From Pseudomonadota bacterium (GTDB lineage Bacteria; Pseudomonadota; Alphaproteobacteria; Rhodobacterales; Rhodobacteraceae), in contig JAIUPD010000017.1 of NCBI GenBank assembly GCA_020161615.1, forward strand, positions 1 through 61,166: 61,166 nucleotides of DNA. The letters run 5' to 3'. Positions 1 through 61,166 of this stretch are shown one piece after another. The notes under the pieces were generated by a model that saw only the letters and a program-made list of their open reading frames with translations, was not told the origin of the DNA and made no database searches. The translations under genes and the position numbers were made by a program. Numbering within the stretch: the first letter of the stretch is position 1; each line of letters opens with the position of its first letter.

Positions 1-64
1 AGGGAGGTGGGGGGTGTCTAGGTAAGAGTTTTGGGGGGCGTCGGCTGTGGGCGGGAAGCAGTCA

Positions 65-1195
65 TTAATCGCGGTCGCGCAGCCGCGCCTCAATCCGCGC
101 AGGTAGGTCCGTGAACTTCGCCACCAGCTTCCCTGCGAAGGGTTCGTAATTTCCATAGAGATCGGCCATCGCTTTGTCGCACCGGAAAAGGTCGCAATCT
201 GACACGTAGCACATCTGCATGATGTCCATAAAATCCGAGCGCTTGAAACGATAGCTCTTCTGGGACGCCTTGAGCATGTAGTGCCCAATATGGCCTGCGC
301 GCCCCTCCCCAGTGTAATCTTCAATCTTACGGACCACATCTGATGGGTCCAGGGTTGGCGTTTGGGGTGGTGTAGTGAGCCGTCTGGCCGTGCGCTTATC
401 AAAACCCATGTCGATCAGGTTCTGGCGTTGTTCTCGGATCTTCTTTCCCAAGTCGTCCAGATTGCGACTGGCTTCTTGAAGCTGCTGTAGTGCGGCTTCC
501 ATCTTATCAAGACTTGAGCCGAAGAACTCGTCCAAAAGGTTCGGTTTGTCAGCGTAATCGTAGGCGATCCGACTGAACTCGGCTGGATCTGAGAACCAAC
601 GGTTGATCCGTTCCTCGAACTCGGCATCCGAACACCGACCTTTCAGAAAGCGCGTCAGAACGCCACTTTCGATAAGCTCATCCGATACCGGAAACCCTTG
701 GAAGTCTTCCCGTTTCGTGCCCCATGTTGAAGTATTCTCGCGTAACATTTGACGCATTGCCGATGGCGTTTTTAATCGTCGGCGCTGGGCGCGGTTGAGA
801 CCCTGCTGTTCCGCAAGAGTTTCGAGGTATTGTCTCTCCATCTGGCGCCGAAACGACTTGGCCGTCATCAATTTACCATCGCGGCCTGTTATCCAAATGC
901 CATTGTTCGGGAAGCACGCTCCTTGTTTCAAATCCGAATAGAAGGGAAAGGCATTCCGCCCACAGATATCTTTCACCAACTGTCCTCTACGGACGCGTTC
1001 TTCACGGAACTCATCGGTCGGGCGTGTAATAAACTCAAGCATGATCGCCCAAGAGTATCCGATCACGATATCACCCCGATCCCGATATACGAGGAGCTGG
1101 TCGAGGATCTCATGAGCAGGCCCATCACCCGCTTCGTTAAAAAGGCGGATATAATCTTGCGTATCGAGGTAAAGGATCAGCGGCGGAGCGGTCAC
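65..1195 (-). CDS. Hypothetical protein with PIN-like N-terminus
   Basis: A 376-residue protein starting at a GTG (complement of 1193-1195), with GGAGGA about 15 bases upstream. The N-terminus (LYLDTQDYIRLF, residues 8-19) has the hydrophobic strand followed by an early aspartate that opens PIN-like nuclease folds. The middle, about residues 225-265, is rich in Leu, Gln, Glu and Arg with heptad-like spacing and may be a coiled coil. The last third carries more acidic residues (the CYVSDCDLFRCDKAMADLYG stretch) that could complete a PIN active site. I see no signal peptide or membrane segment. The codon use is less GC-biased than the flanking metabolic genes, which suggests acquisition. No partner antitoxin is visible upstream. 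The PIN assignment is an inference from the first strand and acidic spacing; the function is unknown. Confidence 0.6.
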   Translation of the reverse strand: MTAPPLILYLDTQDYIRLFNEAGDGPAHEILDQLLVYRDRGDIVIGYSWAIMLEFITRPTDEFREERVRRGQLVKDICGRNAFPFYSDLKQGACFPNNGIWITGRDGKLMTAKSFRRQMERQYLETLAEQQGLNRAQRRRLKTPSAMRQMLRENTSTWGTKREDFQGFPVSDELIESGVLTRFLKGRCSDAEFEERINRWFSDPAEFSRIAYDYADKPNLLDEFFGSSLDKMEAALQQLQEASRNLDDLGKKIREQRQNLIDMGFDKRTARRLTTPPQTPTLDPSDVVRKIEDYTGEGRAGHIGHYMLKASQKSYRFKRSDFMDIMQMCYVSDCDLFRCDKAMADLYGNYEPFAGKLVAKFTDLPARIEARLRDRD

Positions 1196-1415
1196 AGTGC
1201 CTTGTCCTCCATGACGAACAAGCCGAAAATTTATCTATGGCGGAAACCTATATGTATCGGCGAGCACATTGAACGGCAACTAATGAGATGTCGCACCACA
1301 GCATTCACGCCTTCGACGAAGGTCACTTATGGACCGAACGCTCCTTCCCCCCTTCCCTTCCCCCATATCAGGTGCTCATATACCTCCCGGCCAGATCACC
1401 GGAGGGGAGCCCGTC

Positions 1416-2537
1416 ATGACCATTGCCACCACCCATGTGGGCAGCCTGCCGCGGGGGGATAAGCTCTCGGCGCTGCTGATCGCCAAGGACAAGCACGAGG
1501 CCTATGATCCGGCCGAGTTCGAGGCCACCGTCGAGGCCGCCATCGCCGAGGCGATCCGGCGGCAGCGGGAGGCGGGGGTGACCATCGTCTCGGATGGCGA
1601 GCTGGGCAAGGTCGGCTATTCGACCTATATGCAGGAGCGGCTCTCGGGCTTCGGCGGCCATATCGACCGCAAGCCCGCCAAGGACATGGCCGCCCATCCG
1701 GCGCTGGCCAAGAAGCTGAGCGCGATCATGGGCAGCCAGGAATTCACCCGCGCCTCCTGCATCGGCGAGGTGAAGCTGGTCAATCTGCAGCCCGCGCTCG
1801 ACGATATCCGCCGTTTCAAGGAGGCGCTGGCGGCGCGGGGCGACACCGGGCGGGCCTTCATGAACGCGGCCTCGCCGGGGCTGATCACGGCCTTCCAGGT
1901 GAACAAGTATTACCCCAGCCATGAGGCCTATCTGGCCGATCTCGCCACCGCGATGCGGCCGGAATACGAGGCGATCCTGGACGCGGGTTTCGACATCCAG
2001 TTCGATTGCCCCGACCTCGCCATGTCGGCGCATACCGGCTATCAGGACCTGAGCCAGGACGAATTCGTCAAGGTGGCGGCGGCCAATGTCGAGGCGCTGA
2101 ACGCGGCGACCGAGGGGCTGCCGAAGGAAAGGATGCGGATGCATCTGTGCTGGGGCAATTACGAGGGGCCGCACGACCACGACATCCCGCTGGAGAAGGT
2201 GATCGACGTGGTGCTGCGGGCCAATCCCTCGACCATCCTGTTCGAAAGCGCGAACCCCTGCCACGAGCATGAATGGATTGTGTGGCGGGAAGCGAAGATC
2301 CCCGAGGACAAGGTGCTGGCGCCGGGGGTGATCGACACCTGCTCGAATTACGTCGAGCATCCGCAGCTGATCGCCCAGCGGCTGCAGCGGTTCATCGATA
2401 TCGTTGGGCAGGATCGCGTGATCGCCTCGACCGATTGCGGCTTCGGCACCTTCGCGGGCTACGGCAAGATCGACCCCGAGGTGACGTGGAAGAAGCTGCG
2501 GAACCTGCGTGCGGGGGCGGATCTGGCCTCGGCCTGA
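1416..2537 (+). CDS. MetE C-terminal-type (cobalamin-independent) methyltransferase
   Basis: A 373-residue protein of the cobalamin-independent methionine synthase C-terminal (UROD/MetE-like) family. It is the catalytic half only; full MetE is about twice as long. The start is chosen at the ATG preceded by GGAGGGG at 1401-1407, because the family usually begins close to HVGSLPR. Visible signatures are HVGSLPR (residues 7-13), DGELGK, the zinc-ligand motif HLCWGN and the late zinc cysteine in STDCGFGTF. Stand-alone proteins of this type transfer methyl groups from unknown or non-folate donors to thiols, so the exact acceptor cannot be read here. It lies alone between unrelated genes; a GC hairpin and an ATTTGG element follow it. 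Confidence 0.85.
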   Translation: MTIATTHVGSLPRGDKLSALLIAKDKHEAYDPAEFEATVEAAIAEAIRRQREAGVTIVSDGELGKVGYSTYMQERLSGFGGHIDRKPAKDMAAHPALAKKLSAIMGSQEFTRASCIGEVKLVNLQPALDDIRRFKEALAARGDTGRAFMNAASPGLITAFQVNKYYPSHEAYLADLATAMRPEYEAILDAGFDIQFDCPDLAMSAHTGYQDLSQDEFVKVAAANVEALNAATEGLPKERMRMHLCWGNYEGPHDHDIPLEKVIDVVLRANPSTILFESANPCHEHEWIVWREAKIPEDKVLAPGVIDTCSNYVEHPQLIAQRLQRFIDIVGQDRVIASTDCGFGTFAGYGKIDPEVTWKKLRNLRAGADLASA

Positions 2538-2613
2538 GGGGTGCCGAAGACCGCCCGCGGGGATGCGGAAGGGTGCGTGCGACCACGCACCCTACGGAGC
2601 CGGGTGCGCGGAT

Positions 2614-2672
2614 GGGGGGCGCTGCCCCCCGGTCTGCGGCCTTCCCCCCGGGATATTTGGGGCGCAAAGATG
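2614..2672. repeat. Intergenic hairpin/ATTTGG element, copy 1
   Basis: A perfect G6C/GC6 hairpin (2614-2620 with 2624-2630, 3-base loop) is followed at 2644-2672 by CCCCCCGGGATATTTGGGG and then GCAAAGATGG. The same layout recurs at 8632-8680. Elements of this form (GC hairpin, C-run, ATATTTGG or TATTTTTGG, AAAG-rich tail) are common between genes in Rhodobacteraceae. It lies just downstream of the methyltransferase gene and may act as its transcription terminator or mRNA 3' stabiliser. Confidence 0.55.
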
Positions 2673-2741
2673 GGCGGGTCAGGCTTTGAGTTTGCGTTGG
2701 CGCGCGGGGCAGGCCGGGCTCCGTTGAGGCTGTGAGCGCTG

Positions 2742-3954
2742 CTATCGCAAGTCTCGCCGGAGGAAGGCGATATCGTTTGCCAGGGTGGCGAGGTCCTCAG
2801 CGTAGGTCTTCATGAGCCCTTGTGTTTGTCTGTCGCTGCGGCCGCCCTTGCCGCGCTGCTGCCAGACCAACCCGCTGTTGCTGACCGTTGCGAGCAGCGA
2901 TTGGATCGACTGATCGAGTCGGCGGCACTCGTTGGGGGCTGAGAAGCTTCCATCCCACGATGCTTCGAAGTTCCGAGCGAGGGTGGCAAAGCCAGACGAT
3001 GTCTCGGACGCTTCGCCATCGCAGATCACATCTGCCAATCTTGCCCGGACCCGAGGCAGTTGATCAAGCAGGACATCGACGGCCTCGAGATATTCAGCCT
3101 TGGTGGTACGCATTCCATCGAGGAGCTTCGGCAACTCTGCCAGCCCAGCCCAATCAATCAGCAGCCCGCTGCCGTCCGGTTCTCCAGGGAACGCGAGGGG
3201 CCGCCAACGGGTGGACAGGCCGCTCGATATCCACTGGAAACGGCAGGCCCACGAGGCCGACGCGCGATCGACCTCCCCGCAGATACACGAAGCCGCAGAC
3301 CACATCGACGGGCCGATTCTCATGCGTCTTTCTCGCTATCTCGTCCCGGAAATAGCGGCTCGATTGCCCGTGCTTGAGGCCCGCGCGGATGATCGCCCCA
3401 AGCAGCGGCTTGTTGATCGGCTTCGGACCGGGATGGACGACGATATCAAGGCTGATCCGTCGCGCGAGGCCGTGGCTCTGATCGTGCTCGGCCATAATCG
3501 AAAAGTCGCTGGCGGCGACGATGGGGGACGCGATGGACGCGAGTTCCACGGCGCTGTCAGCGCTGATCAGACTGCTCTTTGGAACGCGAACCTTCCACCT
3601 TTCGCCCGCCTTTACGCAAGTCTCCTCGCTCACCAGCGCATAGTGGCATGTACCCCGTTCCAGATCGCAAAGGATCAGGATGACCGGCAGGGAGTGATTG
3701 AGCCAGAGGTCCCGATGCCGGGCCGAAACGTAGTGCCAGAATTCTGCGTCATTGCCGTCCTTGAAATAGCTGGGACCGGCTTTGATCTGTGCAGCGATCA
3801 GGCGGCCGGTCGCCTTGGCGCTCTCCTTGATCTCGATCTGGGCATCTATCCCGAAATCGGATTCCTGTTGTCGGCGGAAGATGTGCCCGGCGTCGAGGAC
3901 ACGCTGCTGGGCCAGACTCATGCCGCGCTCTGCGGTCAGATCTGTATCGTGCAT
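2742..3954 (-). pseudogene. Frameshifted DUF4365-domain gene
   Basis: Two overlapping minus-strand reading frames look like one gene. The 5' frame (3954 to about 3230) starts MHDTDLTAERG and encodes a DUF4365-type segment with FGIDAQIE, LIAAQIKAG, FWHYVSARH and LILCDLERGTCHYA, the pattern of a nuclease-like fold. The 3' frame (about 3240 to 2742) continues with WISSGLSTRWRPLAFPGEPDG and an alpha-helical C-terminus. The frames differ by one base, and the conserved-looking residues pass from GLVGLPFPVDIE in the first to CRFQWISSGL in the second near 3225-3245. In the first frame, the tail after that point is basic and low in structure, as expected of out-of-frame reading. Domains of this type occur in defence-related and hypothetical loci. 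Two separate genes, or a sequencing error, remain possible. Confidence 0.5.
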
Positions 3955-4078
3955 AGGGTCACCGACGGTAAGTCACACGAAGACACATAGGAAGCCCCGA
4001 AAGCGTCCGTCGCTGAGTTTTTCGTAGTTTCCCTCCGGGTTCAATGCTGCCGTGTGTGAGGCTCCCCCCCCCGCAGCC

Positions 4079-4111
4079 GCCCTGACGTTTGTCGGCTCAG
4101 CGCGTCAGGGC
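4079..4111. terminator. Stem-loop overlapping the guaD stop codon
   Basis: A nine-base perfect inverted repeat (GCCCTGACG at 4079-4087 and CGTCAGGGC at 4103-4111, 15-base loop) spans the guaD stop codon at 4105-4107. No clear T-run follows on the minus strand, only a G8 run, so this is a terminator-like or stabilising hairpin rather than a classic intrinsic terminator. Confidence 0.4.
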
Positions 4112-5388
4112 TTCGACGCCTTCCCCGCGACATAGGTCTCGGCCACGGCGCGGTCGTCGCCGAGGATCAGGAGGGCGAAGAGTTCGTCCTTGAGGTCCTG
4201 GGCGGCCTCCATCCTGAGCGCAAGGTCGGGGGTGGCGCGGCTGTCGAGGACCACGAGGTCGGCCTCGGTGCCCGGCTGCAGGGTGCCGATCCGGTCGGCG
4301 AGGCCCAGCACCTCGGCATTGCCGCGGGTGATCCACCAAAAGGCGGTGAAGGGGTCGAGGCTGCGTTTCTGCAACTGCGCCACGGCATAGGCCGCGCCGC
4401 CGGTCCTGAGCATCGACCAGCTCATCCCGGCGCCGATGTCGGTGGCGATGGCCGAGGTGGCGCCGCGTCGGGCCAGCGCGGCCTCGTCGAAGAGGCCGGA
4501 GCCGAGGAAGAAATTCGAGGTCGGACAATGGACCGCATGCGCGCCCGTCTCGGCGATGCGGTCGCGCTCGGCTTCGGTCAGGTGGATGGCGTGGCCCAGC
4601 AGCGCCTTCGGGCCCAGCATGCCGTAGCGGTCGTAGATGTCGAGATAGCCCCTGGCCTCGGGGTAAAGCGAGCAGGCGAAGGCAATCTCGTCCAGATTCT
4701 CGCTCAGATGGGTCTGCACGTGGCAGTCGGGATGGGCGGCGATCAGCGCCCCGGCCGCCGCCATCTGCCCGGGGGTCGAGGTGATGGCGAAGCGGGGCGA
4801 GATGGCATAGAGCGCGCGGCCCCGGCCATGCCATTTGGCGATCAGCGCGGCGCTGTCGTCATGGGCGCTTTGCGGCGTATCCAGCAGCCCCTCGGGCGCG
4901 TTGCGGTCCATCAGCACCTTGCCGCCCAGCATGCGCATGCCGCGCTTTTCAGCCTCGGCGAAATAGGCCTCGACCGAGGCGGGATGGACCGAGCAGAAGG
5001 CCGAGGCCGTGGTCGTGCCGTTCCTGAGCAGCAGGTCATAGAAGGCCGTCGCCATCCGCGCGGCATGGGCGGGATCGGCGAATTTCGTCTCGGCCGGGAA
5101 GGTATAGGTGTTCAGCCAGTCCAGCAGTTGCGCGCCCCAGGAGGCGGTGATCTGGCCCTGCGGGAAATGGATATGCGCGTCGATGAAACCGGCGGTGATC
5201 AGATGCGGGCGGTGGTCGGTGACCGGCAGGCCCTGCGGCGCCTCGGCGGCGTCCCCGACCCAGGCGATGCGCCCGTCGCGTATATGGACCGCGCCGTCCT
5301 CGAAAAGCTGGTAAGCGGCGGTATCCCCGACCCCCTCGGGCCGCCGCAGGAAGCGCAACACGCGCCCGCGCAAGATGCGTTCATCCAT
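4105..5388 (-). CDS. guaD: Guanine deaminase
   Basis: Converts guanine to xanthine and ammonia in purine salvage and catabolism; a cytoplasmic zinc amidohydrolase. The protein is 427 residues, the usual length. The start is the ATG at 5388, preceded by AAAGGAGCA; upstream codons in the same frame are not protein-like. Metal and substrate motifs are in order: GFIDAHIHFPQ, TASAFCSVHP, VQTHLSEN, LLGHAIHLTE, HCPTSNFFLGSG and the catalytic aspartate in ATDIGAG. It is transcribed away from a LysR gene, which is the obvious candidate regulator through the 158-base shared promoter. Xanthine-processing genes are not next to it. Confidence 0.93.
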   Translation of the reverse strand: MDERILRGRVLRFLRRPEGVGDTAAYQLFEDGAVHIRDGRIAWVGDAAEAPQGLPVTDHRPHLITAGFIDAHIHFPQGQITASWGAQLLDWLNTYTFPAETKFADPAHAARMATAFYDLLLRNGTTTASAFCSVHPASVEAYFAEAEKRGMRMLGGKVLMDRNAPEGLLDTPQSAHDDSAALIAKWHGRGRALYAISPRFAITSTPGQMAAAGALIAAHPDCHVQTHLSENLDEIAFACSLYPEARGYLDIYDRYGMLGPKALLGHAIHLTEAERDRIAETGAHAVHCPTSNFFLGSGLFDEAALARRGATSAIATDIGAGMSWSMLRTGGAAYAVAQLQKRSLDPFTAFWWITRGNAEVLGLADRIGTLQPGTEADLVVLDSRATPDLALRMEAAQDLKDELFALLILGDDRAVAETYVAGKASKP

Positions 5389-5546
5389 GTCCGTGCTCCT
5401 TTGATCGGCGCCGCAGGATAGGCGAGCATCCTGCCAGGACAATCCGGCAAAAGCGTTTGACTGTTTGGCCTCCGCGTTGAAAATCGCCGGGGATATTCCT
5501 GCTATTGTCAACGAAATGGCAGAAAGCCGGGGAGGAACGCCAGCAA

Positions 5547-6449
5547 TTGCCCTATCTGGAAAGCCTCAAGGTCTTTGTGCGGGTGGTCGAGCTGGGTTCG
5601 ATCACCTCGGGCGGGCGCGATCTGCGGCTGACACCCGCCGTTGCCTCGAAGCGGATCAAGGAGCTGGAGGCGCGGCTGGGCACGCGGCTTCTGAACCGCA
5701 CGACGCGCAAGCTGGTGCCGACCGAGGCGGGGCGGCTGTTCTATGAGCATGTGCGGGGCGTCGTCGCCTCGCTGGAAGAGGCCGAAGCCTCGCTCGCTGG
5801 ATTCGAGGGGCGGCCGCGCGGCACGGTGCGGGTGACGGCGCCGCTGGGGGTCGGGCGGCGGCTGGTGGCGCCGCTGGTGCCTCGGTTTTGCGACCTCTTC
5901 CCCGAGGTGGACGTGCGGCTCAGGCTGTCCGACCGGCGGGTCGATCTGTTCGAGGAGGAGCTGGATGTGGCCTTCTTTCTGGGCACCCCGCCCGATTCCG
6001 CGCTGAAGCTGCGCAAGGTCGCGGATTGCCCGCGGCTTTTGTGTGCCGCGCCCGACTATCTGGCGCGGGAGGGCACGCCCGAGGCGCCGGACGACCTGCT
6101 GGGCCATAATTGCCTGCTGCTGCGCTATCCCCGCTCGCCCGAATATTACTGGCAACTGGAAACGCCCGAGGGGCTGGTCAAGCTGGAGGTGAAGGGCCGC
6201 TACGACGCCGACGAGGGCGATGTGCTGCTGAGCTGGGCGCTCGATGGCCGCGGCATCGTCATGAAACCGCGCTTCGAGGTGGCGGCACATCTGGCCTCGG
6301 GCCGGCTGGTCGAGGTGCTGCCCGCCACCCCGCCACCGCCGGCCATCCTGGGCTGCCTCTATCCGCACCGGAAGTTGCAGGACCCCAAGGTCCAGCGCTT
6401 CATCGACTTCCTGCTGCGCCATATGCGGCTGGCGCTGGAGCAACCCTGA
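5547..6449 (+). CDS. LysR-family transcriptional regulator
   Basis: A regulator of about 300 residues with an N-terminal winged HTH (SGGRDLRLTPAVASKRIKELE) and a C-terminal inducer-binding domain (GTVRVTAPLGVGRRLVAPLV onward), of the CrgA-like type. I prefer the TTG at 5547 as start because GGGGAGGA lies at 5529-5536 and the protein then begins PYLESLKVFV, the normal LysR N-terminus; an ATG at 5505 in the same frame would add 14 residues without a clear ribosome site. It is divergent from guaD. An inverted CGTTGA/TCAACG pair (5475-5480, 5508-5513) in the shared promoter is a weak candidate binding site. The ligand is unknown. Confidence 0.85.
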   Translation: MPYLESLKVFVRVVELGSITSGGRDLRLTPAVASKRIKELEARLGTRLLNRTTRKLVPTEAGRLFYEHVRGVVASLEEAEASLAGFEGRPRGTVRVTAPLGVGRRLVAPLVPRFCDLFPEVDVRLRLSDRRVDLFEEELDVAFFLGTPPDSALKLRKVADCPRLLCAAPDYLAREGTPEAPDDLLGHNCLLLRYPRSPEYYWQLETPEGLVKLEVKGRYDADEGDVLLSWALDGRGIVMKPRFEVAAHLASGRLVEVLPATPPPPAILGCLYPHRKLQDPKVQRFIDFLLRHMRLALEQP

Positions 6450-6571
6450 GGTCCGGTTAACACCCTGTTTCCCGCTGCCCAACAATTGCCCCCTTTCCGG
6501 CCGAGAATTCGCACATTCCCTGCCTAGACCAGCGGCCTACCGAGTATGCGTTCCCGCTGGAGATTGCGCCC

Positions 6572-8488
6572 ATGGCCAATACGCTCAACGACCTGATCCT
6601 GACCGATGTGGCGGGCTTTGCCCCGGGCGATACGCTGTCGCTGGGCAGCGGCCTGACGGGGATCACCGATTCCGCGGTGGCGACCGCCTGGGGCGACCCC
6701 TCGCGCCTCGCCGTCGGTGACAATTTCTACAGCGACCGGGGGATCGGGGCGATCACGGGGCTGTCGACCGTAACGGCCGATGTCAGCTATGTCGATGCGC
6801 TGGGCAATCCGGCAACCAGCCCGCTGACGCTGCTGGTGGTCTCGGTCACGGATTCCGTCAGCGGCCTGACCAGCCAGATGTTGCTGCCACTCGATGCGGC
6901 GGGGGATCTGTCGCATATCACCCAGATCTCGATCACCGCGGTCGATACCACGCCGGGGATGACCGATGTCGCCTTCGCCGATCTGGCGCAGGACGATGCC
7001 GTGACGCTGGCCATGCCCGGCACGGTCGATGGCGCCGCGACGGGCGAGGTGATGAACACCGGCTATACCGACGGCGACGGCGACAGCATGGACAATGCCG
7101 GCAACGCGATCGAGGCGAATGGCGGCGACGACACGGTCTATGGCGGCGCGGGCGATGACACGATCTCGGGCGGGGATGGCGCCGACTGGATCTTCGGCCG
7201 CGAGGGTAATGACCTCATCTCGGGCAATGCGGGCCACGATTCGCTCTGGGGCGATGCGGGCGACGACACGCTGTTCGGCAACGAGGGCGACGACAAGCTG
7301 ATCGGCGGCGAGGGCAATGACCTCATCCTCGGCGGCGAAGGCAATAACCTGATGTATGGCGACAGCGTCTTCGGCGACATCGGGGGGCGCGAGCCCGGGG
7401 ATTCGACCGAACCGGGCTATGGCAACGACACGCTGGTCATGGGCAATGGCGACGACACCGCCTATGGCGGCTCGGGCGACGATTCCTTCCGCGTCTTCGA
7501 CGGCTTCGGCCATCATCTCATCACCGGCGGCGAGACGGGCGAGACCGATGGCGACAAGATCGAAGCCACGCTGATGACGCAAAGCACCACCGTCACCTAT
7601 ACCGGTGACGAAGAGGGCACGATGGAATCGGGCGGCAACACCGCCAGCTTCACCGAGATCGAGCGGATCCAGCTGGGCTCGGGCGACGACCGGGCCGATG
7701 TGCAGGCCTTCACCAACGGTTTCGTCCATGGCGGCGCGGGCTTCGACCAGCTGGTGCTGCCCGATCCGCTGCCGGGCGAGACCCCGCCGCAGGTGACGAT
7801 CACCGAGGATATCGACAATGGCGACGGGACCCATTCCTATTCCGGCTATGTGATCTTCGACGACGGCTCGAAACTGCAATTCAAGAGCTTCGAAGAGATC
7901 ATCTGCTTCACCCCCGGCACGCTGATCGACACGCTGCGGGGCCGGGTGGCGGTGGAGGGGCTGGTGGCGGGCGACAAGGTGCTGACCCGCGACCATGGTT
8001 ATCAGGAACTGACCTGGACCGGCCGGCGCGACCTCACCATGGCCGATCTCGCCGGCAGCCCGGAGGTGGGTCCGGTGCGCATCGCCGCCGGTGCACTGGG
8101 CCGCGGCCTGCCGGAGCGTGACCTGACCGTCTCGCCCCGTCACCGGATGCTGGTCACCGGCGCGCGCGCGGAACTGATGTTCGGCGAGCGCGAGGTGCTG
8201 GTCGCGGCGCAGGATCTCCTCGGCCTGCCGGGCGTCTCCCGCGCCGATCTGGCGCCGGTCAGCTACATCCATGTGATGTGCGAGCGCCACGAGATCATCC
8301 GCGCCGAGGGCGCCTGGACCGAGAGCTTCCAGCCGGCGGAAGCGGTGGTCGATGCGCTGGAGGAAGGGACCCGGGCCGAACTGCTCGCGCTCTTCCCGGC
8401 GCTGGCCACCGAAGCCGGCCGCGCCGGTTTCGCCGCCGCCCGCCCGGTGCTGTCGGGCGCCGAAGCGAAGACCCTCTTCGCCGCCTGA
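6572..8488 (+). CDS. RTX-repeat protein with C-terminal Hint domain
   Basis: A 638-residue, very acidic protein. Residues 1-170 form a beta-rich N-terminal domain without a Sec signal. About residues 180-265 are tandem calcium-binding nonapeptides (GGDDTVYGG, GAGDDTISG, GNEGDDKLIGG), with a second short set near 290-320. The C-terminus from about residue 445 (CFTPGTLIDT) is a Hint domain with the nucleophilic cysteine, LTRDHGYQELTW and the VSPRHRMLV block. Such proteins are thought to leave by type I secretion and to use Hint for self-cleavage or attachment. They are frequent in Rhodobacterales. The tail motif LSGAEAKTLFAA is typical of the group. No type I secretion genes are nearby. A good intrinsic terminator follows at 8513. 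The substrate or target is unknown. Confidence 0.88.
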   Translation: MANTLNDLILTDVAGFAPGDTLSLGSGLTGITDSAVATAWGDPSRLAVGDNFYSDRGIGAITGLSTVTADVSYVDALGNPATSPLTLLVVSVTDSVSGLTSQMLLPLDAAGDLSHITQISITAVDTTPGMTDVAFADLAQDDAVTLAMPGTVDGAATGEVMNTGYTDGDGDSMDNAGNAIEANGGDDTVYGGAGDDTISGGDGADWIFGREGNDLISGNAGHDSLWGDAGDDTLFGNEGDDKLIGGEGNDLILGGEGNNLMYGDSVFGDIGGREPGDSTEPGYGNDTLVMGNGDDTAYGGSGDDSFRVFDGFGHHLITGGETGETDGDKIEATLMTQSTTVTYTGDEEGTMESGGNTASFTEIERIQLGSGDDRADVQAFTNGFVHGGAGFDQLVLPDPLPGETPPQVTITEDIDNGDGTHSYSGYVIFDDGSKLQFKSFEEIICFTPGTLIDTLRGRVAVEGLVAGDKVLTRDHGYQELTWTGRRDLTMADLAGSPEVGPVRIAAGALGRGLPERDLTVSPRHRMLVTGARAELMFGEREVLVAAQDLLGLPGVSRADLAPVSYIHVMCERHEIIRAEGAWTESFQPAEAVVDALEEGTRAELLALFPALATEAGRAGFAAARPVLSGAEAKTLFAA

Positions 8489-8512
8489 GGCCTGCGAGCC
8501 GCACCCACGAGC

Positions 8513-8540
8513 AAGGGCCGCCCGCAAGGACGGCCCTTTT
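8513..8540 (+). terminator. Rho-independent terminator of the RTX/Hint gene
   Basis: Eight-base stem AAGGGCCG (8513-8520) with CGGCCCTT (8531-8538), ten-base loop, ending in TTTT, 25 bases after the stop codon of the RTX/Hint gene. Confidence 0.8.
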
Positions 8541-8631
8541 CCCATTTCCGCACAGCGGCGGGAGGCACGCTCCCACCCGCCCACCCCGCGCGCCTCCCGC
8601 CGCCGGAGAGGACGGTGCTCGGGTCGGCCCC

Positions 8632-8680
8632 GGGGGGCCAGCCCCCCGGACCCCCCGGCGTATTTTTGGCAAAGTGAGGG
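8632..8680. repeat. Intergenic hairpin/ATTTGG element, copy 2
   Basis: G6C/GC6 hairpin (8632-8638 with 8641-8647) followed by a CCCCCCGG block, TATTTTTGG and CAAAGTGAGG. It has the same architecture as 2614-2672. It sits in the 345-base gene-free stretch between the RTX/Hint terminator and the TRAP operon end. Confidence 0.5.
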
Positions 8681-8750
8681 GAAGGGCGGGGCGTCCCGTC
8701 CGGCGGACGCCCTTTCCCATCTTCGTTCTCCAACTATCCTCGGGAGGATT

Positions 8751-8841
8751 TTCAAGGAGGGTGGAAAACCCTCCTTGAAGCAGGGGGCGCGGGGGGCGGC
8801 AGCCCCCCGCCCTTCGTGGTTTCTTGGGGCGGCAGCCCCCC
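8751..8841. repeat. Hairpin cluster in gene-free stretch 8541-8885
   Basis: A perfect 12-bp stem with GGAAA loop (8751-8762 with 8768-8779) is followed by two near-identical GGGGCGGCAGCCCCCC hairpin units (8793-8808 and 8826-8841). No open reading frame of quality is seen in 8541-8885. On the minus strand these lie directly downstream of the TRAP small-permease gene and probably stop or stabilise that transcript. Confidence 0.5.
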
Positions 8842-8885
8842 GCCGCCGGTCCCCCGAGACACGAAGGCGAAACGGGGATCGCGCC

Positions 8886-9425
8886 TCAGTCGAGGCTGGT
8901 CTCGGTCGGGGCCGTCGCGGGGCCGGCGGGTTCGGCCCAGCGGGCCGCGAGGTGGATGAGGATGATGATCATCGACACGGGCACGATCACCGCGATCCAG
9001 ACCATGGCGATGCCCAGCGTATCCATGGTCAGCGCCGCCTGCCGCGCCAGATAGCCGCGCGCAAGCCCGCCCCTGAGGCCCATGAAGCAGAACCAGACCA
9101 CCGGCAGCACGAAGGTCAGGACCGCGGCGCTGTGGATCGCCTCGGCCAGCCAGCCCAGCCAATGCGGTCGGGCGGGAAAGACGCTGGCCATCAGCACCGC
9201 GTCGGCGCGGGTCTTGAAGGAGAGTGTCGCGCCCAGAAGCCCGGTCCAGACCATCATGTAGCGCGCCACATCCTCGGTCCAGACCGGCGGCGAGGCGAAG
9301 CCGTAGCGCGCGACGACCTGGATCATCACGGTGACGAACATCCCCGCCACCGCCGCGACCGCGACGCCGCGGGCGAGGGCATGGAGGGTGTTGCTGAGGC
9401 CGATAAGGGCGTTGCGCATCGTCAT
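8886..9425 (-). CDS. TRAP transporter small permease (DctQ type)
   Basis: A 179-residue inner membrane protein with four predicted membrane segments (about residues 15-35, 52-68, 92-112, 135-158) and the family signature VIQVVARYGF followed by WTEDVARYMMVW. It bridges the substrate-binding protein and the large permease of a Na+-dependent TRAP uptake system. It is the last gene of the operon amidase, large permease, binding protein, small permease, an M-P-Q order unlike the P-Q-M order of the other three systems in the window. A strong GC hairpin separates it from the binding protein gene. Confidence 0.9.
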   Translation of the reverse strand: MTMRNALIGLSNTLHALARGVAVAAVAGMFVTVMIQVVARYGFASPPVWTEDVARYMMVWTGLLGATLSFKTRADAVLMASVFPARPHWLGWLAEAIHSAAVLTFVLPVVWFCFMGLRGGLARGYLARQAALTMDTLGIAMVWIAVIVPVSMIIILIHLAARWAEPAGPATAPTETSLD

Positions 9426-9446
9426 CTCTGTCGAAGAAGCTTGGTC

Positions 9447-9470
9447 GCGCGCCCCTCGCGAGGCGCGCGC
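9447..9470 (-). terminator. GC-rich hairpin between TRAP binding protein and small permease genes
   Basis: An almost self-complementary 24-base stretch around CCTCGCGAGG with GCGCGC flanks; one mismatched pair. It lies between the binding protein stop (9481) and the small permease start (9425). The likely role is to protect the upstream mRNA and lower expression of the membrane subunit; there is no T-run, so it probably is not a full terminator. Confidence 0.5.
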
Positions 9471-9480
9471 GGGGCCGCGG

Positions 9481-10455
9481 TCAGCGGCTGGCGGCGGCGA
9501 TCGTCTGCCAGCGGGCCACGTCGGCGGCCGGCATCAGCCCGGATTCGTAGACCGCCTGCGAGCGGCTGCGGAAGGCCTCGCGTTCCTCGGCGGTCAGGCG
9601 CTGCACGGTGACGCCGGCGGCTTCCAGCGCGGTGAGCGAACTTTCCGAAACCTCGGCCAGCCAGGCCGCGGTGGCGGCATTGGCGGTTTCGACCGCGGCA
9701 TCGACGGCGGCGCGTTCGCCCTCGTCCAGTCCGTCGTACCAATAGCGCGAGGCGAGGATCGCGCGCGCCGGGATGATCACGCCCGCATCGGCGTAATTCC
9801 TCACGAAATCGGTCTGGCCGAAGCTGATCGGGACGAAAGGCGAATTCAGATAGCCGTCGATCACCCCGGTCTGCAGCCCGGCCGGGACCTCGCCCCAGGG
9901 CACGATGGTGCCGCTGCTGCCCCAGGCCTCGTACATGGCGATCTGCGCGTCATCGAGGGCGCGCATCCTCAGCCCCGCCATGTCCTCCGGCCGGCGGATG
10001 GCGGCGGTGGTGGTGATGATGCCCGAGGAGGGACCCAGTGGCACCACGGCCAGAAGCATCGCATCCTGGGCGCCCAGCGCCTCGTTCACCTGGTCCAGGA
10101 CCTGCCCCTCGGTCAGGGCGCGTTGCAGATGGGCGGCGTCGTCGAACAGATAGGGCAGCCGCAGGCCGTAGATGAAGGGATCGAGCTGGGCCACGACGCG
10201 GATGTCCGAAAGCGAGACCTCCAGAAGGCCGGTGGTGATCTGGTCGAATTTCTCGGCCTCGTTGCCGACCGCGTCGCGGGGCATCTCGCGCACGTCGAAC
10301 CCGGCCTCGGTCAGCGCCTGGGCGAAGGCATGGGCCCAGTTGTACGAGCCCGAGGTGGCAAGGTCGGGCGCGGTATCGAGGGCGATCTTCACCTCGGCGG
10401 CGGCCGGGGCGGCGGATGCCAGCAGGGCCGCGAGGGCCAGGGCCTTGAGTTTCAT
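9481..10455 (-). CDS. TRAP transporter substrate-binding protein (DctP type)
   Basis: A 324-residue periplasmic protein. The start is the ATG at 10455, with GGAGGAG 7 bases upstream; it gives a clean signal peptide (MKLKALALAALLASAAPAAA, cleavage near residue 20). Family hallmarks follow: VSLSDIRVVAQLDPFIYGLRLPYLF, the arginine block GLRMRALDD that contacts the substrate carboxylate, and VPAGLQTGVIDGYLNSP. The substrate is probably an organic acid, and the adjacent amidase suggests an amide or the acid released from one. It lies between the large and small permease genes. Confidence 0.92.
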   Translation of the reverse strand: MKLKALALAALLASAAPAAAEVKIALDTAPDLATSGSYNWAHAFAQALTEAGFDVREMPRDAVGNEAEKFDQITTGLLEVSLSDIRVVAQLDPFIYGLRLPYLFDDAAHLQRALTEGQVLDQVNEALGAQDAMLLAVVPLGPSSGIITTTAAIRRPEDMAGLRMRALDDAQIAMYEAWGSSGTIVPWGEVPAGLQTGVIDGYLNSPFVPISFGQTDFVRNYADAGVIIPARAILASRYWYDGLDEGERAAVDAAVETANAATAAWLAEVSESSLTALEAAGVTVQRLTAEEREAFRSRSQAVYESGLMPAADVARWQTIAAASR

Positions 10456-10478
10456 GTCTTCTCCTCCCATGAAAGCGT

Positions 10479-11762
10479 TCAGTTGACGGAAAACCCGGCC
10501 AGTCGCGGCAGGGCGAGGCTCAGTTCGGGCCAGTAGCCCAGCGCCAGCAGCAACAGGATCTGCACGGCGATGAAGGGCAGCGCGGCATAGGCGAGGCGCC
10601 AGTAATTGAGGTCGGTCAGCGCGGCGACCACGACCAGGCATTTGCCCAGGGGCGGCGTGATCAAGCCCACACAGAGGTTGAAGCAGAGCACGATCCCCAG
10701 ATGCACCGGGTCGATCCCCTGCGCCACGGCCTGCGGCACGAAAAGCGGGATCAGCAGGGTCATCGCCACCGGCGTGTCCATGAACATCCCCGCGACGAGG
10801 AAGATGGCGATCAGAAAGAACAGGTAGCGGCTGCCGGTCAGGCCGATGGAATTGACCCAATCGGCCAGAGCCTCGGACCAGCCCATCTGCCCGGCAAGGA
10901 AGCCCAGGACCGAGATGGCGGCGAGGATGATGAAGATCGTGCCGGTCATCCGCGCGGTGGTTTCCAGCGCCTCGACCAGCATCTTGCGGCTGAGGCCGTT
11001 GTAGAAATGGCCGGCGATCAGCGCGAAGAGGACGGCGATGGCCGAGCCCTCGGTCGGGGTGGCGAGGCCGAGGACCAGCGAACCGAGGATCACCACCGGC
11101 AGCAGCAGCGCCGGCGCTGCCCGCTTCAGGCTGGGCCAGAAGCGCGGCAGGTCGGGCGAGGCGCCGCCCGGGTGGTTGCCGATCCGCGCCAGCACCGAGT
11201 TCAGGACCAACAGCGCCAGCGCCAGCAGGATCCCTGGCACGATGCCCGCGGTGAAGAGCGCAGCGACCGAGGCGCCGGTCAGCCCGCCGTAGAGGATCAT
11301 GATGATCGAGGGCGGGATGATCGGGCCGATCATCGACGAGGCGGCGGTGATGGCGCCCGCGTAATAGGGGTTATAGCCGCGCTCGACCATCTCGGGGACG
11401 AAGGTGCGCGACAGCGCGGCGCTGTCGGCGATGGCCGAGCCCGAGATGCCGGCGAAGAACACCGAGGTCAGGATGTTGACATGCCCCAGCCCGCCGCGGA
11501 ACCGGCCGACCATCGACAGCGCGAAGTCGATCAGGCTGCGGGTGACACCGGCGCGGGTCATGATCTCGGCCGTCAGGATGAAGAGCGGCATCGCCATGAA
11601 GGCGAAGACATCGAGCTGGGCGAAGATCCGCTGCGGCAGGATCGACAGGAATTGCGCCTTGCCGACCATCAGGAACGAGATGACCGAGACCGCGCCCATC
11701 AGATAGGCAAAGGCGGTCCCGCTGATCAGGAGGAGGATAAAGACGAAGGGGGTCAGCCACAT
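10479..11762 (-). CDS. TRAP transporter large permease (DctM type)
   Basis: A 427-residue, multi-spanning inner membrane protein that carries the Na+/substrate path. Typical blocks are VGRFRGGLGHVNI, SGSAIADSAAL, the hairpin AASSMIGPIIPPSI, and GLITPPLGKCL near the end. It follows the amidase gene by 12 bases and precedes the binding protein gene by 23, so one transcript is likely. Confidence 0.93.
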   Translation of the reverse strand: MWLTPFVFILLLISGTAFAYLMGAVSVISFLMVGKAQFLSILPQRIFAQLDVFAFMAMPLFILTAEIMTRAGVTRSLIDFALSMVGRFRGGLGHVNILTSVFFAGISGSAIADSAALSRTFVPEMVERGYNPYYAGAITAASSMIGPIIPPSIIMILYGGLTGASVAALFTAGIVPGILLALALLVLNSVLARIGNHPGGASPDLPRFWPSLKRAAPALLLPVVILGSLVLGLATPTEGSAIAVLFALIAGHFYNGLSRKMLVEALETTARMTGTIFIILAAISVLGFLAGQMGWSEALADWVNSIGLTGSRYLFFLIAIFLVAGMFMDTPVAMTLLIPLFVPQAVAQGIDPVHLGIVLCFNLCVGLITPPLGKCLVVVAALTDLNYWRLAYAALPFIAVQILLLLALGYWPELSLALPRLAGFSVN

Positions 11763-11774
11763 ATCCGCATTCCC

Positions 11775-13292
11775 TCAGACGGCGGTGGAGATCGGCGGGG
11801 TGAAGCGCAGGGCATGGAGGGGCGGATGCGTCACGATGGAGCGCAGATCGACCCGGCTTTGTGCCAGGCGGTCGTCATCGGGACGCGGGCGCGCCGTCTC
11901 GGGCTGGCGGGCAAGCGCGGCTTCAAGCGTGCGGGCCACGCCCAGGAGTGCCGCATCGCCGCGCACCGGTCCCAGCACTTGCAGGCCGAACGGCAGGCCG
12001 CTGCCGTCGCGCCCCGCGGGCAAGACGATGGCCGGTCCGCCGGTCAGCGAGCCGCGATAGGTCAGGGCCAGCCAGCGGTAATAGATGTCCATCTCCTGCC
12101 CGTCGATCCGCTCGGCATGGCCTTGCGTCCAGGGAAAGGCCGAGACCGGCGCGGTGGGCAGCAGGATGGCGTCCAGCCCCGCGATCCGGGCGTTGAAGGC
12201 GCGCAGGATCCGGGTCTGTTCGGCATGGGCCCAGGCCCGGTCGGCCAGCGAGAAGCTGAGGCCCAGCGCCACATTGCGGTGGATGAAAGGGCCGAAATCC
12301 TCGGGGTTTTCGCGGATCGCCTGGCCGAAACCGGCGAGGAAACTCTCGGCCCGCAGGATGTCGAAGGTGCGGTCCATCTGGCCGAGGTTCAGGTCCACCG
12401 GGCGGCATTCGGCGACCTGGGGGGCAAGCGCGGCGATCCGGGCGCGAAAGGTCGCGCGGATGTCGGGATCGACGGGGGCGCCGCCGAAATCCTCGCTATA
12501 GCCGAGGCGCAGATCCTGCAGCGGCTTCGCGGGCAGCCGGTCGAAGCGCGCAGGGTCCGAGGGCGCCGACAGCGGATCGTCCGGGTCGAAGCCGTGGCAG
12601 GCGCGCAGCATCAGCACGAGATCGTCGACATTGCGCGCCATGGGGCCCAGGACCGAGATCCCCGACCAGCCCAGCGGCCGCGTCGGATGGGCGATCACAT
12701 CGACCGAGGGACGGAAGCCCACGACACCGCACAAGGCGGCGGGCAGACGCAGCGAACCACCGGTATCGGAGCCGGTGCACAGGGGCAGCAGATCCGCCGC
12801 CAGCGCCGCGGCCGAACCGCCCGACGAGCCGCCGGCGGTCAGCCGCGGATCGAAGGGATTGCCGGTCGCGCCCCAGACCGGGTTGCGGGTATTGCCGCCC
12901 GCGCCCAGCTCGGGAACGTTGGTCTTGGCCAGCACGATGGCCCCCGCCGCCCTGAGCCGCGCCACCATCGGCATGTCGCGGGTCGGCAGATGGCCCCGCG
13001 CCCGCGGGCTGCCGTGGGTGGTCAGCAGATTGGCCGTGTCCTGCAAGTCCTTGACCCCGATGGGCAGCCCGTCCAGCAGGCCCATCGGCTTGCCCTCGCG
13101 CCAGCGCCGGGTCGATTGCGCCGCCTGGGTGACGGCGCTTTCGCTGTCAAAGGCGGTCAGCGCGTTGATCCGCGGATTGATGGCCGAGATCCGCGCCAGG
13201 CAGGCCTCGAGAAAGGCGCTGGGCGTCAGCGACTGATCCGCGAACCGGGCGACAATCTCTGTCGCCGGACATGATGGTGGGCCGCTGGCCAT
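11775..13292 (-). CDS. Amidase-signature hydrolase
   Basis: A 505-residue amidase-signature enzyme that hydrolyses carboxamides or related amides in the cytoplasm. The catalytic triad is complete: Lys81 (GVKDL), cis-Ser156 (GGSSGGSA) and nucleophile Ser180 (GSDTGGSLRLPAA), with the standard 24-residue spacing between the serines. It is the first gene of an operon with a TRAP transporter and lies just after a LysR gene on the same strand. The context suggests an imported amide is cleaved to an acid plus ammonia or an amine; the substrate cannot be read from sequence. Confidence 0.9.
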   Translation of the reverse strand: MASGPPSCPATEIVARFADQSLTPSAFLEACLARISAINPRINALTAFDSESAVTQAAQSTRRWREGKPMGLLDGLPIGVKDLQDTANLLTTHGSPRARGHLPTRDMPMVARLRAAGAIVLAKTNVPELGAGGNTRNPVWGATGNPFDPRLTAGGSSGGSAAALAADLLPLCTGSDTGGSLRLPAALCGVVGFRPSVDVIAHPTRPLGWSGISVLGPMARNVDDLVLMLRACHGFDPDDPLSAPSDPARFDRLPAKPLQDLRLGYSEDFGGAPVDPDIRATFRARIAALAPQVAECRPVDLNLGQMDRTFDILRAESFLAGFGQAIRENPEDFGPFIHRNVALGLSFSLADRAWAHAEQTRILRAFNARIAGLDAILLPTAPVSAFPWTQGHAERIDGQEMDIYYRWLALTYRGSLTGGPAIVLPAGRDGSGLPFGLQVLGPVRGDAALLGVARTLEAALARQPETARPRPDDDRLAQSRVDLRSIVTHPPLHALRFTPPISTAV

Positions 13293-13393
13293 CGTTCCCC
13301 GCTTGCGGACCGACTGATCCGCGCCTCCTCCAAACCTGGGGTTTTGATAGGCGGGATCGGCGCACAGGAATAATGAAACTTCCCGCCGGAACC

Positions 13394-14338
13394 TTAACCA
13401 AAGGGAATGGTCTTGCCTCGCGCGACCTGCAGCAGGCAGCGGCGGAACAGATCGACGCTGCCGTTGGTCTCGACCACCTCGGGCTTCCAGAAGCAGCGGG
13501 CCTGGGACAGCAGGCCCGCGGTATCCAGTGGTAGGATGACCAGATCGCCCCGCGCGGCATGGGCGACGGCCTGGCTGCGCGGGAAGAGGCCCAGCACCCG
13601 TGTCTGGCGCAGGACCTCCAGATTGAGCGACAGCGACGAGGAGGCGACGACATTGGTCGGCGGGACCAGCCCGTGCCCGGCGAACATCGCATCGACCGCG
13701 CGGCGCGCCACCGAATTGGCCTGCGGCAGGATCCAGGGGCAGGTCGCCGCCTGCGCCCAGGTGACGCGCTCCTGATGCGCCAAGTCGTGATCGCGGCCGG
13801 TGACGACGACGATCGGCTCCTCGAAAAGCACGGCCTGCGCGACCTCGGCAATCTCGGTCGGGTGCCAGATCCGGGCGATCAGCAGGTCGATCTGGCCCGA
13901 TTCCAGCAGCGGATAGAGCGAGACGAAATGCCCCTCGGTGATCGAGACGCTGGATTGCGGGGCGCTGGATTTGAAAAGCGCGATGGCGCCGGGCAGCAGG
14001 CTGGGCGCGACCGAGGATACTGCCCCCACCTGCACCGAGCCCGAGACGCCGCTGGCCATGGCCTCGATATCGAAAGCGGCGCGGTCGATCTGGGCGAGAA
14101 CCGCGCGGGCATGATCGGCCAGACGCTCGCCGATGGGGGTCAGGAACAGGCGGTTGCGGTCACGGGTGACGATGGGCTGGGCGACGATCTCTTCAAGTTC
14201 GTTGATCTGTTTGGAAACCGCCGGCTGGGTGACATTGAGCGCCTGCGCCACCCGCGCCACCAGCTTCAACTCTGCCAGACCCGCGATGACCCGCAGGTGA
14301 CGCAGGCTGAGCTGCTTCTTGAAATTGTCCTGTTGGAT
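13394..14338 (-). CDS. LysR-family regulator, unusual start
   Basis: A LysR regulator of about 315 residues with HTH VARVAQALNVTQPAVSKQINELE and an inducer domain from SGSVQVGAVSSV. The start is hard to place. The first standard start codon in frame is a TTG at 14269, but the normal LysR N-terminus (SLRHLRVIAGLAELK) is encoded in frame upstream of it, as far as about 14338, where an ATC codon follows GGAGGG by four bases. No ATG or GTG exists in frame there. So either ATC (a rare start) or another non-standard codon is used, or a point mutation has removed the start. It lies upstream of the amidase/TRAP operon on the same strand and is its probable regulator. Confidence 0.8.
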   Translation of the reverse strand: MQQDNFKKQLSLRHLRVIAGLAELKLVARVAQALNVTQPAVSKQINELEEIVAQPIVTRDRNRLFLTPIGERLADHARAVLAQIDRAAFDIEAMASGVSGSVQVGAVSSVAPSLLPGAIALFKSSAPQSSVSITEGHFVSLYPLLESGQIDLLIARIWHPTEIAEVAQAVLFEEPIVVVTGRDHDLAHQERVTWAQAATCPWILPQANSVARRAVDAMFAGHGLVPPTNVVASSSLSLNLEVLRQTRVLGLFPRSQAVAHAARGDLVILPLDTAGLLSQARCFWKPEVVETNGSVDLFRRCLLQVARGKTIPFG

Positions 14339-14434
14339 GGCGCCCTCCGCACCCGCGGCCGCAGTTCGCAGCCGATGAAAACGAAAACCGCAAACGGGCG
14401 CAATGCCGTTGTCCCCTGCCCCGCCCGGCCAAGC

Positions 14435-15103
14435 CTACAGCGCGCCCGGCGCCTTCGGCCGGACCTCGGCCAGCAGGGAATCGACGATCTGCCGCCGCAG
14501 CGCCCTCTGGCCGTCCTCGGAAAATACCGCCTCGCCGAAGAGCGCGGAAAAGGTCGGCCGGTTCGAGACGTTGAAGAAGCTCAGCGCACTGATCTGCCAA
14601 TGCAGGGCGATCGGGTCCAGCCCCTTGCGGAACAGGCCCTCGGCCTCGCCCCGGCGGCAGATGTCGCGCAGCTTCTCGATGGCCGAGACGTTCATGTTGC
14701 GGATCACCGCCGAGGCGGCGAGGCTTTCGGCGTTGTGGATGTTCTCGATCATCACCATGCGGATGAAATCGGGATTGCTGCGGTGGTGGTCGAAGGTGAA
14801 GGCGACCAGCCGGGCCAGCGCCTCGTCCGGGGGCAGCGTGCCGAGGTCGAGCTGATCCTCGCCGGCGCGCACCTTGGCATAGGCGGCTTCGAGCGCGCGC
14901 ATGTAGAGGCCCATCTTGTCGCCGAAATAATAATAGATCATCCGCTTCGAGGTCTGGGTCCGCGCCGCAATCTCGTCGATTCGCGCCCCGGACAGTCCGC
15001 TTTCGGCAAAAACCGCGATGGCGACGCGCAGGATGTCCTCCTGCACGGCCTCGGGGTTCTGTTTCCAGCTTCGCCGGGTCCCCTCGCTGGCGCCTGAAGT
15101 CAC
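14435..15103 (-). CDS. TetR-family transcriptional regulator
   Basis: A 222-residue repressor-type protein. The start is the GTG at 15103 preceded by GAGGAGGAAA; codons further upstream in frame are not protein-like. The HTH spans about residues 28-62 (SGARIDEIAARTQTSKRMIYYYFG, the classic TetR YYYF ending), and the C-terminal ligand domain is helical. It is divergent from the hydroaromatic acid operon, with 148 bases between the starts, and is the first candidate regulator of it. Similar TetR proteins are seen next to catabolic shikimate dehydrogenases, so the ligand may be shikimate, dehydroshikimate or protocatechuate; this is inference. Confidence 0.88.
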   Translation of the reverse strand: MTSGASEGTRRSWKQNPEAVQEDILRVAIAVFAESGLSGARIDEIAARTQTSKRMIYYYFGDKMGLYMRALEAAYAKVRAGEDQLDLGTLPPDEALARLVAFTFDHHRSNPDFIRMVMIENIHNAESLAASAVIRNMNVSAIEKLRDICRRGEAEGLFRKGLDPIALHWQISALSFFNVSNRPTFSALFGEAVFSEDGQRALRRQIVDSLLAEVRPKAPGAL

Positions 15104-15182
15104 GGATTTTCCTCCTCTATCCCGCTTCGCAGGCGAGACTAGCACAGGGCACTGGGCGCGGACAGGCACCAAATTAACTGTC

Positions 15183-15210
15183 TGGTATATTCTCTTGCAA
15201 AATTGTACCA
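15183..15210. promoter_or_regulatory. Candidate operator in the tetR/hydroaromatic operon promoter
   Basis: Inverted arms TGGTATA (15183-15189) and TGTACCA (15204-15210) match at six of seven positions and lie in the only AT-rich stretch of the divergent promoter. A TetR dimer site here would cover the start region of both genes. Confidence 0.4.
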
Positions 15211-15251
15211 ACTGTTACATTAAAGGAGAAAGCAGCTGGGAGGGGACCCGC

Positions 15252-16124
15252 GTGCATCGTCAGCAGAACCCGGCCGGGGAAGCGTTCCGCGTGGGCCTGA
15301 TCGGGCGCGGCATCCAGAAATCGCGCACCCCCGGCATGCACGAGGCCGAGGGACGGGCGCAGGGGCTGGCCTATCGCTATGACCTGTTCGATACCGCCGC
15401 GGGCACGCCGGACGATCTGGCCGCGATCCTCGACCGGGCCGAGGCCGAGGGCTATGCAGGCCTGAACGTCACCTATCCCTACAAGCGCGCGGTGATGGCC
15501 TTGATGGACACGCTGTCGCCCAATGCCCAGCGGGTCGGCGCGGTCAATACCGTGGTCTTCCGCCACGGGCGGCGGCAGGGGCACAACACCGATGCCTGGG
15601 GCTTTGCCGAGGGCTTCCGGCGCGGCCTGCCGGGGGCGCGGCTGGACAGGGTGCTGCTTCTGGGCGCGGGCGGGGCGGGCGGCGCGGTGGCGCATGCGCT
15701 GGTGGATCTGGGTGCGCGGCAGCTGCTGATCCGCGATACGGCGCGGCCCGTAGCCGAGGCGCTGGTGGCCTCGATCAACGCCCATGCCGCGGCCGAGATC
15801 GCCCAGGTCACCGAGGACGGGATCGCCGAGGCCGATGGCATCGTCAATGCCACGCCGGTGGGCATGCTGGCCCTGCCCGGCACGCCGCTGGACCTTCACC
15901 GGCTGCAGGCCCGGCATTGGGTGGCCGATATCGTCTATGTACCGCTGGCGACGGCGCTGCTGACCGGCGCGGCGGCCCGGGGCTGCCGGACGCTCTCGGG
16001 CGAGGGGATGGCGGTGTTTCAGGCGGTCCGGGCCTTCGAGCTGTTCACCGGCCGCCCGGCCGATCCCGAGCGGATGCGCGCCACCTTCCACCGGCTGGGC
16101 GCGGCCGGGGAGGTGCGGGCATGA
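15252..16124 (+). CDS. Catabolic quinate/shikimate dehydrogenase
   Basis: Oxidises shikimate to 3-dehydroshikimate and probably quinate to 3-dehydroquinate. 290 residues from a GTG at 15252 with GGGAGGGG upstream. It has the catalytic Lys78 in NVTYPYK, Asp114 in NTDAWG, and a Rossmann loop GAGGAGG at 138-144. Two features mark a catabolic rather than biosynthetic enzyme: the N-terminal GLIGRGIQKSRTPGMHE pattern, and the acidic residue after the second strand (Asp162 in LIRDTA) where NADP-dependent AroE has an Asn-Arg-Thr, which suggests NAD. The stop overlaps the next start by four bases (ATGA), so it is translationally coupled to the dehydratase. Confidence 0.88.
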   Translation: MHRQQNPAGEAFRVGLIGRGIQKSRTPGMHEAEGRAQGLAYRYDLFDTAAGTPDDLAAILDRAEAEGYAGLNVTYPYKRAVMALMDTLSPNAQRVGAVNTVVFRHGRRQGHNTDAWGFAEGFRRGLPGARLDRVLLLGAGGAGGAVAHALVDLGARQLLIRDTARPVAEALVASINAHAAAEIAQVTEDGIAEADGIVNATPVGMLALPGTPLDLHRLQARHWVADIVYVPLATALLTGAAARGCRTLSGEGMAVFQAVRAFELFTGRPADPERMRATFHRLGAAGEVRA

Positions 16125-18025
16125 AGACCGGCATCGCCACCGTCTCCATCTCCGGCAATCTGGAGGAGAAGATCGTCGCCATCGCCGCCGCGGGCTTCGA
16201 CGGGATCGAGATCTTCGAGCAGGATTTCATCGCCGACGCCCGCTCGCCGCGCGAGGTCGGGCGGCGGATCCGCGAGGCCGGGCTTGACCTGCTGCTGTTC
16301 CAGCCATTTCGCGATTTCGAGGGGTTGCCGGGTGATCTGCGCCGCCGGGCCTTCGACCGGGCCGAGCGCAAGTTCGACCTGATGCAAGAGTTGGGGACCG
16401 ATCTGGTGCTGGTCTGCTCCTCGGTCCATCCCGAGGCGCTGGGCGGCATCGACCGCTCGGCCGAGGATTTCGCCGAACTGGGCGCCCGGGCGGCGAAACG
16501 CGGGCTGCGGGTGGGTTACGAGGCGCTGGCCTGGGGCCGCCATGTCAACGACCACCGCGACGCCTGGGAGATCGTGCGCCGGGCGGATCAACCGAATGTC
16601 GGGCTGATCCTGGACAGTTTCCATACGCTCGCCCGTGGCACCGATCCCGACACGATCCGCCGCATTCCGGGCGACCGGATCTTCTTTGTCCAGCTGGCCG
16701 ATGCGCCCCGGATCGAGATGGATCTGCTCTATTGGTCGCGGCATTTCCGCGCGATGCCCGGCGAGGGCGATCTGGACGTACTGGGCTTCATGCGGGCGGT
16801 GATGGCCACGGGCTATGCCGGGCCGATCAGCCTGGAGATCTTCAACGACCAGTTTCGCGGCGGCAAGACCAAGCAACTGGCGCGGGACGGTTACCGCTCG
16901 CTGGTCGATCTGATGGACGGGGTGCGCCGGGCCGAACCGGGGCTGCGCGTGGACCTGCCGCCGATGCCCGCGCCGGTACCGCCGCAGGGCACCGCCTATG
17001 TCGAATTCGCCACCCGCGGCGCCGAGGCCGAGGCGCTGGCGGCGACGCTCTCGGGCCTGGGATTCGTGCAGACCGGGCGGCATCTGGCCAAGGACCTGAC
17101 GCTCTGGCAGCAGGGCGAGATCCGGCTGGTCCTGAACCACGAGCGGACCGGCCATGCCGAGGCGATCTTCACCACCCACGGCACCAGCGTCTGCGATCTG
17201 GGCCTGAGCGTCGCCTCGGCCAGGGACACGCTGGAACGCGCCCGGGCGCTGGGGGCCGAGGTCTTCGACCAGCCGCGGGGACCGGCCGAGATGGCGATCC
17301 CGGGGATCCGGGGCCTGGGCGGCTCGGTGCTGCATTTCCTCGATGACAGTAGCGGCCTGGGCGATGTCTGGGCGCGCGAATTCGGCGCCGGGTCGGGCCC
17401 CGTGCCGGGGGTCGGGCTGCGCCGCGTCGATCACATCGCCCAGACCATGAGCTATGACGAAATGCTGTCCTGGTCGCTGTTCTATACCTCGCTCTTCGCG
17501 ATGAAGAAGGCGCCGATGGTCGATGTCATCGACCCCGACGGGCTGGTGCGCAGTCAGGCGGTGGCGGCGCCTGACGGAGAGTTCCGCATCACGCTGAACG
17601 GGGCCGAGACGCATCGCACGCTGGCGGGCGCCTTCCTGGCCGAGAGTTTCGGCGCCATCGTCCAGCATCTGGCCTTCGCCACCGACGACATCCTGACCAC
17701 GGCCGAGGCGCTGGTCGCGCGCGGGTTCGAGTCCTTGCCGGTCTCGGCCAATTACTACGACGACCTCGCCGCACGCTTCGACCTGCCGCCCGGGCAGATC
17801 GCGCGGCTGAGGGCGCTGAACCTGTTCTACGACGCCGACGGCCGGGGGGGCGAGTTCCTGCAACTCTACTCGCGGCCTTTCGCACCGGGACATGGCGCAC
17901 ATGGGCTCTTCTTCGAGATCGTCGAGCGGCGCGGCGGCTATGACGGCTATGGCGCCGCCAACGCGCCGGTGCGCATCGCCGCGCAGAAGCGGCTGGGGCG
18001 GCCCAAGGGCATGCCCTCGGCCTGA
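16121..18025 (+). CDS. quiC: 3-Dehydroshikimate dehydratase, two-domain bacterial type
   Basis: Converts 3-dehydroshikimate to protocatechuate. 634 residues. Residues 1 to about 280 form a TIM barrel of the sugar phosphate isomerase type, with metal ligands Glu134, Asp165, Gln191 and Glu239 visible in GYEALAWG, ILDSFH, FFVQLAD and SLEIFND; these are the positions described for the Pseudomonas enzyme. About residues 290-634 resemble 4-hydroxyphenylpyruvate dioxygenase, with a candidate iron triad His438 (VDHIAQ), His516 (QHLAF) and Glu578 (EFLQLY). The second domain's role is not settled in the family. The ATG overlaps the dehydrogenase stop. Confidence 0.93.
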   Translation: MKTGIATVSISGNLEEKIVAIAAAGFDGIEIFEQDFIADARSPREVGRRIREAGLDLLLFQPFRDFEGLPGDLRRRAFDRAERKFDLMQELGTDLVLVCSSVHPEALGGIDRSAEDFAELGARAAKRGLRVGYEALAWGRHVNDHRDAWEIVRRADQPNVGLILDSFHTLARGTDPDTIRRIPGDRIFFVQLADAPRIEMDLLYWSRHFRAMPGEGDLDVLGFMRAVMATGYAGPISLEIFNDQFRGGKTKQLARDGYRSLVDLMDGVRRAEPGLRVDLPPMPAPVPPQGTAYVEFATRGAEAEALAATLSGLGFVQTGRHLAKDLTLWQQGEIRLVLNHERTGHAEAIFTTHGTSVCDLGLSVASARDTLERARALGAEVFDQPRGPAEMAIPGIRGLGGSVLHFLDDSSGLGDVWAREFGAGSGPVPGVGLRRVDHIAQTMSYDEMLSWSLFYTSLFAMKKAPMVDVIDPDGLVRSQAVAAPDGEFRITLNGAETHRTLAGAFLAESFGAIVQHLAFATDDILTTAEALVARGFESLPVSANYYDDLAARFDLPPGQIARLRALNLFYDADGRGGEFLQLYSRPFAPGHGAHGLFFEIVERRGGYDGYGAANAPVRIAAQKRLGRPKGMPSA

Positions 18026-18033
18026 GGTGGCGA

Positions 18034-18085
18034 TATGAAAGGATAGATAATCTCCGATATTCCTGATATTGACTGATATTTCATA
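18034..18085. promoter_or_regulatory. AT-rich block with three GATATT repeats before dctP
   Basis: The 126-base gap between quiC and the binding protein gene is unusually AT-rich. It holds GATATT three times at 9-10 base spacing (18056, 18065, 18075) inside an inverted TATGAAA (18034-18040)/TTTCATA (18079-18085) pair. The helical spacing suggests a regulator site or an internal promoter for the transporter genes; an mRNA hairpin is the alternative. Confidence 0.4.
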
Positions 18086-18151
18086 GAATTTGGAACTGAC
18101 TACCGGCTACGCTGACCCACGAACCTGCATCGACGTCAAAGGGAGGAAACC

Positions 18152-19141
18152 ATGACGCCCATCACCCGCCGCGCGGCCCTTGCCACCGGGCTTGCCCTGA
18201 CCACCGCGCTGACCGCCGCGCCCCTCTTCGCCCAGGACCGGCCGGTCCTGCGGCTGTCGTCGGTGGTCTCCAACAACGACATCCGGGCCGAGGCCTTTGC
18301 CGCGATCGCCGAGGCGGTCTCGGCCGAGTTCGACCTGCAGGTCTTCAACGGCGCCACGCTGGTGGCGCAGGGGACCGAGCTGATCGCCATGCAGCGCGGC
18401 AACCTCGAAATGGGCCTCGTCGCGCCGCAGTCCATCGCCGAGCAGGTGCCGGAATGGTCCATCGTCACCTCGGCCTATCTGTTCAGCGATGTCGCGCATC
18501 TTGAGCGCACTTTCGACAGCGAGGTCGGGGCCGAACTTCTGGCGCTGGCCGAGGGGATCGGCATTCACGTGCTGGCGCCGGTCTATTTCGGGACCCGCCA
18601 GGTCAACCTGAAACCCGAGATCGAGGTGCGGACCCCGGCCGACCTGAACGGCCTGACCCTGCGGATGCCGGGGGGCGACGCCTGGCAGTTCCTGGGCTCG
18701 GCCATCGGGGCCAACCCGACGCCCCTGGCCTATGCCGAGGTCTATACGGCCCTGCAGACCGGGGCCATCGACGGGCAGGACAACCCGCTGCCCAACGATT
18801 ACAACATGCGGTTTTACGAGGTCACCTCGCAGATCGTCATGACCGGGCACCTGATCGGCTTTGACGTGCTGGCGATCAGCAACGATGTCTGGAACGGCAT
18901 GACGCCGGAGCAGCAGCAATTGCTGCAATCCGCCGTCGATACCGCCATCGCCGAAAGCACCGAGCGTCACCTCGCCCGTGAGGCCGAGCTGGTGCAATTC
19001 TTCCAGGATCAGGGGCTGCGCGTCTATGAACCCGACCGCGACGCCTTCCGCGCCTATGCCCAGGGGCGCTATCTGGAAAGCGAGTTCGCCGCCAGCTGGC
19101 CCGAGGGCATGCTGGAGGCGATCAACGCCCTGGCCGAGTAA
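18152..19141 (+). CDS. TRAP substrate-binding protein, probable quinate/shikimate
   Basis: A 329-residue periplasmic binding protein. The N-terminus has a twin-arginine pair followed by a hydrophobic stretch and a cut near FAQ (residue 28), so Tat export is possible. DctP hallmarks: MQRGNLEMGLVAPQSI, LTLRMPGGDAWQFLG with the carboxylate-binding arginine, and VYTALQTGAIDGQDNPL. Its place inside a hydroaromatic acid operon makes quinate, shikimate or dehydroshikimate the likely ligand. AAAGGGAGGAAACC precedes the start. Confidence 0.9.
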   Translation: MTPITRRAALATGLALTTALTAAPLFAQDRPVLRLSSVVSNNDIRAEAFAAIAEAVSAEFDLQVFNGATLVAQGTELIAMQRGNLEMGLVAPQSIAEQVPEWSIVTSAYLFSDVAHLERTFDSEVGAELLALAEGIGIHVLAPVYFGTRQVNLKPEIEVRTPADLNGLTLRMPGGDAWQFLGSAIGANPTPLAYAEVYTALQTGAIDGQDNPLPNDYNMRFYEVTSQIVMTGHLIGFDVLAISNDVWNGMTPEQQQLLQSAVDTAIAESTERHLAREAELVQFFQDQGLRVYEPDRDAFRAYAQGRYLESEFAASWPEGMLEAINALAE

Positions 19142-19155
19142 CACCGCCTGCGGCG

Positions 19156-19195
19156 GGCGGGGCGGCGGGCGGCGGCGTCCGCCCGTCGCCCCGCC
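19156..19195 (+). terminator. 15-bp hairpin between dctP and dctQ
   Basis: A 15-bp stem with one G-T pair (19156-19170 with 19181-19195, ten-base loop) immediately after the binding protein stop. There is no T-run. It probably stabilises the binding protein mRNA and reduces read-through into the membrane subunits. Confidence 0.6.
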
Positions 19196-19213
19196 TTCAT
19201 CGGAGATGCCCGA

Positions 19214-19747
19214 ATGACACCCCCTGCCCGCCGATGGATACGCCTAGCCCAGACCCTTGCCGAGGCCGTGCCCGGCATCCTGCTGGCCGTCATGTTCCTG
19301 TGCTTCATCCTGCAGGTGTTCATGCGCTACGTCATGAACAGCCCGGTCGGCTGGACCGTCGAGGTCTGCGTCATCGCCTGGCTCTGGGTGATCCTCTGGG
19401 GGCAATCCGTCTCGGCCCGGGAAGAGGACGAGATCCGCTTCGACATCGTTTATGGCGCGGTCTCGCCCCGGGTGCGGCGGGTCTTCCGGCTGATCTTTGC
19501 CGTGGCGCTGGTGGCGATCTACGCCATCGCCATCCCCGCCAACTGGGATTTCGTGACCTTCATGAAGATCCAGGACACCGCCTATTTCGACATCCCCTTC
19601 AGCTGGGTCTTTTCCATCCTGATGGTGTTCCTGGTCGTCTCGGTGCTGCGCTACGGCTGGATCGCCTGGGGCGCGCTGAGCGGACGGACGGTGCCCGCGG
19701 GCGAGGCCCTGCCTCATGAGGCGACACGCAAGGATTTCACCGAATGA
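19214..19747 (+). CDS. TRAP transporter small permease (DctQ type)
   Basis: A 177-residue protein with four membrane segments (about 20-40, 52-70, 92-112, 133-153). It shows the signatures LQVFMRYVMNSPVGWTVEV and the acidic EEDEIRFD loop of DctQ. Its stop overlaps the large permease start (ATGA at 19744). It is part of the presumed quinate/shikimate uptake system. Confidence 0.9.
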   Translation: MTPPARRWIRLAQTLAEAVPGILLAVMFLCFILQVFMRYVMNSPVGWTVEVCVIAWLWVILWGQSVSAREEDEIRFDIVYGAVSPRVRRVFRLIFAVALVAIYAIAIPANWDFVTFMKIQDTAYFDIPFSWVFSILMVFLVVSVLRYGWIAWGALSGRTVPAGEALPHEATRKDFTE

Positions 19748-21039
19748 GCTGGCAGTTCGACCTTATCGTCGCGGTCATCGTGCTGACCGCCGTGCTCGGC
19801 CTGCCCATCGGGCATGCCATGCTGGGCTCGTCGATCCTGTATCTGCTGCTGATGGGCCGGGACATGTCCATCGCCACCGAGCAGATGTTGAACGGGCTCT
19901 ATGGCTCTTACGTGCTGCTGGCGATCCCGCTGTTTATCTTCGCCGCCGACCTGATGAATGTGGGCTCGTTGTCCGACCGTCTGCTGGATTTCTGCAAGGC
20001 GCTGGTCGGCCGGTTCCGGGGCGGGCTGGGGCATGTCAACGTCGTCTCGTCGCTGATCTTTTCCGGCATGTCGGGTTCGGCCATCGCAGATGCCGTGGGC
20101 ATGGGGCGGATCATCATCAACCTGATGACGCGGGACGGGAAATATCCCGGCTCCTATGCCGGGGCGATCACCGCCGCCTCGGCGATCATCGGGCCGATCA
20201 TCCCGCCCTCGATCCCGATGGTGCTGTTCGCGCTCGTCTCGGATACGTCCATCGGCTACCTGTTCCTGGGCGGGGTTATGCCCGGGCTGATCCTGGGCGT
20301 CCTGCTGATGGTGGTGAACGCCTGGCAGGCGCGGGTCCACAATTACCCGGTCGAGGAACCCGTGCCGCTGCGCGACATCCCCCGGGTCACGCTGCGCGCC
20401 CTGCCCGCGCTGATGATGCCGGTGATCCTGCTGGTCGGCATCTATGGCGGCGTCACCACACCCACCGAGGCCGCCGCGCTGGCCGCACTCTATGCCTTCC
20501 TCGTCTCGACGGTCTTCTACCGGTCGGTCAGCCTGCGCCAGGCCTTTGCCACCGTGCGCCAGAGCGCCCGCTCGACCGCCAGCGTCGGCTTCCTGATCGC
20601 CGGGGCGCTGGCCTTCAACTATGTCGTCACGGTCGAGCAGGTCCCCAACGTCATCCTCGACTCGCTGGGTGATACCCAGCTCACGTGGTTTTCGTTCCTG
20701 CTAATGGTCAACGTGATCCTGCTGCTGCTGGGTTGCGTGCTGGAGGCCAATGCGATCCTGCTGGTGATCGTGCCGATCTTCCTGCCGACCGCCATCTCGC
20801 TGGGCGTGGACCCGGTGCATTTCGGCGTCATCGTCGTGGTCAACACGATGATCGGGCTGGCGACCCCGCCCTATGGTTTGCTGCTGTTCGTCGTCTCGTC
20901 GATCACCAAAGCCCCGACCGGCGCCACCATCCGCCACCTGCTGCCCTTCCTGGCGGTCATGGTGCTGGGGCTGGGCCTCATCACCTTTGTCCCCGACCTC
21001 ATCCTCTGGCTGCCCCGCCTCTATGGCTACAGCGGCTGA
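19744..21039 (+). CDS. TRAP transporter large permease (DctM type)
   Basis: A 431-residue, multi-spanning permease with VGRFRGGLGHVNVV, MSGSAIADAVGM, the re-entrant AASAIIGPIIPPSI and GLATPPYGLLLF. It completes the P-Q-M transporter of the hydroaromatic operon and is followed after 17 bases by the dehydroquinase gene. Confidence 0.93.
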   Translation: MSWQFDLIVAVIVLTAVLGLPIGHAMLGSSILYLLLMGRDMSIATEQMLNGLYGSYVLLAIPLFIFAADLMNVGSLSDRLLDFCKALVGRFRGGLGHVNVVSSLIFSGMSGSAIADAVGMGRIIINLMTRDGKYPGSYAGAITAASAIIGPIIPPSIPMVLFALVSDTSIGYLFLGGVMPGLILGVLLMVVNAWQARVHNYPVEEPVPLRDIPRVTLRALPALMMPVILLVGIYGGVTTPTEAAALAALYAFLVSTVFYRSVSLRQAFATVRQSARSTASVGFLIAGALAFNYVVTVEQVPNVILDSLGDTQLTWFSFLLMVNVILLLLGCVLEANAILLVIVPIFLPTAISLGVDPVHFGVIVVVNTMIGLATPPYGLLLFVVSSITKAPTGATIRHLLPFLAVMVLGLGLITFVPDLILWLPRLYGYSG

Positions 21040-21056
21040 CCTCCCTGGAGAGCTGA

Positions 21057-21506
21057 ATGTCCGATCTGAAAACCATTCTCGTGATCAACGGCCCGAACCT
21101 GGACATGCTGGGCACCCGCCAGCCCGAGGTCTATGGCCATGACACGCTCGCCGATGTCGAGGCGCTCTGCCGCCAGACGGCCGAGGCGCAGGGGATCGCC
21201 GTCGATTTCCGCCAAAGCGACAGCGAGGCCGAGATCATGGGCTGGATCAAGCGCGCGCGGGGCAATGCAGCGGGGATCCTGATCAACCCGGCCGGCTTCA
21301 CCTCGACCTCGATCGCCATTCTGGATGCGCTGCTGATCTTCGACGGCCCGATCATCGAGGTGCATATTTCGCCGCTGTTCCGGCGCGACGAATTCCGGCA
21401 CCTGTCCTATGTGTCGAAGGCGGCGACCGCCAAGATCGAGGGCTTCGGGATCCAGGGCTATGCCTTTGCCCTGACCCGGCTGGCGCAACTGGCGCGCGCG
21501 GCCTAG
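21057..21506 (+). CDS. aroQ: Type II 3-dehydroquinate dehydratase
   Basis: Interconverts 3-dehydroquinate and 3-dehydroshikimate; in this operon it acts catabolically and links quinate to the QuiC step. 149 residues, the normal length. Active-site residues are present: Arg21 and Tyr26 (RQPEVYG), Asn77 (INPAGFTSTS), His103 (EVHIS) and Arg114 (RDEFRHLSYVS). Against the usual type II sequence, the EVHLSN asparagine is a proline and the NPGAYTHTS loop reads NPAGFTSTS, in line with a divergent catabolic branch. Ribosome site GGAGAG. The stop codon is shared head-on with the GntR gene on the other strand. Confidence 0.92.
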   Translation: MSDLKTILVINGPNLDMLGTRQPEVYGHDTLADVEALCRQTAEAQGIAVDFRQSDSEAEIMGWIKRARGNAAGILINPAGFTSTSIAILDALLIFDGPIIEVHISPLFRRDEFRHLSYVSKAATAKIEGFGIQGYAFALTRLAQLARAA

Positions 21507-22189
21507 GGGATCATTCCGGTGGCGAGCACGTATTCCATGCCCGCCTCCACATGATCGACCAGCAGGGCGCAGGCGGCATCGGCATCGCGCGCCAGTACCA
21601 GGTCGCGCAGGTCGCGGTGCTGCCGGGCGACGCCCTCGCCGCGAAAATCCAGCACCAGCATATGATAGCGCGCGTAGCGGTCGAAGACCGAGGCATGGGT
21701 CCGCATCAGCGCCTCCTGCTTGCAGGCGGCGATGGTGGCGTGGTGAAAGCCCCAATCGTGGCGCACCCAGCGCTCGACCGAGGCGCGGTTGCCCGCCATC
21801 AGCTCGGCCTCGATCACCGAGAGCGTGTAATGCGCGGCGACGACACTGCCCTGCCACTCCAGGTCGCCCTCGGCGATGGAGCGTCTGAGCGCCGTGGTCT
21901 CCAGCAGGATCCTGAGGTCGGCCAGTTCGCGCAGGTCGGCGCGGCTGATCTCGGCCACGCGAAAGCCGCGCTGGCCCTCGGCGGTGACCAGCCCCTCGGC
22001 CGCCAGGCGGCTGAGGATTTCCCGCAGGGTCGAGACGCTGGCGCCGTAATCGCCGCGCAGAAGGTCGGGCTTCAGCTTGGCCAGCGGTTTCAGCCGCCCG
22101 TTGACGATATCCGCCCTGAGCCGGCGATAGGCCAGATCGCCAATCGTCTCGCCATCGCGGGCAACCGTTTCGAATCGGAGAAATTCCAT
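21503..22189 (-). CDS. GntR-family regulator (FCD type)
   Basis: A 228-residue regulator starting at the ATG at 22189. N-terminal wHTH (about residues 15-80: LAYRRLRADIVNGRL, LRGDYGASVSTLREILSRLAAEGLV) and a helical FCD effector domain with metal-type histidines (DWGFHHATIAAC, late LLVDHVEAG). It is convergent with the hydroaromatic operon, and the two genes end on one palindromic CTAG. It may control that operon or the SDR/aliA side; I cannot decide between the TetR and this gene as the main quinate regulator. No strong ribosome site is visible. Confidence 0.87.
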   Translation of the reverse strand: MEFLRFETVARDGETIGDLAYRRLRADIVNGRLKPLAKLKPDLLRGDYGASVSTLREILSRLAAEGLVTAEGQRGFRVAEISRADLRELADLRILLETTALRRSIAEGDLEWQGSVVAAHYTLSVIEAELMAGNRASVERWVRHDWGFHHATIAACKQEALMRTHASVFDRYARYHMLVLDFRGEGVARQHRDLRDLVLARDADAACALLVDHVEAGMEYVLATGMIP

Positions 22190-22198
22190 AGGATCGAC

Positions 22199-22213
22199 TT
22201 TATGCCCGATAAA
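22199..22213. promoter_or_regulatory. Candidate operator just upstream of the GntR gene
   Basis: Inverted TTTAT-N5-ATAAA (22199-22213), ten bases from the start codon. The position is right for self-repression. The arms are short, so chance is possible. Confidence 0.35.
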
Positions 22214-22281
22214 CCCGGCGAAGAAGCCGAATCCCGGGTGATAAGTCAATCCTCGGACCGGCGCCCCCTGCCCTGCGCCCG

Positions 22282-23040
22282 TCACAGATGCGGATGCACC
22301 CCGCCCGAGACGGCCAGAACCTCGCCCGTGACGAAAGCCGCCTCGTCGCGCAGGAAGAAGGCGACGGCGGCGGCGGTTTCCTCGGGCTCGGCGAGCCTGG
22401 GAATGAAACTGCCCGCAACCAGCCGCGCGACCTCGGCCGGGGGCATGTTCCGCGTGACCGAGGTGTTGGTCAGCCCGGGCGCCACGCAATTGACCGTGAC
22501 ATGGGGCGCGAATTCGGCGGCGAGCGTGCGGGTGAGCGAGGCGACGGCGGCCTTGGCGGCGGCGTAATCGGCCTGCCCCTTCTCGCCGCCGAAGACGATG
22601 GAGGCGGTGTTGACCACCCGGCCGAAGCCCTGTTCCAGCATCCCGGGAACCAGCGCCTGCATCAGGTGGAAACCGCCCATCAGGTTCAGGTCGAAGGTCT
22701 GCCGCCAGCGGGTTTCGTCCATGCTGAGGAAGGGTTGGTAGAGCACGGGCGAGCGCAGGCCCCCGACCAGGTTGACCAGCAGGTCCACCCGACCGAAGGC
22801 CGCGAGCGCCGCCGCGGCGACCGCCCGCGCCTCAGGGGCGACGGTCACATCGGCGCGCTCTGCCGCGACGGCCGGCGCATCGGGGAGGGCGCGCAGCATC
22901 GCGGCAGTCTCGTCCAGCCGACGGGCGGAAATGTCGGTCAGCATCAGCCCCGCCACCCCCTCGGCCGCGAGCCTGAGGGCCACGGCCCGGCCCATCGGCC
23001 CGCCCGCGCCCGAAATGAGGGCGATACGGCCCCGGCTCAC
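22282..23040 (-). CDS. SDR-family oxidoreductase, last gene of the bad/ali operon
   Basis: A 252-residue short-chain dehydrogenase with cofactor loop SGAGGPMG, Asp36 after the second strand (TDIS, favouring NAD), and catalytic Ser147, Tyr159, Lys163. The GTG start overlaps the aliA stop (GTGA), so translation is coupled. Since BadH is also in this operon, this second SDR probably acts on another hydroxy- or oxo-acyl-CoA of alicyclic acid breakdown, for example a ring-hydroxylated analogue; this is inference. Confidence 0.85.
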   Translation of the reverse strand: MSRGRIALISGAGGPMGRAVALRLAAEGVAGLMLTDISARRLDETAAMLRALPDAPAVAAERADVTVAPEARAVAAAALAAFGRVDLLVNLVGGLRSPVLYQPFLSMDETRWRQTFDLNLMGGFHLMQALVPGMLEQGFGRVVNTASIVFGGEKGQADYAAAKAAVASLTRTLAAEFAPHVTVNCVAPGLTNTSVTRNMPPAEVARLVAGSFIPRLAEPEETAAAVAFFLRDEAAFVTGEVLAVSGGVHPHL

Positions 23041-24680
23041 AGCCCCATCTCGTCGCGCAGGATCTGCCGCAGCGCGAATTTCTGCACCTTGCCCGAGGCG
23101 GTGGCAGGCAGCGCCTCGCGCAGTTCCAGCCGCTCGGGCCAGTATTGGGTGGCGAAATGATGCGCCTTCAGATGAGCCTGCATTTCCTCGAAACTCAGAC
23201 TCTGGCCGGGTTTCGGCACGACGAAGGCGCAGGCGCGCTCGCCCAGCCGGTCGTCGGGATAGCCGACGATGGCCACGCTCTGGACCGCAGGATGCTTGAA
23301 GAGCGCGGCCTCGACCTCGACCACCGGGATATTCTCGGCGCCGCGGATGATGATGTCCTTCGATCGGCCGCAGATGCGGATATAGCCGGTCTCATCCATC
23401 CGGGCGATGTCGCCGGTGTCGAACCAGCCCTCCGCATCGACGTTGTTCCACTGCGGCCGCTTCAGATAGCCGCCGAAATTCGAACATCCCCGAACGAAAA
23501 GCTCGCCCTCGATCCCCGGGCCGCTGACCGGCCGCCCCTCGCGGTCGCGGATCTGCAGCTCGATCCCCGGCAGCGGCACGCCATCGGTTTCCGCCGCGCG
23601 CTGGGCCGGATCCTCGGGCAGGACGGTGGTGACCGCGCCGTTCTCGGTCATGCCCCAGGCCGAAATCACCCGCGCCCCCAGCACCCGCTGCGCCCGTTCC
23701 ACCACCGGGCCCGGGATCACCGTCCCGGCGCAAAGGAAGATCCTGAGCGAGGCGGGATCGGTGCCCAGTTCCTCAACCGCGCCCGACAGGTCGATCAGGA
23801 ACGGGGTGGAGGCCATGGTCCAGGTCACGCCGTCGCCCTCGATGGTGCGGGCGGCCAGCGCTTTGTCCCAGCTGTCCATCAGCACGAACCGCGCCTTCAG
23901 CATCAGGGGCAGCAGCAGGCCGTACATGAACCCGGTCTGGTGGGCCATGGGCGAGAACATGAGGATCACGTCGTCTGACCCCATGTGCAGACGCTCGGCG
24001 AAGGGGGCGAGGTTGGCGTACATCGTGTTGGCGGTATGCATCACGCCCTTGGGTTCGCCCGTGGTGCCCGAGGTATAGATCAGCTGGCAGACGTCATCGG
24101 GGCCGAGGCGGGTGTTGCGCGTGATCGAGGCGCGCTGGCTGTCGAACGCGGGGTTGCAGAGGAGCGCGTCGAAGCTGTTCGCCCCCTCACCCCCCGCCAC
24201 GACGACGTGGGCCAGCCCGGGCAGGCCCTGTTTCAGCCCCTCGGCCATCGCCTCGTGATCGAAGCCGCGGAAGGTCTTGGGCACCAGAAAGACCTTGCTC
24301 TCGCCATGCTTCAGCATGAAGCCCAGTTCACGCTCGCGGAAGATCGGCATCACGGGGTTGAAGACCGCGCCGATCCGCGAACAGCCCAGATAGCTGGCGA
24401 CGAATTCCCAGCCGTTCGGCAATTGGCAGGTCACCACATCGCCCCGCCCGACGCCCAGCGCCCGCAGGCCCAGCGCCGCGCGGTCGGCCAGAAGGTCCAG
24501 TTCAGCCCAGCTCAGGTCGCGCCGTGCGCCGGTCGCAGCCGTGATCGCCGACAGCGCCAGCGCCTCGGGATGCGCGGCGAGGCAGGCGTCGAAATAATCG
24601 TCGGCGGTCCTGTCCAGCCAGAGGCCGGCGGCGATCATCGCGGCCCGGCGGGGCTCGATGAGAACGGCGTCGAAATGCAT
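23037..24680 (-). CDS. aliA: Cyclohexanecarboxylate-CoA ligase-like acyl-CoA synthetase
   Basis: Activates the ring acid to its CoA thioester with ATP, giving AMP and pyrophosphate. 547 residues. ANL-family motifs in order: IYTSGTTGEPKGV (near residue 200), SAWGMTENG, GWFDTGDIA, GYIRICGRSKDII and the C-terminal lysine in ASGKVQKF. I assign AliA from its place with aliB, badI and badH, and from family likeness to cyclohexanecarboxylate-CoA ligases. Benzoate-like or open-chain acids cannot be ruled out. Ribosome site GGGAGGAAG. Confidence 0.8.
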   Translation of the reverse strand: MHFDAVLIEPRRAAMIAAGLWLDRTADDYFDACLAAHPEALALSAITAATGARRDLSWAELDLLADRAALGLRALGVGRGDVVTCQLPNGWEFVASYLGCSRIGAVFNPVMPIFRERELGFMLKHGESKVFLVPKTFRGFDHEAMAEGLKQGLPGLAHVVVAGGEGANSFDALLCNPAFDSQRASITRNTRLGPDDVCQLIYTSGTTGEPKGVMHTANTMYANLAPFAERLHMGSDDVILMFSPMAHQTGFMYGLLLPLMLKARFVLMDSWDKALAARTIEGDGVTWTMASTPFLIDLSGAVEELGTDPASLRIFLCAGTVIPGPVVERAQRVLGARVISAWGMTENGAVTTVLPEDPAQRAAETDGVPLPGIELQIRDREGRPVSGPGIEGELFVRGCSNFGGYLKRPQWNNVDAEGWFDTGDIARMDETGYIRICGRSKDIIIRGAENIPVVEVEAALFKHPAVQSVAIVGYPDDRLGERACAFVVPKPGQSLSFEEMQAHLKAHHFATQYWPERLELREALPATASGKVQKFALRQILRDEMGL

Positions 24681-24757
24681 GATCTTCCTCCCGAGACGAA
24701 GGGCTTTGCCCCCTGTTGGATCCGGGCGCCCTCCCCGGCGCCCGGGCTCGACGGGCC

Positions 24758-25915
24758 TCAGCCCGCGACGGCCTGACGGCCTGCCCGTTCCCGGGCGATG
24801 ATGGTCTTCATGATGTGCGCGGTGCCGTCGCCAATCTGCAGGCCCAACACGTCCCGCAGCCGTTGCTGGAACGGCAGCGTGTCGGAATAGCCGGCGTGGC
24901 CGTGGATCAAGAGGCAGGCATGGATCGCCTCATAGGCCAGAAGCGGCGGCCACCATTTGGTCATCGCGGCCTCGGCCGTGTGCGGCAGGCCCTGATCCTT
25001 GAGCCAGAGCGCGTTGTAGGACATCAGCCGCGCGGCCTCGACCTTGGTGTCGAAATCGGCCAGTTGATGCGTTACGCCCTGATAGGCGGCCAGCGGTTTG
25101 CCGAAGGCCTGACGCTCGCGGATATAGGCCCAGGTCTCGTCAAGGCTGGCGCGGGCGGTGCCCAGGCATTGCAACCCGATCAGGCTGCGCGAGAAGTCGA
25201 AACCCTGCATGACCTGGGCAAAGCCCTTGCCCTCGGCCCCCAGCAGATGGTCGGCGGGAACCTTGACATTGTCGAACCAGATCGAGCCATGGCCGATGGA
25301 ATTCTGGCCCATGTTGGTGAATTTCGACGTGGTGATGCCGGGCAGGTCCAGCGGGATCAGGATCGCCGAGACGCCATGCGCGCGATCCTCGGGCCGGCCG
25401 GTGCGGGCGAAGGTGATGACGCCCTTGGCCAGCTGGTTGGCGGAAATCGAGGTCTTCTCGCCGTTGATGATGTAGTGATCGCCGACCCGCTCCATCTTCA
25501 GGCCCAGATTGGCGGCATCCGATCCGCCCTTGGGTTCGGTCAGCGCGATGGCCAGCATGTGCTCGCCCGCAACGAGCCCGGGCAGCCAGGCCTCGGCGAT
25601 GTGTTTCTGCGCGAAGGTCGCGAGGATATGGCCGTTGAGCGAGGCCAGAAGCGAGACATAGCCGAAGGTGAAATCGGCCTTGCCCAATTCCTCGATGATG
25701 GCGCCGGCATAGAGATAGGGCGCACCCATCCCGCCATAGGCCTCGGACAGTTCCGGCGCGATGAGGCCCAGTTCGCCCATCTCGCGCAGGAGCGCCCGGT
25801 CAAAACGCCCCTCGCGTTCGCGGGCCAGATAGCCGGGCGCGACGCGGTCTTGCGCGAATTTGCGGGCGAGGTCGCGGATCTGGTCCAGTTCCTCGGTATC
25901 GAAAATCGTCTTCAT
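24758..25915 (-). CDS. aliB: Cyclohexanecarboxyl-CoA dehydrogenase-like flavoprotein
   Basis: Introduces the ring double bond (cyclohexanecarboxyl-CoA to cyclohex-1-enecarboxyl-CoA) with FAD. 385 residues. Typical acyl-CoA dehydrogenase blocks: LGLIAPELSEAYGG, IALTEPKGGSDAA, INGEKTSISANQLA, ERQAFGKPLAAYQG. The C-terminal catalytic motif reads IGDGTAHIMK, with Asp where most family members have Glu (YEGT). Ribosome site GGGAGGATTGA. It is third in the badH-badI-aliB-aliA-SDR operon. Confidence 0.82.
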   Translation of the reverse strand: MKTIFDTEELDQIRDLARKFAQDRVAPGYLAREREGRFDRALLREMGELGLIAPELSEAYGGMGAPYLYAGAIIEELGKADFTFGYVSLLASLNGHILATFAQKHIAEAWLPGLVAGEHMLAIALTEPKGGSDAANLGLKMERVGDHYIINGEKTSISANQLAKGVITFARTGRPEDRAHGVSAILIPLDLPGITTSKFTNMGQNSIGHGSIWFDNVKVPADHLLGAEGKGFAQVMQGFDFSRSLIGLQCLGTARASLDETWAYIRERQAFGKPLAAYQGVTHQLADFDTKVEAARLMSYNALWLKDQGLPHTAEAAMTKWWPPLLAYEAIHACLLIHGHAGYSDTLPFQQRLRDVLGLQIGDGTAHIMKTIIARERAGRQAVAG

Positions 25916-25957
25916 TCAATCCTCCCAGATGCGGGGGGCGCGGCGCCCCCCGCCGCC

Positions 25958-26740
25958 TCACCGGTGGAACTTGCGGAAATCGGGCTTGCGCTTTTCCTTG
26001 AAGGCGATGCCGCCTTCCTTGCTCTCGTCGGTGTCGTAATAGAGCGAGAGCCCCAGCATCCCCAGACCGGCGATGCCGCGCTGATGCTCGGTATCCATGT
26101 TGAAGCTGCGCTTCGCCAGGGCGATGGCGGTCGGCGATTTCTCCATGATCTCGGCGCACCATCTGTCCACCTCGGCGTCGAGTTGGTCATCCGGCACGAC
26201 CGTATTGACGAGGCCCATAGCCAGCGCCTCGGCGGCCTTGTAGCGGCGGCAGAGATACCAGATCTCGCGCGCCTTCTTCTCGCCCACCACGCGGGCGAGG
26301 AAGGCGGTGCCATAGCCCGGATCGACCGAGCCGACCTTGGGCCCGACCTGACCGAATTGCGCGCTTTCGGCCGCGATGGTGAAGTCGCAGATCGTGCAGA
26401 GCACGTTGCCGCCGCCGATGGCAAAGCCGCGGACCTTGGCGATGACCGGCTTCGGCACGTCGCGGATGATCGTGTGCAGGTCTTCCATCGGCAGGCCGAT
26501 CGTGCCGCGCCCGTCGTATTGCCCTTCATGCGCCGATTGGTCGCCGCCGGTGCAAAAGGCCTTGTCGCCCGCGCCGGTCAGCACGATGACGCCGACCGAC
26601 TTGTCCCAGCCCGCCTTGTTGAAGGCATGGATCAGTTCTTCGCAGGTCCGGCCGCGGAAGGCGTTGTACTTGTCGGGGCGGTTGATGGTGATGGTGGCCG
26701 CGCCATCCTTCACCGAATAGAGGATGTCCTGATAATCCAT
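25958..26740 (-). CDS. badI: 2-Ketocyclohexanecarboxyl-CoA hydrolase
   Basis: Opens the six-membered ring by hydrolysis to pimeloyl-CoA. 260 residues, the length I recall for Rhodopseudomonas BadI. It is a crotonase-fold protein of the MenB/BadI branch: TINRPDKYNAFRG, FCTGGDQSAHEG, GGGNVLCTICDFTIAAE, GQVGPKVGSVDPGYG and the C-terminal KEKRKPDF. These MenB-like loops separate it from simple enoyl-CoA hydratases such as badK. It follows badH by four bases. Confidence 0.88.
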   Translation of the reverse strand: MDYQDILYSVKDGAATITINRPDKYNAFRGRTCEELIHAFNKAGWDKSVGVIVLTGAGDKAFCTGGDQSAHEGQYDGRGTIGLPMEDLHTIIRDVPKPVIAKVRGFAIGGGNVLCTICDFTIAAESAQFGQVGPKVGSVDPGYGTAFLARVVGEKKAREIWYLCRRYKAAEALAMGLVNTVVPDDQLDAEVDRWCAEIMEKSPTAIALAKRSFNMDTEHQRGIAGLGMLGLSLYYDTDESKEGGIAFKEKRKPDFRKFHR

Positions 26741-26744
26741 GATC

Positions 26745-27512
26745 TTACCCGTGCATGGTCAGGCCGCCGGAGACGGAAATCACCTGGCCCGTGATGAAGG
26801 AAGCCTCGTCCGAGGCGAGGAAGGCGATGGCGCCGGGCAGATCCTCGGGCTTGCCCAGACGGCCCAGCGGCACGGCGCGGGTAAAGGCCTCGCGCAGCTT
26901 TTCCTTGTTGCCGGCGCTGTCCATGAAATTCTCCAGCATGCCGGTCTCGGTCACGCCGGGGCAGACGCAGTTGAAGGTGATGCCGTGGCGTGAATGCTCG
27001 CGTGCCAGCGTCTTGGAAAAGGCGATCACCCCGGCCTTGCACGCGGCATAGACGCTTTCCCCGGACGACCCGCCGCGCCCTGCGTCCGAGGCAATGGAGA
27101 CGACGCGCCCGCCCTTGCGCTCCACCATCTTCGACAGCACCGGATGGGTGATGTTGAGGACCGCGCGCAGATTGATGTCGATGATCTTCGACCAGAAGTC
27201 GGGGGTGGATTTCAGGAAGGGCACGAACAGGTCCCAGCCCGCGTTGTTCACCAGGATCTCGATGGGGCCGAACTCGGCCTCGATCCGCTCGACCGCCGAC
27301 TGACAGGCCGCGAGGTCGGTCAGATCGAAGGCCAGCGCCAGCGCCTCGCCCCCCTGCCCACGGATTTCGGCCGCCACCGCCTCGGCCGCGCTTTGGTTGA
27401 TGTCGGCGACGACGAGTTTCGCGCCTTCTTCGGCGAAGCGCAGGCAGGTGGCCGAACCGATCCCCCCGCCGCCGCCGGTTACGACAACAACTTTCCCTTT
27501 CAGACCCTTCAC
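26745..27512 (-). CDS. badH: 2-Hydroxycyclohexanecarboxyl-CoA dehydrogenase
   Basis: NAD-dependent oxidation of 2-hydroxy- to 2-ketocyclohexanecarboxyl-CoA. I choose the GTG at 27512: AGGAGAG lies seven bases upstream and the product is then 255 residues, the length I recall for BadH; a further upstream ATG at 27539 lacks such a site. Motifs: TGGGGGIG (12-19), Asp37 (VVADIN, NAD type), NNAG, Ser142, Tyr155 (SVYAACKA), Lys159. First gene of the operon that runs to 22282, divergent from badR. Confidence 0.87.
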   Translation of the reverse strand: MKGLKGKVVVVTGGGGGIGSATCLRFAEEGAKLVVADINQSAAEAVAAEIRGQGGEALALAFDLTDLAACQSAVERIEAEFGPIEILVNNAGWDLFVPFLKSTPDFWSKIIDINLRAVLNITHPVLSKMVERKGGRVVSIASDAGRGGSSGESVYAACKAGVIAFSKTLAREHSRHGITFNCVCPGVTETGMLENFMDSAGNKEKLREAFTRAVPLGRLGKPEDLPGAIAFLASDEASFITGQVISVSGGLTMHG

Positions 27513-27653
27513 GGCGATCTCTCCTGTTCCCGAAGTCATTGGCCCGGACCCGGATCCGCGCCTGCCCGCCCCTTGCGTGGCACGCAAAGCCGGTGAAACC
27601 GGTGCGAATCCCTTCCTGCCTTCGGGATCCATGGTTAGGGGAGGCTAGATTTT

Positions 27654-27671
27654 ATGTCAACTACTTTACAT
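27654..27671. promoter_or_regulatory. Probable BadR operator, badH/badR promoter
   Basis: The sequence ATGTCAACTACTTTACAT is an 18-bp imperfect palindrome of form ATGTnAAn-TA-nTTnACAT. It lies 142 bases from the badH start and 69 from badR. A near-identical site occurs at 37084-37101. MarR proteins bind palindromes of this size. Confidence 0.6.
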
Positions 27672-27739
27672 ATCATGGCCGCCTATGAGAGGCTGCGCGA
27701 CGGCTTGACGTTGCCCCGTGGCGCAGGGATAGTGAAACA

Positions 27740-28234
27740 ATGAAGCAAGACATTGACCAATCCGGCTCGCTGACCGCGGATCTTCAGAACCGTCTTGCGT
27801 TCCGGCTTTATCAATGCGCCAACCAGCTCAACAAGACCGGCACGCGCTGGCTGGACCGCCATGACGTGACCACCCAGCAATGGGCAGTGCTGGGCGCGCT
27901 GGTGCGCGAACGCTGGGTCAATGGCATTGCCGTGCGGGATCTGGCGAAGCTGCTGATGGTCAGCCGCCAGAACCTGACGGGCGTGCTGTCACGGCTGGAA
28001 TCGCGCGGCTGGATCGAGCGGGTGGTCGATGCGAACGACAACCGGTCGCGGCTGATCAAGCTGACGGCGGTCGGCTGGCAGCGCTGGGCCGACATGCAGG
28101 CCGATATCGCCTCGTTCTACAAGGAATCCATGGGGAACCTGTCGAACAACGACATGATTCACATGCTGCATTACCTCGACATCCTGCGCGAAAATTTCCG
28201 CGCCATCGACGAGGCGCAGGGCGGCGAGGAATAG
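27740..28234 (+). CDS. badR: MarR-family regulator of alicyclic acid genes
   Basis: A 164-residue MarR protein with long flanking helices and a winged HTH: VRDLAKLLMVSRQNLTGVLSRLESRGWIERVVDANDNRSRLIKLTAVG. It is divergent from badH, the same arrangement logic as BadR of Rhodopseudomonas palustris, which represses cyclohexanecarboxylate genes and is relieved by 2-ketocyclohexanecarboxyl-CoA. The palindrome at 27654-27671 is the likely site. Both function and ligand are transferred from the family and context. Confidence 0.8.
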   Translation: MKQDIDQSGSLTADLQNRLAFRLYQCANQLNKTGTRWLDRHDVTTQQWAVLGALVRERWVNGIAVRDLAKLLMVSRQNLTGVLSRLESRGWIERVVDANDNRSRLIKLTAVGWQRWADMQADIASFYKESMGNLSNNDMIHMLHYLDILRENFRAIDEAQGGEE

Positions 28235-28254
28235 GCCCGCCGCCCCGCCCCGTT

Positions 28255-29007
28255 TCAGCCCGCGTAGCCCGGGCGCGGCACCAGACCCATCAGCGCCTGC
28301 GACAGGCCGCCGTCCACGACGATCTCCTGCCCGGTGACATAGGCGGCGCGGGGCGAGGCGAGGAAGAGCACCGCCTCGGCCATGTCCCGGGCTGTACCGA
28401 TCCGGCGCAGGGGCACCACGGCCTCGCGCCGCAATTTCACCGCCGGATCGTCGTAGAAGCGCTGCGACAGCGGGGTCAGCACCAGCCCGGGGCTGACCAC
28501 GTTCGAGCGGATCCCCTCGGGCCCCAGCTCAACGGCCAACTGCCGCGACAGCATCGCCATCGCCGCCTTGCCGGGGCTGTAGGCGCCGGAAAAGGGCTGC
28601 GGGTTGCTGGCCGAGATCGAGGCGACCTGCACCAATGCCCCGCCGCCCCGCGCCCGCATCTGCGGCACCAGCGCCTGCATCATGCGCAGGGCGCCGGTCA
28701 GGTTGATGTCCAACATGGCCTGCCAATCGGCGATGGGCACGCTCTCCAATGCGCCGGGTTTCAGGATTCCGGCGTTGTTGACCAGGATGTCGGCCCCGCC
28801 ATGGCGCTGGGCGATACGTTCCGCCGCCGCCGCGACCGCCTGCGGATCGCCCAGATCGCAGGCGATCCCCTCGGGGTCGCTGGCGCTGCGGTCAACGGGG
28901 ATAGCGATGGCCCCCGCCGCGCGGAAGGCCTGAACGCAGGCCTGCCCGATCCCGCCCGAGCCGCCGGTCACCACCGCGACCTTGCCGTGAAGTCCCAGCC
29001 ATTCCAT
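28255..29007 (-). CDS. SDR-family oxidoreductase paired with the FAD dehydrogenase
   Basis: A 250-residue short-chain dehydrogenase: TGGSGGIG (14-21), Asp39 after the second strand, NNAG (77-80), Ser130, Tyr143, Lys147. The start at 29007 directly follows the stop of the FAD dehydrogenase gene, so the two are coupled. The pair SDR plus ketosteroid-dehydrogenase-like flavoprotein suggests ring-alcohol oxidation followed by desaturation of the resulting ketone. The real substrate is unknown. Confidence 0.85.
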   Translation of the reverse strand: MEWLGLHGKVAVVTGGSGGIGQACVQAFRAAGAIAIPVDRSASDPEGIACDLGDPQAVAAAAERIAQRHGGADILVNNAGILKPGALESVPIADWQAMLDINLTGALRMMQALVPQMRARGGGALVQVASISASNPQPFSGAYSPGKAAMAMLSRQLAVELGPEGIRSNVVSPGLVLTPLSQRFYDDPAVKLRREAVVPLRRIGTARDMAEAVLFLASPRAAYVTGQEIVVDGGLSQALMGLVPRPGYAG

Positions 29008-29008
29008 C

Positions 29009-30682
29009 TCAGGCCACCCCGGCGAGATGGCGGGCGGTGACATAGCCGAAGGTCATGGCCGGTCCCAGCGTGATCCCGGCCCCGGGGTAATTCCCCCCCA
29101 TGACCGAAGCACGGTCGTTGCCCACGGCATAAAGCCCCGGGATCGGCTGCCCCGACAGGTCCAGCACCTGCCCCTGCGGCGTGCATTCCAGCCCGTCGAA
29201 AGTGCCCAGATCGCCCATCACCATCTTCACGGCATAGAACGGCCCCTGCCGGATCGGCGCCACGCAGGGGTTGGGCCGGTGCTCGGGATCGGCGAGGTAG
29301 CGGTTGAAGGCGGTGGAACCGCGGTGAAATTCCGGGTCCTCGCCACGCTCGGCGGCAGCGTTGAAGCGGGTCACGGTCGCCTCGAAGGCGGAAGCGTCGA
29401 TTCCGCAGGCGCGGGCCAGATCGCCCAGCGTGCGGCCGGTCCTCAGATAGCCGTTCCTGAGGAACCGGCCGATCGGCATCGGCGCGGGTTTCACGAAACC
29501 CAGCCCGTATTTGCGCAAGGCCTCGCGGTCGGCGATCAGCCAGCAAGCGGTTTCGGCCTGACCGGCGCAGGCGGCGATCATCGCCTCGCCGACGTCGTGA
29601 TAGCTGTTGCTTTCATTGGTGAATCGCTTGCCATTGGCCAGGACCGCGATGATCCCGGGCTTGTAGCGGTCGATCAGATGCGGGAAGGGCGCGACCTTCC
29701 CGCCGCCCACGGGCACCTGCGACACCGGGATCCAGGCCGAGGTGGCGGGAAGCCGCGTCTCGAATCTGGCGCCCGCGCCCTGCCCCAGGGTGATGCCGTC
29801 GCCGGTGTTGTCCTCGGGCACCGGGGACAGATGCGTGCCGCCCTGCCGCAGATGCGGATAGGCCGCGCGGATCCGCGTGAGGTCCTGCGCGAAACCGCCC
29901 GCGGCCAGGACCACGCCCTTGCGCGCCGTCACGGTGACAGGGCCTTGCGGCGTGGCGACCTCGGCCCCCGTTACGCCCGCCGGGCCCTGGATCAGGCGCA
30001 GGGCGGGGGTGCTTGTGTGGATTTCGACGCCGAGGTCGAAGCAGCTTTTCGCCAGACGCGCCGCCAGCGCATTGCCCGAGGTCACGTTGACGCCCCGCCC
30101 GTAGCGCGCCAGTTCGACGAAATGCGCGGCAAGACGCTTGGCGACATAGACGAAGGACCGGGCCGATTTCGTCGCGTTGAAGAAGTGCTTGATGTCGGCA
30201 TTCGAGGAATTGAACATCATCCCCATGAAGGTGATGGTCTTCAGGGGCGGACGCAGCCGTTTCAGGTTCGCACCCAGCGCCGAGGCGTTGAAGGGCGCGG
30301 CGAGCACCGAGCGGCCGACCTCGACACCCCCCGGCGCGTCGGGGTGGTAGTCGGGGTACAGCGTCGGAACGAAGGCCACCGCCGTCTCGCGCTCGAAGAA
30401 ATCCAGCATCTTCGGCGCCTCGTCGAGGTAAAGCTCGACCGCTTCCTCGTCGTAGAAATTGCCCGTTTCGGCCTTCATGTAGGTCCGGGCGGCCTCGCGG
30501 TCTCCGGGGTCACGCGGGTTGCCGGGGATCCACAGCACGCCGCCGGAAAAGGCCGTGGTGCCGCCGAAGACCGGCGCCTTCTCGATGATCGTGACCTTGA
30601 GGCCCAGCCTGGCCGCGGTGACGGCCGTGGCCATCCCCCCGGCGCCCGCGCCCACCACCAGGACGTCGCATTCGCGCTCCAT
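29009..30682 (-). CDS. FAD-dependent dehydrogenase of the 3-ketosteroid Δ1-dehydrogenase/fumarate reductase family
   Basis: A 557-residue flavoprotein. The start is the ATG at 30682 after GGAGGAGAGGGC. N-terminal FAD loop DVLVVGAGAGGMATAVTAA; GGTTAFSGGVLWIPGN resembles the second nucleotide block of ketosteroid dehydrogenases; the C-terminus GNYPGAGITLGPAMTFGYV matches their active-site glycine and tyrosine region. Such enzymes take hydrogens from carbons next to a ring ketone. In this locus a steroid is unlikely, and a 4-oxocyclohexanecarboxylate-type desaturase is an attractive guess. It is transcribed away from an AraC gene, with a perfect 8-bp inverted repeat between them. Confidence 0.85.
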   Translation of the reverse strand: MERECDVLVVGAGAGGMATAVTAARLGLKVTIIEKAPVFGGTTAFSGGVLWIPGNPRDPGDREAARTYMKAETGNFYDEEAVELYLDEAPKMLDFFERETAVAFVPTLYPDYHPDAPGGVEVGRSVLAAPFNASALGANLKRLRPPLKTITFMGMMFNSSNADIKHFFNATKSARSFVYVAKRLAAHFVELARYGRGVNVTSGNALAARLAKSCFDLGVEIHTSTPALRLIQGPAGVTGAEVATPQGPVTVTARKGVVLAAGGFAQDLTRIRAAYPHLRQGGTHLSPVPEDNTGDGITLGQGAGARFETRLPATSAWIPVSQVPVGGGKVAPFPHLIDRYKPGIIAVLANGKRFTNESNSYHDVGEAMIAACAGQAETACWLIADREALRKYGLGFVKPAPMPIGRFLRNGYLRTGRTLGDLARACGIDASAFEATVTRFNAAAERGEDPEFHRGSTAFNRYLADPEHRPNPCVAPIRQGPFYAVKMVMGDLGTFDGLECTPQGQVLDLSGQPIPGLYAVGNDRASVMGGNYPGAGITLGPAMTFGYVTARHLAGVA

Positions 30683-30724
30683 GCCCTCTCCTCCGAAGCA
30701 GAATTCGGTCAAGGAACACCACGA

Positions 30725-30749
30725 TCCGTCCAAGGACAGAATGGACGGA
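30725..30749. promoter_or_regulatory. Candidate operator between FAD dehydrogenase and AraC genes
   Basis: Perfect inverted arms TCCGTCCA (30725-30732) and TGGACGGA (30742-30749) with a nine-base spacer, so their centres are 17 bases apart. It lies 43 bases from the FAD dehydrogenase start and 53 from the AraC start. The AraC protein is the likely binder. Confidence 0.55.
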
Positions 30750-30801
30750 AATCGGCATTTATTGCACGATGCACCAAGGCCCCGAGGGAGGAGGCAAAGC
30801 G

Positions 30802-31716
30802 ATGGACTGGACCGGCACCGGCATACCGAGTTGTTTTCTCTACGGAGATTCCGCGCCCGATGTGGAAATGGATTTCCTGCATATCGAGCGGATCCCCGAA
30901 CGCAGCGGGCGCCACGATTGGACGATTCCGCCGCATGTCCATCCCGACCATGTGCAGATCCTGCTGGTCGAGAACGGCGGCGGCACCCTCAGGGTCGAGG
31001 GCGAGGAATACCCCGTGCCACCGGCTTCGCTGGTCGTGGTCCCGGCCGGGCTGGTGCATGAATTCCACTTCGTGCCGCGCACCGACGGGGTGGTGATCAA
31101 CGCGGCGATGCCCTTCGTCACCCGGTTGACGCAGGGGATGGTGGATGTCGCTACCGCGCTCACCCAGCCCGCGGTCTACGGGCTCGAGGCGCCGCCCCGC
31201 GCGCTGGACCATGCGGCGACGCTGTTTCACAGCTTGCTGGAGGAATATGTCCTGTCGGCGCCGGGCCGGGTACGGGCCATCGAAGGATACCTCCAGCTTG
31301 TCCTGATCACCGCCATGCGCCGCCACCGCGCGGCCCAGCCCGAGATGCGGCCCCTGGCGCAGGATCGCGATTACGCGCTGCTCTGCCGCTATCGCACGGT
31401 GCTGGAACAGAATTTCCGCCTTCAGAAGTCGATGGAATTCTACGCGCGCGAGCTGGGCGTCACGGTGCAGCGCCTGACCCAGGCCTGCCGGGCGCGGACC
31501 GGGCGCACGGCGTCGGAGCTGTTGCACGAGCGGCTGGTGGTCGAGGCCAAGCGCCACCTCGTCTATATGGCGCGCAGCGTGGCCGAGGTGGGCTATGAGC
31601 TGGGATTCGAGGATCCGGCCTATTTCAGCCGCTTCTTCTCGCGCCGGGTGGGGATGGCGCCGGGCGAGTACCGGCGGTGCCGTCAGGACGAGAAAGCACA
31701 AGAAATCACTGTCTGA
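30802..31716 (+). CDS. AraC-family regulator with cupin sensor
   Basis: A 304-residue regulator starting at the ATG at 30802 with GGGAGGAGG upstream. N-terminal cupin ligand domain (PPHVHPDHVQILLVENGGG, VVVPAGLVHEFHF) and a C-terminal double HTH (VTVQRLTQACRARTGRTASELL; VAEVGYELGFEDPAYFSRFFSRRVG). PobR-like architecture, a group that senses hydroxylated aromatic or cyclic acids. It is divergent from the FAD dehydrogenase/SDR pair and is followed by the NIPSNAP gene. Confidence 0.9.
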   Translation: MDWTGTGIPSCFLYGDSAPDVEMDFLHIERIPERSGRHDWTIPPHVHPDHVQILLVENGGGTLRVEGEEYPVPPASLVVVPAGLVHEFHFVPRTDGVVINAAMPFVTRLTQGMVDVATALTQPAVYGLEAPPRALDHAATLFHSLLEEYVLSAPGRVRAIEGYLQLVLITAMRRHRAAQPEMRPLAQDRDYALLCRYRTVLEQNFRLQKSMEFYARELGVTVQRLTQACRARTGRTASELLHERLVVEAKRHLVYMARSVAEVGYELGFEDPAYFSRFFSRRVGMAPGEYRRCRQDEKAQEITV

Positions 31717-31777
31717 GTCCCTGTCGCGGCCGGGGTCGCCGTGCAGACTGCCGCCCGCGACGGTGTGGGAGGACGCG

Positions 31778-32335
31778 ATGATCTTTGAATGGCGCAGCTA
31801 TGACCTGCGCGTTGGCAAGGCACCGGAATATCTGGCGCTGTTCAGCCGTGAGGGGGTGCAGCACGCGACCCGGCACCTGCCGATGGGGGGCTATTGGCTG
31901 GCCGAAAGCGGCGCCCTGAACCGCATCCATCATCTGTGGATTTACGACTCACTGGCCGAACGCGACGCCTGCCGGGCAGGTCTGGCGCAGGAAACCGGCT
32001 GGGTGCAGGGATTCGTTCCGCGCGGCTTTCCCCTGATCGAGCGGCAGGAAAATCGGCTGATGCGGTTGGAACGCGGCTCTGACGTGCTGGCGGCGGTGGT
32101 GGCCACCCGGCGGCAGGCGCATCCGGCGCTGGCGGAGGGTGCGCCGCTCTTCGCGCCCGGGTTCATGAGCCTGACCCTTGGCGCCGCCCCGGGTGACGCG
32201 CTGGCCGTCTGGCGGGTGGCGCAGGGCGAGAACCCCGGCGAGATTCTGGCGCTGAGCCCCGGCACCCCGCCCGCCCCGGAAGGTGCCCGCGCGCATCAGC
32301 TAATGCGCGCGCTCAGCATCTCGCCCCTCAGCTAG
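31778..32335 (+). CDS. NIPSNAP-family protein
   Basis: A 185-residue protein beginning MIFEWRSYDLRVGKAPEYL after GGGAGGA. NIPSNAP proteins are small ferredoxin-like folds, often next to catabolic oxidoreductases in bacteria and of unclear function. The first half (to about residue 100) is the NIPSNAP domain with GYWLAESGALNRIHHLWIYDSL; the second half looks like a degenerate repeat of it. It ends eight bases inside the SDR gene of the other strand. Confidence 0.75.
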   Translation: MIFEWRSYDLRVGKAPEYLALFSREGVQHATRHLPMGGYWLAESGALNRIHHLWIYDSLAERDACRAGLAQETGWVQGFVPRGFPLIERQENRLMRLERGSDVLAAVVATRRQAHPALAEGAPLFAPGFMSLTLGAAPGDALAVWRVAQGENPGEILALSPGTPPAPEGARAHQLMRALSISPLS

Positions 32336-33077
32336 CCTCGCCCGCCGCGCCGAAGGCCATCCAGCCCGCATCGACCGACAGCGTCGCGCCGGTGATGGCC
32401 GAGGCGGCGGGCGAGAGCAGGAAGGCCACCGCCGCGGCGATTTCCGCCGGCTCGATCAGGCGGCCCATCGGGCAGCGCTTCTCGATGCTGCGGGCATCGA
32501 GCAAACCGTCGGCGATCAGTTTCGCCACCAGCTCGGTGCGGACATAGCCCGGCGCCACGGCATTGACCCGGATCCCCTGCCCCGCCCATTCGCAGGCCAG
32601 CGAGCGTGTCAGCGCCACGATCCCCGCCTTGGCCGCGCCGTAACCGTTGCGCCGGGCAAGGCCGGTCAGCGCGGCGATCGAGGCCATGTTGACGATGGCC
32701 CCGCCGCCGGTCATGGCCCGCGCCGCCTCGCGCGCGACAAGGAAGGCGCCGGTCAGGTTGACCTCGACCAGCTTGCGGAAATGCGCGCCGCTCTGGTCCA
32801 GCGTCGGCACATTGGCGTCGCCGATGCCTGCGTTGTTGACCAGCGCCGTGACCGGGCCCAGCGCGGCAACCCGGGACAGAGTGTCGATGACGCCCGCCTC
32901 ATCCGTCACGTCGCAGGCAAGGCCCAGATGGCCGGGGCCGAGCGCCGCGGCCCGCGCTTCGGCCTTGGCCCCGTCGAGGTCGAGGAGCGCCAGCCGATAC
33001 CCCGCAGCGGCAAGGGTCTGGGCGCAGGCGTAGCCGATCCCCTCGGCCCCGCCGGTGATGATGGCCGTGCCTGTCAT
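32328..33077 (-). CDS. SDR-family oxidoreductase, last gene of the badK/TRAP operon
   Basis: A 249-residue short-chain dehydrogenase with TGGAEGIG, Asp33 (LLDLDG, NAD type), NNAG, Ser133, Tyr146, Lys150. It follows the TRAP large permease by a single base and so is part of the operon badK, dctP, dctQ, dctM, SDR. It probably oxidises a hydroxylated ring acid brought in by the transporter. Four SDRs lie in the alicyclic region, and their division of labour cannot be read from sequence. Confidence 0.85.
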   Translation of the reverse strand: MTGTAIITGGAEGIGYACAQTLAAAGYRLALLDLDGAKAEARAAALGPGHLGLACDVTDEAGVIDTLSRVAALGPVTALVNNAGIGDANVPTLDQSGAHFRKLVEVNLTGAFLVAREAARAMTGGGAIVNMASIAALTGLARRNGYGAAKAGIVALTRSLACEWAGQGIRVNAVAPGYVRTELVAKLIADGLLDARSIEKRCPMGRLIEPAEIAAAVAFLLSPAASAITGATLSVDAGWMAFGAAGEAS

Positions 33078-33078
33078 C

Positions 33079-34377
33079 TCAGTTCATCAGCCTTGGCAGC
33101 AGCAGGATCAGGTCCGGGAAGGCCACGATCACGCCGATGATGACGATTTCACCGACCAGGAAGGGGGTGACGCCCTTGAAGACGCTCTCCAGCGGGATGT
33201 CGGGGCGAATGCCGTTGACCACATAGCAATTGAGGCCCACGGGCGGGGTGACGACGCCGACCTCGATCAGCTTGACCAGCAGAATGCCGAACCACACGGG
33301 GTCATAGCCCAGCGCCACGATGGAGGGGAAGACGACCGGCAGGGTCAGCAGCATCATCCCCAGCCCGTCCAGGATCATCCCCAGAAGCAGGTACATGACG
33401 ATGATCGCCGCCAGGATCACCCAGCGCGGCACATCGAGATGCGTAACGCTGTCGGCGACCGAGGCGGGCAGCCCGGTGAAGGCCAGAAAGCGCACGAAGA
33501 CCATGACGCCCCAGATGACCATGAAGATCATCGCCGTGGTCTGCACCGTGTCCAGAAGGCCGTGGCCGAATTCCTTCAGCTTCATGCGCTTGCGCATGGC
33601 CATCAGCAGGATGATCGCCGTGGCGACGCCCGCCGATTCCGTGGGGGTCATCCAGCCCATGTAGATCCCGACGAGGATGACGCCGACCACCGAGAAGACG
33701 CCCGCCACCTGCGGCAGGGCGCGGATCTTCTCGATCATCGGGACGGCGGGCTCGACGGGGGCGAGGCCGGGGCGCAGCTTCACCACCACGGTGATGACGA
33801 TCAGATAGACGACGACCGACAGGATGCCCGGCAGGAAGCCCGCCAGCAGCAATTGCGCAACCGAGGTTTCGACGATGATGCCGTAGATGACCAGCAGCGC
33901 CGAGGGCGGGATCAGTGCGGCGAGCGTGCCGCCCACCGCCACGACCCCGGCGGCGAAGGCGCGGTCGTAGCCGCGTTTCTCCATCTCGGGCAGGGCGAGG
34001 CGGGTGAAGACGGCGGTCGAGGCGGTCGAGGCGCCGGAGACGGCGGCAAAGCCCGCGCTGGCGAAGATCGTCGCGGTTGCAAGGCCGCCCGGCGCCCGGC
34101 CGACCCATTTGCGCGCCGCGTCATAGGCCGAGGTGGTGATGCCCGCATGCATGGCCAGGAAACCGATGGCGACGAAGAGGGGCAGCACGCTCAGCGAATA
34201 GCTGGCCGAATTGGCGAAGGGGATCATGCCCGCCAGCCCCTCGCCCACCGAGGGGTTGCGGATATAGCTGATGCCGATGATGCCCACGAAGGCCGAGGCG
34301 AAGGCCACCGGCACGCCCAGGATGACCAGAAGCACGAGGGCGGCGATGCCCAGATAGCCGATAGTGACAGGATCCAC
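33079..34377 (-). CDS. TRAP transporter large permease (DctM type), alicyclic operon
   Basis: A 432-residue permease with VGRAPGGLATATI, SGASTASTAVF, GTLAALIPPSALLVIYG and the late VVTPPVGLNCYVVNGI. The loops differ from the other three DctM proteins (TLAALIPPS rather than IIGPIIPPS), so it belongs to a separate clade. It is within a transcript headed by badK. Confidence 0.92.
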   Translation of the reverse strand: MDPVTIGYLGIAALVLLVILGVPVAFASAFVGIIGISYIRNPSVGEGLAGMIPFANSASYSLSVLPLFVAIGFLAMHAGITTSAYDAARKWVGRAPGGLATATIFASAGFAAVSGASTASTAVFTRLALPEMEKRGYDRAFAAGVVAVGGTLAALIPPSALLVIYGIIVETSVAQLLLAGFLPGILSVVVYLIVITVVVKLRPGLAPVEPAVPMIEKIRALPQVAGVFSVVGVILVGIYMGWMTPTESAGVATAIILLMAMRKRMKLKEFGHGLLDTVQTTAMIFMVIWGVMVFVRFLAFTGLPASVADSVTHLDVPRWVILAAIIVMYLLLGMILDGLGMMLLTLPVVFPSIVALGYDPVWFGILLVKLIEVGVVTPPVGLNCYVVNGIRPDIPLESVFKGVTPFLVGEIVIIGVIVAFPDLILLLPRLMN

Positions 34378-34381
34378 GGGC

Positions 34382-34948
34382 TTATCCCTTGTCCGCGTTC
34401 AGGGCAGCCGTCGCCGGCCGTTCGATACCGAAGACCAGCGACGCGGCGCGGGGCCGGGCCAGCAGTCGCAGGGATTCGATCAGTTGCAGCAGCAGCCGCG
34501 CCAGCAGCAGCGACAGCGAGACGGTGACGAAGCCGATGCCGATCCAGGTCGGGATATGGATCTCGGCCGTATCGGCACCGCTGCGCCAGGCGCGTTCCAG
34601 AAACCCGGTCGAGCCCTGCATCAGCACCCAGACCGCCCAGGCGGCGACGGCATAGGTCAGCACCTCGGCCAGCCAGCGCGCCCGGTTCTCCAGCCGCCCG
34701 GTCAGGATGGTCATCCGCACATTGCCGAATTTGGCCTGGGTATAGGGGATGCCCCCGGCGGCGGCGATGGCCATCATCTGCGAGACGATGTCGATGCTGC
34801 CCCGGATCGGGTGGTTGAAGGCCGAGCGCCCGACCACCTCGGCGCAGACGACGACCATCAGGCCCATGATCACCAGCCCGGCCGCCAGGCCGAAGCTGCG
34901 TTCGATGAATCCCAGGAACTTGTGGATTGCCTCGATCAGCGCTTGCAT
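34382..34948 (-). CDS. TRAP transporter small permease (DctQ type), alicyclic operon
   Basis: A 188-residue protein with four membrane segments and the DctQ-type VVCAEVVGRSAFNHPI block. It lies four bases before the large permease gene and behind a hairpin after the binding protein gene. Confidence 0.9.
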   Translation of the reverse strand: MQALIEAIHKFLGFIERSFGLAAGLVIMGLMVVVCAEVVGRSAFNHPIRGSIDIVSQMMAIAAAGGIPYTQAKFGNVRMTILTGRLENRARWLAEVLTYAVAAWAVWVLMQGSTGFLERAWRSGADTAEIHIPTWIGIGFVTVSLSLLLARLLLQLIESLRLLARPRAASLVFGIERPATAALNADKG

Positions 34949-34968
34949 GCGTGTCTCATTCGCTGGGT

Positions 34969-34997
34969 CCGGCGGGCACGCGGGGCGCGCCCGCCGG
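34969..34997 (-). terminator. Hairpin between dctP and dctQ of the alicyclic operon
   Basis: Nine-bp perfect stem CCGGCGGGC (34969-34977) with GCCCGCCGG (34989-34997), 11-base loop, just after the binding protein stop. No T-run. Same position as the hairpins in the other three TRAP operons. Confidence 0.55.
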
Positions 34998-35010
34998 TTC
35001 CGGGTTCGGG

Positions 35011-36069
35011 TTACTCGGCCGTCGCGGCCGCGGCGGAAGAGAGGATCAGGTCCAGCAGTTCCTGCCCCGGGGCTCCGCGGCTGTTCATGTCCTCGACCCA
35101 GGCCTGCCAGCTGGGCTCGACCGCCGCTTGCAGGGCGGCGCGCACATCCTCGGTCATCGGGACCCGCACCAGGCCGCGGGCCTCGAAATCGGCCTCGTTC
35201 TCGGCATCCACGGTTTCGTAGGCCTCGATCTGCTGGGCATAGGCGGCGGGGATCGCCTCGTCGATCAGGTCGCGATATTGCTGCGGCAGCGCGGCATAGG
35301 CGTCCTCATTGGCGGCCAGCACGCAGTTCACCGTGCCGAGGTTCCAGCGGTCCGTCACCCAGGTCGAGAGTTCCTGCAGCGAATAGGCGGTGAAGGCGTA
35401 GGTATAGGGATAGACGATCGCATCGAGCGCGCCCCGCTCCATCGAGCTGTAGAGATCGGGCGCGGGAATCGTGGTCGAGACCGCGCCCAGCGCCTGCATC
35501 AGCGCCGCATGCCCGCCCGAGGCGTTGACCCTGAGGCCCGACCAGGCGGCCAGATCCGCGGGCGGGGTGCCACGGCCCATGACTTCGTAGTTCGGCATCA
35601 GCACCGACATCACCGGCACCGCGCTCCAGCCTGCCCATTCCGCGGCGACGGCCGGGTGGCGCAGATACTCGGCATAGGTGCGATACTGGCTTTCCAGCGT
35701 CGGCAGCGGCAGCATGGCCAGGTTGAGGCCGGTCGAGATCGGCAGTTTGCCGGGATGGTAGAACGAGCAGACGGTCGCCATCTCGAAGGCGCCGATCTGC
35801 AGGCCGTCGATGTTCTCGGTCGGGTCGGACAGCACCGCGCCATATTGCAGCGACAGCTGGAAATTGCCGTCGGTCCTTTCCGACAGATAGGCGGCCAGCC
35901 CCTCGACCCCTTCGGTGAAGCCCCGGCGGTTGCCCCAGAGCGAGACCTGCCAGATGATCGCCGGGCCGTCGACCTCGGCGGCGCGGGCGGGTCCCGCGAC
36001 CGGCAGGCTCAGGCCGCTCAGCATCAGGGCCCCAAGGGCAATGGGGGTGCTCAATACGCGCATCGTCAT
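35011..36069 (-). CDS. TRAP substrate-binding protein, possible alicyclic acid
   Basis: A 352-residue periplasmic protein. Start ATG at 36069 with GGGAGGAAA; a signal peptide is visible (cut near PARA-AE, about residue 30). Binding blocks: IGAFEMATVCSFYHPGKLP, WSGLRVNASGGHAALMQALGA with the conserved arginine, and YSSMERGALDAIVYPYTYAF. It is long for the family. It lies between badK and the permeases, which points to cyclohexanecarboxylate or a related ring acid as ligand. Confidence 0.88.
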   Translation of the reverse strand: MTMRVLSTPIALGALMLSGLSLPVAGPARAAEVDGPAIIWQVSLWGNRRGFTEGVEGLAAYLSERTDGNFQLSLQYGAVLSDPTENIDGLQIGAFEMATVCSFYHPGKLPISTGLNLAMLPLPTLESQYRTYAEYLRHPAVAAEWAGWSAVPVMSVLMPNYEVMGRGTPPADLAAWSGLRVNASGGHAALMQALGAVSTTIPAPDLYSSMERGALDAIVYPYTYAFTAYSLQELSTWVTDRWNLGTVNCVLAANEDAYAALPQQYRDLIDEAIPAAYAQQIEAYETVDAENEADFEARGLVRVPMTEDVRAALQAAVEPSWQAWVEDMNSRGAPGQELLDLILSSAAAATAE

Positions 36070-36115
36070 GTTTTCCTCCCGTGACGTGGTTGTTTGGGCC
36101 GGGCGCGGGCTGCGC

Positions 36116-36892
36116 TCAGCGATGGGTGAAGGCGGGTTTGCGTTTCTCGGCGAAGGCATTCATGCCCTCGCGCCGGTCGTCGGTGGCGAAGGTCGCGTAG
36201 AGGAGGCGGCGCTCCAGATAGATCCCCTCGCTCAGATGCGTCTCATGCGCGTGGTTCACCGCTTCCTTGGCCAGCATCAGGATCGGGCGCGACCGCTGGG
36301 CGATGTCCCGGGCCAGGGCCACGGCGGCCTCCAGATAGGTGTCGAGCGGCAGGACCCGGCTGACGAGGCCCCGGGCCAGTGCCTCATCCGCCGCCATCAC
36401 GCGGCCGGACAGGATCATGTCCATAGCGACGGCCTTGCCGACGATCCGCGTCAGCCGCTGCGTGCCGCCCGCGCCGGGGATCACGCCGACGGCGGTTTCC
36501 GGCAGGCTGAAACGCGCGGTTTCCGAGGCGATCACGATGTCGCACATCAAGGCCAGCTCGCAGCCGCCCCCCGCCGCATGGCCGGAAACGGCGGCCACGA
36601 TGGGCTTGCGGCAGCGGGCGGGCCCCTCCCAGCTGCGGGTGATGAGCTGTTCGGCATAGACCTCGGCAAAGGTCTTGTCCTTCAGCTCCTTCAGGTCGGC
36701 TCCGGCAGCGAAGGCGCGGTCATGACCGGTCAGGACGATGGCGCCGATGGCATCATCCGCGTCGAAGGCCGCCAGCGCCGCCGACATCTCGGTCGTCAGC
36801 GCCAGATTCAGCGCATTCAGCGCCTCGGGCCGGTTCAGCCGCACGATACCGACCGGGCCCCGGGTTTCGGTCAGGATGGATGAATGGTTCAC
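36116..36892 (-). CDS. badK: Cyclohex-1-enecarboxyl-CoA hydratase-like crotonase
   Basis: Hydrates the ring double bond to 2-hydroxycyclohexanecarboxyl-CoA. 258 residues from a GTG preceded by AAGGAGAT. Both catalytic glutamates of true enoyl-CoA hydratases are present (GGGCELALMCD and SLPETAVGVIPGAGGTQRL), along with FAAGADLKEL for CoA. The BadK call rests on this being the missing step of the neighbouring bad/ali set and on the shared operator type upstream; a general fatty-acid hydratase is the alternative. The start overlaps the stop of a 56-codon reading frame (GTGA). Confidence 0.72.
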   Translation of the reverse strand: MNHSSILTETRGPVGIVRLNRPEALNALNLALTTEMSAALAAFDADDAIGAIVLTGHDRAFAAGADLKELKDKTFAEVYAEQLITRSWEGPARCRKPIVAAVSGHAAGGGCELALMCDIVIASETARFSLPETAVGVIPGAGGTQRLTRIVGKAVAMDMILSGRVMAADEALARGLVSRVLPLDTYLEAAVALARDIAQRSRPILMLAKEAVNHAHETHLSEGIYLERRLLYATFATDDRREGMNAFAEKRKPAFTHR

Positions 36893-37059
36893 GCGATCTC
36901 CTTGCCCCTTGCCACGGCCCCGACGACCGCGCGAGGCGGAGCGAGACTCCCGGTGCGCCCGGCGCAGGCCCGCCGCCGCCCCGGCCTCGGGATGAGCGGG
37001 ACACCCCCCTTGGAAGCCAAGCCTCCAGGGGCGCGGGCACGCAGGACGGCCGCCTTCAT
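36889..37059 (-). CDS. Possible small ORF or alcohol-dehydrogenase remnant upstream of badK
   Basis: A 56-codon frame starting ATG at 37059 behind a strong GGAGGAG, 25 bases downstream of the operator at 37084, and ending in the GTGA overlap with badK. The first residues (MKAAVLRA) look like the start of a zinc-type alcohol dehydrogenase, but the rest is Arg/Gly/Pro-rich with no domain. It could be a decayed dehydrogenase gene or a leader frame that couples translation to badK. Confidence 0.35.
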   Translation of the reverse strand: MKAAVLRARAPGGLASKGGVPLIPRPGRRRACAGRTGSLAPPRAVVGAVARGKEIA

Positions 37060-37083
37060 GAGATTCTCCTCCACCTCATAACT

Positions 37084-37101
37084 ATGTAAACACATTAACA
37101 C
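37084..37101. promoter_or_regulatory. Second BadR-type operator, badK operon/acyl-CoA dehydrogenase promoter
   Basis: ATGTAAACACATTAACAC matches the form ATGTnAAnnnnTTnACAT seen at 27654-27671 at every fixed position but the last. It sits in the 398-base gap between the badK side and the acyl-CoA dehydrogenase. The rest of the gap (37102-37290) holds no further clear feature apart from AAGGGAGAG before 37291. Confidence 0.55.
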
Positions 37102-37290
37102 AGTTACGGCAAGCTCGACGCGATCCACGCCGCGTTGAGCCTGTATTCCTCACGAACATTACCGCAGATCATCGCGGAAATCTGTGCACCCAGCGTGGGT
37201 TCTCTTGCACTTTGGGCGAGAGATTCAGCTTGCGGCAAGCGCGTTAAATGACAATATATTGCCCTTAAATCCGACCAAGGGAGAGCATTC

Positions 37291-38445
37291 ATGAGCCTCG
37301 ACAAGGACATTCGCGACCAATTGGTTGCCACGATTCGGCGCTTTGTCGACGAACGGCTGATCCCCGCGGAAAGCGGCGTGGCGGAGCGTGACGCCATGCC
37401 CGAGGCCCTGGTGGGCGAGATGCGCGAACTTGGCCTTTTCGGCCTTTCCATCGCCGAAGAATACGGCGGCCTCGGCCTGACGATGGAGGAAGAAGCGCTG
37501 GTCATTCTGGAACTGGGCCGCGCCGCGCCTGCCTTCCGCTCGATGATCGCCACGAATGTTGGCATCGGCAGCCAGGGCATCGCGCTGGACGGAACGCCGG
37601 AACAGAAGGCCCGCTATCTGCCGCGGCTGGCCAGCGGCTCGCTGATCGGCTCCTTCGCGCTGACCGAGCCCGAGGTCGGTTCGGACGCGGGAGCGGTGCG
37701 CACCTCGGCCCGGAAGGACGGCGATCATTACGTGCTGAACGGCACCAAGCGCTTCATCACCAACGCGCCGATTGCCGGACTCTTCACCGTCATGGCCCGC
37801 ACCGACCCGTCACAGAAAGGGGCGCGCGGGGTTTCCGCCTTCGCGGTCGAGGCGGGAACGCCGGGGCTGTCGGTCGGCAAACCCGAGCACAAGATGGGCC
37901 AGCAGGGCGCGCATGTCGCCGATGTGGTGTTTCAGGATTGCCGCATCCAGGCCGACGCGCTGATCGGCGGGGTCGAGGGGATGGGCTTCAAGACGGCGAT
38001 GAAGGTGCTGGACAAGGGCCGCCTGCATATCGCTGCCGCCTGCACCGGGCTCGCGCTACGGATCATTGACGACATGGTGGATTACGCGATGGGGCGGCAG
38101 CAATTCGGCCGGCCGATCAGCGAGTTCCAGCTGTTGCAGGCGATGTTCGCCGACAGCCACGCCGAGGCCTATGCGGCGCGCGCGATGGTGCTGGACGCGG
38201 CCCGGCGCCGGGATGCGGGCGAGGATGTGAGCGTTGAGGCGGCCAGCGCCAAGATGTTCGCCTCGGAAATGGTCGGCCGGGTCGCGGACCGCAATGTGCA
38301 GGTCCATGGCGGCAACGGCTATATCCGCGACTACCGGGCCGAGCAGCTGTTCCGCGACGCGCGGCTGTTCCGCATCTACGAGGGCACGACGCAGATCCAA
38401 CAGGGCATCATCGCCCGCGAGATGATCCGCCGCCGGGCCGGGTAA
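37291..38445 (+). CDS. Acyl-CoA dehydrogenase
   Basis: A 384-residue FAD enzyme with all standard blocks: IAEEYGGLGLTMEEEA, FALTEPEVGSDAGAVRT, LNGTKRFITNAP, GRQQFGRPISEFQLLQ, QVHGGNGYIRDY and the catalytic Glu in IYEGTTQIQ. It is divergent from the badK operon and shares its operator region. It may oxidise pimeloyl-CoA or a ring acyl-CoA; unlike aliB it has the usual catalytic Glu. A clean terminator follows. Confidence 0.9.
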   Translation: MSLDKDIRDQLVATIRRFVDERLIPAESGVAERDAMPEALVGEMRELGLFGLSIAEEYGGLGLTMEEEALVILELGRAAPAFRSMIATNVGIGSQGIALDGTPEQKARYLPRLASGSLIGSFALTEPEVGSDAGAVRTSARKDGDHYVLNGTKRFITNAPIAGLFTVMARTDPSQKGARGVSAFAVEAGTPGLSVGKPEHKMGQQGAHVADVVFQDCRIQADALIGGVEGMGFKTAMKVLDKGRLHIAAACTGLALRIIDDMVDYAMGRQQFGRPISEFQLLQAMFADSHAEAYAARAMVLDAARRRDAGEDVSVEAASAKMFASEMVGRVADRNVQVHGGNGYIRDYRAEQLFRDARLFRIYEGTTQIQQGIIAREMIRRRAG

Positions 38446-38460
38446 ACGACGGAAACGCGA

Positions 38461-38486
38461 AAGGCCGGGGTTTGCGCCCCGGCCTT
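38461..38486. terminator. Hairpin between convergent genes
   Basis: Perfect ten-bp stem AAGGCCGGGG (38461-38470) with CCCCGGCCTT (38477-38486), six-base loop. It ends the acyl-CoA dehydrogenase transcript and can serve the convergent aminotransferase gene. Confidence 0.75.
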
Positions 38487-38510
38487 CCTGGTCTTCCAGA
38501 GAGGGGGCGG

Positions 38511-39770
38511 TCAGGCCGCCTCGCCCAGACCTTTCAGCGCGGCCAGAAGCTGGGCCACTTCCTGCTCGGTGTTGTAGTGGCAGAGCGAAATGCGGATGCA
38601 ATCGGGCAGGCCCAGCGGGTTCAGCACATTGCCGCTGTAATGGTCGGCCTTGCGGGTATGGGTGCGGATCCCCTGCTCGTTCAGCATGCGCACCACCTCG
38701 GGCGAGGGCGTTCCCTTGACCACGATCGACACCAGCCCCTCACGCGCCGGGTTGTCGGCGCCCGCCAGGATCGTCACATGCGCCATATCGCGCAGGCCCG
38801 GCAGATTGCCGATGCCATTGATCATGCTGTCGGTCAGATGGGTTTCGTAGTCGTGGATGGCGCGGCCCGCGGCCTCGATCCGGGCGCGGGGCTCGGTCTC
38901 CTGCGAGACCTCGCCGCCCAGCCAGTCGAAATAGGCCACGACATCCGAGAGCGTGGCATAGGCGCCGGTGTCGCGGGTGCCGAATTCCCAGCCGGTCGCC
39001 GGGCCGTCGATCAGCATGTCATGGGGCATCGCGCCCAGCTTGTCCGAGATCCAGGCCATGCCAAAGCCGTGGCGCGAGAACATCTTGTAAGGCGAGATCA
39101 CGTAGCCATCGACATCATAGGCGGCGAGGTCGATCTGGCCATGCGCCGCGTGCTGGATGCCGTCGACCACGATCAGGCACCCGGGCGCGACCGCGCGAAT
39201 CGCCTTCGAGATCGCCGCCACATCCATCCCCATGCCGGTGACGGGCGAGGCATGCAGGATCGTCGCCACCGCCACATCCGGGGTCATCCGCGCGGCATAA
39301 TCGGCGGCGGTGACGGTGCCGGTCGCGTTGTCATGGGGGACGTTCACATACTCCAGACCGGCAATCTCGGCCCAGCGGCGGGCGGCACTGCGCGAGGCCG
39401 GATGCTCGATGGACGAGCCGATGACCTTGCCCCCTTTCGGCGCGTTCACGCAGGCGGTTCGGATGACGCGGAACAGCAGTTCGGTGCCGCTTTCGCCCAT
39501 GAAGAACTGCCCGGATCTGGCGTTCATCAGCAGCGCCATATCGGCCTTGGCGGCGTTGATCTTGTCAACCAGCGCATGCGCGGCGACGTTGTCACGGCCC
39601 TGATTGTCGGGGATCGCGGCGAAGAAGGCCGAGGTCTCGACCACCGATTTCAGCGTCAGCGCGCCGCCCGCATTCTCGAAGAAGATGCGCTCGCCCTGGA
39701 AGGGGCAGCTGTCGACATGGGCGAAGCGGTCGCGGATGGCGGAAATCAGGGTCGGGTTGCCGGTGATCAT
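38511..39770 (-). CDS. Class V aminotransferase-fold PLP enzyme
   Basis: A 419-residue PLP enzyme starting at ATG 39770, after AGGA. PLP lysine Lys229 in ISPYKMFSRHG, Asp203 in VVDGIQHAAHG. The family includes cysteine desulfurase-like and isopenicillin epimerase-like proteins, so transamination, desulfuration and racemisation are all open. The 258-base gap upstream separates it from the acetamidase gene, so it may have its own promoter. The N-terminus FQGERIFFENAGG is typical of the group. Confidence 0.8.
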   Translation of the reverse strand: MITGNPTLISAIRDRFAHVDSCPFQGERIFFENAGGALTLKSVVETSAFFAAIPDNQGRDNVAAHALVDKINAAKADMALLMNARSGQFFMGESGTELLFRVIRTACVNAPKGGKVIGSSIEHPASRSAARRWAEIAGLEYVNVPHDNATGTVTAADYAARMTPDVAVATILHASPVTGMGMDVAAISKAIRAVAPGCLIVVDGIQHAAHGQIDLAAYDVDGYVISPYKMFSRHGFGMAWISDKLGAMPHDMLIDGPATGWEFGTRDTGAYATLSDVVAYFDWLGGEVSQETEPRARIEAAGRAIHDYETHLTDSMINGIGNLPGLRDMAHVTILAGADNPAREGLVSIVVKGTPSPEVVRMLNEQGIRTHTRKADHYSGNVLNPLGLPDCIRISLCHYNTEQEVAQLLAALKGLGEAA

Positions 39771-39973
39771 GGCGAAAGTCCTGTCTTGCGGTGCGTTGGC
39801 GGGCCGTCCCCGTCCGGGGAAAGGGCATGGTCTGTCGTTAGGGGTGGCAGGCCGGTATCGAAGCGACGGCGGCCCGTCGGGATGAAAGATCGTGCGGATC
39901 GCGCCCGGGGGGGCGGAAGGTATCCGCCTCCCATAGCAATCCGGCAACGTCCAGGATGCGGTGTTTTTTCGCC

Positions 39974-39987
39974 TTCTGCATTCAGAA
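39974..39987. promoter_or_regulatory. Short palindrome upstream of the aminotransferase gene
   Basis: TTCTGCATTCAGAA is an inverted repeat with five-base arms and a four-base spacer, about 200 bases upstream of the start at 39770. It is a possible operator; chance is a serious alternative. Nothing else is seen in 39771-40028. Confidence 0.3.
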
Positions 39988-40028
39988 AAACTGTGGGTCG
40001 GCTCGGTGGCCGGCAGATAATCTGACGA

Positions 40029-40976
40029 TCACCTCCGCCGCGCGCCCGTCAGGCTGCGGCGGTCCAGGCGGCAATGCACACCCTTCTGGCCATTGACCAC
40101 CTGGGTGATGCTGAGGTCGGCCAGCAGGCTGGCATGGCGATAGGCTTCCAGCCGGGTCAGGTCGGAATGGGCGCAGATCCAGTCCAGCATGCGCGCGGCC
40201 GCCTGCTGCGTGGCGCTGTCCAGATCCTCGGCGAAGCCCATGGTGATGATCGCGTCGTCGAGTTCGATTTCCGGCGCCTCGGGGGCGGTGCCCTTCTCCA
40301 GCGTGAAGCGGAACTGGCCGTTCAGCGCGGTTTCCAGCGCCGTGTCGCAGATCTCGCCGTCGCCTTGCAGCGCGTGGCCGTCGCCCGCCAGAAAGAGGGC
40401 CCCGGGCACCTGCACCGGAAAGCTGATCCGGGCGCCCTGGCGGAAGGCGCGATTGTCGACATTGCCACCGAAGGTGCCGGGCGGGACGGAGCTGACGCGG
40501 ACCCCGGCCGGCGTCACGGCGAGGATGCCGAAGAAGGGCGCGAGCGCGACCTCGGGGCCCCAAGGCAGGCGGGCGGTGCGGCGGACGGGATCGATGGGCA
40601 CGACCAGGCTTTCATAGGCGGGGGCGAGGTCGGGAAAGAGGCCGAAACCGGGCTCGATCGCGCTCCACCCCCAGTCTTGGGCGAAGTCCACCGCCTCGAC
40701 CTCGACAATCAGCCGGTCGCCGGGCTCGGCACCCTCGATATAGACGGGCCCCGTCAGCATATGCGGGCCGAGGTCGGGTTTCTGCGCCGCCATCACCGCG
40801 CGGTGGCTGTCCAGCGGCCGATGCGGGCTGCCCTCCCCCGGCAGGTTGCGCGGGCCGCCCGAGAGCGTGTCGATCCGCACACTGTCGCCGGGCCGGATGC
40901 GCAGCACCGGGACGGCAGCGGAATCGAGATGGCCCCAGAGGATCGTCTCGGGCGTGGTGGGCAGATGGTGGAGCAT
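40029..40976 (-). CDS. Acetamidase/formamidase-family amidohydrolase
   Basis: Hydrolyses short amides to acid plus ammonia. About 315 residues from the ATG at 40976 (MLHHLPTTPETILWG, the family's usual beginning); an ATG at 41021 in the same frame would add 15 residues. Hallmarks: RIRPGDSVRIDTLSG, HMLTGPVYIEGAEPGD, GTFGGNVDNRAFRQGARISFPV and the DGHALQGDGEICDTALE block around the zinc site. It is in the operon with two aldolase-like proteins and an aminotransferase. Confidence 0.88.
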   Translation of the reverse strand: MLHHLPTTPETILWGHLDSAAVPVLRIRPGDSVRIDTLSGGPRNLPGEGSPHRPLDSHRAVMAAQKPDLGPHMLTGPVYIEGAEPGDRLIVEVEAVDFAQDWGWSAIEPGFGLFPDLAPAYESLVVPIDPVRRTARLPWGPEVALAPFFGILAVTPAGVRVSSVPPGTFGGNVDNRAFRQGARISFPVQVPGALFLAGDGHALQGDGEICDTALETALNGQFRFTLEKGTAPEAPEIELDDAIITMGFAEDLDSATQQAAARMLDWICAHSDLTRLEAYRHASLLADLSITQVVNGQKGVHCRLDRRSLTGARRR

Positions 40977-41063
40977 GGCGGGTCCCGGAAGCGGCAAAGA
41001 GAAAGGCGGCGCGCCCTTCATGACGCGCCGCCCCGGCGATGAAAAGCCTTGATCCGGCGCGGA

Positions 41064-41990
41064 TCAGAGCGCCGCGCGGGGATCGTGCCGCGCGACGCGC
41101 GACAGCAGGTAATCCACTTCGGCCCGGGCCTGGGCCATCAGCACGCTGCCCGGCTTGCGCTGCGCGGCCGAGGTCAGGATGCCGCGCTTTTGCAGCACAT
41201 ATTTGCGCACGGCGAGGCCGACGCCCTGCTGCTGCTCGTAACGCATGAGCGGCAGATGCGCGTCGAAGAGGTCATGGGCCGCCTCGCGCTCGCCCGCCGC
41301 CGACAGCCGCACGATATCGGCAAGCGCGTCGGTGAAGCCGTAGCCGGTCATCGCCCCGTCGGCGCCGCGCTCCATCTCGAAATCGAGGAAGAGCGCGCCG
41401 TTGCCGGTCAGGATCGACACCGGGCGCAGGCGTCCCTCGGCCTGGAACCGCCGCAGCGCCGAGATCTTCTCCAGCCCCGGCCAGTCCTCGTGCTTGAGCA
41501 TCACGCAGGACGGGTTGGCCTGGATGATGTCGCGGACCACGCCCGGGCTCATCACCACGCTCAGGGTCAGCGGATAATCCTGCAAGACCCAGGGAATATC
41601 ACGGCCCACGGCCTCGACCGCCTGGTCGAAATAGCCGCGGATCTGGTCGTCGGTGCGCAGCGCGGGCGTGGGGGCGATCATCACCCCCGCCGCGCCGAGC
41701 GCCATCGACTCGCCCGCCAGCCGCCGCATGGCCGCCAGCCCCGGGGCCGAGACGCCGACCACGATCGGCAGCGCCGAGCGCGTCACCACCCGGCGCACGA
41801 TCTCGAGCGATTCCTCGGCTTCGAGCTTGTTCGCCTCGCCCATGATGCCGAGGATGGTGATCCCCGTCGCCCCGGCCCGGGCGTAGAAATCCGTCAGCCG
41901 GTCGAGCGAGTCGAGGTCAAGCCTGCCATCGTCGTGAAACGGCGTGGCGGCGATGGCGTAAACGCCCTTGGCCTTGTGATCGAAGCTCAA
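41064..41990 (-). CDS. Dihydrodipicolinate synthase-family aldolase/lyase
   Basis: A 308-residue TIM-barrel enzyme of the DapA/NAL superfamily with Schiff-base Lys166 (VMLKHEDWPG) and Tyr139 (LQDYPL). The usual GTTGE loop is replaced by GIMGEANKL, so it is not DapA. Such proteins split or join 2-keto acids. The start overlaps the RraA-like stop by four bases. It is probably involved in the last cleavage of a catabolic route. Confidence 0.85.
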   Translation of the reverse strand: MSFDHKAKGVYAIAATPFHDDGRLDLDSLDRLTDFYARAGATGITILGIMGEANKLEAEESLEIVRRVVTRSALPIVVGVSAPGLAAMRRLAGESMALGAAGVMIAPTPALRTDDQIRGYFDQAVEAVGRDIPWVLQDYPLTLSVVMSPGVVRDIIQANPSCVMLKHEDWPGLEKISALRRFQAEGRLRPVSILTGNGALFLDFEMERGADGAMTGYGFTDALADIVRLSAAGEREAAHDLFDAHLPLMRYEQQQGVGLAVRKYVLQKRGILTSAAQRKPGSVLMAQARAEVDYLLSRVARHDPRAAL

Positions 41991-42706
41991 AACCCGTTCT
42001 CCGCCTTCCAGGCGGCGTAGCGCGCCTTGTTCTCGGCGTTGGACGGATAGAGGCCCGGCAGCGGATGGCCCGCTTCGACCTGACTCATGATCCAGCCTTC
42101 CAGGCGCTCCTGCTCGATGCCTTCGGTGACGACTTCATCGACCAGCTTCGCGGGGATCAGCACGGCGCCATCCTCGTCCACCACGATCAGGTCGTCGGGA
42201 TAGACTGCGACGCCACCGCAGGCGACAGGTTCCTGCCAGTTGACGAAGGTCAGCCCGGCGACGGAGGCCGGGGCGGCGACGCCCGCGCACCAGATCGGCA
42301 GCCGGGTGCCACGAACGCCCGCCACGTCGCGGACCGCGCCATCGGTGACCAGCGCCGCGATGCCGCGTTTCTGCATGCGGGCGCAGAGGATGTCGCCGAA
42401 GATCCCGGCATCGGTCACGCCCATGGCGTCGACCACGGCGATCACGCCTTCGGGCATTGCCTCGATGGCGGCGCGGGTCGAGATGGGCGAACCCCAGCTT
42501 TCCGGCGTCGCCAGATCCTCGCGCGCGGGGACGAAGCGCAGGGTGAAGGCGCGGCCGACGATGCGGGGCTGGCCGGGTTCCAGCGGCATGGCGCCGCGCA
42601 GATAGACATTGCGCAGGCCCTTCTTCAGCAGGATCGTGGTCAGGGTGGCGGTGGTGACGGCTTTCAGCTCGGCGATGGCCCGGGCTTCGTCATAGGGAAG
42701 GGTCAT
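41987..42706 (-). CDS. RraA-like family protein (possible 4-hydroxy-4-methyl-2-oxoglutarate aldolase type)
   Basis: A 239-residue protein with the RraA-family active-site block GDILCARMQKRGIAALVTDGAVRDV and VYPDDLIVVDEDGAVLIP. Family members are either RNase E regulators or metal-dependent pyruvate-releasing aldolases. The operon with a DHDPS-type lyase, an SDR and aminotransferases favours the aldolase or a related enzyme role. It has an extra C-terminal helix (to LYPSNAENKARYAAWKAENGF) not found in the short RraA regulator. Confidence 0.8.
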   Translation of the reverse strand: MTLPYDEARAIAELKAVTTATLTTILLKKGLRNVYLRGAMPLEPGQPRIVGRAFTLRFVPAREDLATPESWGSPISTRAAIEAMPEGVIAVVDAMGVTDAGIFGDILCARMQKRGIAALVTDGAVRDVAGVRGTRLPIWCAGVAAPASVAGLTFVNWQEPVACGGVAVYPDDLIVVDEDGAVLIPAKLVDEVVTEGIEQERLEGWIMSQVEAGHPLPGLYPSNAENKARYAAWKAENGF

Positions 42707-42717
42707 GGAAATTCTCC

Positions 42718-43503
42718 TCAGATGCTGGGCACATAGCCGCCATCCACACGGATGGTGCTGCCGGTGATGTAGCCGGCGCGGGCGCTGGCCAGGAAGGCGA
42801 CCATATCGCCATATTCGGAGGGCTCGCCGTAGCGGCCGGCGGGGATCGCGGCGAGGCTTTCGGCCTGAACCTCGGCCAGCGGGCGGCCCTCGCGCTGGGC
42901 TTTCTGCTCGTCCAGGAAGCTGATGCGCGGCGTGGCGATGCGCCCGGGCAGGACGATATTGGCGGTGATCCCGTCGGCGCCGATCTCACGCGCCAGCGTC
43001 TTCGACCAGCCGACCAGCGCGATGCGCAGGGCGTTCGACAGGCCCAGATTGGGGATCGGCGCGATCACGCCCGACGAGGTCGAGGTGATGATCCGGCCCC
43101 ATTTGCGGGCCCTCATGCCGGGCAACACCCGGTCGGTGATGGCGATGACCGACAGCACCATGGATTCGAAGCTGGCCCGCCAGAGCGCCGGGTCCTGACC
43201 CGAGACGGTGCCGGGACGCGGGCCGCCGGTGTTGTTGACCAGAATGTCGACCGGGCCCCACTCGGCCTCTATCCGGGCGATGTTGGGCTCGATGGCGCCC
43301 GCGTCGCCCAGGTCCCAGGCCATCGACATCGCCTGCCCGCCGGTGGCGCGCAGGGCCTCGGCATTGGCTTCCGCCGCCTTGGGGTCGATATCGGCCAGCA
43401 CCACCTTGACGCCCTCGGCCGCCAGCGAGCGGGCGATGGCCCCGCCCAGACCGCCCCCGGCACCGAGAACCAGCGCCACCTTTCCCGAAATCCCGAAATC
43501 CAT
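42718..43503 (-). CDS. SDR-family protein lacking the Tyr-Lys pair
   Basis: A 261-residue SDR with an intact cofactor loop (LGAGGGLG, 13-20), Asp38 (LADID) and Ser143 in STSSG, but the expected YxxxK reads SNALR: Ser156 and Arg160 stand where Tyr and Lys should be. The neighbouring sequence PIPNLGLSNALRIALVGWSKTLA is otherwise SDR-like, and similar members exist in the database families I know. It may use a different proton donor, bind without redox chemistry, or act as lyase or isomerase. Confidence 0.85.
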   Translation of the reverse strand: MDFGISGKVALVLGAGGGLGGAIARSLAAEGVKVVLADIDPKAAEANAEALRATGGQAMSMAWDLGDAGAIEPNIARIEAEWGPVDILVNNTGGPRPGTVSGQDPALWRASFESMVLSVIAITDRVLPGMRARKWGRIITSTSSGVIAPIPNLGLSNALRIALVGWSKTLAREIGADGITANIVLPGRIATPRISFLDEQKAQREGRPLAEVQAESLAAIPAGRYGEPSEYGDMVAFLASARAGYITGSTIRVDGGYVPSI

Positions 43504-43523
43504 TGCTGTCGTCCTTTGTCGTG

Positions 43524-44738
43524 TTAGGCCAGTTTCGCGCAGGAAGCGGCGATCCGGCGGCAGGCCTCCTCGAGCCTTTCGGTCGAGGTGGCGAAAGAGA
43601 TGCGGAAATAGGGCGCCATACCGAAGGCCGAGCCCGGCACCACCGCCACGCCGCCGTCTTCCAAGAGCCAGGTGGCGAAATCGGCGTCGGTGGCGATGAC
43701 CTGCCCGTCCGGCCGCTTGCGCCCGATCATTCCCGCGCAGGAGGGGAAGAGGTAGAAGGCGCCGTCCGGCTTGCGGCAGGACAGCCCGTCGATGGCGTTG
43801 AAGGCGGCAAGGCAGAGGTCGCGGCGGGTCTGGAAGACCGCGTTGCGCTCGGCCAGGAAGTCGAGCGGGCCGGTCAGCGCCGCCACCGCCGCGGCCTGAC
43901 TGACCGAACTGGGGTTGGTCGTGCTTTGCGATTGCAGCGTCGCCATCGCCTTGATCAGCGGCGCGGGGCCGCCCGCATAGCCGATGCGCCAGCCGGTCAT
44001 CGCATAGGCCTTGGACACGCCGTTGCAGGTCAGCGTCCGCTCGGCCAGCCGCGGCTCGACCGCGGCGATGGTGGCGAAATCGAAACCGTCGTAGCGGATA
44101 TGCTCGTATATGTCGTCGGACATCACCATGACCTGCGGGAAGTCGAGCAGCACATCGGCCAGTTCCCGCAGCGCGGCGGCGGTATAGCCGGCGCCGGTCG
44201 GGTTCGAGGGCGAGTTGAGGATCAGCCAGCGGGTCCGGGCGGTGATCGCGGCGCGCAGCGCAGGGCCGGTCAGCAGGAAGTCGTCCGCCTCAGGGCAGGC
44301 GACGGCCACTGGCACCCCGCCCGCCAGCCGCACCATGTCGGGATAGCTGACCCAATAGGGCGCCGGGATGATGACTTCATCGCCTTCGTCCAGCGTGGCG
44401 AAGAGCGCGTTATAGAGCACCTGCTTGCCGCCGGTGCCGACGCTGATCTGCGACACGTCGTAACTGAGCCCGTTCTCGCGCGCGAATTTGGCGATGATGG
44501 CGGCCTTCAGCTCGGGCGTACCGTCGACATCGGTGTAGCGGGTCTGCCCGGCCTCGATGGCGCGGGCGGCGGCCTGGCGGATATGCTCGGGCGTGTCGAA
44601 ATCGGGCTCGCCCTGCGACAGGCCGATGACATCGCGCCCGGCGCGGCGCATCTCATTGGCCAGCCTGGTGATGGCGATGGTGGGCGAGGGCTGCACCGCG
44701 CCCATGCGCGCGGCCAGTTTGATCGGCAGTGCCGCCAT
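43524..44738 (-). CDS. Class I aminotransferase (aspartate aminotransferase type)
   Basis: A 404-residue PLP enzyme with Lys243 (NGVSKAYAMTGWRIGY), Asp209 (MSDDIYEHI) and NSPSNPTG. It is close to Rhodobacterales aspartate/aromatic aminotransferases (N-terminal QPSPTIAITRLANEMR). First gene of the operon running to 40029 or 38511. The true donor and acceptor are unknown; transfer from an amino compound released by the amidase across the promoter is conceivable. Confidence 0.9.
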   Translation of the reverse strand: MAALPIKLAARMGAVQPSPTIAITRLANEMRRAGRDVIGLSQGEPDFDTPEHIRQAAARAIEAGQTRYTDVDGTPELKAAIIAKFARENGLSYDVSQISVGTGGKQVLYNALFATLDEGDEVIIPAPYWVSYPDMVRLAGGVPVAVACPEADDFLLTGPALRAAITARTRWLILNSPSNPTGAGYTAAALRELADVLLDFPQVMVMSDDIYEHIRYDGFDFATIAAVEPRLAERTLTCNGVSKAYAMTGWRIGYAGGPAPLIKAMATLQSQSTTNPSSVSQAAAVAALTGPLDFLAERNAVFQTRRDLCLAAFNAIDGLSCRKPDGAFYLFPSCAGMIGRKRPDGQVIATDADFATWLLEDGGVAVVPGSAFGMAPYFRISFATSTERLEEACRRIAASCAKLA

Positions 44739-44846
44739 GGATCCTGATCTCCGAATTGCAGACCGAGGGCGTCCGAGCCGCCCGGTTCGCCCCTATGTGA
44801 CGCAAAGCCATTGTTCAGAAAATGGCAGCATTTCCGCATTCATTAT

Positions 44847-44865
44847 GTAGATAAACTGAATTTAC
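44847..44865. promoter_or_regulatory. Inverted repeat in the aminotransferase/amidase divergent promoter
   Basis: GTAGAT-N7-ATTTAC, one mismatch, in the only AT-rich part of the 360-base gap 44739-45098; ATTCA/TGAAT arms (44838-44842, 44857-44861) overlap it. It is a candidate LysR-type site for the regulator at 46491. The remainder of the gap is GC-rich without a gene. Confidence 0.4.
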
Positions 44866-45098
44866 GAGGTAAGGCCGCACGAATTTCCTGCAAGACGCCT
44901 CCGAATTCCCGGTATTTCCCTGTTACTTCAATAGACTAAGCAGGACCCCTCTCCATTCCCCACCGGGACCGCCACCGGGGGGCTGCGACGCAGCGGGCCG
45001 GACCCGGGCTTGTGGCGGACCGGGGGCGCGGCTAGCTTCCGGCCACCAAAGCCCCGGGGTCCCGCGCCCCGCAGACCCCAGCAGTGACAGAGGATCCC

Positions 45099-46451
45099 AT
45101 GAGCAAAGCCTGGCATCAGGAAACCGCCGCCGATCTGGGCCGCGGCATCGGCGAGGGGCGTATTTGCCCCGTCGAGCTGACGGAGCATTTCCTGGCCCGC
45201 AGCGCCGGTGAGGGCCTCAACGGCGGCCCGGTGCTGGCCGGCCGGATCTATGCCCGGCTGATGGAAACGCAGGCCCGGGCCGAGGCCGAAGCGGCCCGCG
45301 ACCGGGTCCGCAAGGGCACCCGGCGCGGGGTGCTGGACGGCGTGCCGGTGGCCTGGAAGGACCTGTTCGACACGGCCGGCGTGGCGACCGAGGCGGGTTC
45401 GGCCCTGCTGGCCGGCCGGGTGCCGACGGAAGACGCGGTGGTCGTCGAACGGCTGAACCATGCGGGCCTGCCGCCCCTAGGCAAGACGCATATGACAGAA
45501 CTGGCCTTCTCAGGGCTGGGCCTCAACCCGATCACCGCGCATCCGCCCTGCGTCAACGATCCCGAGGCGGCGCCCGGGGGTTCGTCGTCGGGCTCGGCGG
45601 CGGCGGTGGCCTTCGGCGCGGCGCCGCTCGCCATCGGCTCGGACACCGGCGGCTCGGTGCGCCTGCCCGCGGCCTGGAACGATCTGGTGGGGCTGAAGAC
45701 CTCGCCCGGGCGGATCCCGGCCAAGGGCACGGTGCCCTTGGCCGCACGTTTCGACACGATCGGGCCGCTGGCAAAAAGCGTCGAGGACGCGGCGCTGGCC
45801 TTCGCCCTGCTCGATGGCTCTGCCGCGCCGGATTTGGCCGGCGCCAGTCTCAAGGGCAAGCGGCTGCTGGTGCTTGAGACTATCGCGCTGGACGACCTGC
45901 AGGACCCGGTGGCGCGGGGCTTCGAGGCGGCGCTGTTCCGCCTTGCCGCGGCTGGGGCCGAGATCAAACACGGCAAGGTCGCGCCGGTGGCCGAGGCCAT
46001 GGCGATTTCCGGCATTCTCTATACCGCGGAATGTTACGGCACCTGGGCGAAGGTCATCGAGGCGGCGCCCGAGAAGATGTACCCGCCGGTGCTGGAGCGC
46101 TTCCGCGCCGGGGCCGAGCACCGCGCCTGCGATTATGTCGCGGCCTGGCTGCGGCTTGATGAACTGCGCGAGGAATGGGCGCAGCTGGTCGCCGAATATG
46201 ACGCGGTGATCCTGCCGACAAACGCGATTCTGCCGCCGAAAGTGGCGCCGCTGCTGGCCGATGCCGCGGCCTTCGCGCGCACCAACCTCGCGACCTTGCG
46301 CAACACCCGGATCGGCAACCTGTCGGGCGGCTGCGGGCTGACGCTGCCCAGCGGCACGGCCTCGGTCGGCGTGTCGTTCATGGCGCCTGCAGGCGGCGAA
46401 GCGGCGCTGCTGCGTCTGGGTGCCGCGGCGGAAAAAGCGCTGGCGGGCTGA
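45099..46451 (+). CDS. Amidase-signature hydrolase
   Basis: A 450-residue amidase with Lys87 (VAWKDLFDTAG), cis-Ser162 (GGSSSGSA) and Ser186 (GSDTGGSVRLPAA). The ATG at 45099 is preferred over a GTG at 45084 because AGAGGA lies just upstream. It is divergent from the aminotransferase operon, and the two probably share a regulator. It is shorter than the amidase at 11775 and of another branch. Confidence 0.9.
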   Translation: MSKAWHQETAADLGRGIGEGRICPVELTEHFLARSAGEGLNGGPVLAGRIYARLMETQARAEAEAARDRVRKGTRRGVLDGVPVAWKDLFDTAGVATEAGSALLAGRVPTEDAVVVERLNHAGLPPLGKTHMTELAFSGLGLNPITAHPPCVNDPEAAPGGSSSGSAAAVAFGAAPLAIGSDTGGSVRLPAAWNDLVGLKTSPGRIPAKGTVPLAARFDTIGPLAKSVEDAALAFALLDGSAAPDLAGASLKGKRLLVLETIALDDLQDPVARGFEAALFRLAAAGAEIKHGKVAPVAEAMAISGILYTAECYGTWAKVIEAAPEKMYPPVLERFRAGAEHRACDYVAAWLRLDELREEWAQLVAEYDAVILPTNAILPPKVAPLLADAAAFARTNLATLRNTRIGNLSGGCGLTLPSGTASVGVSFMAPAGGEAALLRLGAAAEKALAG

Positions 46452-46457
46452 GACCTT

Positions 46458-46488
46458 GACCCCGGGCGCGGCCGCCGCGCCCGGGGTC
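46458..46488. terminator. 13-bp hairpin between convergent amidase and LysR genes
   Basis: Perfect stem from GACCCCGGGCGCG (46458-46470) to its complement (46476-46488), five-base loop, seven bases after the amidase stop and three before the LysR stop. It serves both strands; no long T-run. Confidence 0.65.
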
Positions 46489-46490
46489 TG

Positions 46491-47351
46491 TCAGGACGGC
46501 CGCGCTTCTTGCAGGAAGCTGCGGATCAGCGGCAGGCGCCCGGCCGAGCGCGACCAGAGCACCCCAACCTCGCGCAGCGGCGCATCGGCCAGCGGGAAGC
46601 TTTCGACCTGCACGCCCGCGGGCCAGGGCGCGGGCCAATCGGGGATGATCGACACGCCGAGCCCCCGCGAAACCATGATCATGATCGCTTCGAGCGAGTC
46701 GAGTTCATGCCCGTCACGCGGCTGCAATTGCTGGGCGCGCAGATATTGCTCGACCGCGCGCCCGCCCCAATGGTTGCGGTCGTAGCGCAGGAAGGGGAAT
46801 TCGGCGAGCAGCGCCTCGGTCGGCGCGGCGGGGGTGCCGGGGGGCGCGATCAGTAGGTGCCTTTCACGCCGCAGGGTCAGCCAGTCGTAGCTTTTCGGCA
46901 GCGGGAAATGCGGTTTCACCAGCACCGCGAGGTCCAGCGCCCCGGCGCTGAGTTGGTCCCAGAGGTCGCCCGAGGCGCCCGGCACCAGATAGAGGTCGAT
47001 CCCCGGCCGGTTCTGGCGCAGCGCCAGCAGGATGTCGGGCATGATCCCGGTGAGCGCCGTCTGAATCACGCCGACCCTCAGCAGGCCCGAGGCCCCGTCA
47101 ACCGAGGCGGCGGCGCGCAGATCGTCCTCCAGCGCCAGCATGCGTTCGGCGATGATCATGATCGCCTCGGCCGCGGCGCTGGGGCGCAGGCGCTGGCCGT
47201 GGCGTTGCAGCAGGGGCTGGCCAATCTCGGCCTCGAGCGCCCGGATCCGCTGCGAGACGGCCGAAGGGGTGATGTTCATGCGGCGCGCCGTCTCGGCGGC
47301 CGAGCCGGTGCGGACGATGGTGAGAAAGGTCTGGAGGAATCGGGTATCCAT
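46491..47351 (-). CDS. LysR-family transcriptional regulator
   Basis: A LysR protein of about 286 residues (ATG at 47351; a GTG at 47357 is equally possible) with HTH GSAAETARRMNITPSAVSQRIRALE and an inducer domain beginning LLRVGVIQTALTG. It is convergent with the amidase and the likely regulator of the amidase/aminotransferase divergent promoter. The ligand is unknown. Confidence 0.87.
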   Translation of the reverse strand: MDTRFLQTFLTIVRTGSAAETARRMNITPSAVSQRIRALEAEIGQPLLQRHGQRLRPSAAAEAIMIIAERMLALEDDLRAAASVDGASGLLRVGVIQTALTGIMPDILLALRQNRPGIDLYLVPGASGDLWDQLSAGALDLAVLVKPHFPLPKSYDWLTLRRERHLLIAPPGTPAAPTEALLAEFPFLRYDRNHWGGRAVEQYLRAQQLQPRDGHELDSLEAIMIMVSRGLGVSIIPDWPAPWPAGVQVESFPLADAPLREVGVLWSRSAGRLPLIRSFLQEARPS

Positions 47352-47403
47352 CGCCACATTTCTTAATCAAAAGGAAATTGGCCGCAAGTTTTTCTGAACA
47401 TCG

Positions 47404-47428
47404 GGGGCGACCTTCCCCAGGTCGCCCC
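47404..47428 (-). terminator. Hairpin downstream of the biotin carboxylase gene
   Basis: Nine-bp stem GGGGCGACC (47404-47412) with GGTCGCCCC (47420-47428), seven-base loop, 12 bases beyond the carboxylase stop. No T-run. Confidence 0.5.
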
Positions 47429-47439
47429 TGTCCCGGACC

Positions 47440-49401
<1,962 letters not shown>

Positions 49402-49410
49402 CGAAAAACC

Positions 49411-50652
49411 TTACCGCTGGAGGGGGTCTTGACCGGAAAGCGCCGCGATCAGGGCGCGCTTGGTCTGGCTTTGGGGGGTGGGCCGCGGGGCCACGGGCCC
49501 ATCGCTGCCGCCACCAAGGCTGATCCGCGCCCCGGGCCAGGCGATGAGTCGGGTGCGGGCATCGCCCAGCCCCAGGGCCAGCGCGGCGATCCCTTGAGCG
49601 CGGCGCAGGACCAGCCCCACCGGGGGCCGGCGCAGCCCCGTCAGGGCCCGGCGCAGCTCGGCGGCTTCGGCCAGCGCACCGGCGGCCTCCTCGGCCTGAC
49701 CGGGCAGGCTGCCGGGAGTGTCGAGGAGCATGACCAAGGGCAGCCCCTGCCCCGTCAGGAACTCGACGAAACGGCGAGCCTTGCGACAGGCGGCGGCATC
49801 GAGCGCGCCGCCGTTCTGCGCCGGATTGCTGCCGAGCAAGCCGACCGGCTGGCCGCCGATTCGCGCCAGATGGCAGGCCAGCGCGGTCCCGTACTCGGGC
49901 CAGAGGGCGAAGCTTTCGCCCTCGTCCGCCACCAGCGCGATCAGCGCGACGCTGTCCCAACCGTCGAACGGGTCGGCGGGCAGGAGCGTGGTGAAGGCCT
50001 CGTCGCTGTCCGCCAACGCGGCGGCGCGGGGGCGGGTCAGGGACAGCAGGCGGCGCAGTTCCAGCACCAGCCGCACATCGTCGGCGGCGGCAAACGCGGC
50101 AAGCCCGGTGCCCGCGCCGTGCAGATCGGCCGCGCCATAGGCGGCCTGTGGATCGTCCTCATGCCCCAGCCGACGAGCGAGATCGGCCCCCCCCAGCGAC
50201 CAGAACCCGGCGCCGCGGTGCATCGCGACCAGATCGGCGAGACCCGCACTCAGCGCCATCGGCCCCAGCGCCGCGCCCGACAGCGCGGTGATCGACAGTC
50301 CGCGCCCCTTGAGCGCGGCGCGGGCCGTCAGGCAGGCATCCATCGCCGCCAGCCCCTCGACCCCGGCGGCGCCGGTCAGCGGCGGGCAGTCGAGGAACTC
50401 GACCAGCGCCGAACCTTCGTCGGCGGCGCGCCGGTAAAAGGCCGCCCGCTGGCGCAGCGCCGCTGGATCGCTGGCGCCGGCATCGGCCAGCGCCAGAACC
50501 GGGCGCCCGTGGACCAGACCCGAGGCGAGGCGCAGCGCGTCCGAGCCCTCGAACCCGGCGCTCCCCGGATCAAAGAGAAGGCGCAGACGGTCCTCGGCGC
50601 TCACGAGCCCGAGCGCGACCTCGGATGGCAGAGAGGGGGAAGCAGCATGCAT
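49411..50652 (-). CDS. Carboxyltransferase subunit, short form
   Basis: A 413-residue protein of the acyl-CoA carboxylase beta family; usual members have about 510 residues. The C-terminal half keeps the family core (PEYGTALACHLARIGGQPVGLLGSN, LPLVMLLDTPGSLPGQ, AWPGARISLGGG), but the N-terminal half is reduced, and the normal GGAGYAMGS oxyanion segment reads AQGIAALALGL. CoA binding may differ. It is nine bases before the biotin carboxylase gene and after the GntR gene. It may carboxylate an unusual acceptor or be a specialised subunit of the 5-oxoproline locus. Confidence 0.78.
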   Translation of the reverse strand: MHAASPSLPSEVALGLVSAEDRLRLLFDPGSAGFEGSDALRLASGLVHGRPVLALADAGASDPAALRQRAAFYRRAADEGSALVEFLDCPPLTGAAGVEGLAAMDACLTARAALKGRGLSITALSGAALGPMALSAGLADLVAMHRGAGFWSLGGADLARRLGHEDDPQAAYGAADLHGAGTGLAAFAAADDVRLVLELRRLLSLTRPRAAALADSDEAFTTLLPADPFDGWDSVALIALVADEGESFALWPEYGTALACHLARIGGQPVGLLGSNPAQNGGALDAAACRKARRFVEFLTGQGLPLVMLLDTPGSLPGQAEEAAGALAEAAELRRALTGLRRPPVGLVLRRAQGIAALALGLGDARTRLIAWPGARISLGGGSDGPVAPRPTPQSQTKRALIAALSGQDPLQR

Positions 50653-50711
50653 TGGAATGTCCCTGATAATCCCGCGTGGCCGGTGTGTTTCCGGGGTCTG
50701 AGGGCAGGCCC

Positions 50712-51362
50712 TCAGATCGCCGCCAGCAGCGCGATGATGCTTTTCTTGACGTTTTCGATATGGGTTTCGACCAGGTGGCGGGATTCAGCCTGATCGCCCC
50801 GGCGCAAGGCCGCCACGATCTGCAGATGCTCACCATGGCCGATGCGGAACCGTTCGGGGATCCGCTCGACGTTGAACATATGCGTCTTGAGGCGCAGGTC
50901 GCCGATCATCCGGGCCAACAGCGCGTTGCCCGAATGGTCGGCAATCGCCCCGTGCAGCAGGTTGTCGATGGCCCAATCCTCGTCCGGGCGGGGCGCGGTC
51001 TTGGCCAGAAGGGCATGGATCGCCTCCTCCACGGCCAGAAGGTCCGCCTCGGGGATCCGGCCCGCGGCGTGATAGGCGGCCTCGCCTTCCAGCAGACGGC
51101 GGACATTCAGTGCCTCGATCAGCTCGCGGGTCGACAGGCCGCGCAGGACCAGCGCCCGCCCCGCTTCGCGCACCACGATGCCTTCGGATTCCAGCCGGTT
51201 CAGCGCCTCGCGCGCCGGGGTGCGCGAGACCTTCAGCATCTCGGAAATCCGCCGCTCGTGCAGGACCGAACCCAGCGGCAGGTCGCGGCGCAGGATCATG
51301 TCCAGCAGCTGGTGATAGACCCGCTCGCTGAGCAGCGTCTCGGGGGTCACGGACTCATTCAT
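50712..51362 (-). CDS. GntR-family regulator (FCD type)
   Basis: A 216-residue regulator, ATG at 51362, eight bases after pxpA. The wHTH spans about residues 10-75 (LSERVYHQLLDMILRRDLPLGSVL; ISEMLKVSRTPAREALNRLESEGIV). The FCD domain has the metal-type residues (LLHGAIADHSGN and HGEHLQIVAAL, late VETHIENV). The probable operator is the palindrome at 52197-52220 between pxpA and pxpB. It should sense an organic acid tied to 5-oxoproline or the carboxylase substrate. Confidence 0.9.
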   Translation of the reverse strand: MNESVTPETLLSERVYHQLLDMILRRDLPLGSVLHERRISEMLKVSRTPAREALNRLESEGIVVREAGRALVLRGLSTRELIEALNVRRLLEGEAAYHAAGRIPEADLLAVEEAIHALLAKTAPRPDEDWAIDNLLHGAIADHSGNALLARMIGDLRLKTHMFNVERIPERFRIGHGEHLQIVAALRRGDQAESRHLVETHIENVKKSIIALLAAI

Positions 51363-51370
51363 CGGCGCGC

Positions 51371-52138
51371 TCACAGCGGGGCGAGCGGGCGGATGGCGAT
51401 CCCCACCGCCTCCAGCCGCACCCTGAGCCGTGCCGCCATCTGCACCGCGCCGGGCGTATCGCCATGCACGCAAACCGTGTCGATGGCCACCGGGATCCGC
51501 GTGCCGGACACCGTTTCCAGCGCGCCCGCCTCCAGCATCCTCAGCACCCGGTCGGCGGCCAGATCGGCGTCATGGATGACCGACCCGGCGATGCGGCGTG
51601 AGACCAGATTGCCGGTCTCGGCATAGGCGCGGTCGGCGAAAATCTCGCGCGCCAGACGCAGCCCGTGGCGTTCGCCCGCCTTCTCTGTCTCCATCCCCGG
51701 CATGACCATGAAGATCAGGTCCGGCGCGCAGGCCTTCAGCGCCCGGGCGATGGTGTCGGCCAGCGCCGGGTCCTCGTTGGCCGTGGTGTTGAGCGTGCCG
51801 TGCGGCTTGACGTGCTGAAGGGGGATCCCGACCACCGCAGCCATGCCGCGCATGGCCGCGACCTGATAGATGATCTGCTTTTCGATGTCGTCCATGCTTT
51901 CACCGCGGATCTCCCGCCGGCCGAAACCGTAAAGGTCGAGGAAACCGGGATGCGCGCCGGGACGCACGCCCCGGTCCCTGGCCAGCGTCAGGGTGCGGTG
52001 CATGACGCTGGGATCGCCGCCGTGGAAGCCGCAGGCGATGTTGGCCGAGCTGACGATGCCCAGCATCGCCGCGTCATCGCCCATGGTCCAGGCGCCGAAG
52101 GCCTCGCCCATATCGCAGTTGAGATCAATGGCGCGCAT
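51371..52138 (-). CDS. pxpA: 5-Oxoprolinase subunit PxpA (LamB/YcsF family)
   Basis: With PxpB and PxpC, uses ATP to hydrolyse 5-oxoproline to glutamate. 255 residues, ATG at 52138 with GGGGAGG. Strong family blocks: MRAIDLNCDMGEAFGAW, SANIACGFHGGDPSVM, GAHPGFLDLYGFGRRE, VKPHGTLNTTA, VCVHGDTPGA. It is divergent from pxpB rather than next to it, with a palindromic promoter between. The start of an operon pxpA, gntR, transferase, biotin carboxylase. Confidence 0.93.
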   Translation of the reverse strand: MRAIDLNCDMGEAFGAWTMGDDAAMLGIVSSANIACGFHGGDPSVMHRTLTLARDRGVRPGAHPGFLDLYGFGRREIRGESMDDIEKQIIYQVAAMRGMAAVVGIPLQHVKPHGTLNTTANEDPALADTIARALKACAPDLIFMVMPGMETEKAGERHGLRLAREIFADRAYAETGNLVSRRIAGSVIHDADLAADRVLRMLEAGALETVSGTRIPVAIDTVCVHGDTPGAVQMAARLRVRLEAVGIAIRPLAPL

Positions 52139-52196
52139 CGCGGCCTCCCCTTCCCCGTTCCGTGACGCCTGGTCGCGCAGAGCGCTTGGCGTATGC

Positions 52197-52220
52197 ATTC
52201 CAGTGGTATACCACTAGAAT
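52197..52220. promoter_or_regulatory. Near-perfect 24-bp palindrome, pxpA/pxpB promoter
   Basis: The core AGTGGTATACCACT (52202-52215) is a perfect 14-bp palindrome. ATTC and GAAT extend it at 52197-52200 and 52217-52220, leaving one mismatched pair in 24 bases. It is centred in the 111-base divergent promoter. GntR/FCD proteins bind such dyads; the gene at 50712 is the best candidate. Confidence 0.75.
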
Positions 52221-52249
52221 ACCGATTCTGAAAACAGAGGGAAGCGCCA

Positions 52250-53059
52250 ATGCGACACGATCCTCCGCCGCCCCTGCCCGGGACCACCAGCCCGTTGGAA
52301 AGGCCGCGCTTTCTGCCCGCGGGCACCGGCGCGCTGGTGGTGGAATTCGGCGCCCAGGTGGACGAATCGACCAGCGAAGCGGTGCTGGCGCTGGACCGGG
52401 CGGTGGCCGGTGCCGCCATCGACGGCGTGATCGAGCTGGTGCCGACCTATCGCTCGCTTCTGGTGCATTTCGATCCGGCCGTGATTCGCGCCGCCGCGTT
52501 GAGGCAAAAGCTGGAGGCGCTGGTCGCCCATTCCGGCGCCACCCCGCGCGAGGATCGGCTCTGGACCATTCCGGTGTGCTACGGCGGTGCCTGCGGCGAG
52601 GATCTGGAGGCGGTGGCGAAGCTGCACAAGCTCGACCCCGAGGAGGTGGTGGCGATCCACGCCGCCTCGCCCTTTCGGGTCTACATGATCGGTTTCGCGC
52701 CGGGTTTCGCCTATCTCGGCGGCCTCGATCCGCGGCTGCACACCAGCCGCCGGGTCGAGCCGCGGCTCAGGACGCCCGCGCGTTCGGTCTCCATCGGCGG
52801 GGCGCAGAGCGCGCTCAACCCGCCTTTTGAGCTGCCCAGCGGCTGGCATCTGCTGGGCCAGACCCCTGTGCATCTGTGGGACGCGCGGCGCGAGGGCTCG
52901 GCCGAGATCGGCCCCTCGCTGCTGCTGCCCGGCGACCGGGTGCGCCTGCGCCCCGTCGAGCCCGAGGAATACCGCGATCTCTGCGCCAGGGCCGAGGCGG
53001 GCGATCCCGTGGCCCGCTTGCAGACCCAGCCCAAAGCGACCGAGGAGACCCCGGCATGA
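52250..53059 (+). CDS. pxpB: 5-Oxoprolinase subunit PxpB (KipI/allophanate hydrolase subunit 1 family)
   Basis: A 269-residue subunit, about 30-40 residues longer than usual, mostly because of an N-terminal extension (before LPAGTGALVVEFG). Family blocks: VPTYRSLLVHFD, IPVCYGGACGEDLEAVA, VYMIGFAPGFAYLGGLDP, GGAQSALNPPFELPSGWHLLG. It acts with PxpA and PxpC in the cytoplasm. The stop overlaps the pxpC start (ATGA). Confidence 0.92.
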   Translation: MRHDPPPPLPGTTSPLERPRFLPAGTGALVVEFGAQVDESTSEAVLALDRAVAGAAIDGVIELVPTYRSLLVHFDPAVIRAAALRQKLEALVAHSGATPREDRLWTIPVCYGGACGEDLEAVAKLHKLDPEEVVAIHAASPFRVYMIGFAPGFAYLGGLDPRLHTSRRVEPRLRTPARSVSIGGAQSALNPPFELPSGWHLLGQTPVHLWDARREGSAEIGPSLLLPGDRVRLRPVEPEEYRDLCARAEAGDPVARLQTQPKATEETPA

Positions 53060-54096
53060 GCGCCGACGCAGCCCCCCTGACCCCCGGCCTGCTTGTGGTC
53101 GAACCCGGCCTTGGCACCTCATTGCAGGATCTCGGGCGGCGCCATTACCAGCGGTTCGGTATTTCCGAATCCGGGGCGCTGGATGCCCCCTCCCTGCGGC
53201 TGGCGAATGCGCTTGTCGGCAACGCCTCCGGCGTCGCGGCGCTGGAGATCACGCTGTCGGGCCCGGTGATCGACATCCAGGCCGAGCGCGTGCGACTGGC
53301 GCTGGTGGGCGCCGATTTCCCGATCACGCTGAACGGTCATGAGCTGCGCAGCGGCCGGTCGTTCGAGGCGCGGCGCGGCGACCGGCTGGTCATCGGCCTC
53401 GCACGGTCGGGCGCGCGGGCCTACCTCGCCGTCGCGGGCGGTTTCGCTCTCGAGCCGACGCTGGGCAGCCTGTCGACGCATTCGCGCTCGCGCCTCGGGG
53501 GGCTCGATGGCGGGTATCTGAAGGCGGGCGATGTCCTGCCGCTGACCCCGGGTGCCGCCGGCGAGGGGCCGCAACTGGCGCTGCCCGCCCTGCCAGCCAC
53601 CCCGGCCGAGACGCTGCGCGTGGTGCTGGGTCCGCAGGACGATTTCTTCACCGAAGCCGGGATCGAAACCTTCCTCAACGCCCGCTACCAGGTCTCGCCC
53701 CGCGCCGACCGCATGGGCTATCAGTTCGAGGGCCCGGTCATCGCCCATGCCAAGGGATTCAACATCGTCTCGGACGGGATCGTCAACGGCTCGATCCAGG
53801 TGCCGGGCAACGGCCAGCCGATCGTCCTGCTGGCCGACCGGCAGACCACCGGCGGCTATCCGAAGATCGCCACGGTGATCGAAGCGGATCTGCCGATCCT
53901 GGCGCAGCTGCGCCCGGGCGAGAGCATCGGCTTCACCGCCGTGACCGCCGACGAGGCCGAGGAGATCGTGCTGGAGGCTCGCGCGGCGCTGGAGGCGCGG
54001 GTGGCGGGGTTGGTCGAGGTCGGCGCGGCGCGGCGTCCGCCGGCGATCCGCGCGCTGCTCGAGGCCGATCTGACCGCCGGTCTGGCGCTGGTCTGA
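53056..54096 (+). CDS. pxpC: 5-Oxoprolinase subunit PxpC (KipA/allophanate hydrolase subunit 2 family)
   Basis: A 346-residue subunit. It has LQDLGRRHYQRFGISESGALD, LALVGADF, YLAVAGGF, GPQDDFFTEAG, SPRADRMGYQFEG and DRQTTGGYPKIATVI, all hallmarks of the PxpC/DUR1,2-like cyclophilin fold. Translationally coupled to pxpB. A hairpin at 54123-54151 ends the unit. Confidence 0.92.
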   Translation: MSADAAPLTPGLLVVEPGLGTSLQDLGRRHYQRFGISESGALDAPSLRLANALVGNASGVAALEITLSGPVIDIQAERVRLALVGADFPITLNGHELRSGRSFEARRGDRLVIGLARSGARAYLAVAGGFALEPTLGSLSTHSRSRLGGLDGGYLKAGDVLPLTPGAAGEGPQLALPALPATPAETLRVVLGPQDDFFTEAGIETFLNARYQVSPRADRMGYQFEGPVIAHAKGFNIVSDGIVNGSIQVPGNGQPIVLLADRQTTGGYPKIATVIEADLPILAQLRPGESIGFTAVTADEAEEIVLEARAALEARVAGLVEVGAARRPPAIRALLEADLTAGLALV

Positions 54097-54122
54097 CCCC
54101 GCGCCGACCGACGCCCCAGGGC

Positions 54123-54151
54123 GTCCGGGCGGGGAAGACCTCCGCCCGGAC
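54123..54151. terminator. Hairpin between convergent pxpC and DUF2848 genes
   Basis: Perfect ten-bp stem GTCCGGGCGG (54123-54132) with CCGCCCGGAC (54142-54151), nine-base loop. It lies between two converging stop codons and can serve both strands; no T-run. Confidence 0.55.
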
Positions 54152-54155
54152 GGGT

Positions 54156-54854
54156 TCATGCGACGACCGGCAGCGTTTCGACCGCATAGGACAGCCGCAG
54201 CGAGCGGTCGCGGCGCGGGTCGTAGAGTTCGCCCTCGAAATGGGTGCCGGGACGGATCCCGCCCTGCACCGCCAGCGTGCCGCAGAACATCGCATGACCG
54301 GGCGCCAGCTGACGCTCTGCGAAGCCGTAGCGTTCGAACAGATCGCGCGGATTCAGCAGGCCCGCGACGGTCCCCTCCTGATAGAGGCAGCGCTCGCCGT
54401 CGATCACCGCCCAGGAGCGCAGCACCAGCTCGTCCCAGTATTGCTCGACATCCTTGAGGCGCCACAGTTCGCGCGAGACGGGCTTGGCCGCGATCTGCTT
54501 GGAAAAGGCGATGGAATAGGCCTCGAGCTTGCGGTCGGTATGGTCCGACCCCACACCCAAGAGCAGCTCGTCGCCATCGGCGAAGATCACCGCCTCGACC
54601 TCGCCCGAGGTGTCGCTGCCCAGCACCTGCACCGGCTGCCCGGCGTCGCATTGGCAAAGCAGCGCCTCGGCCACGCGATAATAGACCGGCACGGTCGAGG
54701 GCGCGGGCACGCCGATGGCGGCCAGTTCGTGGATATGTTCCTCGACCGCGGCCCGGTCGCGCCCGGCCCAACCGGCCACGATCAGCTGCGCAACGTCGAG
54801 GCGGCGCTCAGCACGGCTGCCCTCGGCGTCCAGAACGGAAAAGGTCATCTGCAT
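54156..54854 (-). CDS. DUF2848-family protein
   Basis: A 232-residue protein that fits DUF2848: LIVAGWAGRDRAAVEEHI, HELAAIGVPAPSTVPVYYRV, GVGSDHTDRKLEAYSIAFSKQIAAKPVS, and a late HAMFCGTLAVQGGI segment like the metal-dependent fumarylacetoacetase fold. The function is not established in the family; a hydrolase or isomerase for a small oxo acid is plausible. It follows the TRAP operon but behind an intrinsic terminator, so it is probably transcribed at a lower level or from its own promoter. Confidence 0.82.
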   Translation of the reverse strand: MQMTFSVLDAEGSRAERRLDVAQLIVAGWAGRDRAAVEEHIHELAAIGVPAPSTVPVYYRVAEALLCQCDAGQPVQVLGSDTSGEVEAVIFADGDELLLGVGSDHTDRKLEAYSIAFSKQIAAKPVSRELWRLKDVEQYWDELVLRSWAVIDGERCLYQEGTVAGLLNPRDLFERYGFAERQLAPGHAMFCGTLAVQGGIRPGTHFEGELYDPRRDRSLRLSYAVETLPVVA

Positions 54855-54871
54855 GGGGGGTATCCTTGGAC

Positions 54872-54906
54872 AGAGAAAAGGGGCCGGCCAATCGCCGACC
54901 GGCCCC
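54872..54906 (-). terminator. Intrinsic terminator of the fourth TRAP operon
   Basis: Eight-bp stem GGGGCCGG (54880-54887) with CCGGCCCC (54899-54906), followed on the minus strand by CTTTTCTCT. It lies between the large permease stop (54927) and the DUF2848 start (54854). Confidence 0.75.
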
Positions 54907-54926
54907 GCAGGTCGCCTGGCGCGGGT

Positions 54927-56216
54927 CTAGCCGCCCGACGCGAGATTGGGCAGGAACAGTGCCAGCCCCGGGAAGGCGATGAGCAGCAGCACCATCACGA
55001 ACATCAGCAGGACGAAGGGGATGGCGCCGACGATCACCTCGTTCAGCGTGCCGCGCCCCCGCACACCCTGCACCACGAACAGATTGAGGCCCACGGGCGG
55101 CGTGATCAGCGCCATCTCGATCAGCACGATCAGCAAGATGCCGAACCAGACCGGATCGAAACCCAGCGAAGTGATCAGCGGCGCGACCAACGGGATGGTG
55201 ATGATCATCAGGGAGAGGGTTTCGATGAAGAACCCGAGGATGATGTAGAAGCCGATCAGCAGGAACAGCGTCTGCATGGGCGACAGTTCGAGCGTGGCAA
55301 TGGTCGCCAGCAGCGAATCCGTCAGCCCGATCGAGGCGAGGATGAAGTTCAGGAAATTGGCCGAGATCATGATCAGCATGATCATGCAGGTGGTGCGCAT
55401 CGTGCCTTCCAGCGCCTCGCCCACCATCTTCCACGACAGCGTTCCGGCCATGAAGGCCATGATCAGCGCCACGACCGTGCCGATGGCCGCAGCCTCGGTC
55501 GGCGTGGCCCAGCCGGTATAGATCGCACCCATGATGAAGGCGAAGAGCACCAGCACCGGCAGCAGATGCACCAGCTTGGCGAAACGCGCGGCCATGGTCG
55601 AACTGCGCCGCTCGCCGCCCCATTCGGGCTTGATCAGGCACATGATCAGGATGGCCAGCATGAAGAGACCGGACAGCACCAGCCCGGGGATGATACCCGC
55701 CATGAACAATTGCGGGATCGAGGCCTGGGCGAGGAAGCCGTAGACGATCAGGTTGATGGACGGCGGCAGCAGGATGCCCAGCGTCCCGCCGGCAGCGATG
55801 GAGCCGGCGAAGAAGCGCTCGTCATAGCCAAAGCGCGGGGCCTGCGGCAGGGCGATGGTGCCGACGGTGGCGGCGGTCGCGACGGAGGAACCCGAGGTGG
55901 CCGAGAACATCGTGGCGGTGCCGATATTGGCGTGCATCAGCCCGCCCGGCATCCAGGACAGCCAGGAATCCAGCGCGTCATAGACTTTGGTGGCGATGCC
56001 CGAGCGCAGCAGCAATTCCCCGATCAGGATGAAGAGCGGGATCGAGACCAGGATGAAATTGGTGCTGGTGTCCCAGATCTGATGGCCGAGCGCCCGGCTG
56101 AGCGGGGCGGCAGCGAATTCCCATTCCAGAACCATCGCCAGGATGAACAGCGCCGCGGCGACCGGGATGGTCAGCGCCAGAAGGCCGAGCAGGACGAAAA
56201 TGGCGGTCAGCAGCAT
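54927..56216 (-). CDS. TRAP transporter large permease (DctM type)
   Basis: A 429-residue permease with ATSGSSVATAATVG, GGTLGILLPPSINLIVYG, GWATPTEAAAIG and ALITPPVGLNLFVVQGV. One base overlaps the small permease stop. Last gene before a true terminator. The operon also holds the UPF0317 gene and lies between the 5-oxoprolinase genes and a LysR gene, so it may import a compound that feeds them. Confidence 0.92.
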   Translation of the reverse strand: MLLTAIFVLLGLLALTIPVAAALFILAMVLEWEFAAAPLSRALGHQIWDTSTNFILVSIPLFILIGELLLRSGIATKVYDALDSWLSWMPGGLMHANIGTATMFSATSGSSVATAATVGTIALPQAPRFGYDERFFAGSIAAGGTLGILLPPSINLIVYGFLAQASIPQLFMAGIIPGLVLSGLFMLAILIMCLIKPEWGGERRSSTMAARFAKLVHLLPVLVLFAFIMGAIYTGWATPTEAAAIGTVVALIMAFMAGTLSWKMVGEALEGTMRTTCMIMLIMISANFLNFILASIGLTDSLLATIATLELSPMQTLFLLIGFYIILGFFIETLSLMIITIPLVAPLITSLGFDPVWFGILLIVLIEMALITPPVGLNLFVVQGVRGRGTLNEVIVGAIPFVLLMFVMVLLLIAFPGLALFLPNLASGG

Positions 56217-56830
56217 TAGCCGTTCCTCCGGTGAAGCGCCACGGCCTCGGCGATGGCCTGTTCGGTCTCGTCCGCGACCGAGACGGTGCCGGTCAGTCGG
56301 TTGATCAGAGCGTGGTCGCGCTCGAACACCAAGGCGACGACGACCCGCAGCAGGATCAGCGCGGTGACGAAGGTGAAGAAGATCAGCCCCGCGACGAACA
56401 GCCCCTGCGGGATCCAGAGGGGTGTTTCCAGCGTAGTGATCGAGGTCGAACCGCGGTTCCAGGAGCGCTGGAAGATGTGGAACATCGCCTGCGAGAGGGC
56501 GAAGGCCATATAGCCCAGCCCCAGCAGCGCGATGATGTGCAGCACGGCCTTGCCCGCCTGCGGCAGGCGGCTGGTCACCAGGTCGATGCGGATATGCGCC
56601 TTGACCAGCAACGTATAGGCAGAGGCCCAGCTCGTGGAGACAGCCAGGGCGTAATACGACAATTCGTCGGCGCCCCAGGTCGAGAGGCCCAGAAGCCGCC
56701 GCGAGAGGATGTCGATGCTGATCAGGAAGGCGGAGATGAGGATTGCTCCGCCCCCGGCATAGACGGCCCAGCGAGAGACAACGAGAGCCCCCGCCAACAG
56801 CCGATCAAGAAGCCGCGACAATGCATGCAT
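56216..56830 (-). CDS. TRAP transporter small permease (DctQ type)
   Basis: A 204-residue membrane protein with four segments, the block ISIDILSRRLLGLSTWGADELSYYAL and a 30-residue C-terminal cytoplasmic tail. It is longer than the other three small permeases here. It follows a GC hairpin after the binding protein gene. Confidence 0.9.
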   Translation of the reverse strand: MHALSRLLDRLLAGALVVSRWAVYAGGGAILISAFLISIDILSRRLLGLSTWGADELSYYALAVSTSWASAYTLLVKAHIRIDLVTSRLPQAGKAVLHIIALLGLGYMAFALSQAMFHIFQRSWNRGSTSITTLETPLWIPQGLFVAGLIFFTFVTALILLRVVVALVFERDHALINRLTGTVSVADETEQAIAEAVALHRRNG

Positions 56831-56854
56831 GGATGGGTTCCGGGATAGGGGTCA

Positions 56855-56871
56855 GGGGGCGCGCCGCCCCC
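56855..56871 (-). terminator. GC hairpin between dctP and dctQ of the fourth TRAP operon
   Basis: Six-bp G5C/GC5 stem with a five-base loop (56855-56871), followed by further CCCGGG dyads to about 56890. Position as in the other TRAP operons; no T-run. Confidence 0.45.
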
Positions 56872-56904
56872 GGGCGCGGGACCCGGGGGCGGCGGCGGGA
56901 TCGG

Positions 56905-57933
56905 TTACTCGGTCAGGACCGCGTCGAGCAGCGGCGCCACGGTGGCGGCGAAGGTCTCGGCGCATTCGCCGGCGCAGCGCTCGTTCCAGCGCGGCAGCAC
57001 CACGTCACGGGTCAGTTCCACGGCGCGGCGCTGGTCGGCCTCGGTGATCTCGACCAGTGTCAGGTTCTGCGCCGTGCCGACCGAGCATTCACCGCCGGTA
57101 TTGCAGGCGATGCCCAACTGGTTATCGGCGACGGCGTTGTTCCAGATCTGGTCTTCCAGCGCGGCGACCTGTTCGCGCAGCAGGGTCTGGGTTTCCGCGT
57201 CGAGGCTGTTCCAGCTGTCGTTGTTGATGGCGAAGCCGACCGGATCCCAGCCGCCGATGGGCAGCGGGTAGAAGTGGGTCGAGACCTCGGACCAGCCGCC
57301 GAAGAACCCGGACAATGTGCCGGTGATGCCGCAATCGATCACGCCGCGGTCCAGCGCCACCGGAACCTCGTTGAAGGCGATGGAGACGCCGGTGCCGCCC
57401 ACGGCTTCGATGAAATCCATGGTCATGCGGCCCGAGCCACGGATGCGCAGACCGGCCAGATCGTCGAGCCCGTTGATCTCGGCCTTGCAGAAGACGACCT
57501 GCGCCGTGAAGGGCGCGACGCCCAGCAATACCGAATCGTAGGCCTCGTCAAAGACGCGCTCCAGATAGGGGCGATAGGCGAGAGAGATTTCGCGGGCCAG
57601 CGCCGGGTCGGCGATGGCGGGGATGTCCAGCCCCTCGACCCGCGGCTCGTCGCCGGCCACATAGTCGATGATCGTTGTGCCGACATCATAGACGCCCTGC
57701 TGCACCATCTCATAGACCGCGGCGCCGCCGAGGCCGAGCCGGTCGAAGGCTTGCACGGTGACATTGATGCGGCCATCACTGGCGGCGGGCAGCGTCTCGG
57801 TCCAGAAGGGCAGTTCGTAGGTCGGATAGAGGCTCGAGGTGCTGAGGCTGCCGACCACGTTCAGGTCGTAGGTCTGGGCCAGGGCGGCCCCCGAGGTGCT
57901 GAGCAGCAGCGCTGCGGCCAAGGCGGTTCTCAT
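56905..57933 (-). CDS. TRAP substrate-binding protein (DctP type)
   Basis: A 342-residue periplasmic protein with signal MRTALAAALLLSTSGAALA (cut near 19). Blocks: MVQQGVYDVGTTIIDYVAGDEP, LAGLRIRGSGRMTMDFIEAVGG with the conserved arginine, and VALDRGVIDCGITGTLSGF. Several cysteines (CKAEIN, DCGIT, GIACNTGGECSVG, NERCAGECAETF) suggest disulfides, unusual for the family. The ligand is unknown; the surrounding genes suggest a small dicarboxylic or lactam-type acid. Confidence 0.9.
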   Translation of the reverse strand: MRTALAAALLLSTSGAALAQTYDLNVVGSLSTSSLYPTYELPFWTETLPAASDGRINVTVQAFDRLGLGGAAVYEMVQQGVYDVGTTIIDYVAGDEPRVEGLDIPAIADPALAREISLAYRPYLERVFDEAYDSVLLGVAPFTAQVVFCKAEINGLDDLAGLRIRGSGRMTMDFIEAVGGTGVSIAFNEVPVALDRGVIDCGITGTLSGFFGGWSEVSTHFYPLPIGGWDPVGFAINNDSWNSLDAETQTLLREQVAALEDQIWNNAVADNQLGIACNTGGECSVGTAQNLTLVEITEADQRRAVELTRDVVLPRWNERCAGECAETFAATVAPLLDAVLTE

Positions 57934-57976
57934 CGTTTTCTCCCGTGTTGGTTAGAGGGTTCTCCGGCGGACCGGG

Positions 57977-58798
57977 TCAGAGGATGGAAAATTCCGTGTT
58001 CTTGCGGTCGGTGACCAGCATGCTGCCCGGCGCATGAGTGATCGCGAACGAGGGCTTGGCCTGGGCGATGACCGCCTGGGGCGTCACGCCACAGGCCCAG
58101 AAGACCGGGATCTCGCCGGCGCGCGGCGGGTTGGGATCGCCGTAATCGGGCTTGGCGATATCGGCAATGCCGATCGCCTCGGGCAGGCCGATATGAATGG
58201 GCGCGCCATGGACCGAGGGGAAGCGCGTGGTGATCTGGATGGCCCGGATCGCCTGCGCCGGAACCAGGGGGCGCATCGACACGACGGTGGGACCATGGAA
58301 CCGCCCGGCCGGGACACAGGCAATGTTGGTGCGGTACATCGGCACGTGCTGGCCGCGCTCGACATGGCGCAGCGGCAGGCCCTCCTGCATCAACGCTTCC
58401 TCGAAGGACAGCGAGCAGCCGATGGCGAAGCTGACTAGATCGTCGCGCCAATAATCGCTGATATCCTTGACCTCGGCCACCAGTTCGCCGTTTTCCCAGA
58501 CGCGATAGGCGGGAAGATCGGTGCGCAGGTCCAGATCCTCGCCCAGCGAGGGCAGGAAGGGGCTGCCGCGCTCGGCCACGCCGATCACCGGGCAGGCGCG
58601 CGGATTGGCATTGGCGAAGCGCAAGAAGTCCTCGGCGTAGTCCTGCGGCAGGATCGCGAGGTTGGCCTGCACATAGCCCGGCGCGGTCCCGGCCGTGCTG
58701 TAGTCGATCTGACCCGCGCGGCAGGCGAGGCGCACATCGCGCCCGGTCGAGCCATGGCCCCAGGAGTCGCGTGCCAAAGGTTTGTTTGTTGCCGTCAT
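57977..58798 (-). CDS. UPF0317 (DUF1445, YcsI-type) putative hydro-lyase
   Basis: A 273-residue protein of the UPF0317 family, which is often labelled a putative hydro-lyase. Motifs: [80 protein letters not shown] and the end [12 protein letters not shown]. In Bacillus subtilis the family member ycsI sits with the 5-oxoprolinase genes, so its presence near pxpABC here repeats a known association. First gene of the TRAP operon; the reaction is not established. Confidence 0.88.
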
Positions 58799-58882
58799 GA
58801 TATCGTCCAGGGAACTTTCTTGTTACCGAAAGAAGATCATCCCGCGTTTTGCTTGTCCAATAATGGTACTCGATGCTTTTCG

Positions 58883-58897
58883 ATAAGGATTTCTTAT
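58883..58897. promoter_or_regulatory. Candidate LysR box, UPF0317/LysR promoter
   Basis: ATAAGGATTTCTTAT is a T-N11-A inverted repeat with five-base arms and a five-base spacer, 37 bases before the LysR start and 85 before the UPF0317 start in the 135-base divergent promoter. Confidence 0.6.
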
Positions 58898-58933
58898 AGT
58901 ATTTCTGAGTGTCTGTCAGGCTCAGGGGGCTCA

Positions 58934-59833
58934 GTGACCGATTTCCGCTCGCTCGAATGTTTCTACTGGGTGGCGCGGCTGCAGAGTTTCAGCCGCACGG
59001 CCGAACGGCTGAACACCACGCAACCGGCGATCTCGCAGCGGGTCTCGGCGCTGGAGCACGAGTTGGGCGGCAAGTTGCTGGACCGCAACGGCCGCTCGAT
59101 CACCCTGACCGCGCGCGGCCTTGTTCTGGTTGACTATTGTGAACGGATGCTCGACCTGCGGACCGAGATGCTGACCGCGGTGACGGCGCCGCAGGCGGTG
59201 CGGGGCACGGTGCGGCTGGGCGTGTCCGAGACCATCGTGCGCCTCTGGCTCAACGACTTTCTGGAGCGCGTGCACGGGCTCTATCCCAATCTGGTGATCG
59301 ACCTGTCGGTCGATGTGACCCCGGTGATGCTGGAGCAATTGCTGCGCGGGGATCTGGACCTCTGCCTCTGTCTCTCGCTGACCGAGGATGTGCGAATCGC
59401 CAGCCTGCCGCTTTTCACAGCGCCCCTGGTCTTCCTCGCCTCGACCGAAATGGAGATCGGCGCCGAGCCTCTGGACATCGAAGCGCTGCGGGCGGTGCCG
59501 ATCATCACCTACCCCAAGGCGACCTCACCCTATACGACGCTCATGCGGGCGCTGCACCGCGCCGGCGAGACCCGGCCGCGTATCTATACCAATTCCTCGC
59601 TGGCCTCGATGATCCGCATGACGCTGGACCGGATCGGCATCTGCGCCATCCCTGAAGAGGTCGCCCGGACCGAGATCGACGAGGGCAAGCTGCGGGTGAT
59701 CCGCACGGTTCTGGACCTGCCCGAACACCGTTTCAGCGCCTGCTATCTGCACCGCACCAGCGCCGGGGTGGTCGAGCATCTGGCGATGCTGGCGCAGAAG
59801 GTGGGGCGAAGGGAGGTGCCCCTGGATTTGTAG
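58934..59833 (+). CDS. LysR-family transcriptional regulator
   Basis: A 299-residue regulator starting at the GTG at 58934 after AGGGGG, giving TDFRSLECFYWVARLQSFSRTAERLNTTQPAISQRVSALE at the N-terminus. The inducer domain starts near GTVRLGVSETIV. It is divergent from the UPF0317/TRAP operon and likely controls it through the box at 58883-58897. The nearest upstream boundary of the mobile DNA region is just after its stop. Confidence 0.9.
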   Translation: MTDFRSLECFYWVARLQSFSRTAERLNTTQPAISQRVSALEHELGGKLLDRNGRSITLTARGLVLVDYCERMLDLRTEMLTAVTAPQAVRGTVRLGVSETIVRLWLNDFLERVHGLYPNLVIDLSVDVTPVMLEQLLRGDLDLCLCLSLTEDVRIASLPLFTAPLVFLASTEMEIGAEPLDIEALRAVPIITYPKATSPYTTLMRALHRAGETRPRIYTNSSLASMIRMTLDRIGICAIPEEVARTEIDEGKLRVIRTVLDLPEHRFSACYLHRTSAGVVEHLAMLAQKVGRREVPLDL

Positions 59834-59896
59834 ACGCTTTGCCGCCCAACTTTGAGACAGGAGGCAGAGATGGGGACAAGCTGCTAGAATGGCGAG

Positions 59897-60388
59897 TGAC
59901 CTACCACTGAACTTTCATCCAGCGGCGGCCGGAGCCCAGCGGTCATTTACACCTGTTGGCGTGGGTTGAGCATCGCCCGGCGCGCGGAACCCTCGTCGCG
60001 TGCAGCGGGTCGGGCGATTGCGGTGGTCCGGTGCAGGGCGAAGCCTGCCGGGGTCTGGTAGCCAATGGCCGAGTGGGGCCGCGCGTTGTTGTAGTCGGTG
60101 ACCCAAGCCGCGATCAGATCCCGGGCATGGGCGAGGTTGCGAAATAGCGTCTCATTCAAAACTCGTCCCGCATCCTACCATTGAAGCTTTCGACAAAGCC
60201 GTTCTGCATCGGCTTGCCGGGCGCGATGTAGTGCCATTCGCACCTTGTGCTCGGCGCACCACTTCAAGATCGCGTTCGAGGTCGCTTCGGTGCCGTTGTC
60301 GCTGACGATCATCCCCGGCTTCCCGCGGCGTTCGATCAGCGCGGTCAACTCCCGGGCCACGCGGCGGCCGGAGATCCACGTGTCGGGG
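59897..60388 (-). mobile_element. Remnant of an IS3-family element (transposase OrfB C-terminus)
   Basis: Minus-strand pieces of an integrase-core transposase are present but in three frames: RRVARELTALIERRGKPGMIVSDNGTE (about 60388-60260), [21 protein letters not shown] (about 60245-60165) and NETLFRNLAHARDLIAAW to ALHRTTA (60159-59947). Frame changes occur near 60240 and 60160, so no active enzyme is made. The outer end, TGACCTACCACTGA at 59897-59910, has the look of an IS407-group terminal repeat. The 5' part of the transposase is missing and the element is joined to phage DNA at about 60388-60391. Confidence 0.75.
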
Positions 60389-60390
60389 AT

Positions 60391-61056
60391 GCCCCGCCCG
60401 AAACGCAAAGCCGTGCGACGATCAACACCGAAATCCGCTCCATCGCCCGCATCGCCGGGTTGGACCAGTCCTGGATCGACAGCCAGATTGACACCGCCGC
60501 CGATGCCGACAGCGCCCGTCGTGCGGCCTTCGAGGCGCTGGCGACCCGCAGCGCGCCGACGATCCGCGCCGAACAGGTCCGGGTCGAGATCGGTGACAGC
60601 CACGACGACCCTGCTTTGCGCGCCCGCCAGATGGGCGAGGCCCTCTATGCGCGCATCAACCCTCGCCACGATCTGAGCGAACCCGCCCGCCGCTAGGCCT
60701 ATGCCACGCCGGTGGACATGGCCAAGGAACTGCTGACCCTGCGCGGCGAATCCACCATGGCGCTGTCGCCCGCCAGCCTCGTGACCCGCGCCCTTTACAC
60801 CACGTCCGACCTCCCGATCATCCTCGGCAACACTGTGGGCCGCGTGCTGCGCGATGCCTACCAGGCCGCACCCTCGGGCATCCGACGCCTTGGCCGCCAG
60901 ACTACGGCGCGGGACTTCCGCGCGGTGAACAAGATCATGCTGGGCGAGGCACCGCTCCTAAAGAAGCTGAACGAGGCGGGAGAGATCAAGGCCGGGACCA
61001 TGGCCGAGGCGCGCGAGGCCTACAAGATCGAGACTTGGGCTGACCTGCTCCCCTGA
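60391..61056 (+). pseudogene. Broken phage prohead protease/major capsid fusion gene
   Basis: One frame runs from 60391 to 61056 with a single in-frame TAG at 60694-60696. Before the stop: SRATINTEIRSIARIAGLDQSW and MGEALYARINPRHDLSEPARR; after it: LVTRALYTTSDLPIILGNTVG, AYQAAPSGIRRLGRQTTARDFRAVNKIMLGEAP and GTMAEAREAYKIETW. This is the linker and first part of the capsid domain in protease/capsid fusion proteins of tailed phages. The protease part is missing upstream, and the capsid part ends abruptly at WADLLP, so the fragment is dead. Either part alone could look like a small gene. Confidence 0.72.
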
Positions 61057-61058
61057 AA

Positions 61059-61166
61059 TGTCCTGAAATTTTGGTTAGCCTGTTCTCCAACTGAGGAGAC
61101 AGATGATGAAGAGAAGCCGTTTCAGCGCAGAACAGATCATTGGCATTCTGAAAGAGCATCAGGCCG
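61059..61166 (+). mobile_element. Start of an IS3-family element (OrfA, cut by window edge)
   Basis: Probable terminal repeat from about 61059 (TGTCCTGAAATTTTGG), a GAGGAG ribosome site at 61093-61098, and an ATG at 61103 that opens MMKRSRFSAEQIIGILKEHQA, the typical N-terminus (HTH) of IS3 OrfA. The frame continues past the window end. Whether the element is intact cannot be judged. Confidence 0.75.

Follow-up and report, generated by a model that had tools for sequence, protein, structure and literature searches.

The window (the whole stretch of DNA that was analysed, 61,166 nucleotides) contains an island at positions 22282 to 38445, with SDR1 on the minus strand and ACAD on the plus strand as its outer open reading frames (Table 1). 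The genes are at the positions given by the original prediction, with coordinates that agree with the open reading frames, and the TRAP transporter genes do lie, as it had claimed, between a hydratase gene ('badK') and an SDR gene, in the order ECH-dctPQM-SDR3(-). The two divergent operons that it had described have to be replaced by three divergent pairs, judging from gene order: SDR1-aliA-aliB-badI-badH(-)/marR(+), SDR2-FAD(-)/AraC-NIPSNAP(+), which was absent from the prediction, and ECH-dctPQM-SDR3(-)/ACAD(+); operons were inferred from gene spacing.

Table 1. Features of the island, with position in the window, strand and basis of the assignment
Feature	Position	Strand	Basis
SDR1, downstream of aliA, function unknown	22282..23040	-	PF13561
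aliA, cyclohexanecarboxylate-CoA ligase	23037..24680	-	TIGR03208 (NCBIfam) 824.8 bits, cut-off 792.3
aliB, cyclohexanecarboxyl-CoA dehydrogenase	24758..25915	-	TIGR03207 572.9 bits, cut-off 575.35 (just short)
badI, 2-ketocyclohexanecarboxyl-CoA hydrolase	25958..26740	-	TIGR03210 502.3 bits, cut-off 467.6
badH, 2-hydroxycyclohexanecarboxyl-CoA dehydrogenase	26745..27632 (ORF)	-	TIGR03206 381.5 bits, cut-off 431.2
BadR-like operator (putative) between badH and marR	27651..27674	.	matrix 33.9 bits
marR regulator, BadR-like by position and operator	27740..28234	+	PF12802
SDR2 of the second unit	28255..29043	-	PF13561; occurs with the FAD gene
FAD-dependent dehydrogenase, 3-ketosteroid delta-1-dehydrogenase-like	29009..30682 (ORF open from 30733)	-	PRK06134 734.4 bits, cut-off 747
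AraC-family regulator	30769..31716	+	PF12833, PF02311
NIPSNAP-family protein	31778..32335 (ORF from 31595)	+	PF07978 E 2.7e-20
SDR3, 1 bp from dctM, ChcB2-like at low score	32328..33077	-	NF053701 198.6 bits, cut-off 350
dctM, TRAP large permease	33079..34377	-	PF06808 E 2.4e-75
dctQ, TRAP small permease	34382..34948	-	PF04290 E 2e-17
dctP, TRAP solute-binding protein, Asn182 in place of the canonical arginine	35011..36069	-	PF03480
Codon of Asn182, position of SiaP Arg147	35524..35526	-	structure-based and family alignments
ECH, badK by context	36116..36892	-	PRK05862 364.9 bits, cut-off 396 (best model)
BadR-like operator (putative), ECH-dctPQM side	37081..37104	.	15.7 bits; overlaps a -35-like box at 37090 (promoter-like site)
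BadR-like operator (putative) before ACAD	37245..37268	.	27.6 bits; contains CAATATATTG
ACAD, acyl-CoA dehydrogenase, frequent bad-ali companion	37291..38445	+	PF00441 E 4.3e-47

A full set of aliA, aliB, badK, badH and badI had been predicted, and of these aliA and badI exceed their equivalog cut-offs, while aliB and badH fall short and badK is named by context. BadH is clearly below its cut-off, yet far above the next model (240), and for both AliB and BadH the equivalog is still the best model of the protein. The badH family match begins at residue 44, so the gene probably begins close to 27.5 kb. The 25 matches listed for ECH include no BadK model, so that the name rests on conserved position (homologues with 69-77% identity in L018, L020, L022, L023, L028-L031, L062, L086 and L087); ECH could be an aabB-like hydratase. 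SDR1 homologues (59-69%) are found beside aliA in L018, L020, L021, L028, L029, L031, L062, L086 and L087 and were not seen there in L022, L023 and L030. ACAD homologues (77-85%) are present in L018, L022, L023, L029-L031, L086 and L087 and were not seen in L020, L027, L028 and L062; ACAD is possibly an AabA-like pimeloyl-CoA dehydrogenase. The assignment to the bad-ali pathway was right, but the pathway itself is already known, with clusters that are widespread and function with and without oxygen (available text of PMC9795900). A pobA gene was found in the source genome, which on its own proves nothing.

The FAD/SDR/AraC/NIPSNAP unit was missed by the original prediction and offers the transporter an alternative client. 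Ten of the 13 close loci of this TRAP have the unit as well, and in three other genomes it adjoins a LIV-type ABC importer, with a shikimate-dehydrogenase-like gene also nearby. Its flavoprotein matches 7p18 (E 3.7e-91) and also resembles 4-oxocyclohex-2-ene-carboxylate dehydrogenase (NF053677, ChcC2). The combination of SDR and KSTD-like flavoprotein is reminiscent of the Chc aromatisation pathway (ChcB, ChcC1, ChcC2; names from NCBIfam models), which acts on oxo-cyclohexanecarboxylates, but the scores are far below the equivalog cut-offs (ChcC2 551.3 of 900, ChcC1 297.4 of 1000, ChcB2 198.6 of 350) and membership was rejected on this basis. The AraC regulator is HpaA-like at low score (147.7 bits, cut-off 274.65) and the NIPSNAP protein likely starts with the ATG at 31778.

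All three TRAP components are present, each above its Pfam cut-off. The dctP reading frame starts with the ATG at 36069, just after a GGAGG, and ends at 35011; ECH and dctP are separated by 46 bp and no terminator-like site was found within 30600-38600. At L029, L062 and L086 some 350-470 bp separate the two genes, with no operator match in between. A close dctP lies less than 10 kb from badI at nine loci (the window, L026-L031, L062 and L086; dctP identity at least 58%), three of them close kin and one on a Salipiger abyssi plasmid. Seven of the 18 genomes searched have a badI above cut-off, all seven with a dctP of at least 63% identity less than 10 kb away, and L027 and the plasmid locus L086 are two further cases. 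The FAD unit is missing from two of these loci, L030 and L031, whose genomes have no close FAD gene (best 40% and 55%). The reverse rule, that this TRAP means bad-ali, is ruled out by four of the 13 close TRAP loci (L032-L035), which have no bad-ali within 10 kb and no badI above cut-off in their genomes; the L033 locus is broken off inside dctM, and L036 lies on a contig of 4 kb. L106 (G462, His at position 182) has this TRAP with neither bad-ali, FAD unit nor operator match. Among 390 genomes of the order, badI was found at E <= 1e-100 in eight, six of them above cut-off, and only the window's genome among the eight has a dctP of at least 50% identity: most bad-ali genomes are without this TRAP. 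At the 11 loci L039-L049 there was no match to badH or badI (L040, L041, L043, L044 and L046 are on 5-11 kb contigs), and weak ligase matches (25-26%) were seen at L040 and L042.

The marR gene, divergent from badH, occupies the same place in the clusters of 12 more distant relatives (51-75% identity). A conserved palindrome between badH and marR, at 27651, has the sequence CAACTACTTT and so differs from CAAN4TTG by one base; an exact CAAGACATTG is present at 27746, but within the marR coding sequence. An exact CAATnnATTG, CAATATATTG, is found at 37252, inside the operator-like site before ACAD. With one mismatch allowed, this consensus occurs five times in the whole window versus 11.8 expected and is uninformative by number; only the longer palindrome and the perfect site at 37252 count as evidence. 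A matrix trained without the window, L026 and L027 matched at badH/marR in all nine loci with bad-ali and TRAP, and also upstream of ECH (or the preceding ADH gene) and/or ACAD in 9/9, therefore upstream of the ECH-dctPQM run. As the 18-bp pattern had been spotted by eye in the window and then used to choose one training site per badH-marR region, its window-wide excess and the badH/marR matches are partly circular; the independent tests are the ECH/ACAD matches and the loci outside the training set. No match of at least 9 bits was found in L032, L034, L035 and L065, which have TRAP and FAD unit and no bad-ali. Of the 18 loci that have bad-ali genes, 12 show a match of at least 13 bits adjoining a bad or ali gene, and L092, L093, L100, L101, L102 and L107 show none. 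Among control sequences from a second-order Markov model (40 x 61 kb), a single match reached 14 bits and none 25, and the window scored 33.9, 27.6, 18.8 and 15.7, plus 15.0 inside badH; this last site (27478) was dropped, being within coding sequence, and recurs in relatives. The 18.8-bit site, at 44842 near an aminotransferase reading frame (43524-44738), is unexplained, and the ECH-side site scores below it. The putative operators suggest BadR-like MarR control of bad-ali and ECH-TRAP. The predicted link between TRAP and ring acids has thereby gone beyond adjacency, to conserved linkage at nine loci and BadR-like operators before the ECH-TRAP run.

An arginine equivalent to Arg147 of SiaP is present in 96.8% of the family (available text of PMC4646407). 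We placed Asn182 at this position by aligning the window protein to 7nr2 and 2hzk, via a family profile against 4n6d, 4nap, 4pgn, 2hzk and 7nr2, and by family alignment. The arginine is missing in 17/17 members of the DctP clade, which have Asn, Ser or His instead, and kept in 16 of 17 paralogues. Its loss is not unique: 29 of the 37 TRAP binding proteins of the source genome have it and eight do not (N, T, M, F, W, A, F, A; the set includes one Arg-less and one Arg protein with an internal stop and two partial matches). The arginine is typical, not obligatory, for DctP-type TRAP, and special is only that the Asn/Ser/His state is conserved across the clade. Phe226 and Leu244 are clade-specific in the family alignment. 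The fold search pointed to no ligand. 7nr2 (TarP_Sse with coumarate, a ring-carboxylate binder) is both the best fold match and the best single-sequence PDB match, but at 20% identity; 50 chains fall in a range of three orders of magnitude in E-value, and the family profile search ranks 4n6d first. For the original suggestion of a new ligand class, loss of the arginine is support and caution at once, as binding may not involve a simple salt bridge to the carboxylate.

These data probably reflect an importer under BadR control that takes up ring acids, saturated or hydroxylated, and recognises the carboxylate in an altered way. We draw here on gene families, conserved linkage, operator-like sites and arginine absence, all read from the sequence, and from these infer ligand, flux, regulation and FAD-unit function. 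The TRAP, in one BadR-like regulon with bad-ali and behind the hydratase gene, would import carboxylates with a saturated six-ring, the likeliest being cyclohexanecarboxylate and its hydroxylated or oxo derivatives, and the binding protein would hold them without the usual arginine-carboxylate salt bridge. The unsubstituted acid would enter bad-ali: AliA would form the CoA ester, AliB desaturate the ring, the BadK-like hydratase hydrate it, BadH oxidise it and BadI open it to pimeloyl-CoA. For hydroxylated or oxo acids, oxidation would fall to the adjacent unit of SDR and KSTD-like flavoprotein, controlled by the AraC regulator. The best PDB match being a ring-carboxylate binder (7nr2) is a further point in favour of this reading. 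Counting against it are the close TRAP loci without bad-ali, the many bad-ali genomes without this TRAP, the wide ECH-dctP gaps at L029, L062 and L086, the low score of the ECH-side site, the arginine loss and the weak TarP likeness.

The TRAP may instead serve the FAD unit only, which would oxidise hydroaromatic or oxo-ring acids in the direction of aromatics, with a different bad-ali substrate entering by diffusion or another pump. TRAP and FAD unit without bad-ali at L032, L034 and L035, SDR3 abutting dctM, and the ABC importer and shikimate-dehydrogenase-like gene near the unit elsewhere are consistent with this; we nevertheless consider it unlikely, given L030 and L031 and the operator-like ECH/ACAD sites at all nine loci with bad-ali and TRAP. 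It is quite unlikely that the ligand is a ring compound of neutral or very hydrophobic character (alcohol, ketone, ester or terpenoid) which SDRs turn into a ring acid inside the cell: AliA has the free acid as its substrate, and SDR3 was not seen at the L030 and L031 loci. In its favour are the clade-wide arginine loss with Phe226 and Leu244, and an Arg-less sister (L052) amid genes resembling acyl-CoA metabolism (BLAST and eye only). In the available text of PMC4646407, Arg-less TRAP proteins are linked to non-carboxylate or hydrophobic ligands, which counts against a classic carboxylate ligand, but SiaP R147A indicates that water molecules or other residues can take over in binding a carboxylate.

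Import of aromatic acids, as by TarP, or of a dicarboxylate (pimelate or adipate, for instance) is very unlikely, although TarP with coumarate is the best fold match and dicarboxylates would join the bad-ali pathway at pimeloyl-CoA. The TarP likeness is weak, the aligned TarP sequence has the arginine that the window DctP lacks, and no ring-hydroxylating or benzoyl-CoA genes were found among the Pfam-scanned reading frames at 22-45 kb. Returning to the ring-acid importer, we suggest, tentatively, that the distinct Arg-less clade has given up the arginine-carboxylate salt bridge and scavenges saturated ring acids, is encoded on chromosomes and plasmids alongside catabolic units that can be exchanged (bad-ali or hydroaromatic oxidation), and is subject to BadR control. 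For DctP-type TRAP this would mean both a new class of ligand and a new way of recognising it.

In the literature searched, which covered a minority of subscription journals, no account was found of how saturated ring acids (from oil, as naphthenic-type acids, or from plants and microbes) pass the bacterial membrane: no paper paired cyclohexanecarboxylate or naphthenic acid with a TRAP transporter, the available text on other degraders names no naphthenic acid importer (PMC4547698, PMC5906575), and the available text of the TarP paper does not mention cyclohexane or alicyclic compounds (PMC3610893). The linkage supplies named candidate proteins and an operator that predicts co-regulation. The binding protein is a natural exception to the one-arginine carboxylate rule; should it bind a ring carboxylate with high affinity, the rule for TRAP ligand prediction must change, and how it recognises its cargo is a testable question, as most relatives grip acids via that residue. 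The window resembles the bad-ali clusters of Rhodopseudomonas palustris and Aromatoleum sp. CIB in aliA, aliB, badH, badI, the divergent MarR-type gene and a nearby putative CAAN4TTG-like operator, but differs in having a TRAP importer and FAD unit within the cluster; 'TRAP' and 'transport' are absent from the main text of the Aromatoleum bad-ali paper. New here are the TRAP tied to bad-ali, the second unit, with the FAD gene, between them and the Arg-less clade. TarPQM, the TRAP type for aromatic acids such as phenylpropenoid acids, shares the DctP fold and the position of the importer beside ring-acid catabolism. Paracoccus pantotrophus pPAN3 (L087) and G273 (L018) likewise have an importer within the bad-ali gene run, of the unrelated LIV-type ABC family, inserted between badI and aliB, with a role that is putative as for the TRAP.

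The island encodes, almost certainly, the bad-ali pathway for cyclohexanecarboxylate, which is already known. The ORFs of the original prediction were all found at their places in the window, which spans the entire contig C17 (genome size, 4.87 Mb). The left run contains SDR1, aliA, aliB, badI and badH on the minus strand with a MarR gene divergent from badH; the right run contains ECH (an enoyl-CoA hydratase, badK by context), dctP, dctQ, dctM and SDR3, with the acyl-CoA dehydrogenase gene ACAD divergent from ECH. Between both runs sits a unit absent from the original prediction (FAD unit). Its minus-strand genes encode SDR2 and a flavoprotein, its plus-strand genes an AraC regulator and a NIPSNAP protein. 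AliA and BadI score above their NCBIfam equivalog cut-offs; AliB and BadH are 2.5 and 50 bits under theirs, with the equivalog model still the top match for each. Among named organisms, Pararhodobacter aggregans (97%) and P. zhoushanensis (87%) have the closest relatives of the window dctP.

Positions of features in the window and in loci of other genomes and plasmids
Feature	Sequence	Position	Strand
DctP-type binding protein	window	9481-10860	
DctP-type binding protein	window	18152-19141	
BadR-like site, badH/marR	window	27651	
dctP of the island	window	35011-36069	-
ECH	window	36116-36892	-
BadR-like site, ECH side	window	37081	
BadR-like site, ACAD side	window	37245	
ACAD	window	37291-38445	+
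Neighbouring run	window	38511-44738	-
Class I aminotransferase ORF	window	43524-44738	-
BadR-like palindrome	window	44842-44865	
DctP-type binding protein	window	56905-57933	
LIV-type ABC importer	L087	12788-17401	
LIV-type ABC importer	L018	5925-10535	
Unrelated DctP, then dctM	L105	1772-4722	
Zinc-type alcohol dehydrogenase	L030	7996-9039	

A DctP scan of named genomes returned 24 loci (L026-L049), and bad-ali adjoins dctPQM in six of them (L026-L031, dctP at least 58%). Whole-genome searches added a Seohaeicola locus (L062) and a plasmid search added Salipiger abyssi pPABY2 (L086), giving nine TRAP and bad-ali loci with the window included; three of the nine (window, L026 and L027) are closely related to each other. 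Gene order varies by lineage: the bad-ali run of L028-L031 and L086 is oriented away from the ECH-TRAP run. The linkage has therefore been kept through rearrangement. Four further close loci (L032-L035) have no bad-ali within 10 kb: in three of these TRAP is accompanied by the FAD unit, and the dctM of L033 is disrupted. L030 and L031 have TRAP and bad-ali and lack the FAD unit; the best FAD matches in their genomes, at 40% and 55%, are not close. Thus, of the 13 close loci, bad-ali is present in 9, the FAD unit in 10 and at least one of the two in 12. Neither badH nor badI was seen at L039-L049 (11 loci, dctP 36-40%, five on short contigs).

In the order sample (390 genomes), badI is found at E <= 1e-100 in eight genomes and a dctP match at E <= 1e-60 in 206, with dctP of at least 50% in two only (window and G066). 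In the class sample (n=385), badI is found at E <= 1e-110 in 44, ten of them over cut-off, and dctP at E <= 1e-95 in two, window included. The association is confined to one dctP clade and the majority of bad-ali clusters are without this TRAP. It is likely that the TRAP importer serves ring acids.

Importers at bad-ali clusters appear to be interchangeable. Paracoccus pantotrophus pPAN3 (L087) and genome G273 (L018) have a LIV-type ABC importer between badI and aliB, which is another candidate for cyclohexanecarboxylate uptake; a Pfam scan of the L087 importer identified a binding protein (PF13458), two permeases (PF02653) and one ATPase (PF00005), while at L018 the binding protein alone was scanned. 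In G264 (L105), an unrelated DctP (PF03480) followed by a dctM of 31-34% is divergent from marR with a 37.8-bit BadR-like operator in between: this is a separate recruitment of a TRAP to bad-ali. A zinc-type alcohol dehydrogenase gene lies directly before ECH in L030, with relatives of 63-65% in L028 and L031; genes with similar beginnings occur in L018, L020, L022 and L087 (Pfam scan for L030 only), and none was seen in the window's cluster.

BadR of Aromatoleum is described as binding CAATnnATTG and responding to cyclohexanecarboxyl-CoA (PMC9795900). A palindrome near TTTATGTCAAnTAnTTTACATWT is common to the badH-marR intergenic regions of 13 loci, in which it deviates from its 18-bp core pattern at 0 to 3 positions. 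A matrix was trained on these regions minus the scanned locus (window, L026 and L027 were all left out when any one was scanned; L086 was scanned outside the training set). Matches in the window are at badH/marR (33.9 bits), the ACAD side (27.6), the ECH side (15.7), one unexplained site (18.8) and inside badH (15.0); 40 simulated Markov windows gave one match of at least 14 bits and none of at least 25. All nine TRAP and bad-ali loci have at least one match upstream of ECH (or, in L028, L030 and L031, of the alcohol dehydrogenase gene before it) and/or ACAD, and there is none at the TRAP and FAD-unit loci without bad-ali (L032, L034, L035 and L065; L034 and L065 are the same region). These matches, together with a -35-like box overlapping the ECH-side site and the lack of any terminator-like element in 30600-38600, make the ECH-TRAP run a predicted member of the BadR regulon. 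The ECH-dctP gap measures about 350-470 bp in L029, L062 and L086, therefore a separate promoter is possible at these loci.

A tree of 32 DctP proteins, built by a quick method without bootstrap and with long branches flagged, places the window protein in a 15-row clade with SH-aLRT 99. An arginine equivalent to SiaP Arg147 is reported for 5943 of 6142 DctP proteins (PMC4646407). The window DctP has G-L-R-V-N in place of the G-L-x-V-R motif: its residue 182 is opposite the arginine of 7nr2 and 2hzk in a HMMER alignment, and likewise opposite the arginine of five solved sequences when the family profile is aligned to them. The arginine is missing in all 17 clade members (L086 and L106 added; 14 Asn, 2 Ser, 1 His) and in one of 17 paralogues (L052, Ser, on the sister branch). 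Within the window's own genome, 29 of 37 DctP proteins keep the arginine and eight lack it (Asn, Thr, Met, Phe, Trp, Ala, Phe, Ala); arginine loss as such is therefore not unique, and this proportion is far above the family's reported 3%. Several of these eight may belong to transporters that take up non-carboxylate or hydrophobic ligands. The three other DctP-type binding proteins of the window all have the canonical arginine. At positions 226 and 244, where 16 of 17 paralogues have His and Pro, the window's clade has Phe and Leu, which would be in keeping with a more apolar site. The predicted DctP structure (mean pLDDT 90.5) has TarP with coumarate as top fold match, with many others close behind; family-profile ranking by sequence places 4n6d first and 7nr2 fifth. 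The pathway of the island is known and ordinary. The ligand class of the importer, suspected to be new in the original prediction, was not found in the literature searched: no paper had both TRAP transporter and cyclohexanecarboxylate or naphthenic acid as terms, nor did any of the titles and abstract starts listed. The unusual binding site makes a sharp, cheap test possible.

Three sampled genomes that lack a close form of this TRAP (G246, G356, G152) also have the FAD gene, at 69-71%, in all three beside a LIV-type ABC importer. Two of these loci (L126 and L128) were scanned and have a gene with a shikimate dehydrogenase substrate-binding domain (AroE matches under cut-off); L127 has a gene with a similar beginning. 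L126 and L127 also retain AraC, NIPSNAP and SDR3; NIPSNAP and SDR3 are absent at that place in L128. Mainly because of these neighbours, we read the FAD unit as a putative system for oxidation of hydroxylated (hydroaromatic) ring acids. The flavoprotein can be aligned over its length with 3-oxosteroid 1-dehydrogenase 7p18 and retains tyrosines with a catalytic role in that family.

Among more distant relatives, G462 (L106, dctP 46-49%) has no aliA-, badH-, ACAD- or badI-like genes within 10 kb. Two Sneathiella MAGs (L037, L038) have the TRAP (dctP 48-51%) in a single run with divergent ring-acid-type genes: aliA-like (33-34%), badH-like (46%), ACAD-like (33-35%) and badI-like (53%). This gene content suggests a related ring acid as substrate, and the run may serve to degrade a substituted ring acid.

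The neighbouring minus-strand run (class V aminotransferase, FmdA/AmdA-like, DHDPS-like, RraA-like, SDR, class I aminotransferase) is separate from the island and is also found next to it in P. aggregans L026. Outside the island, the class I aminotransferase ORF has the unexplained 18.8-bit palindrome about 100 bp upstream.
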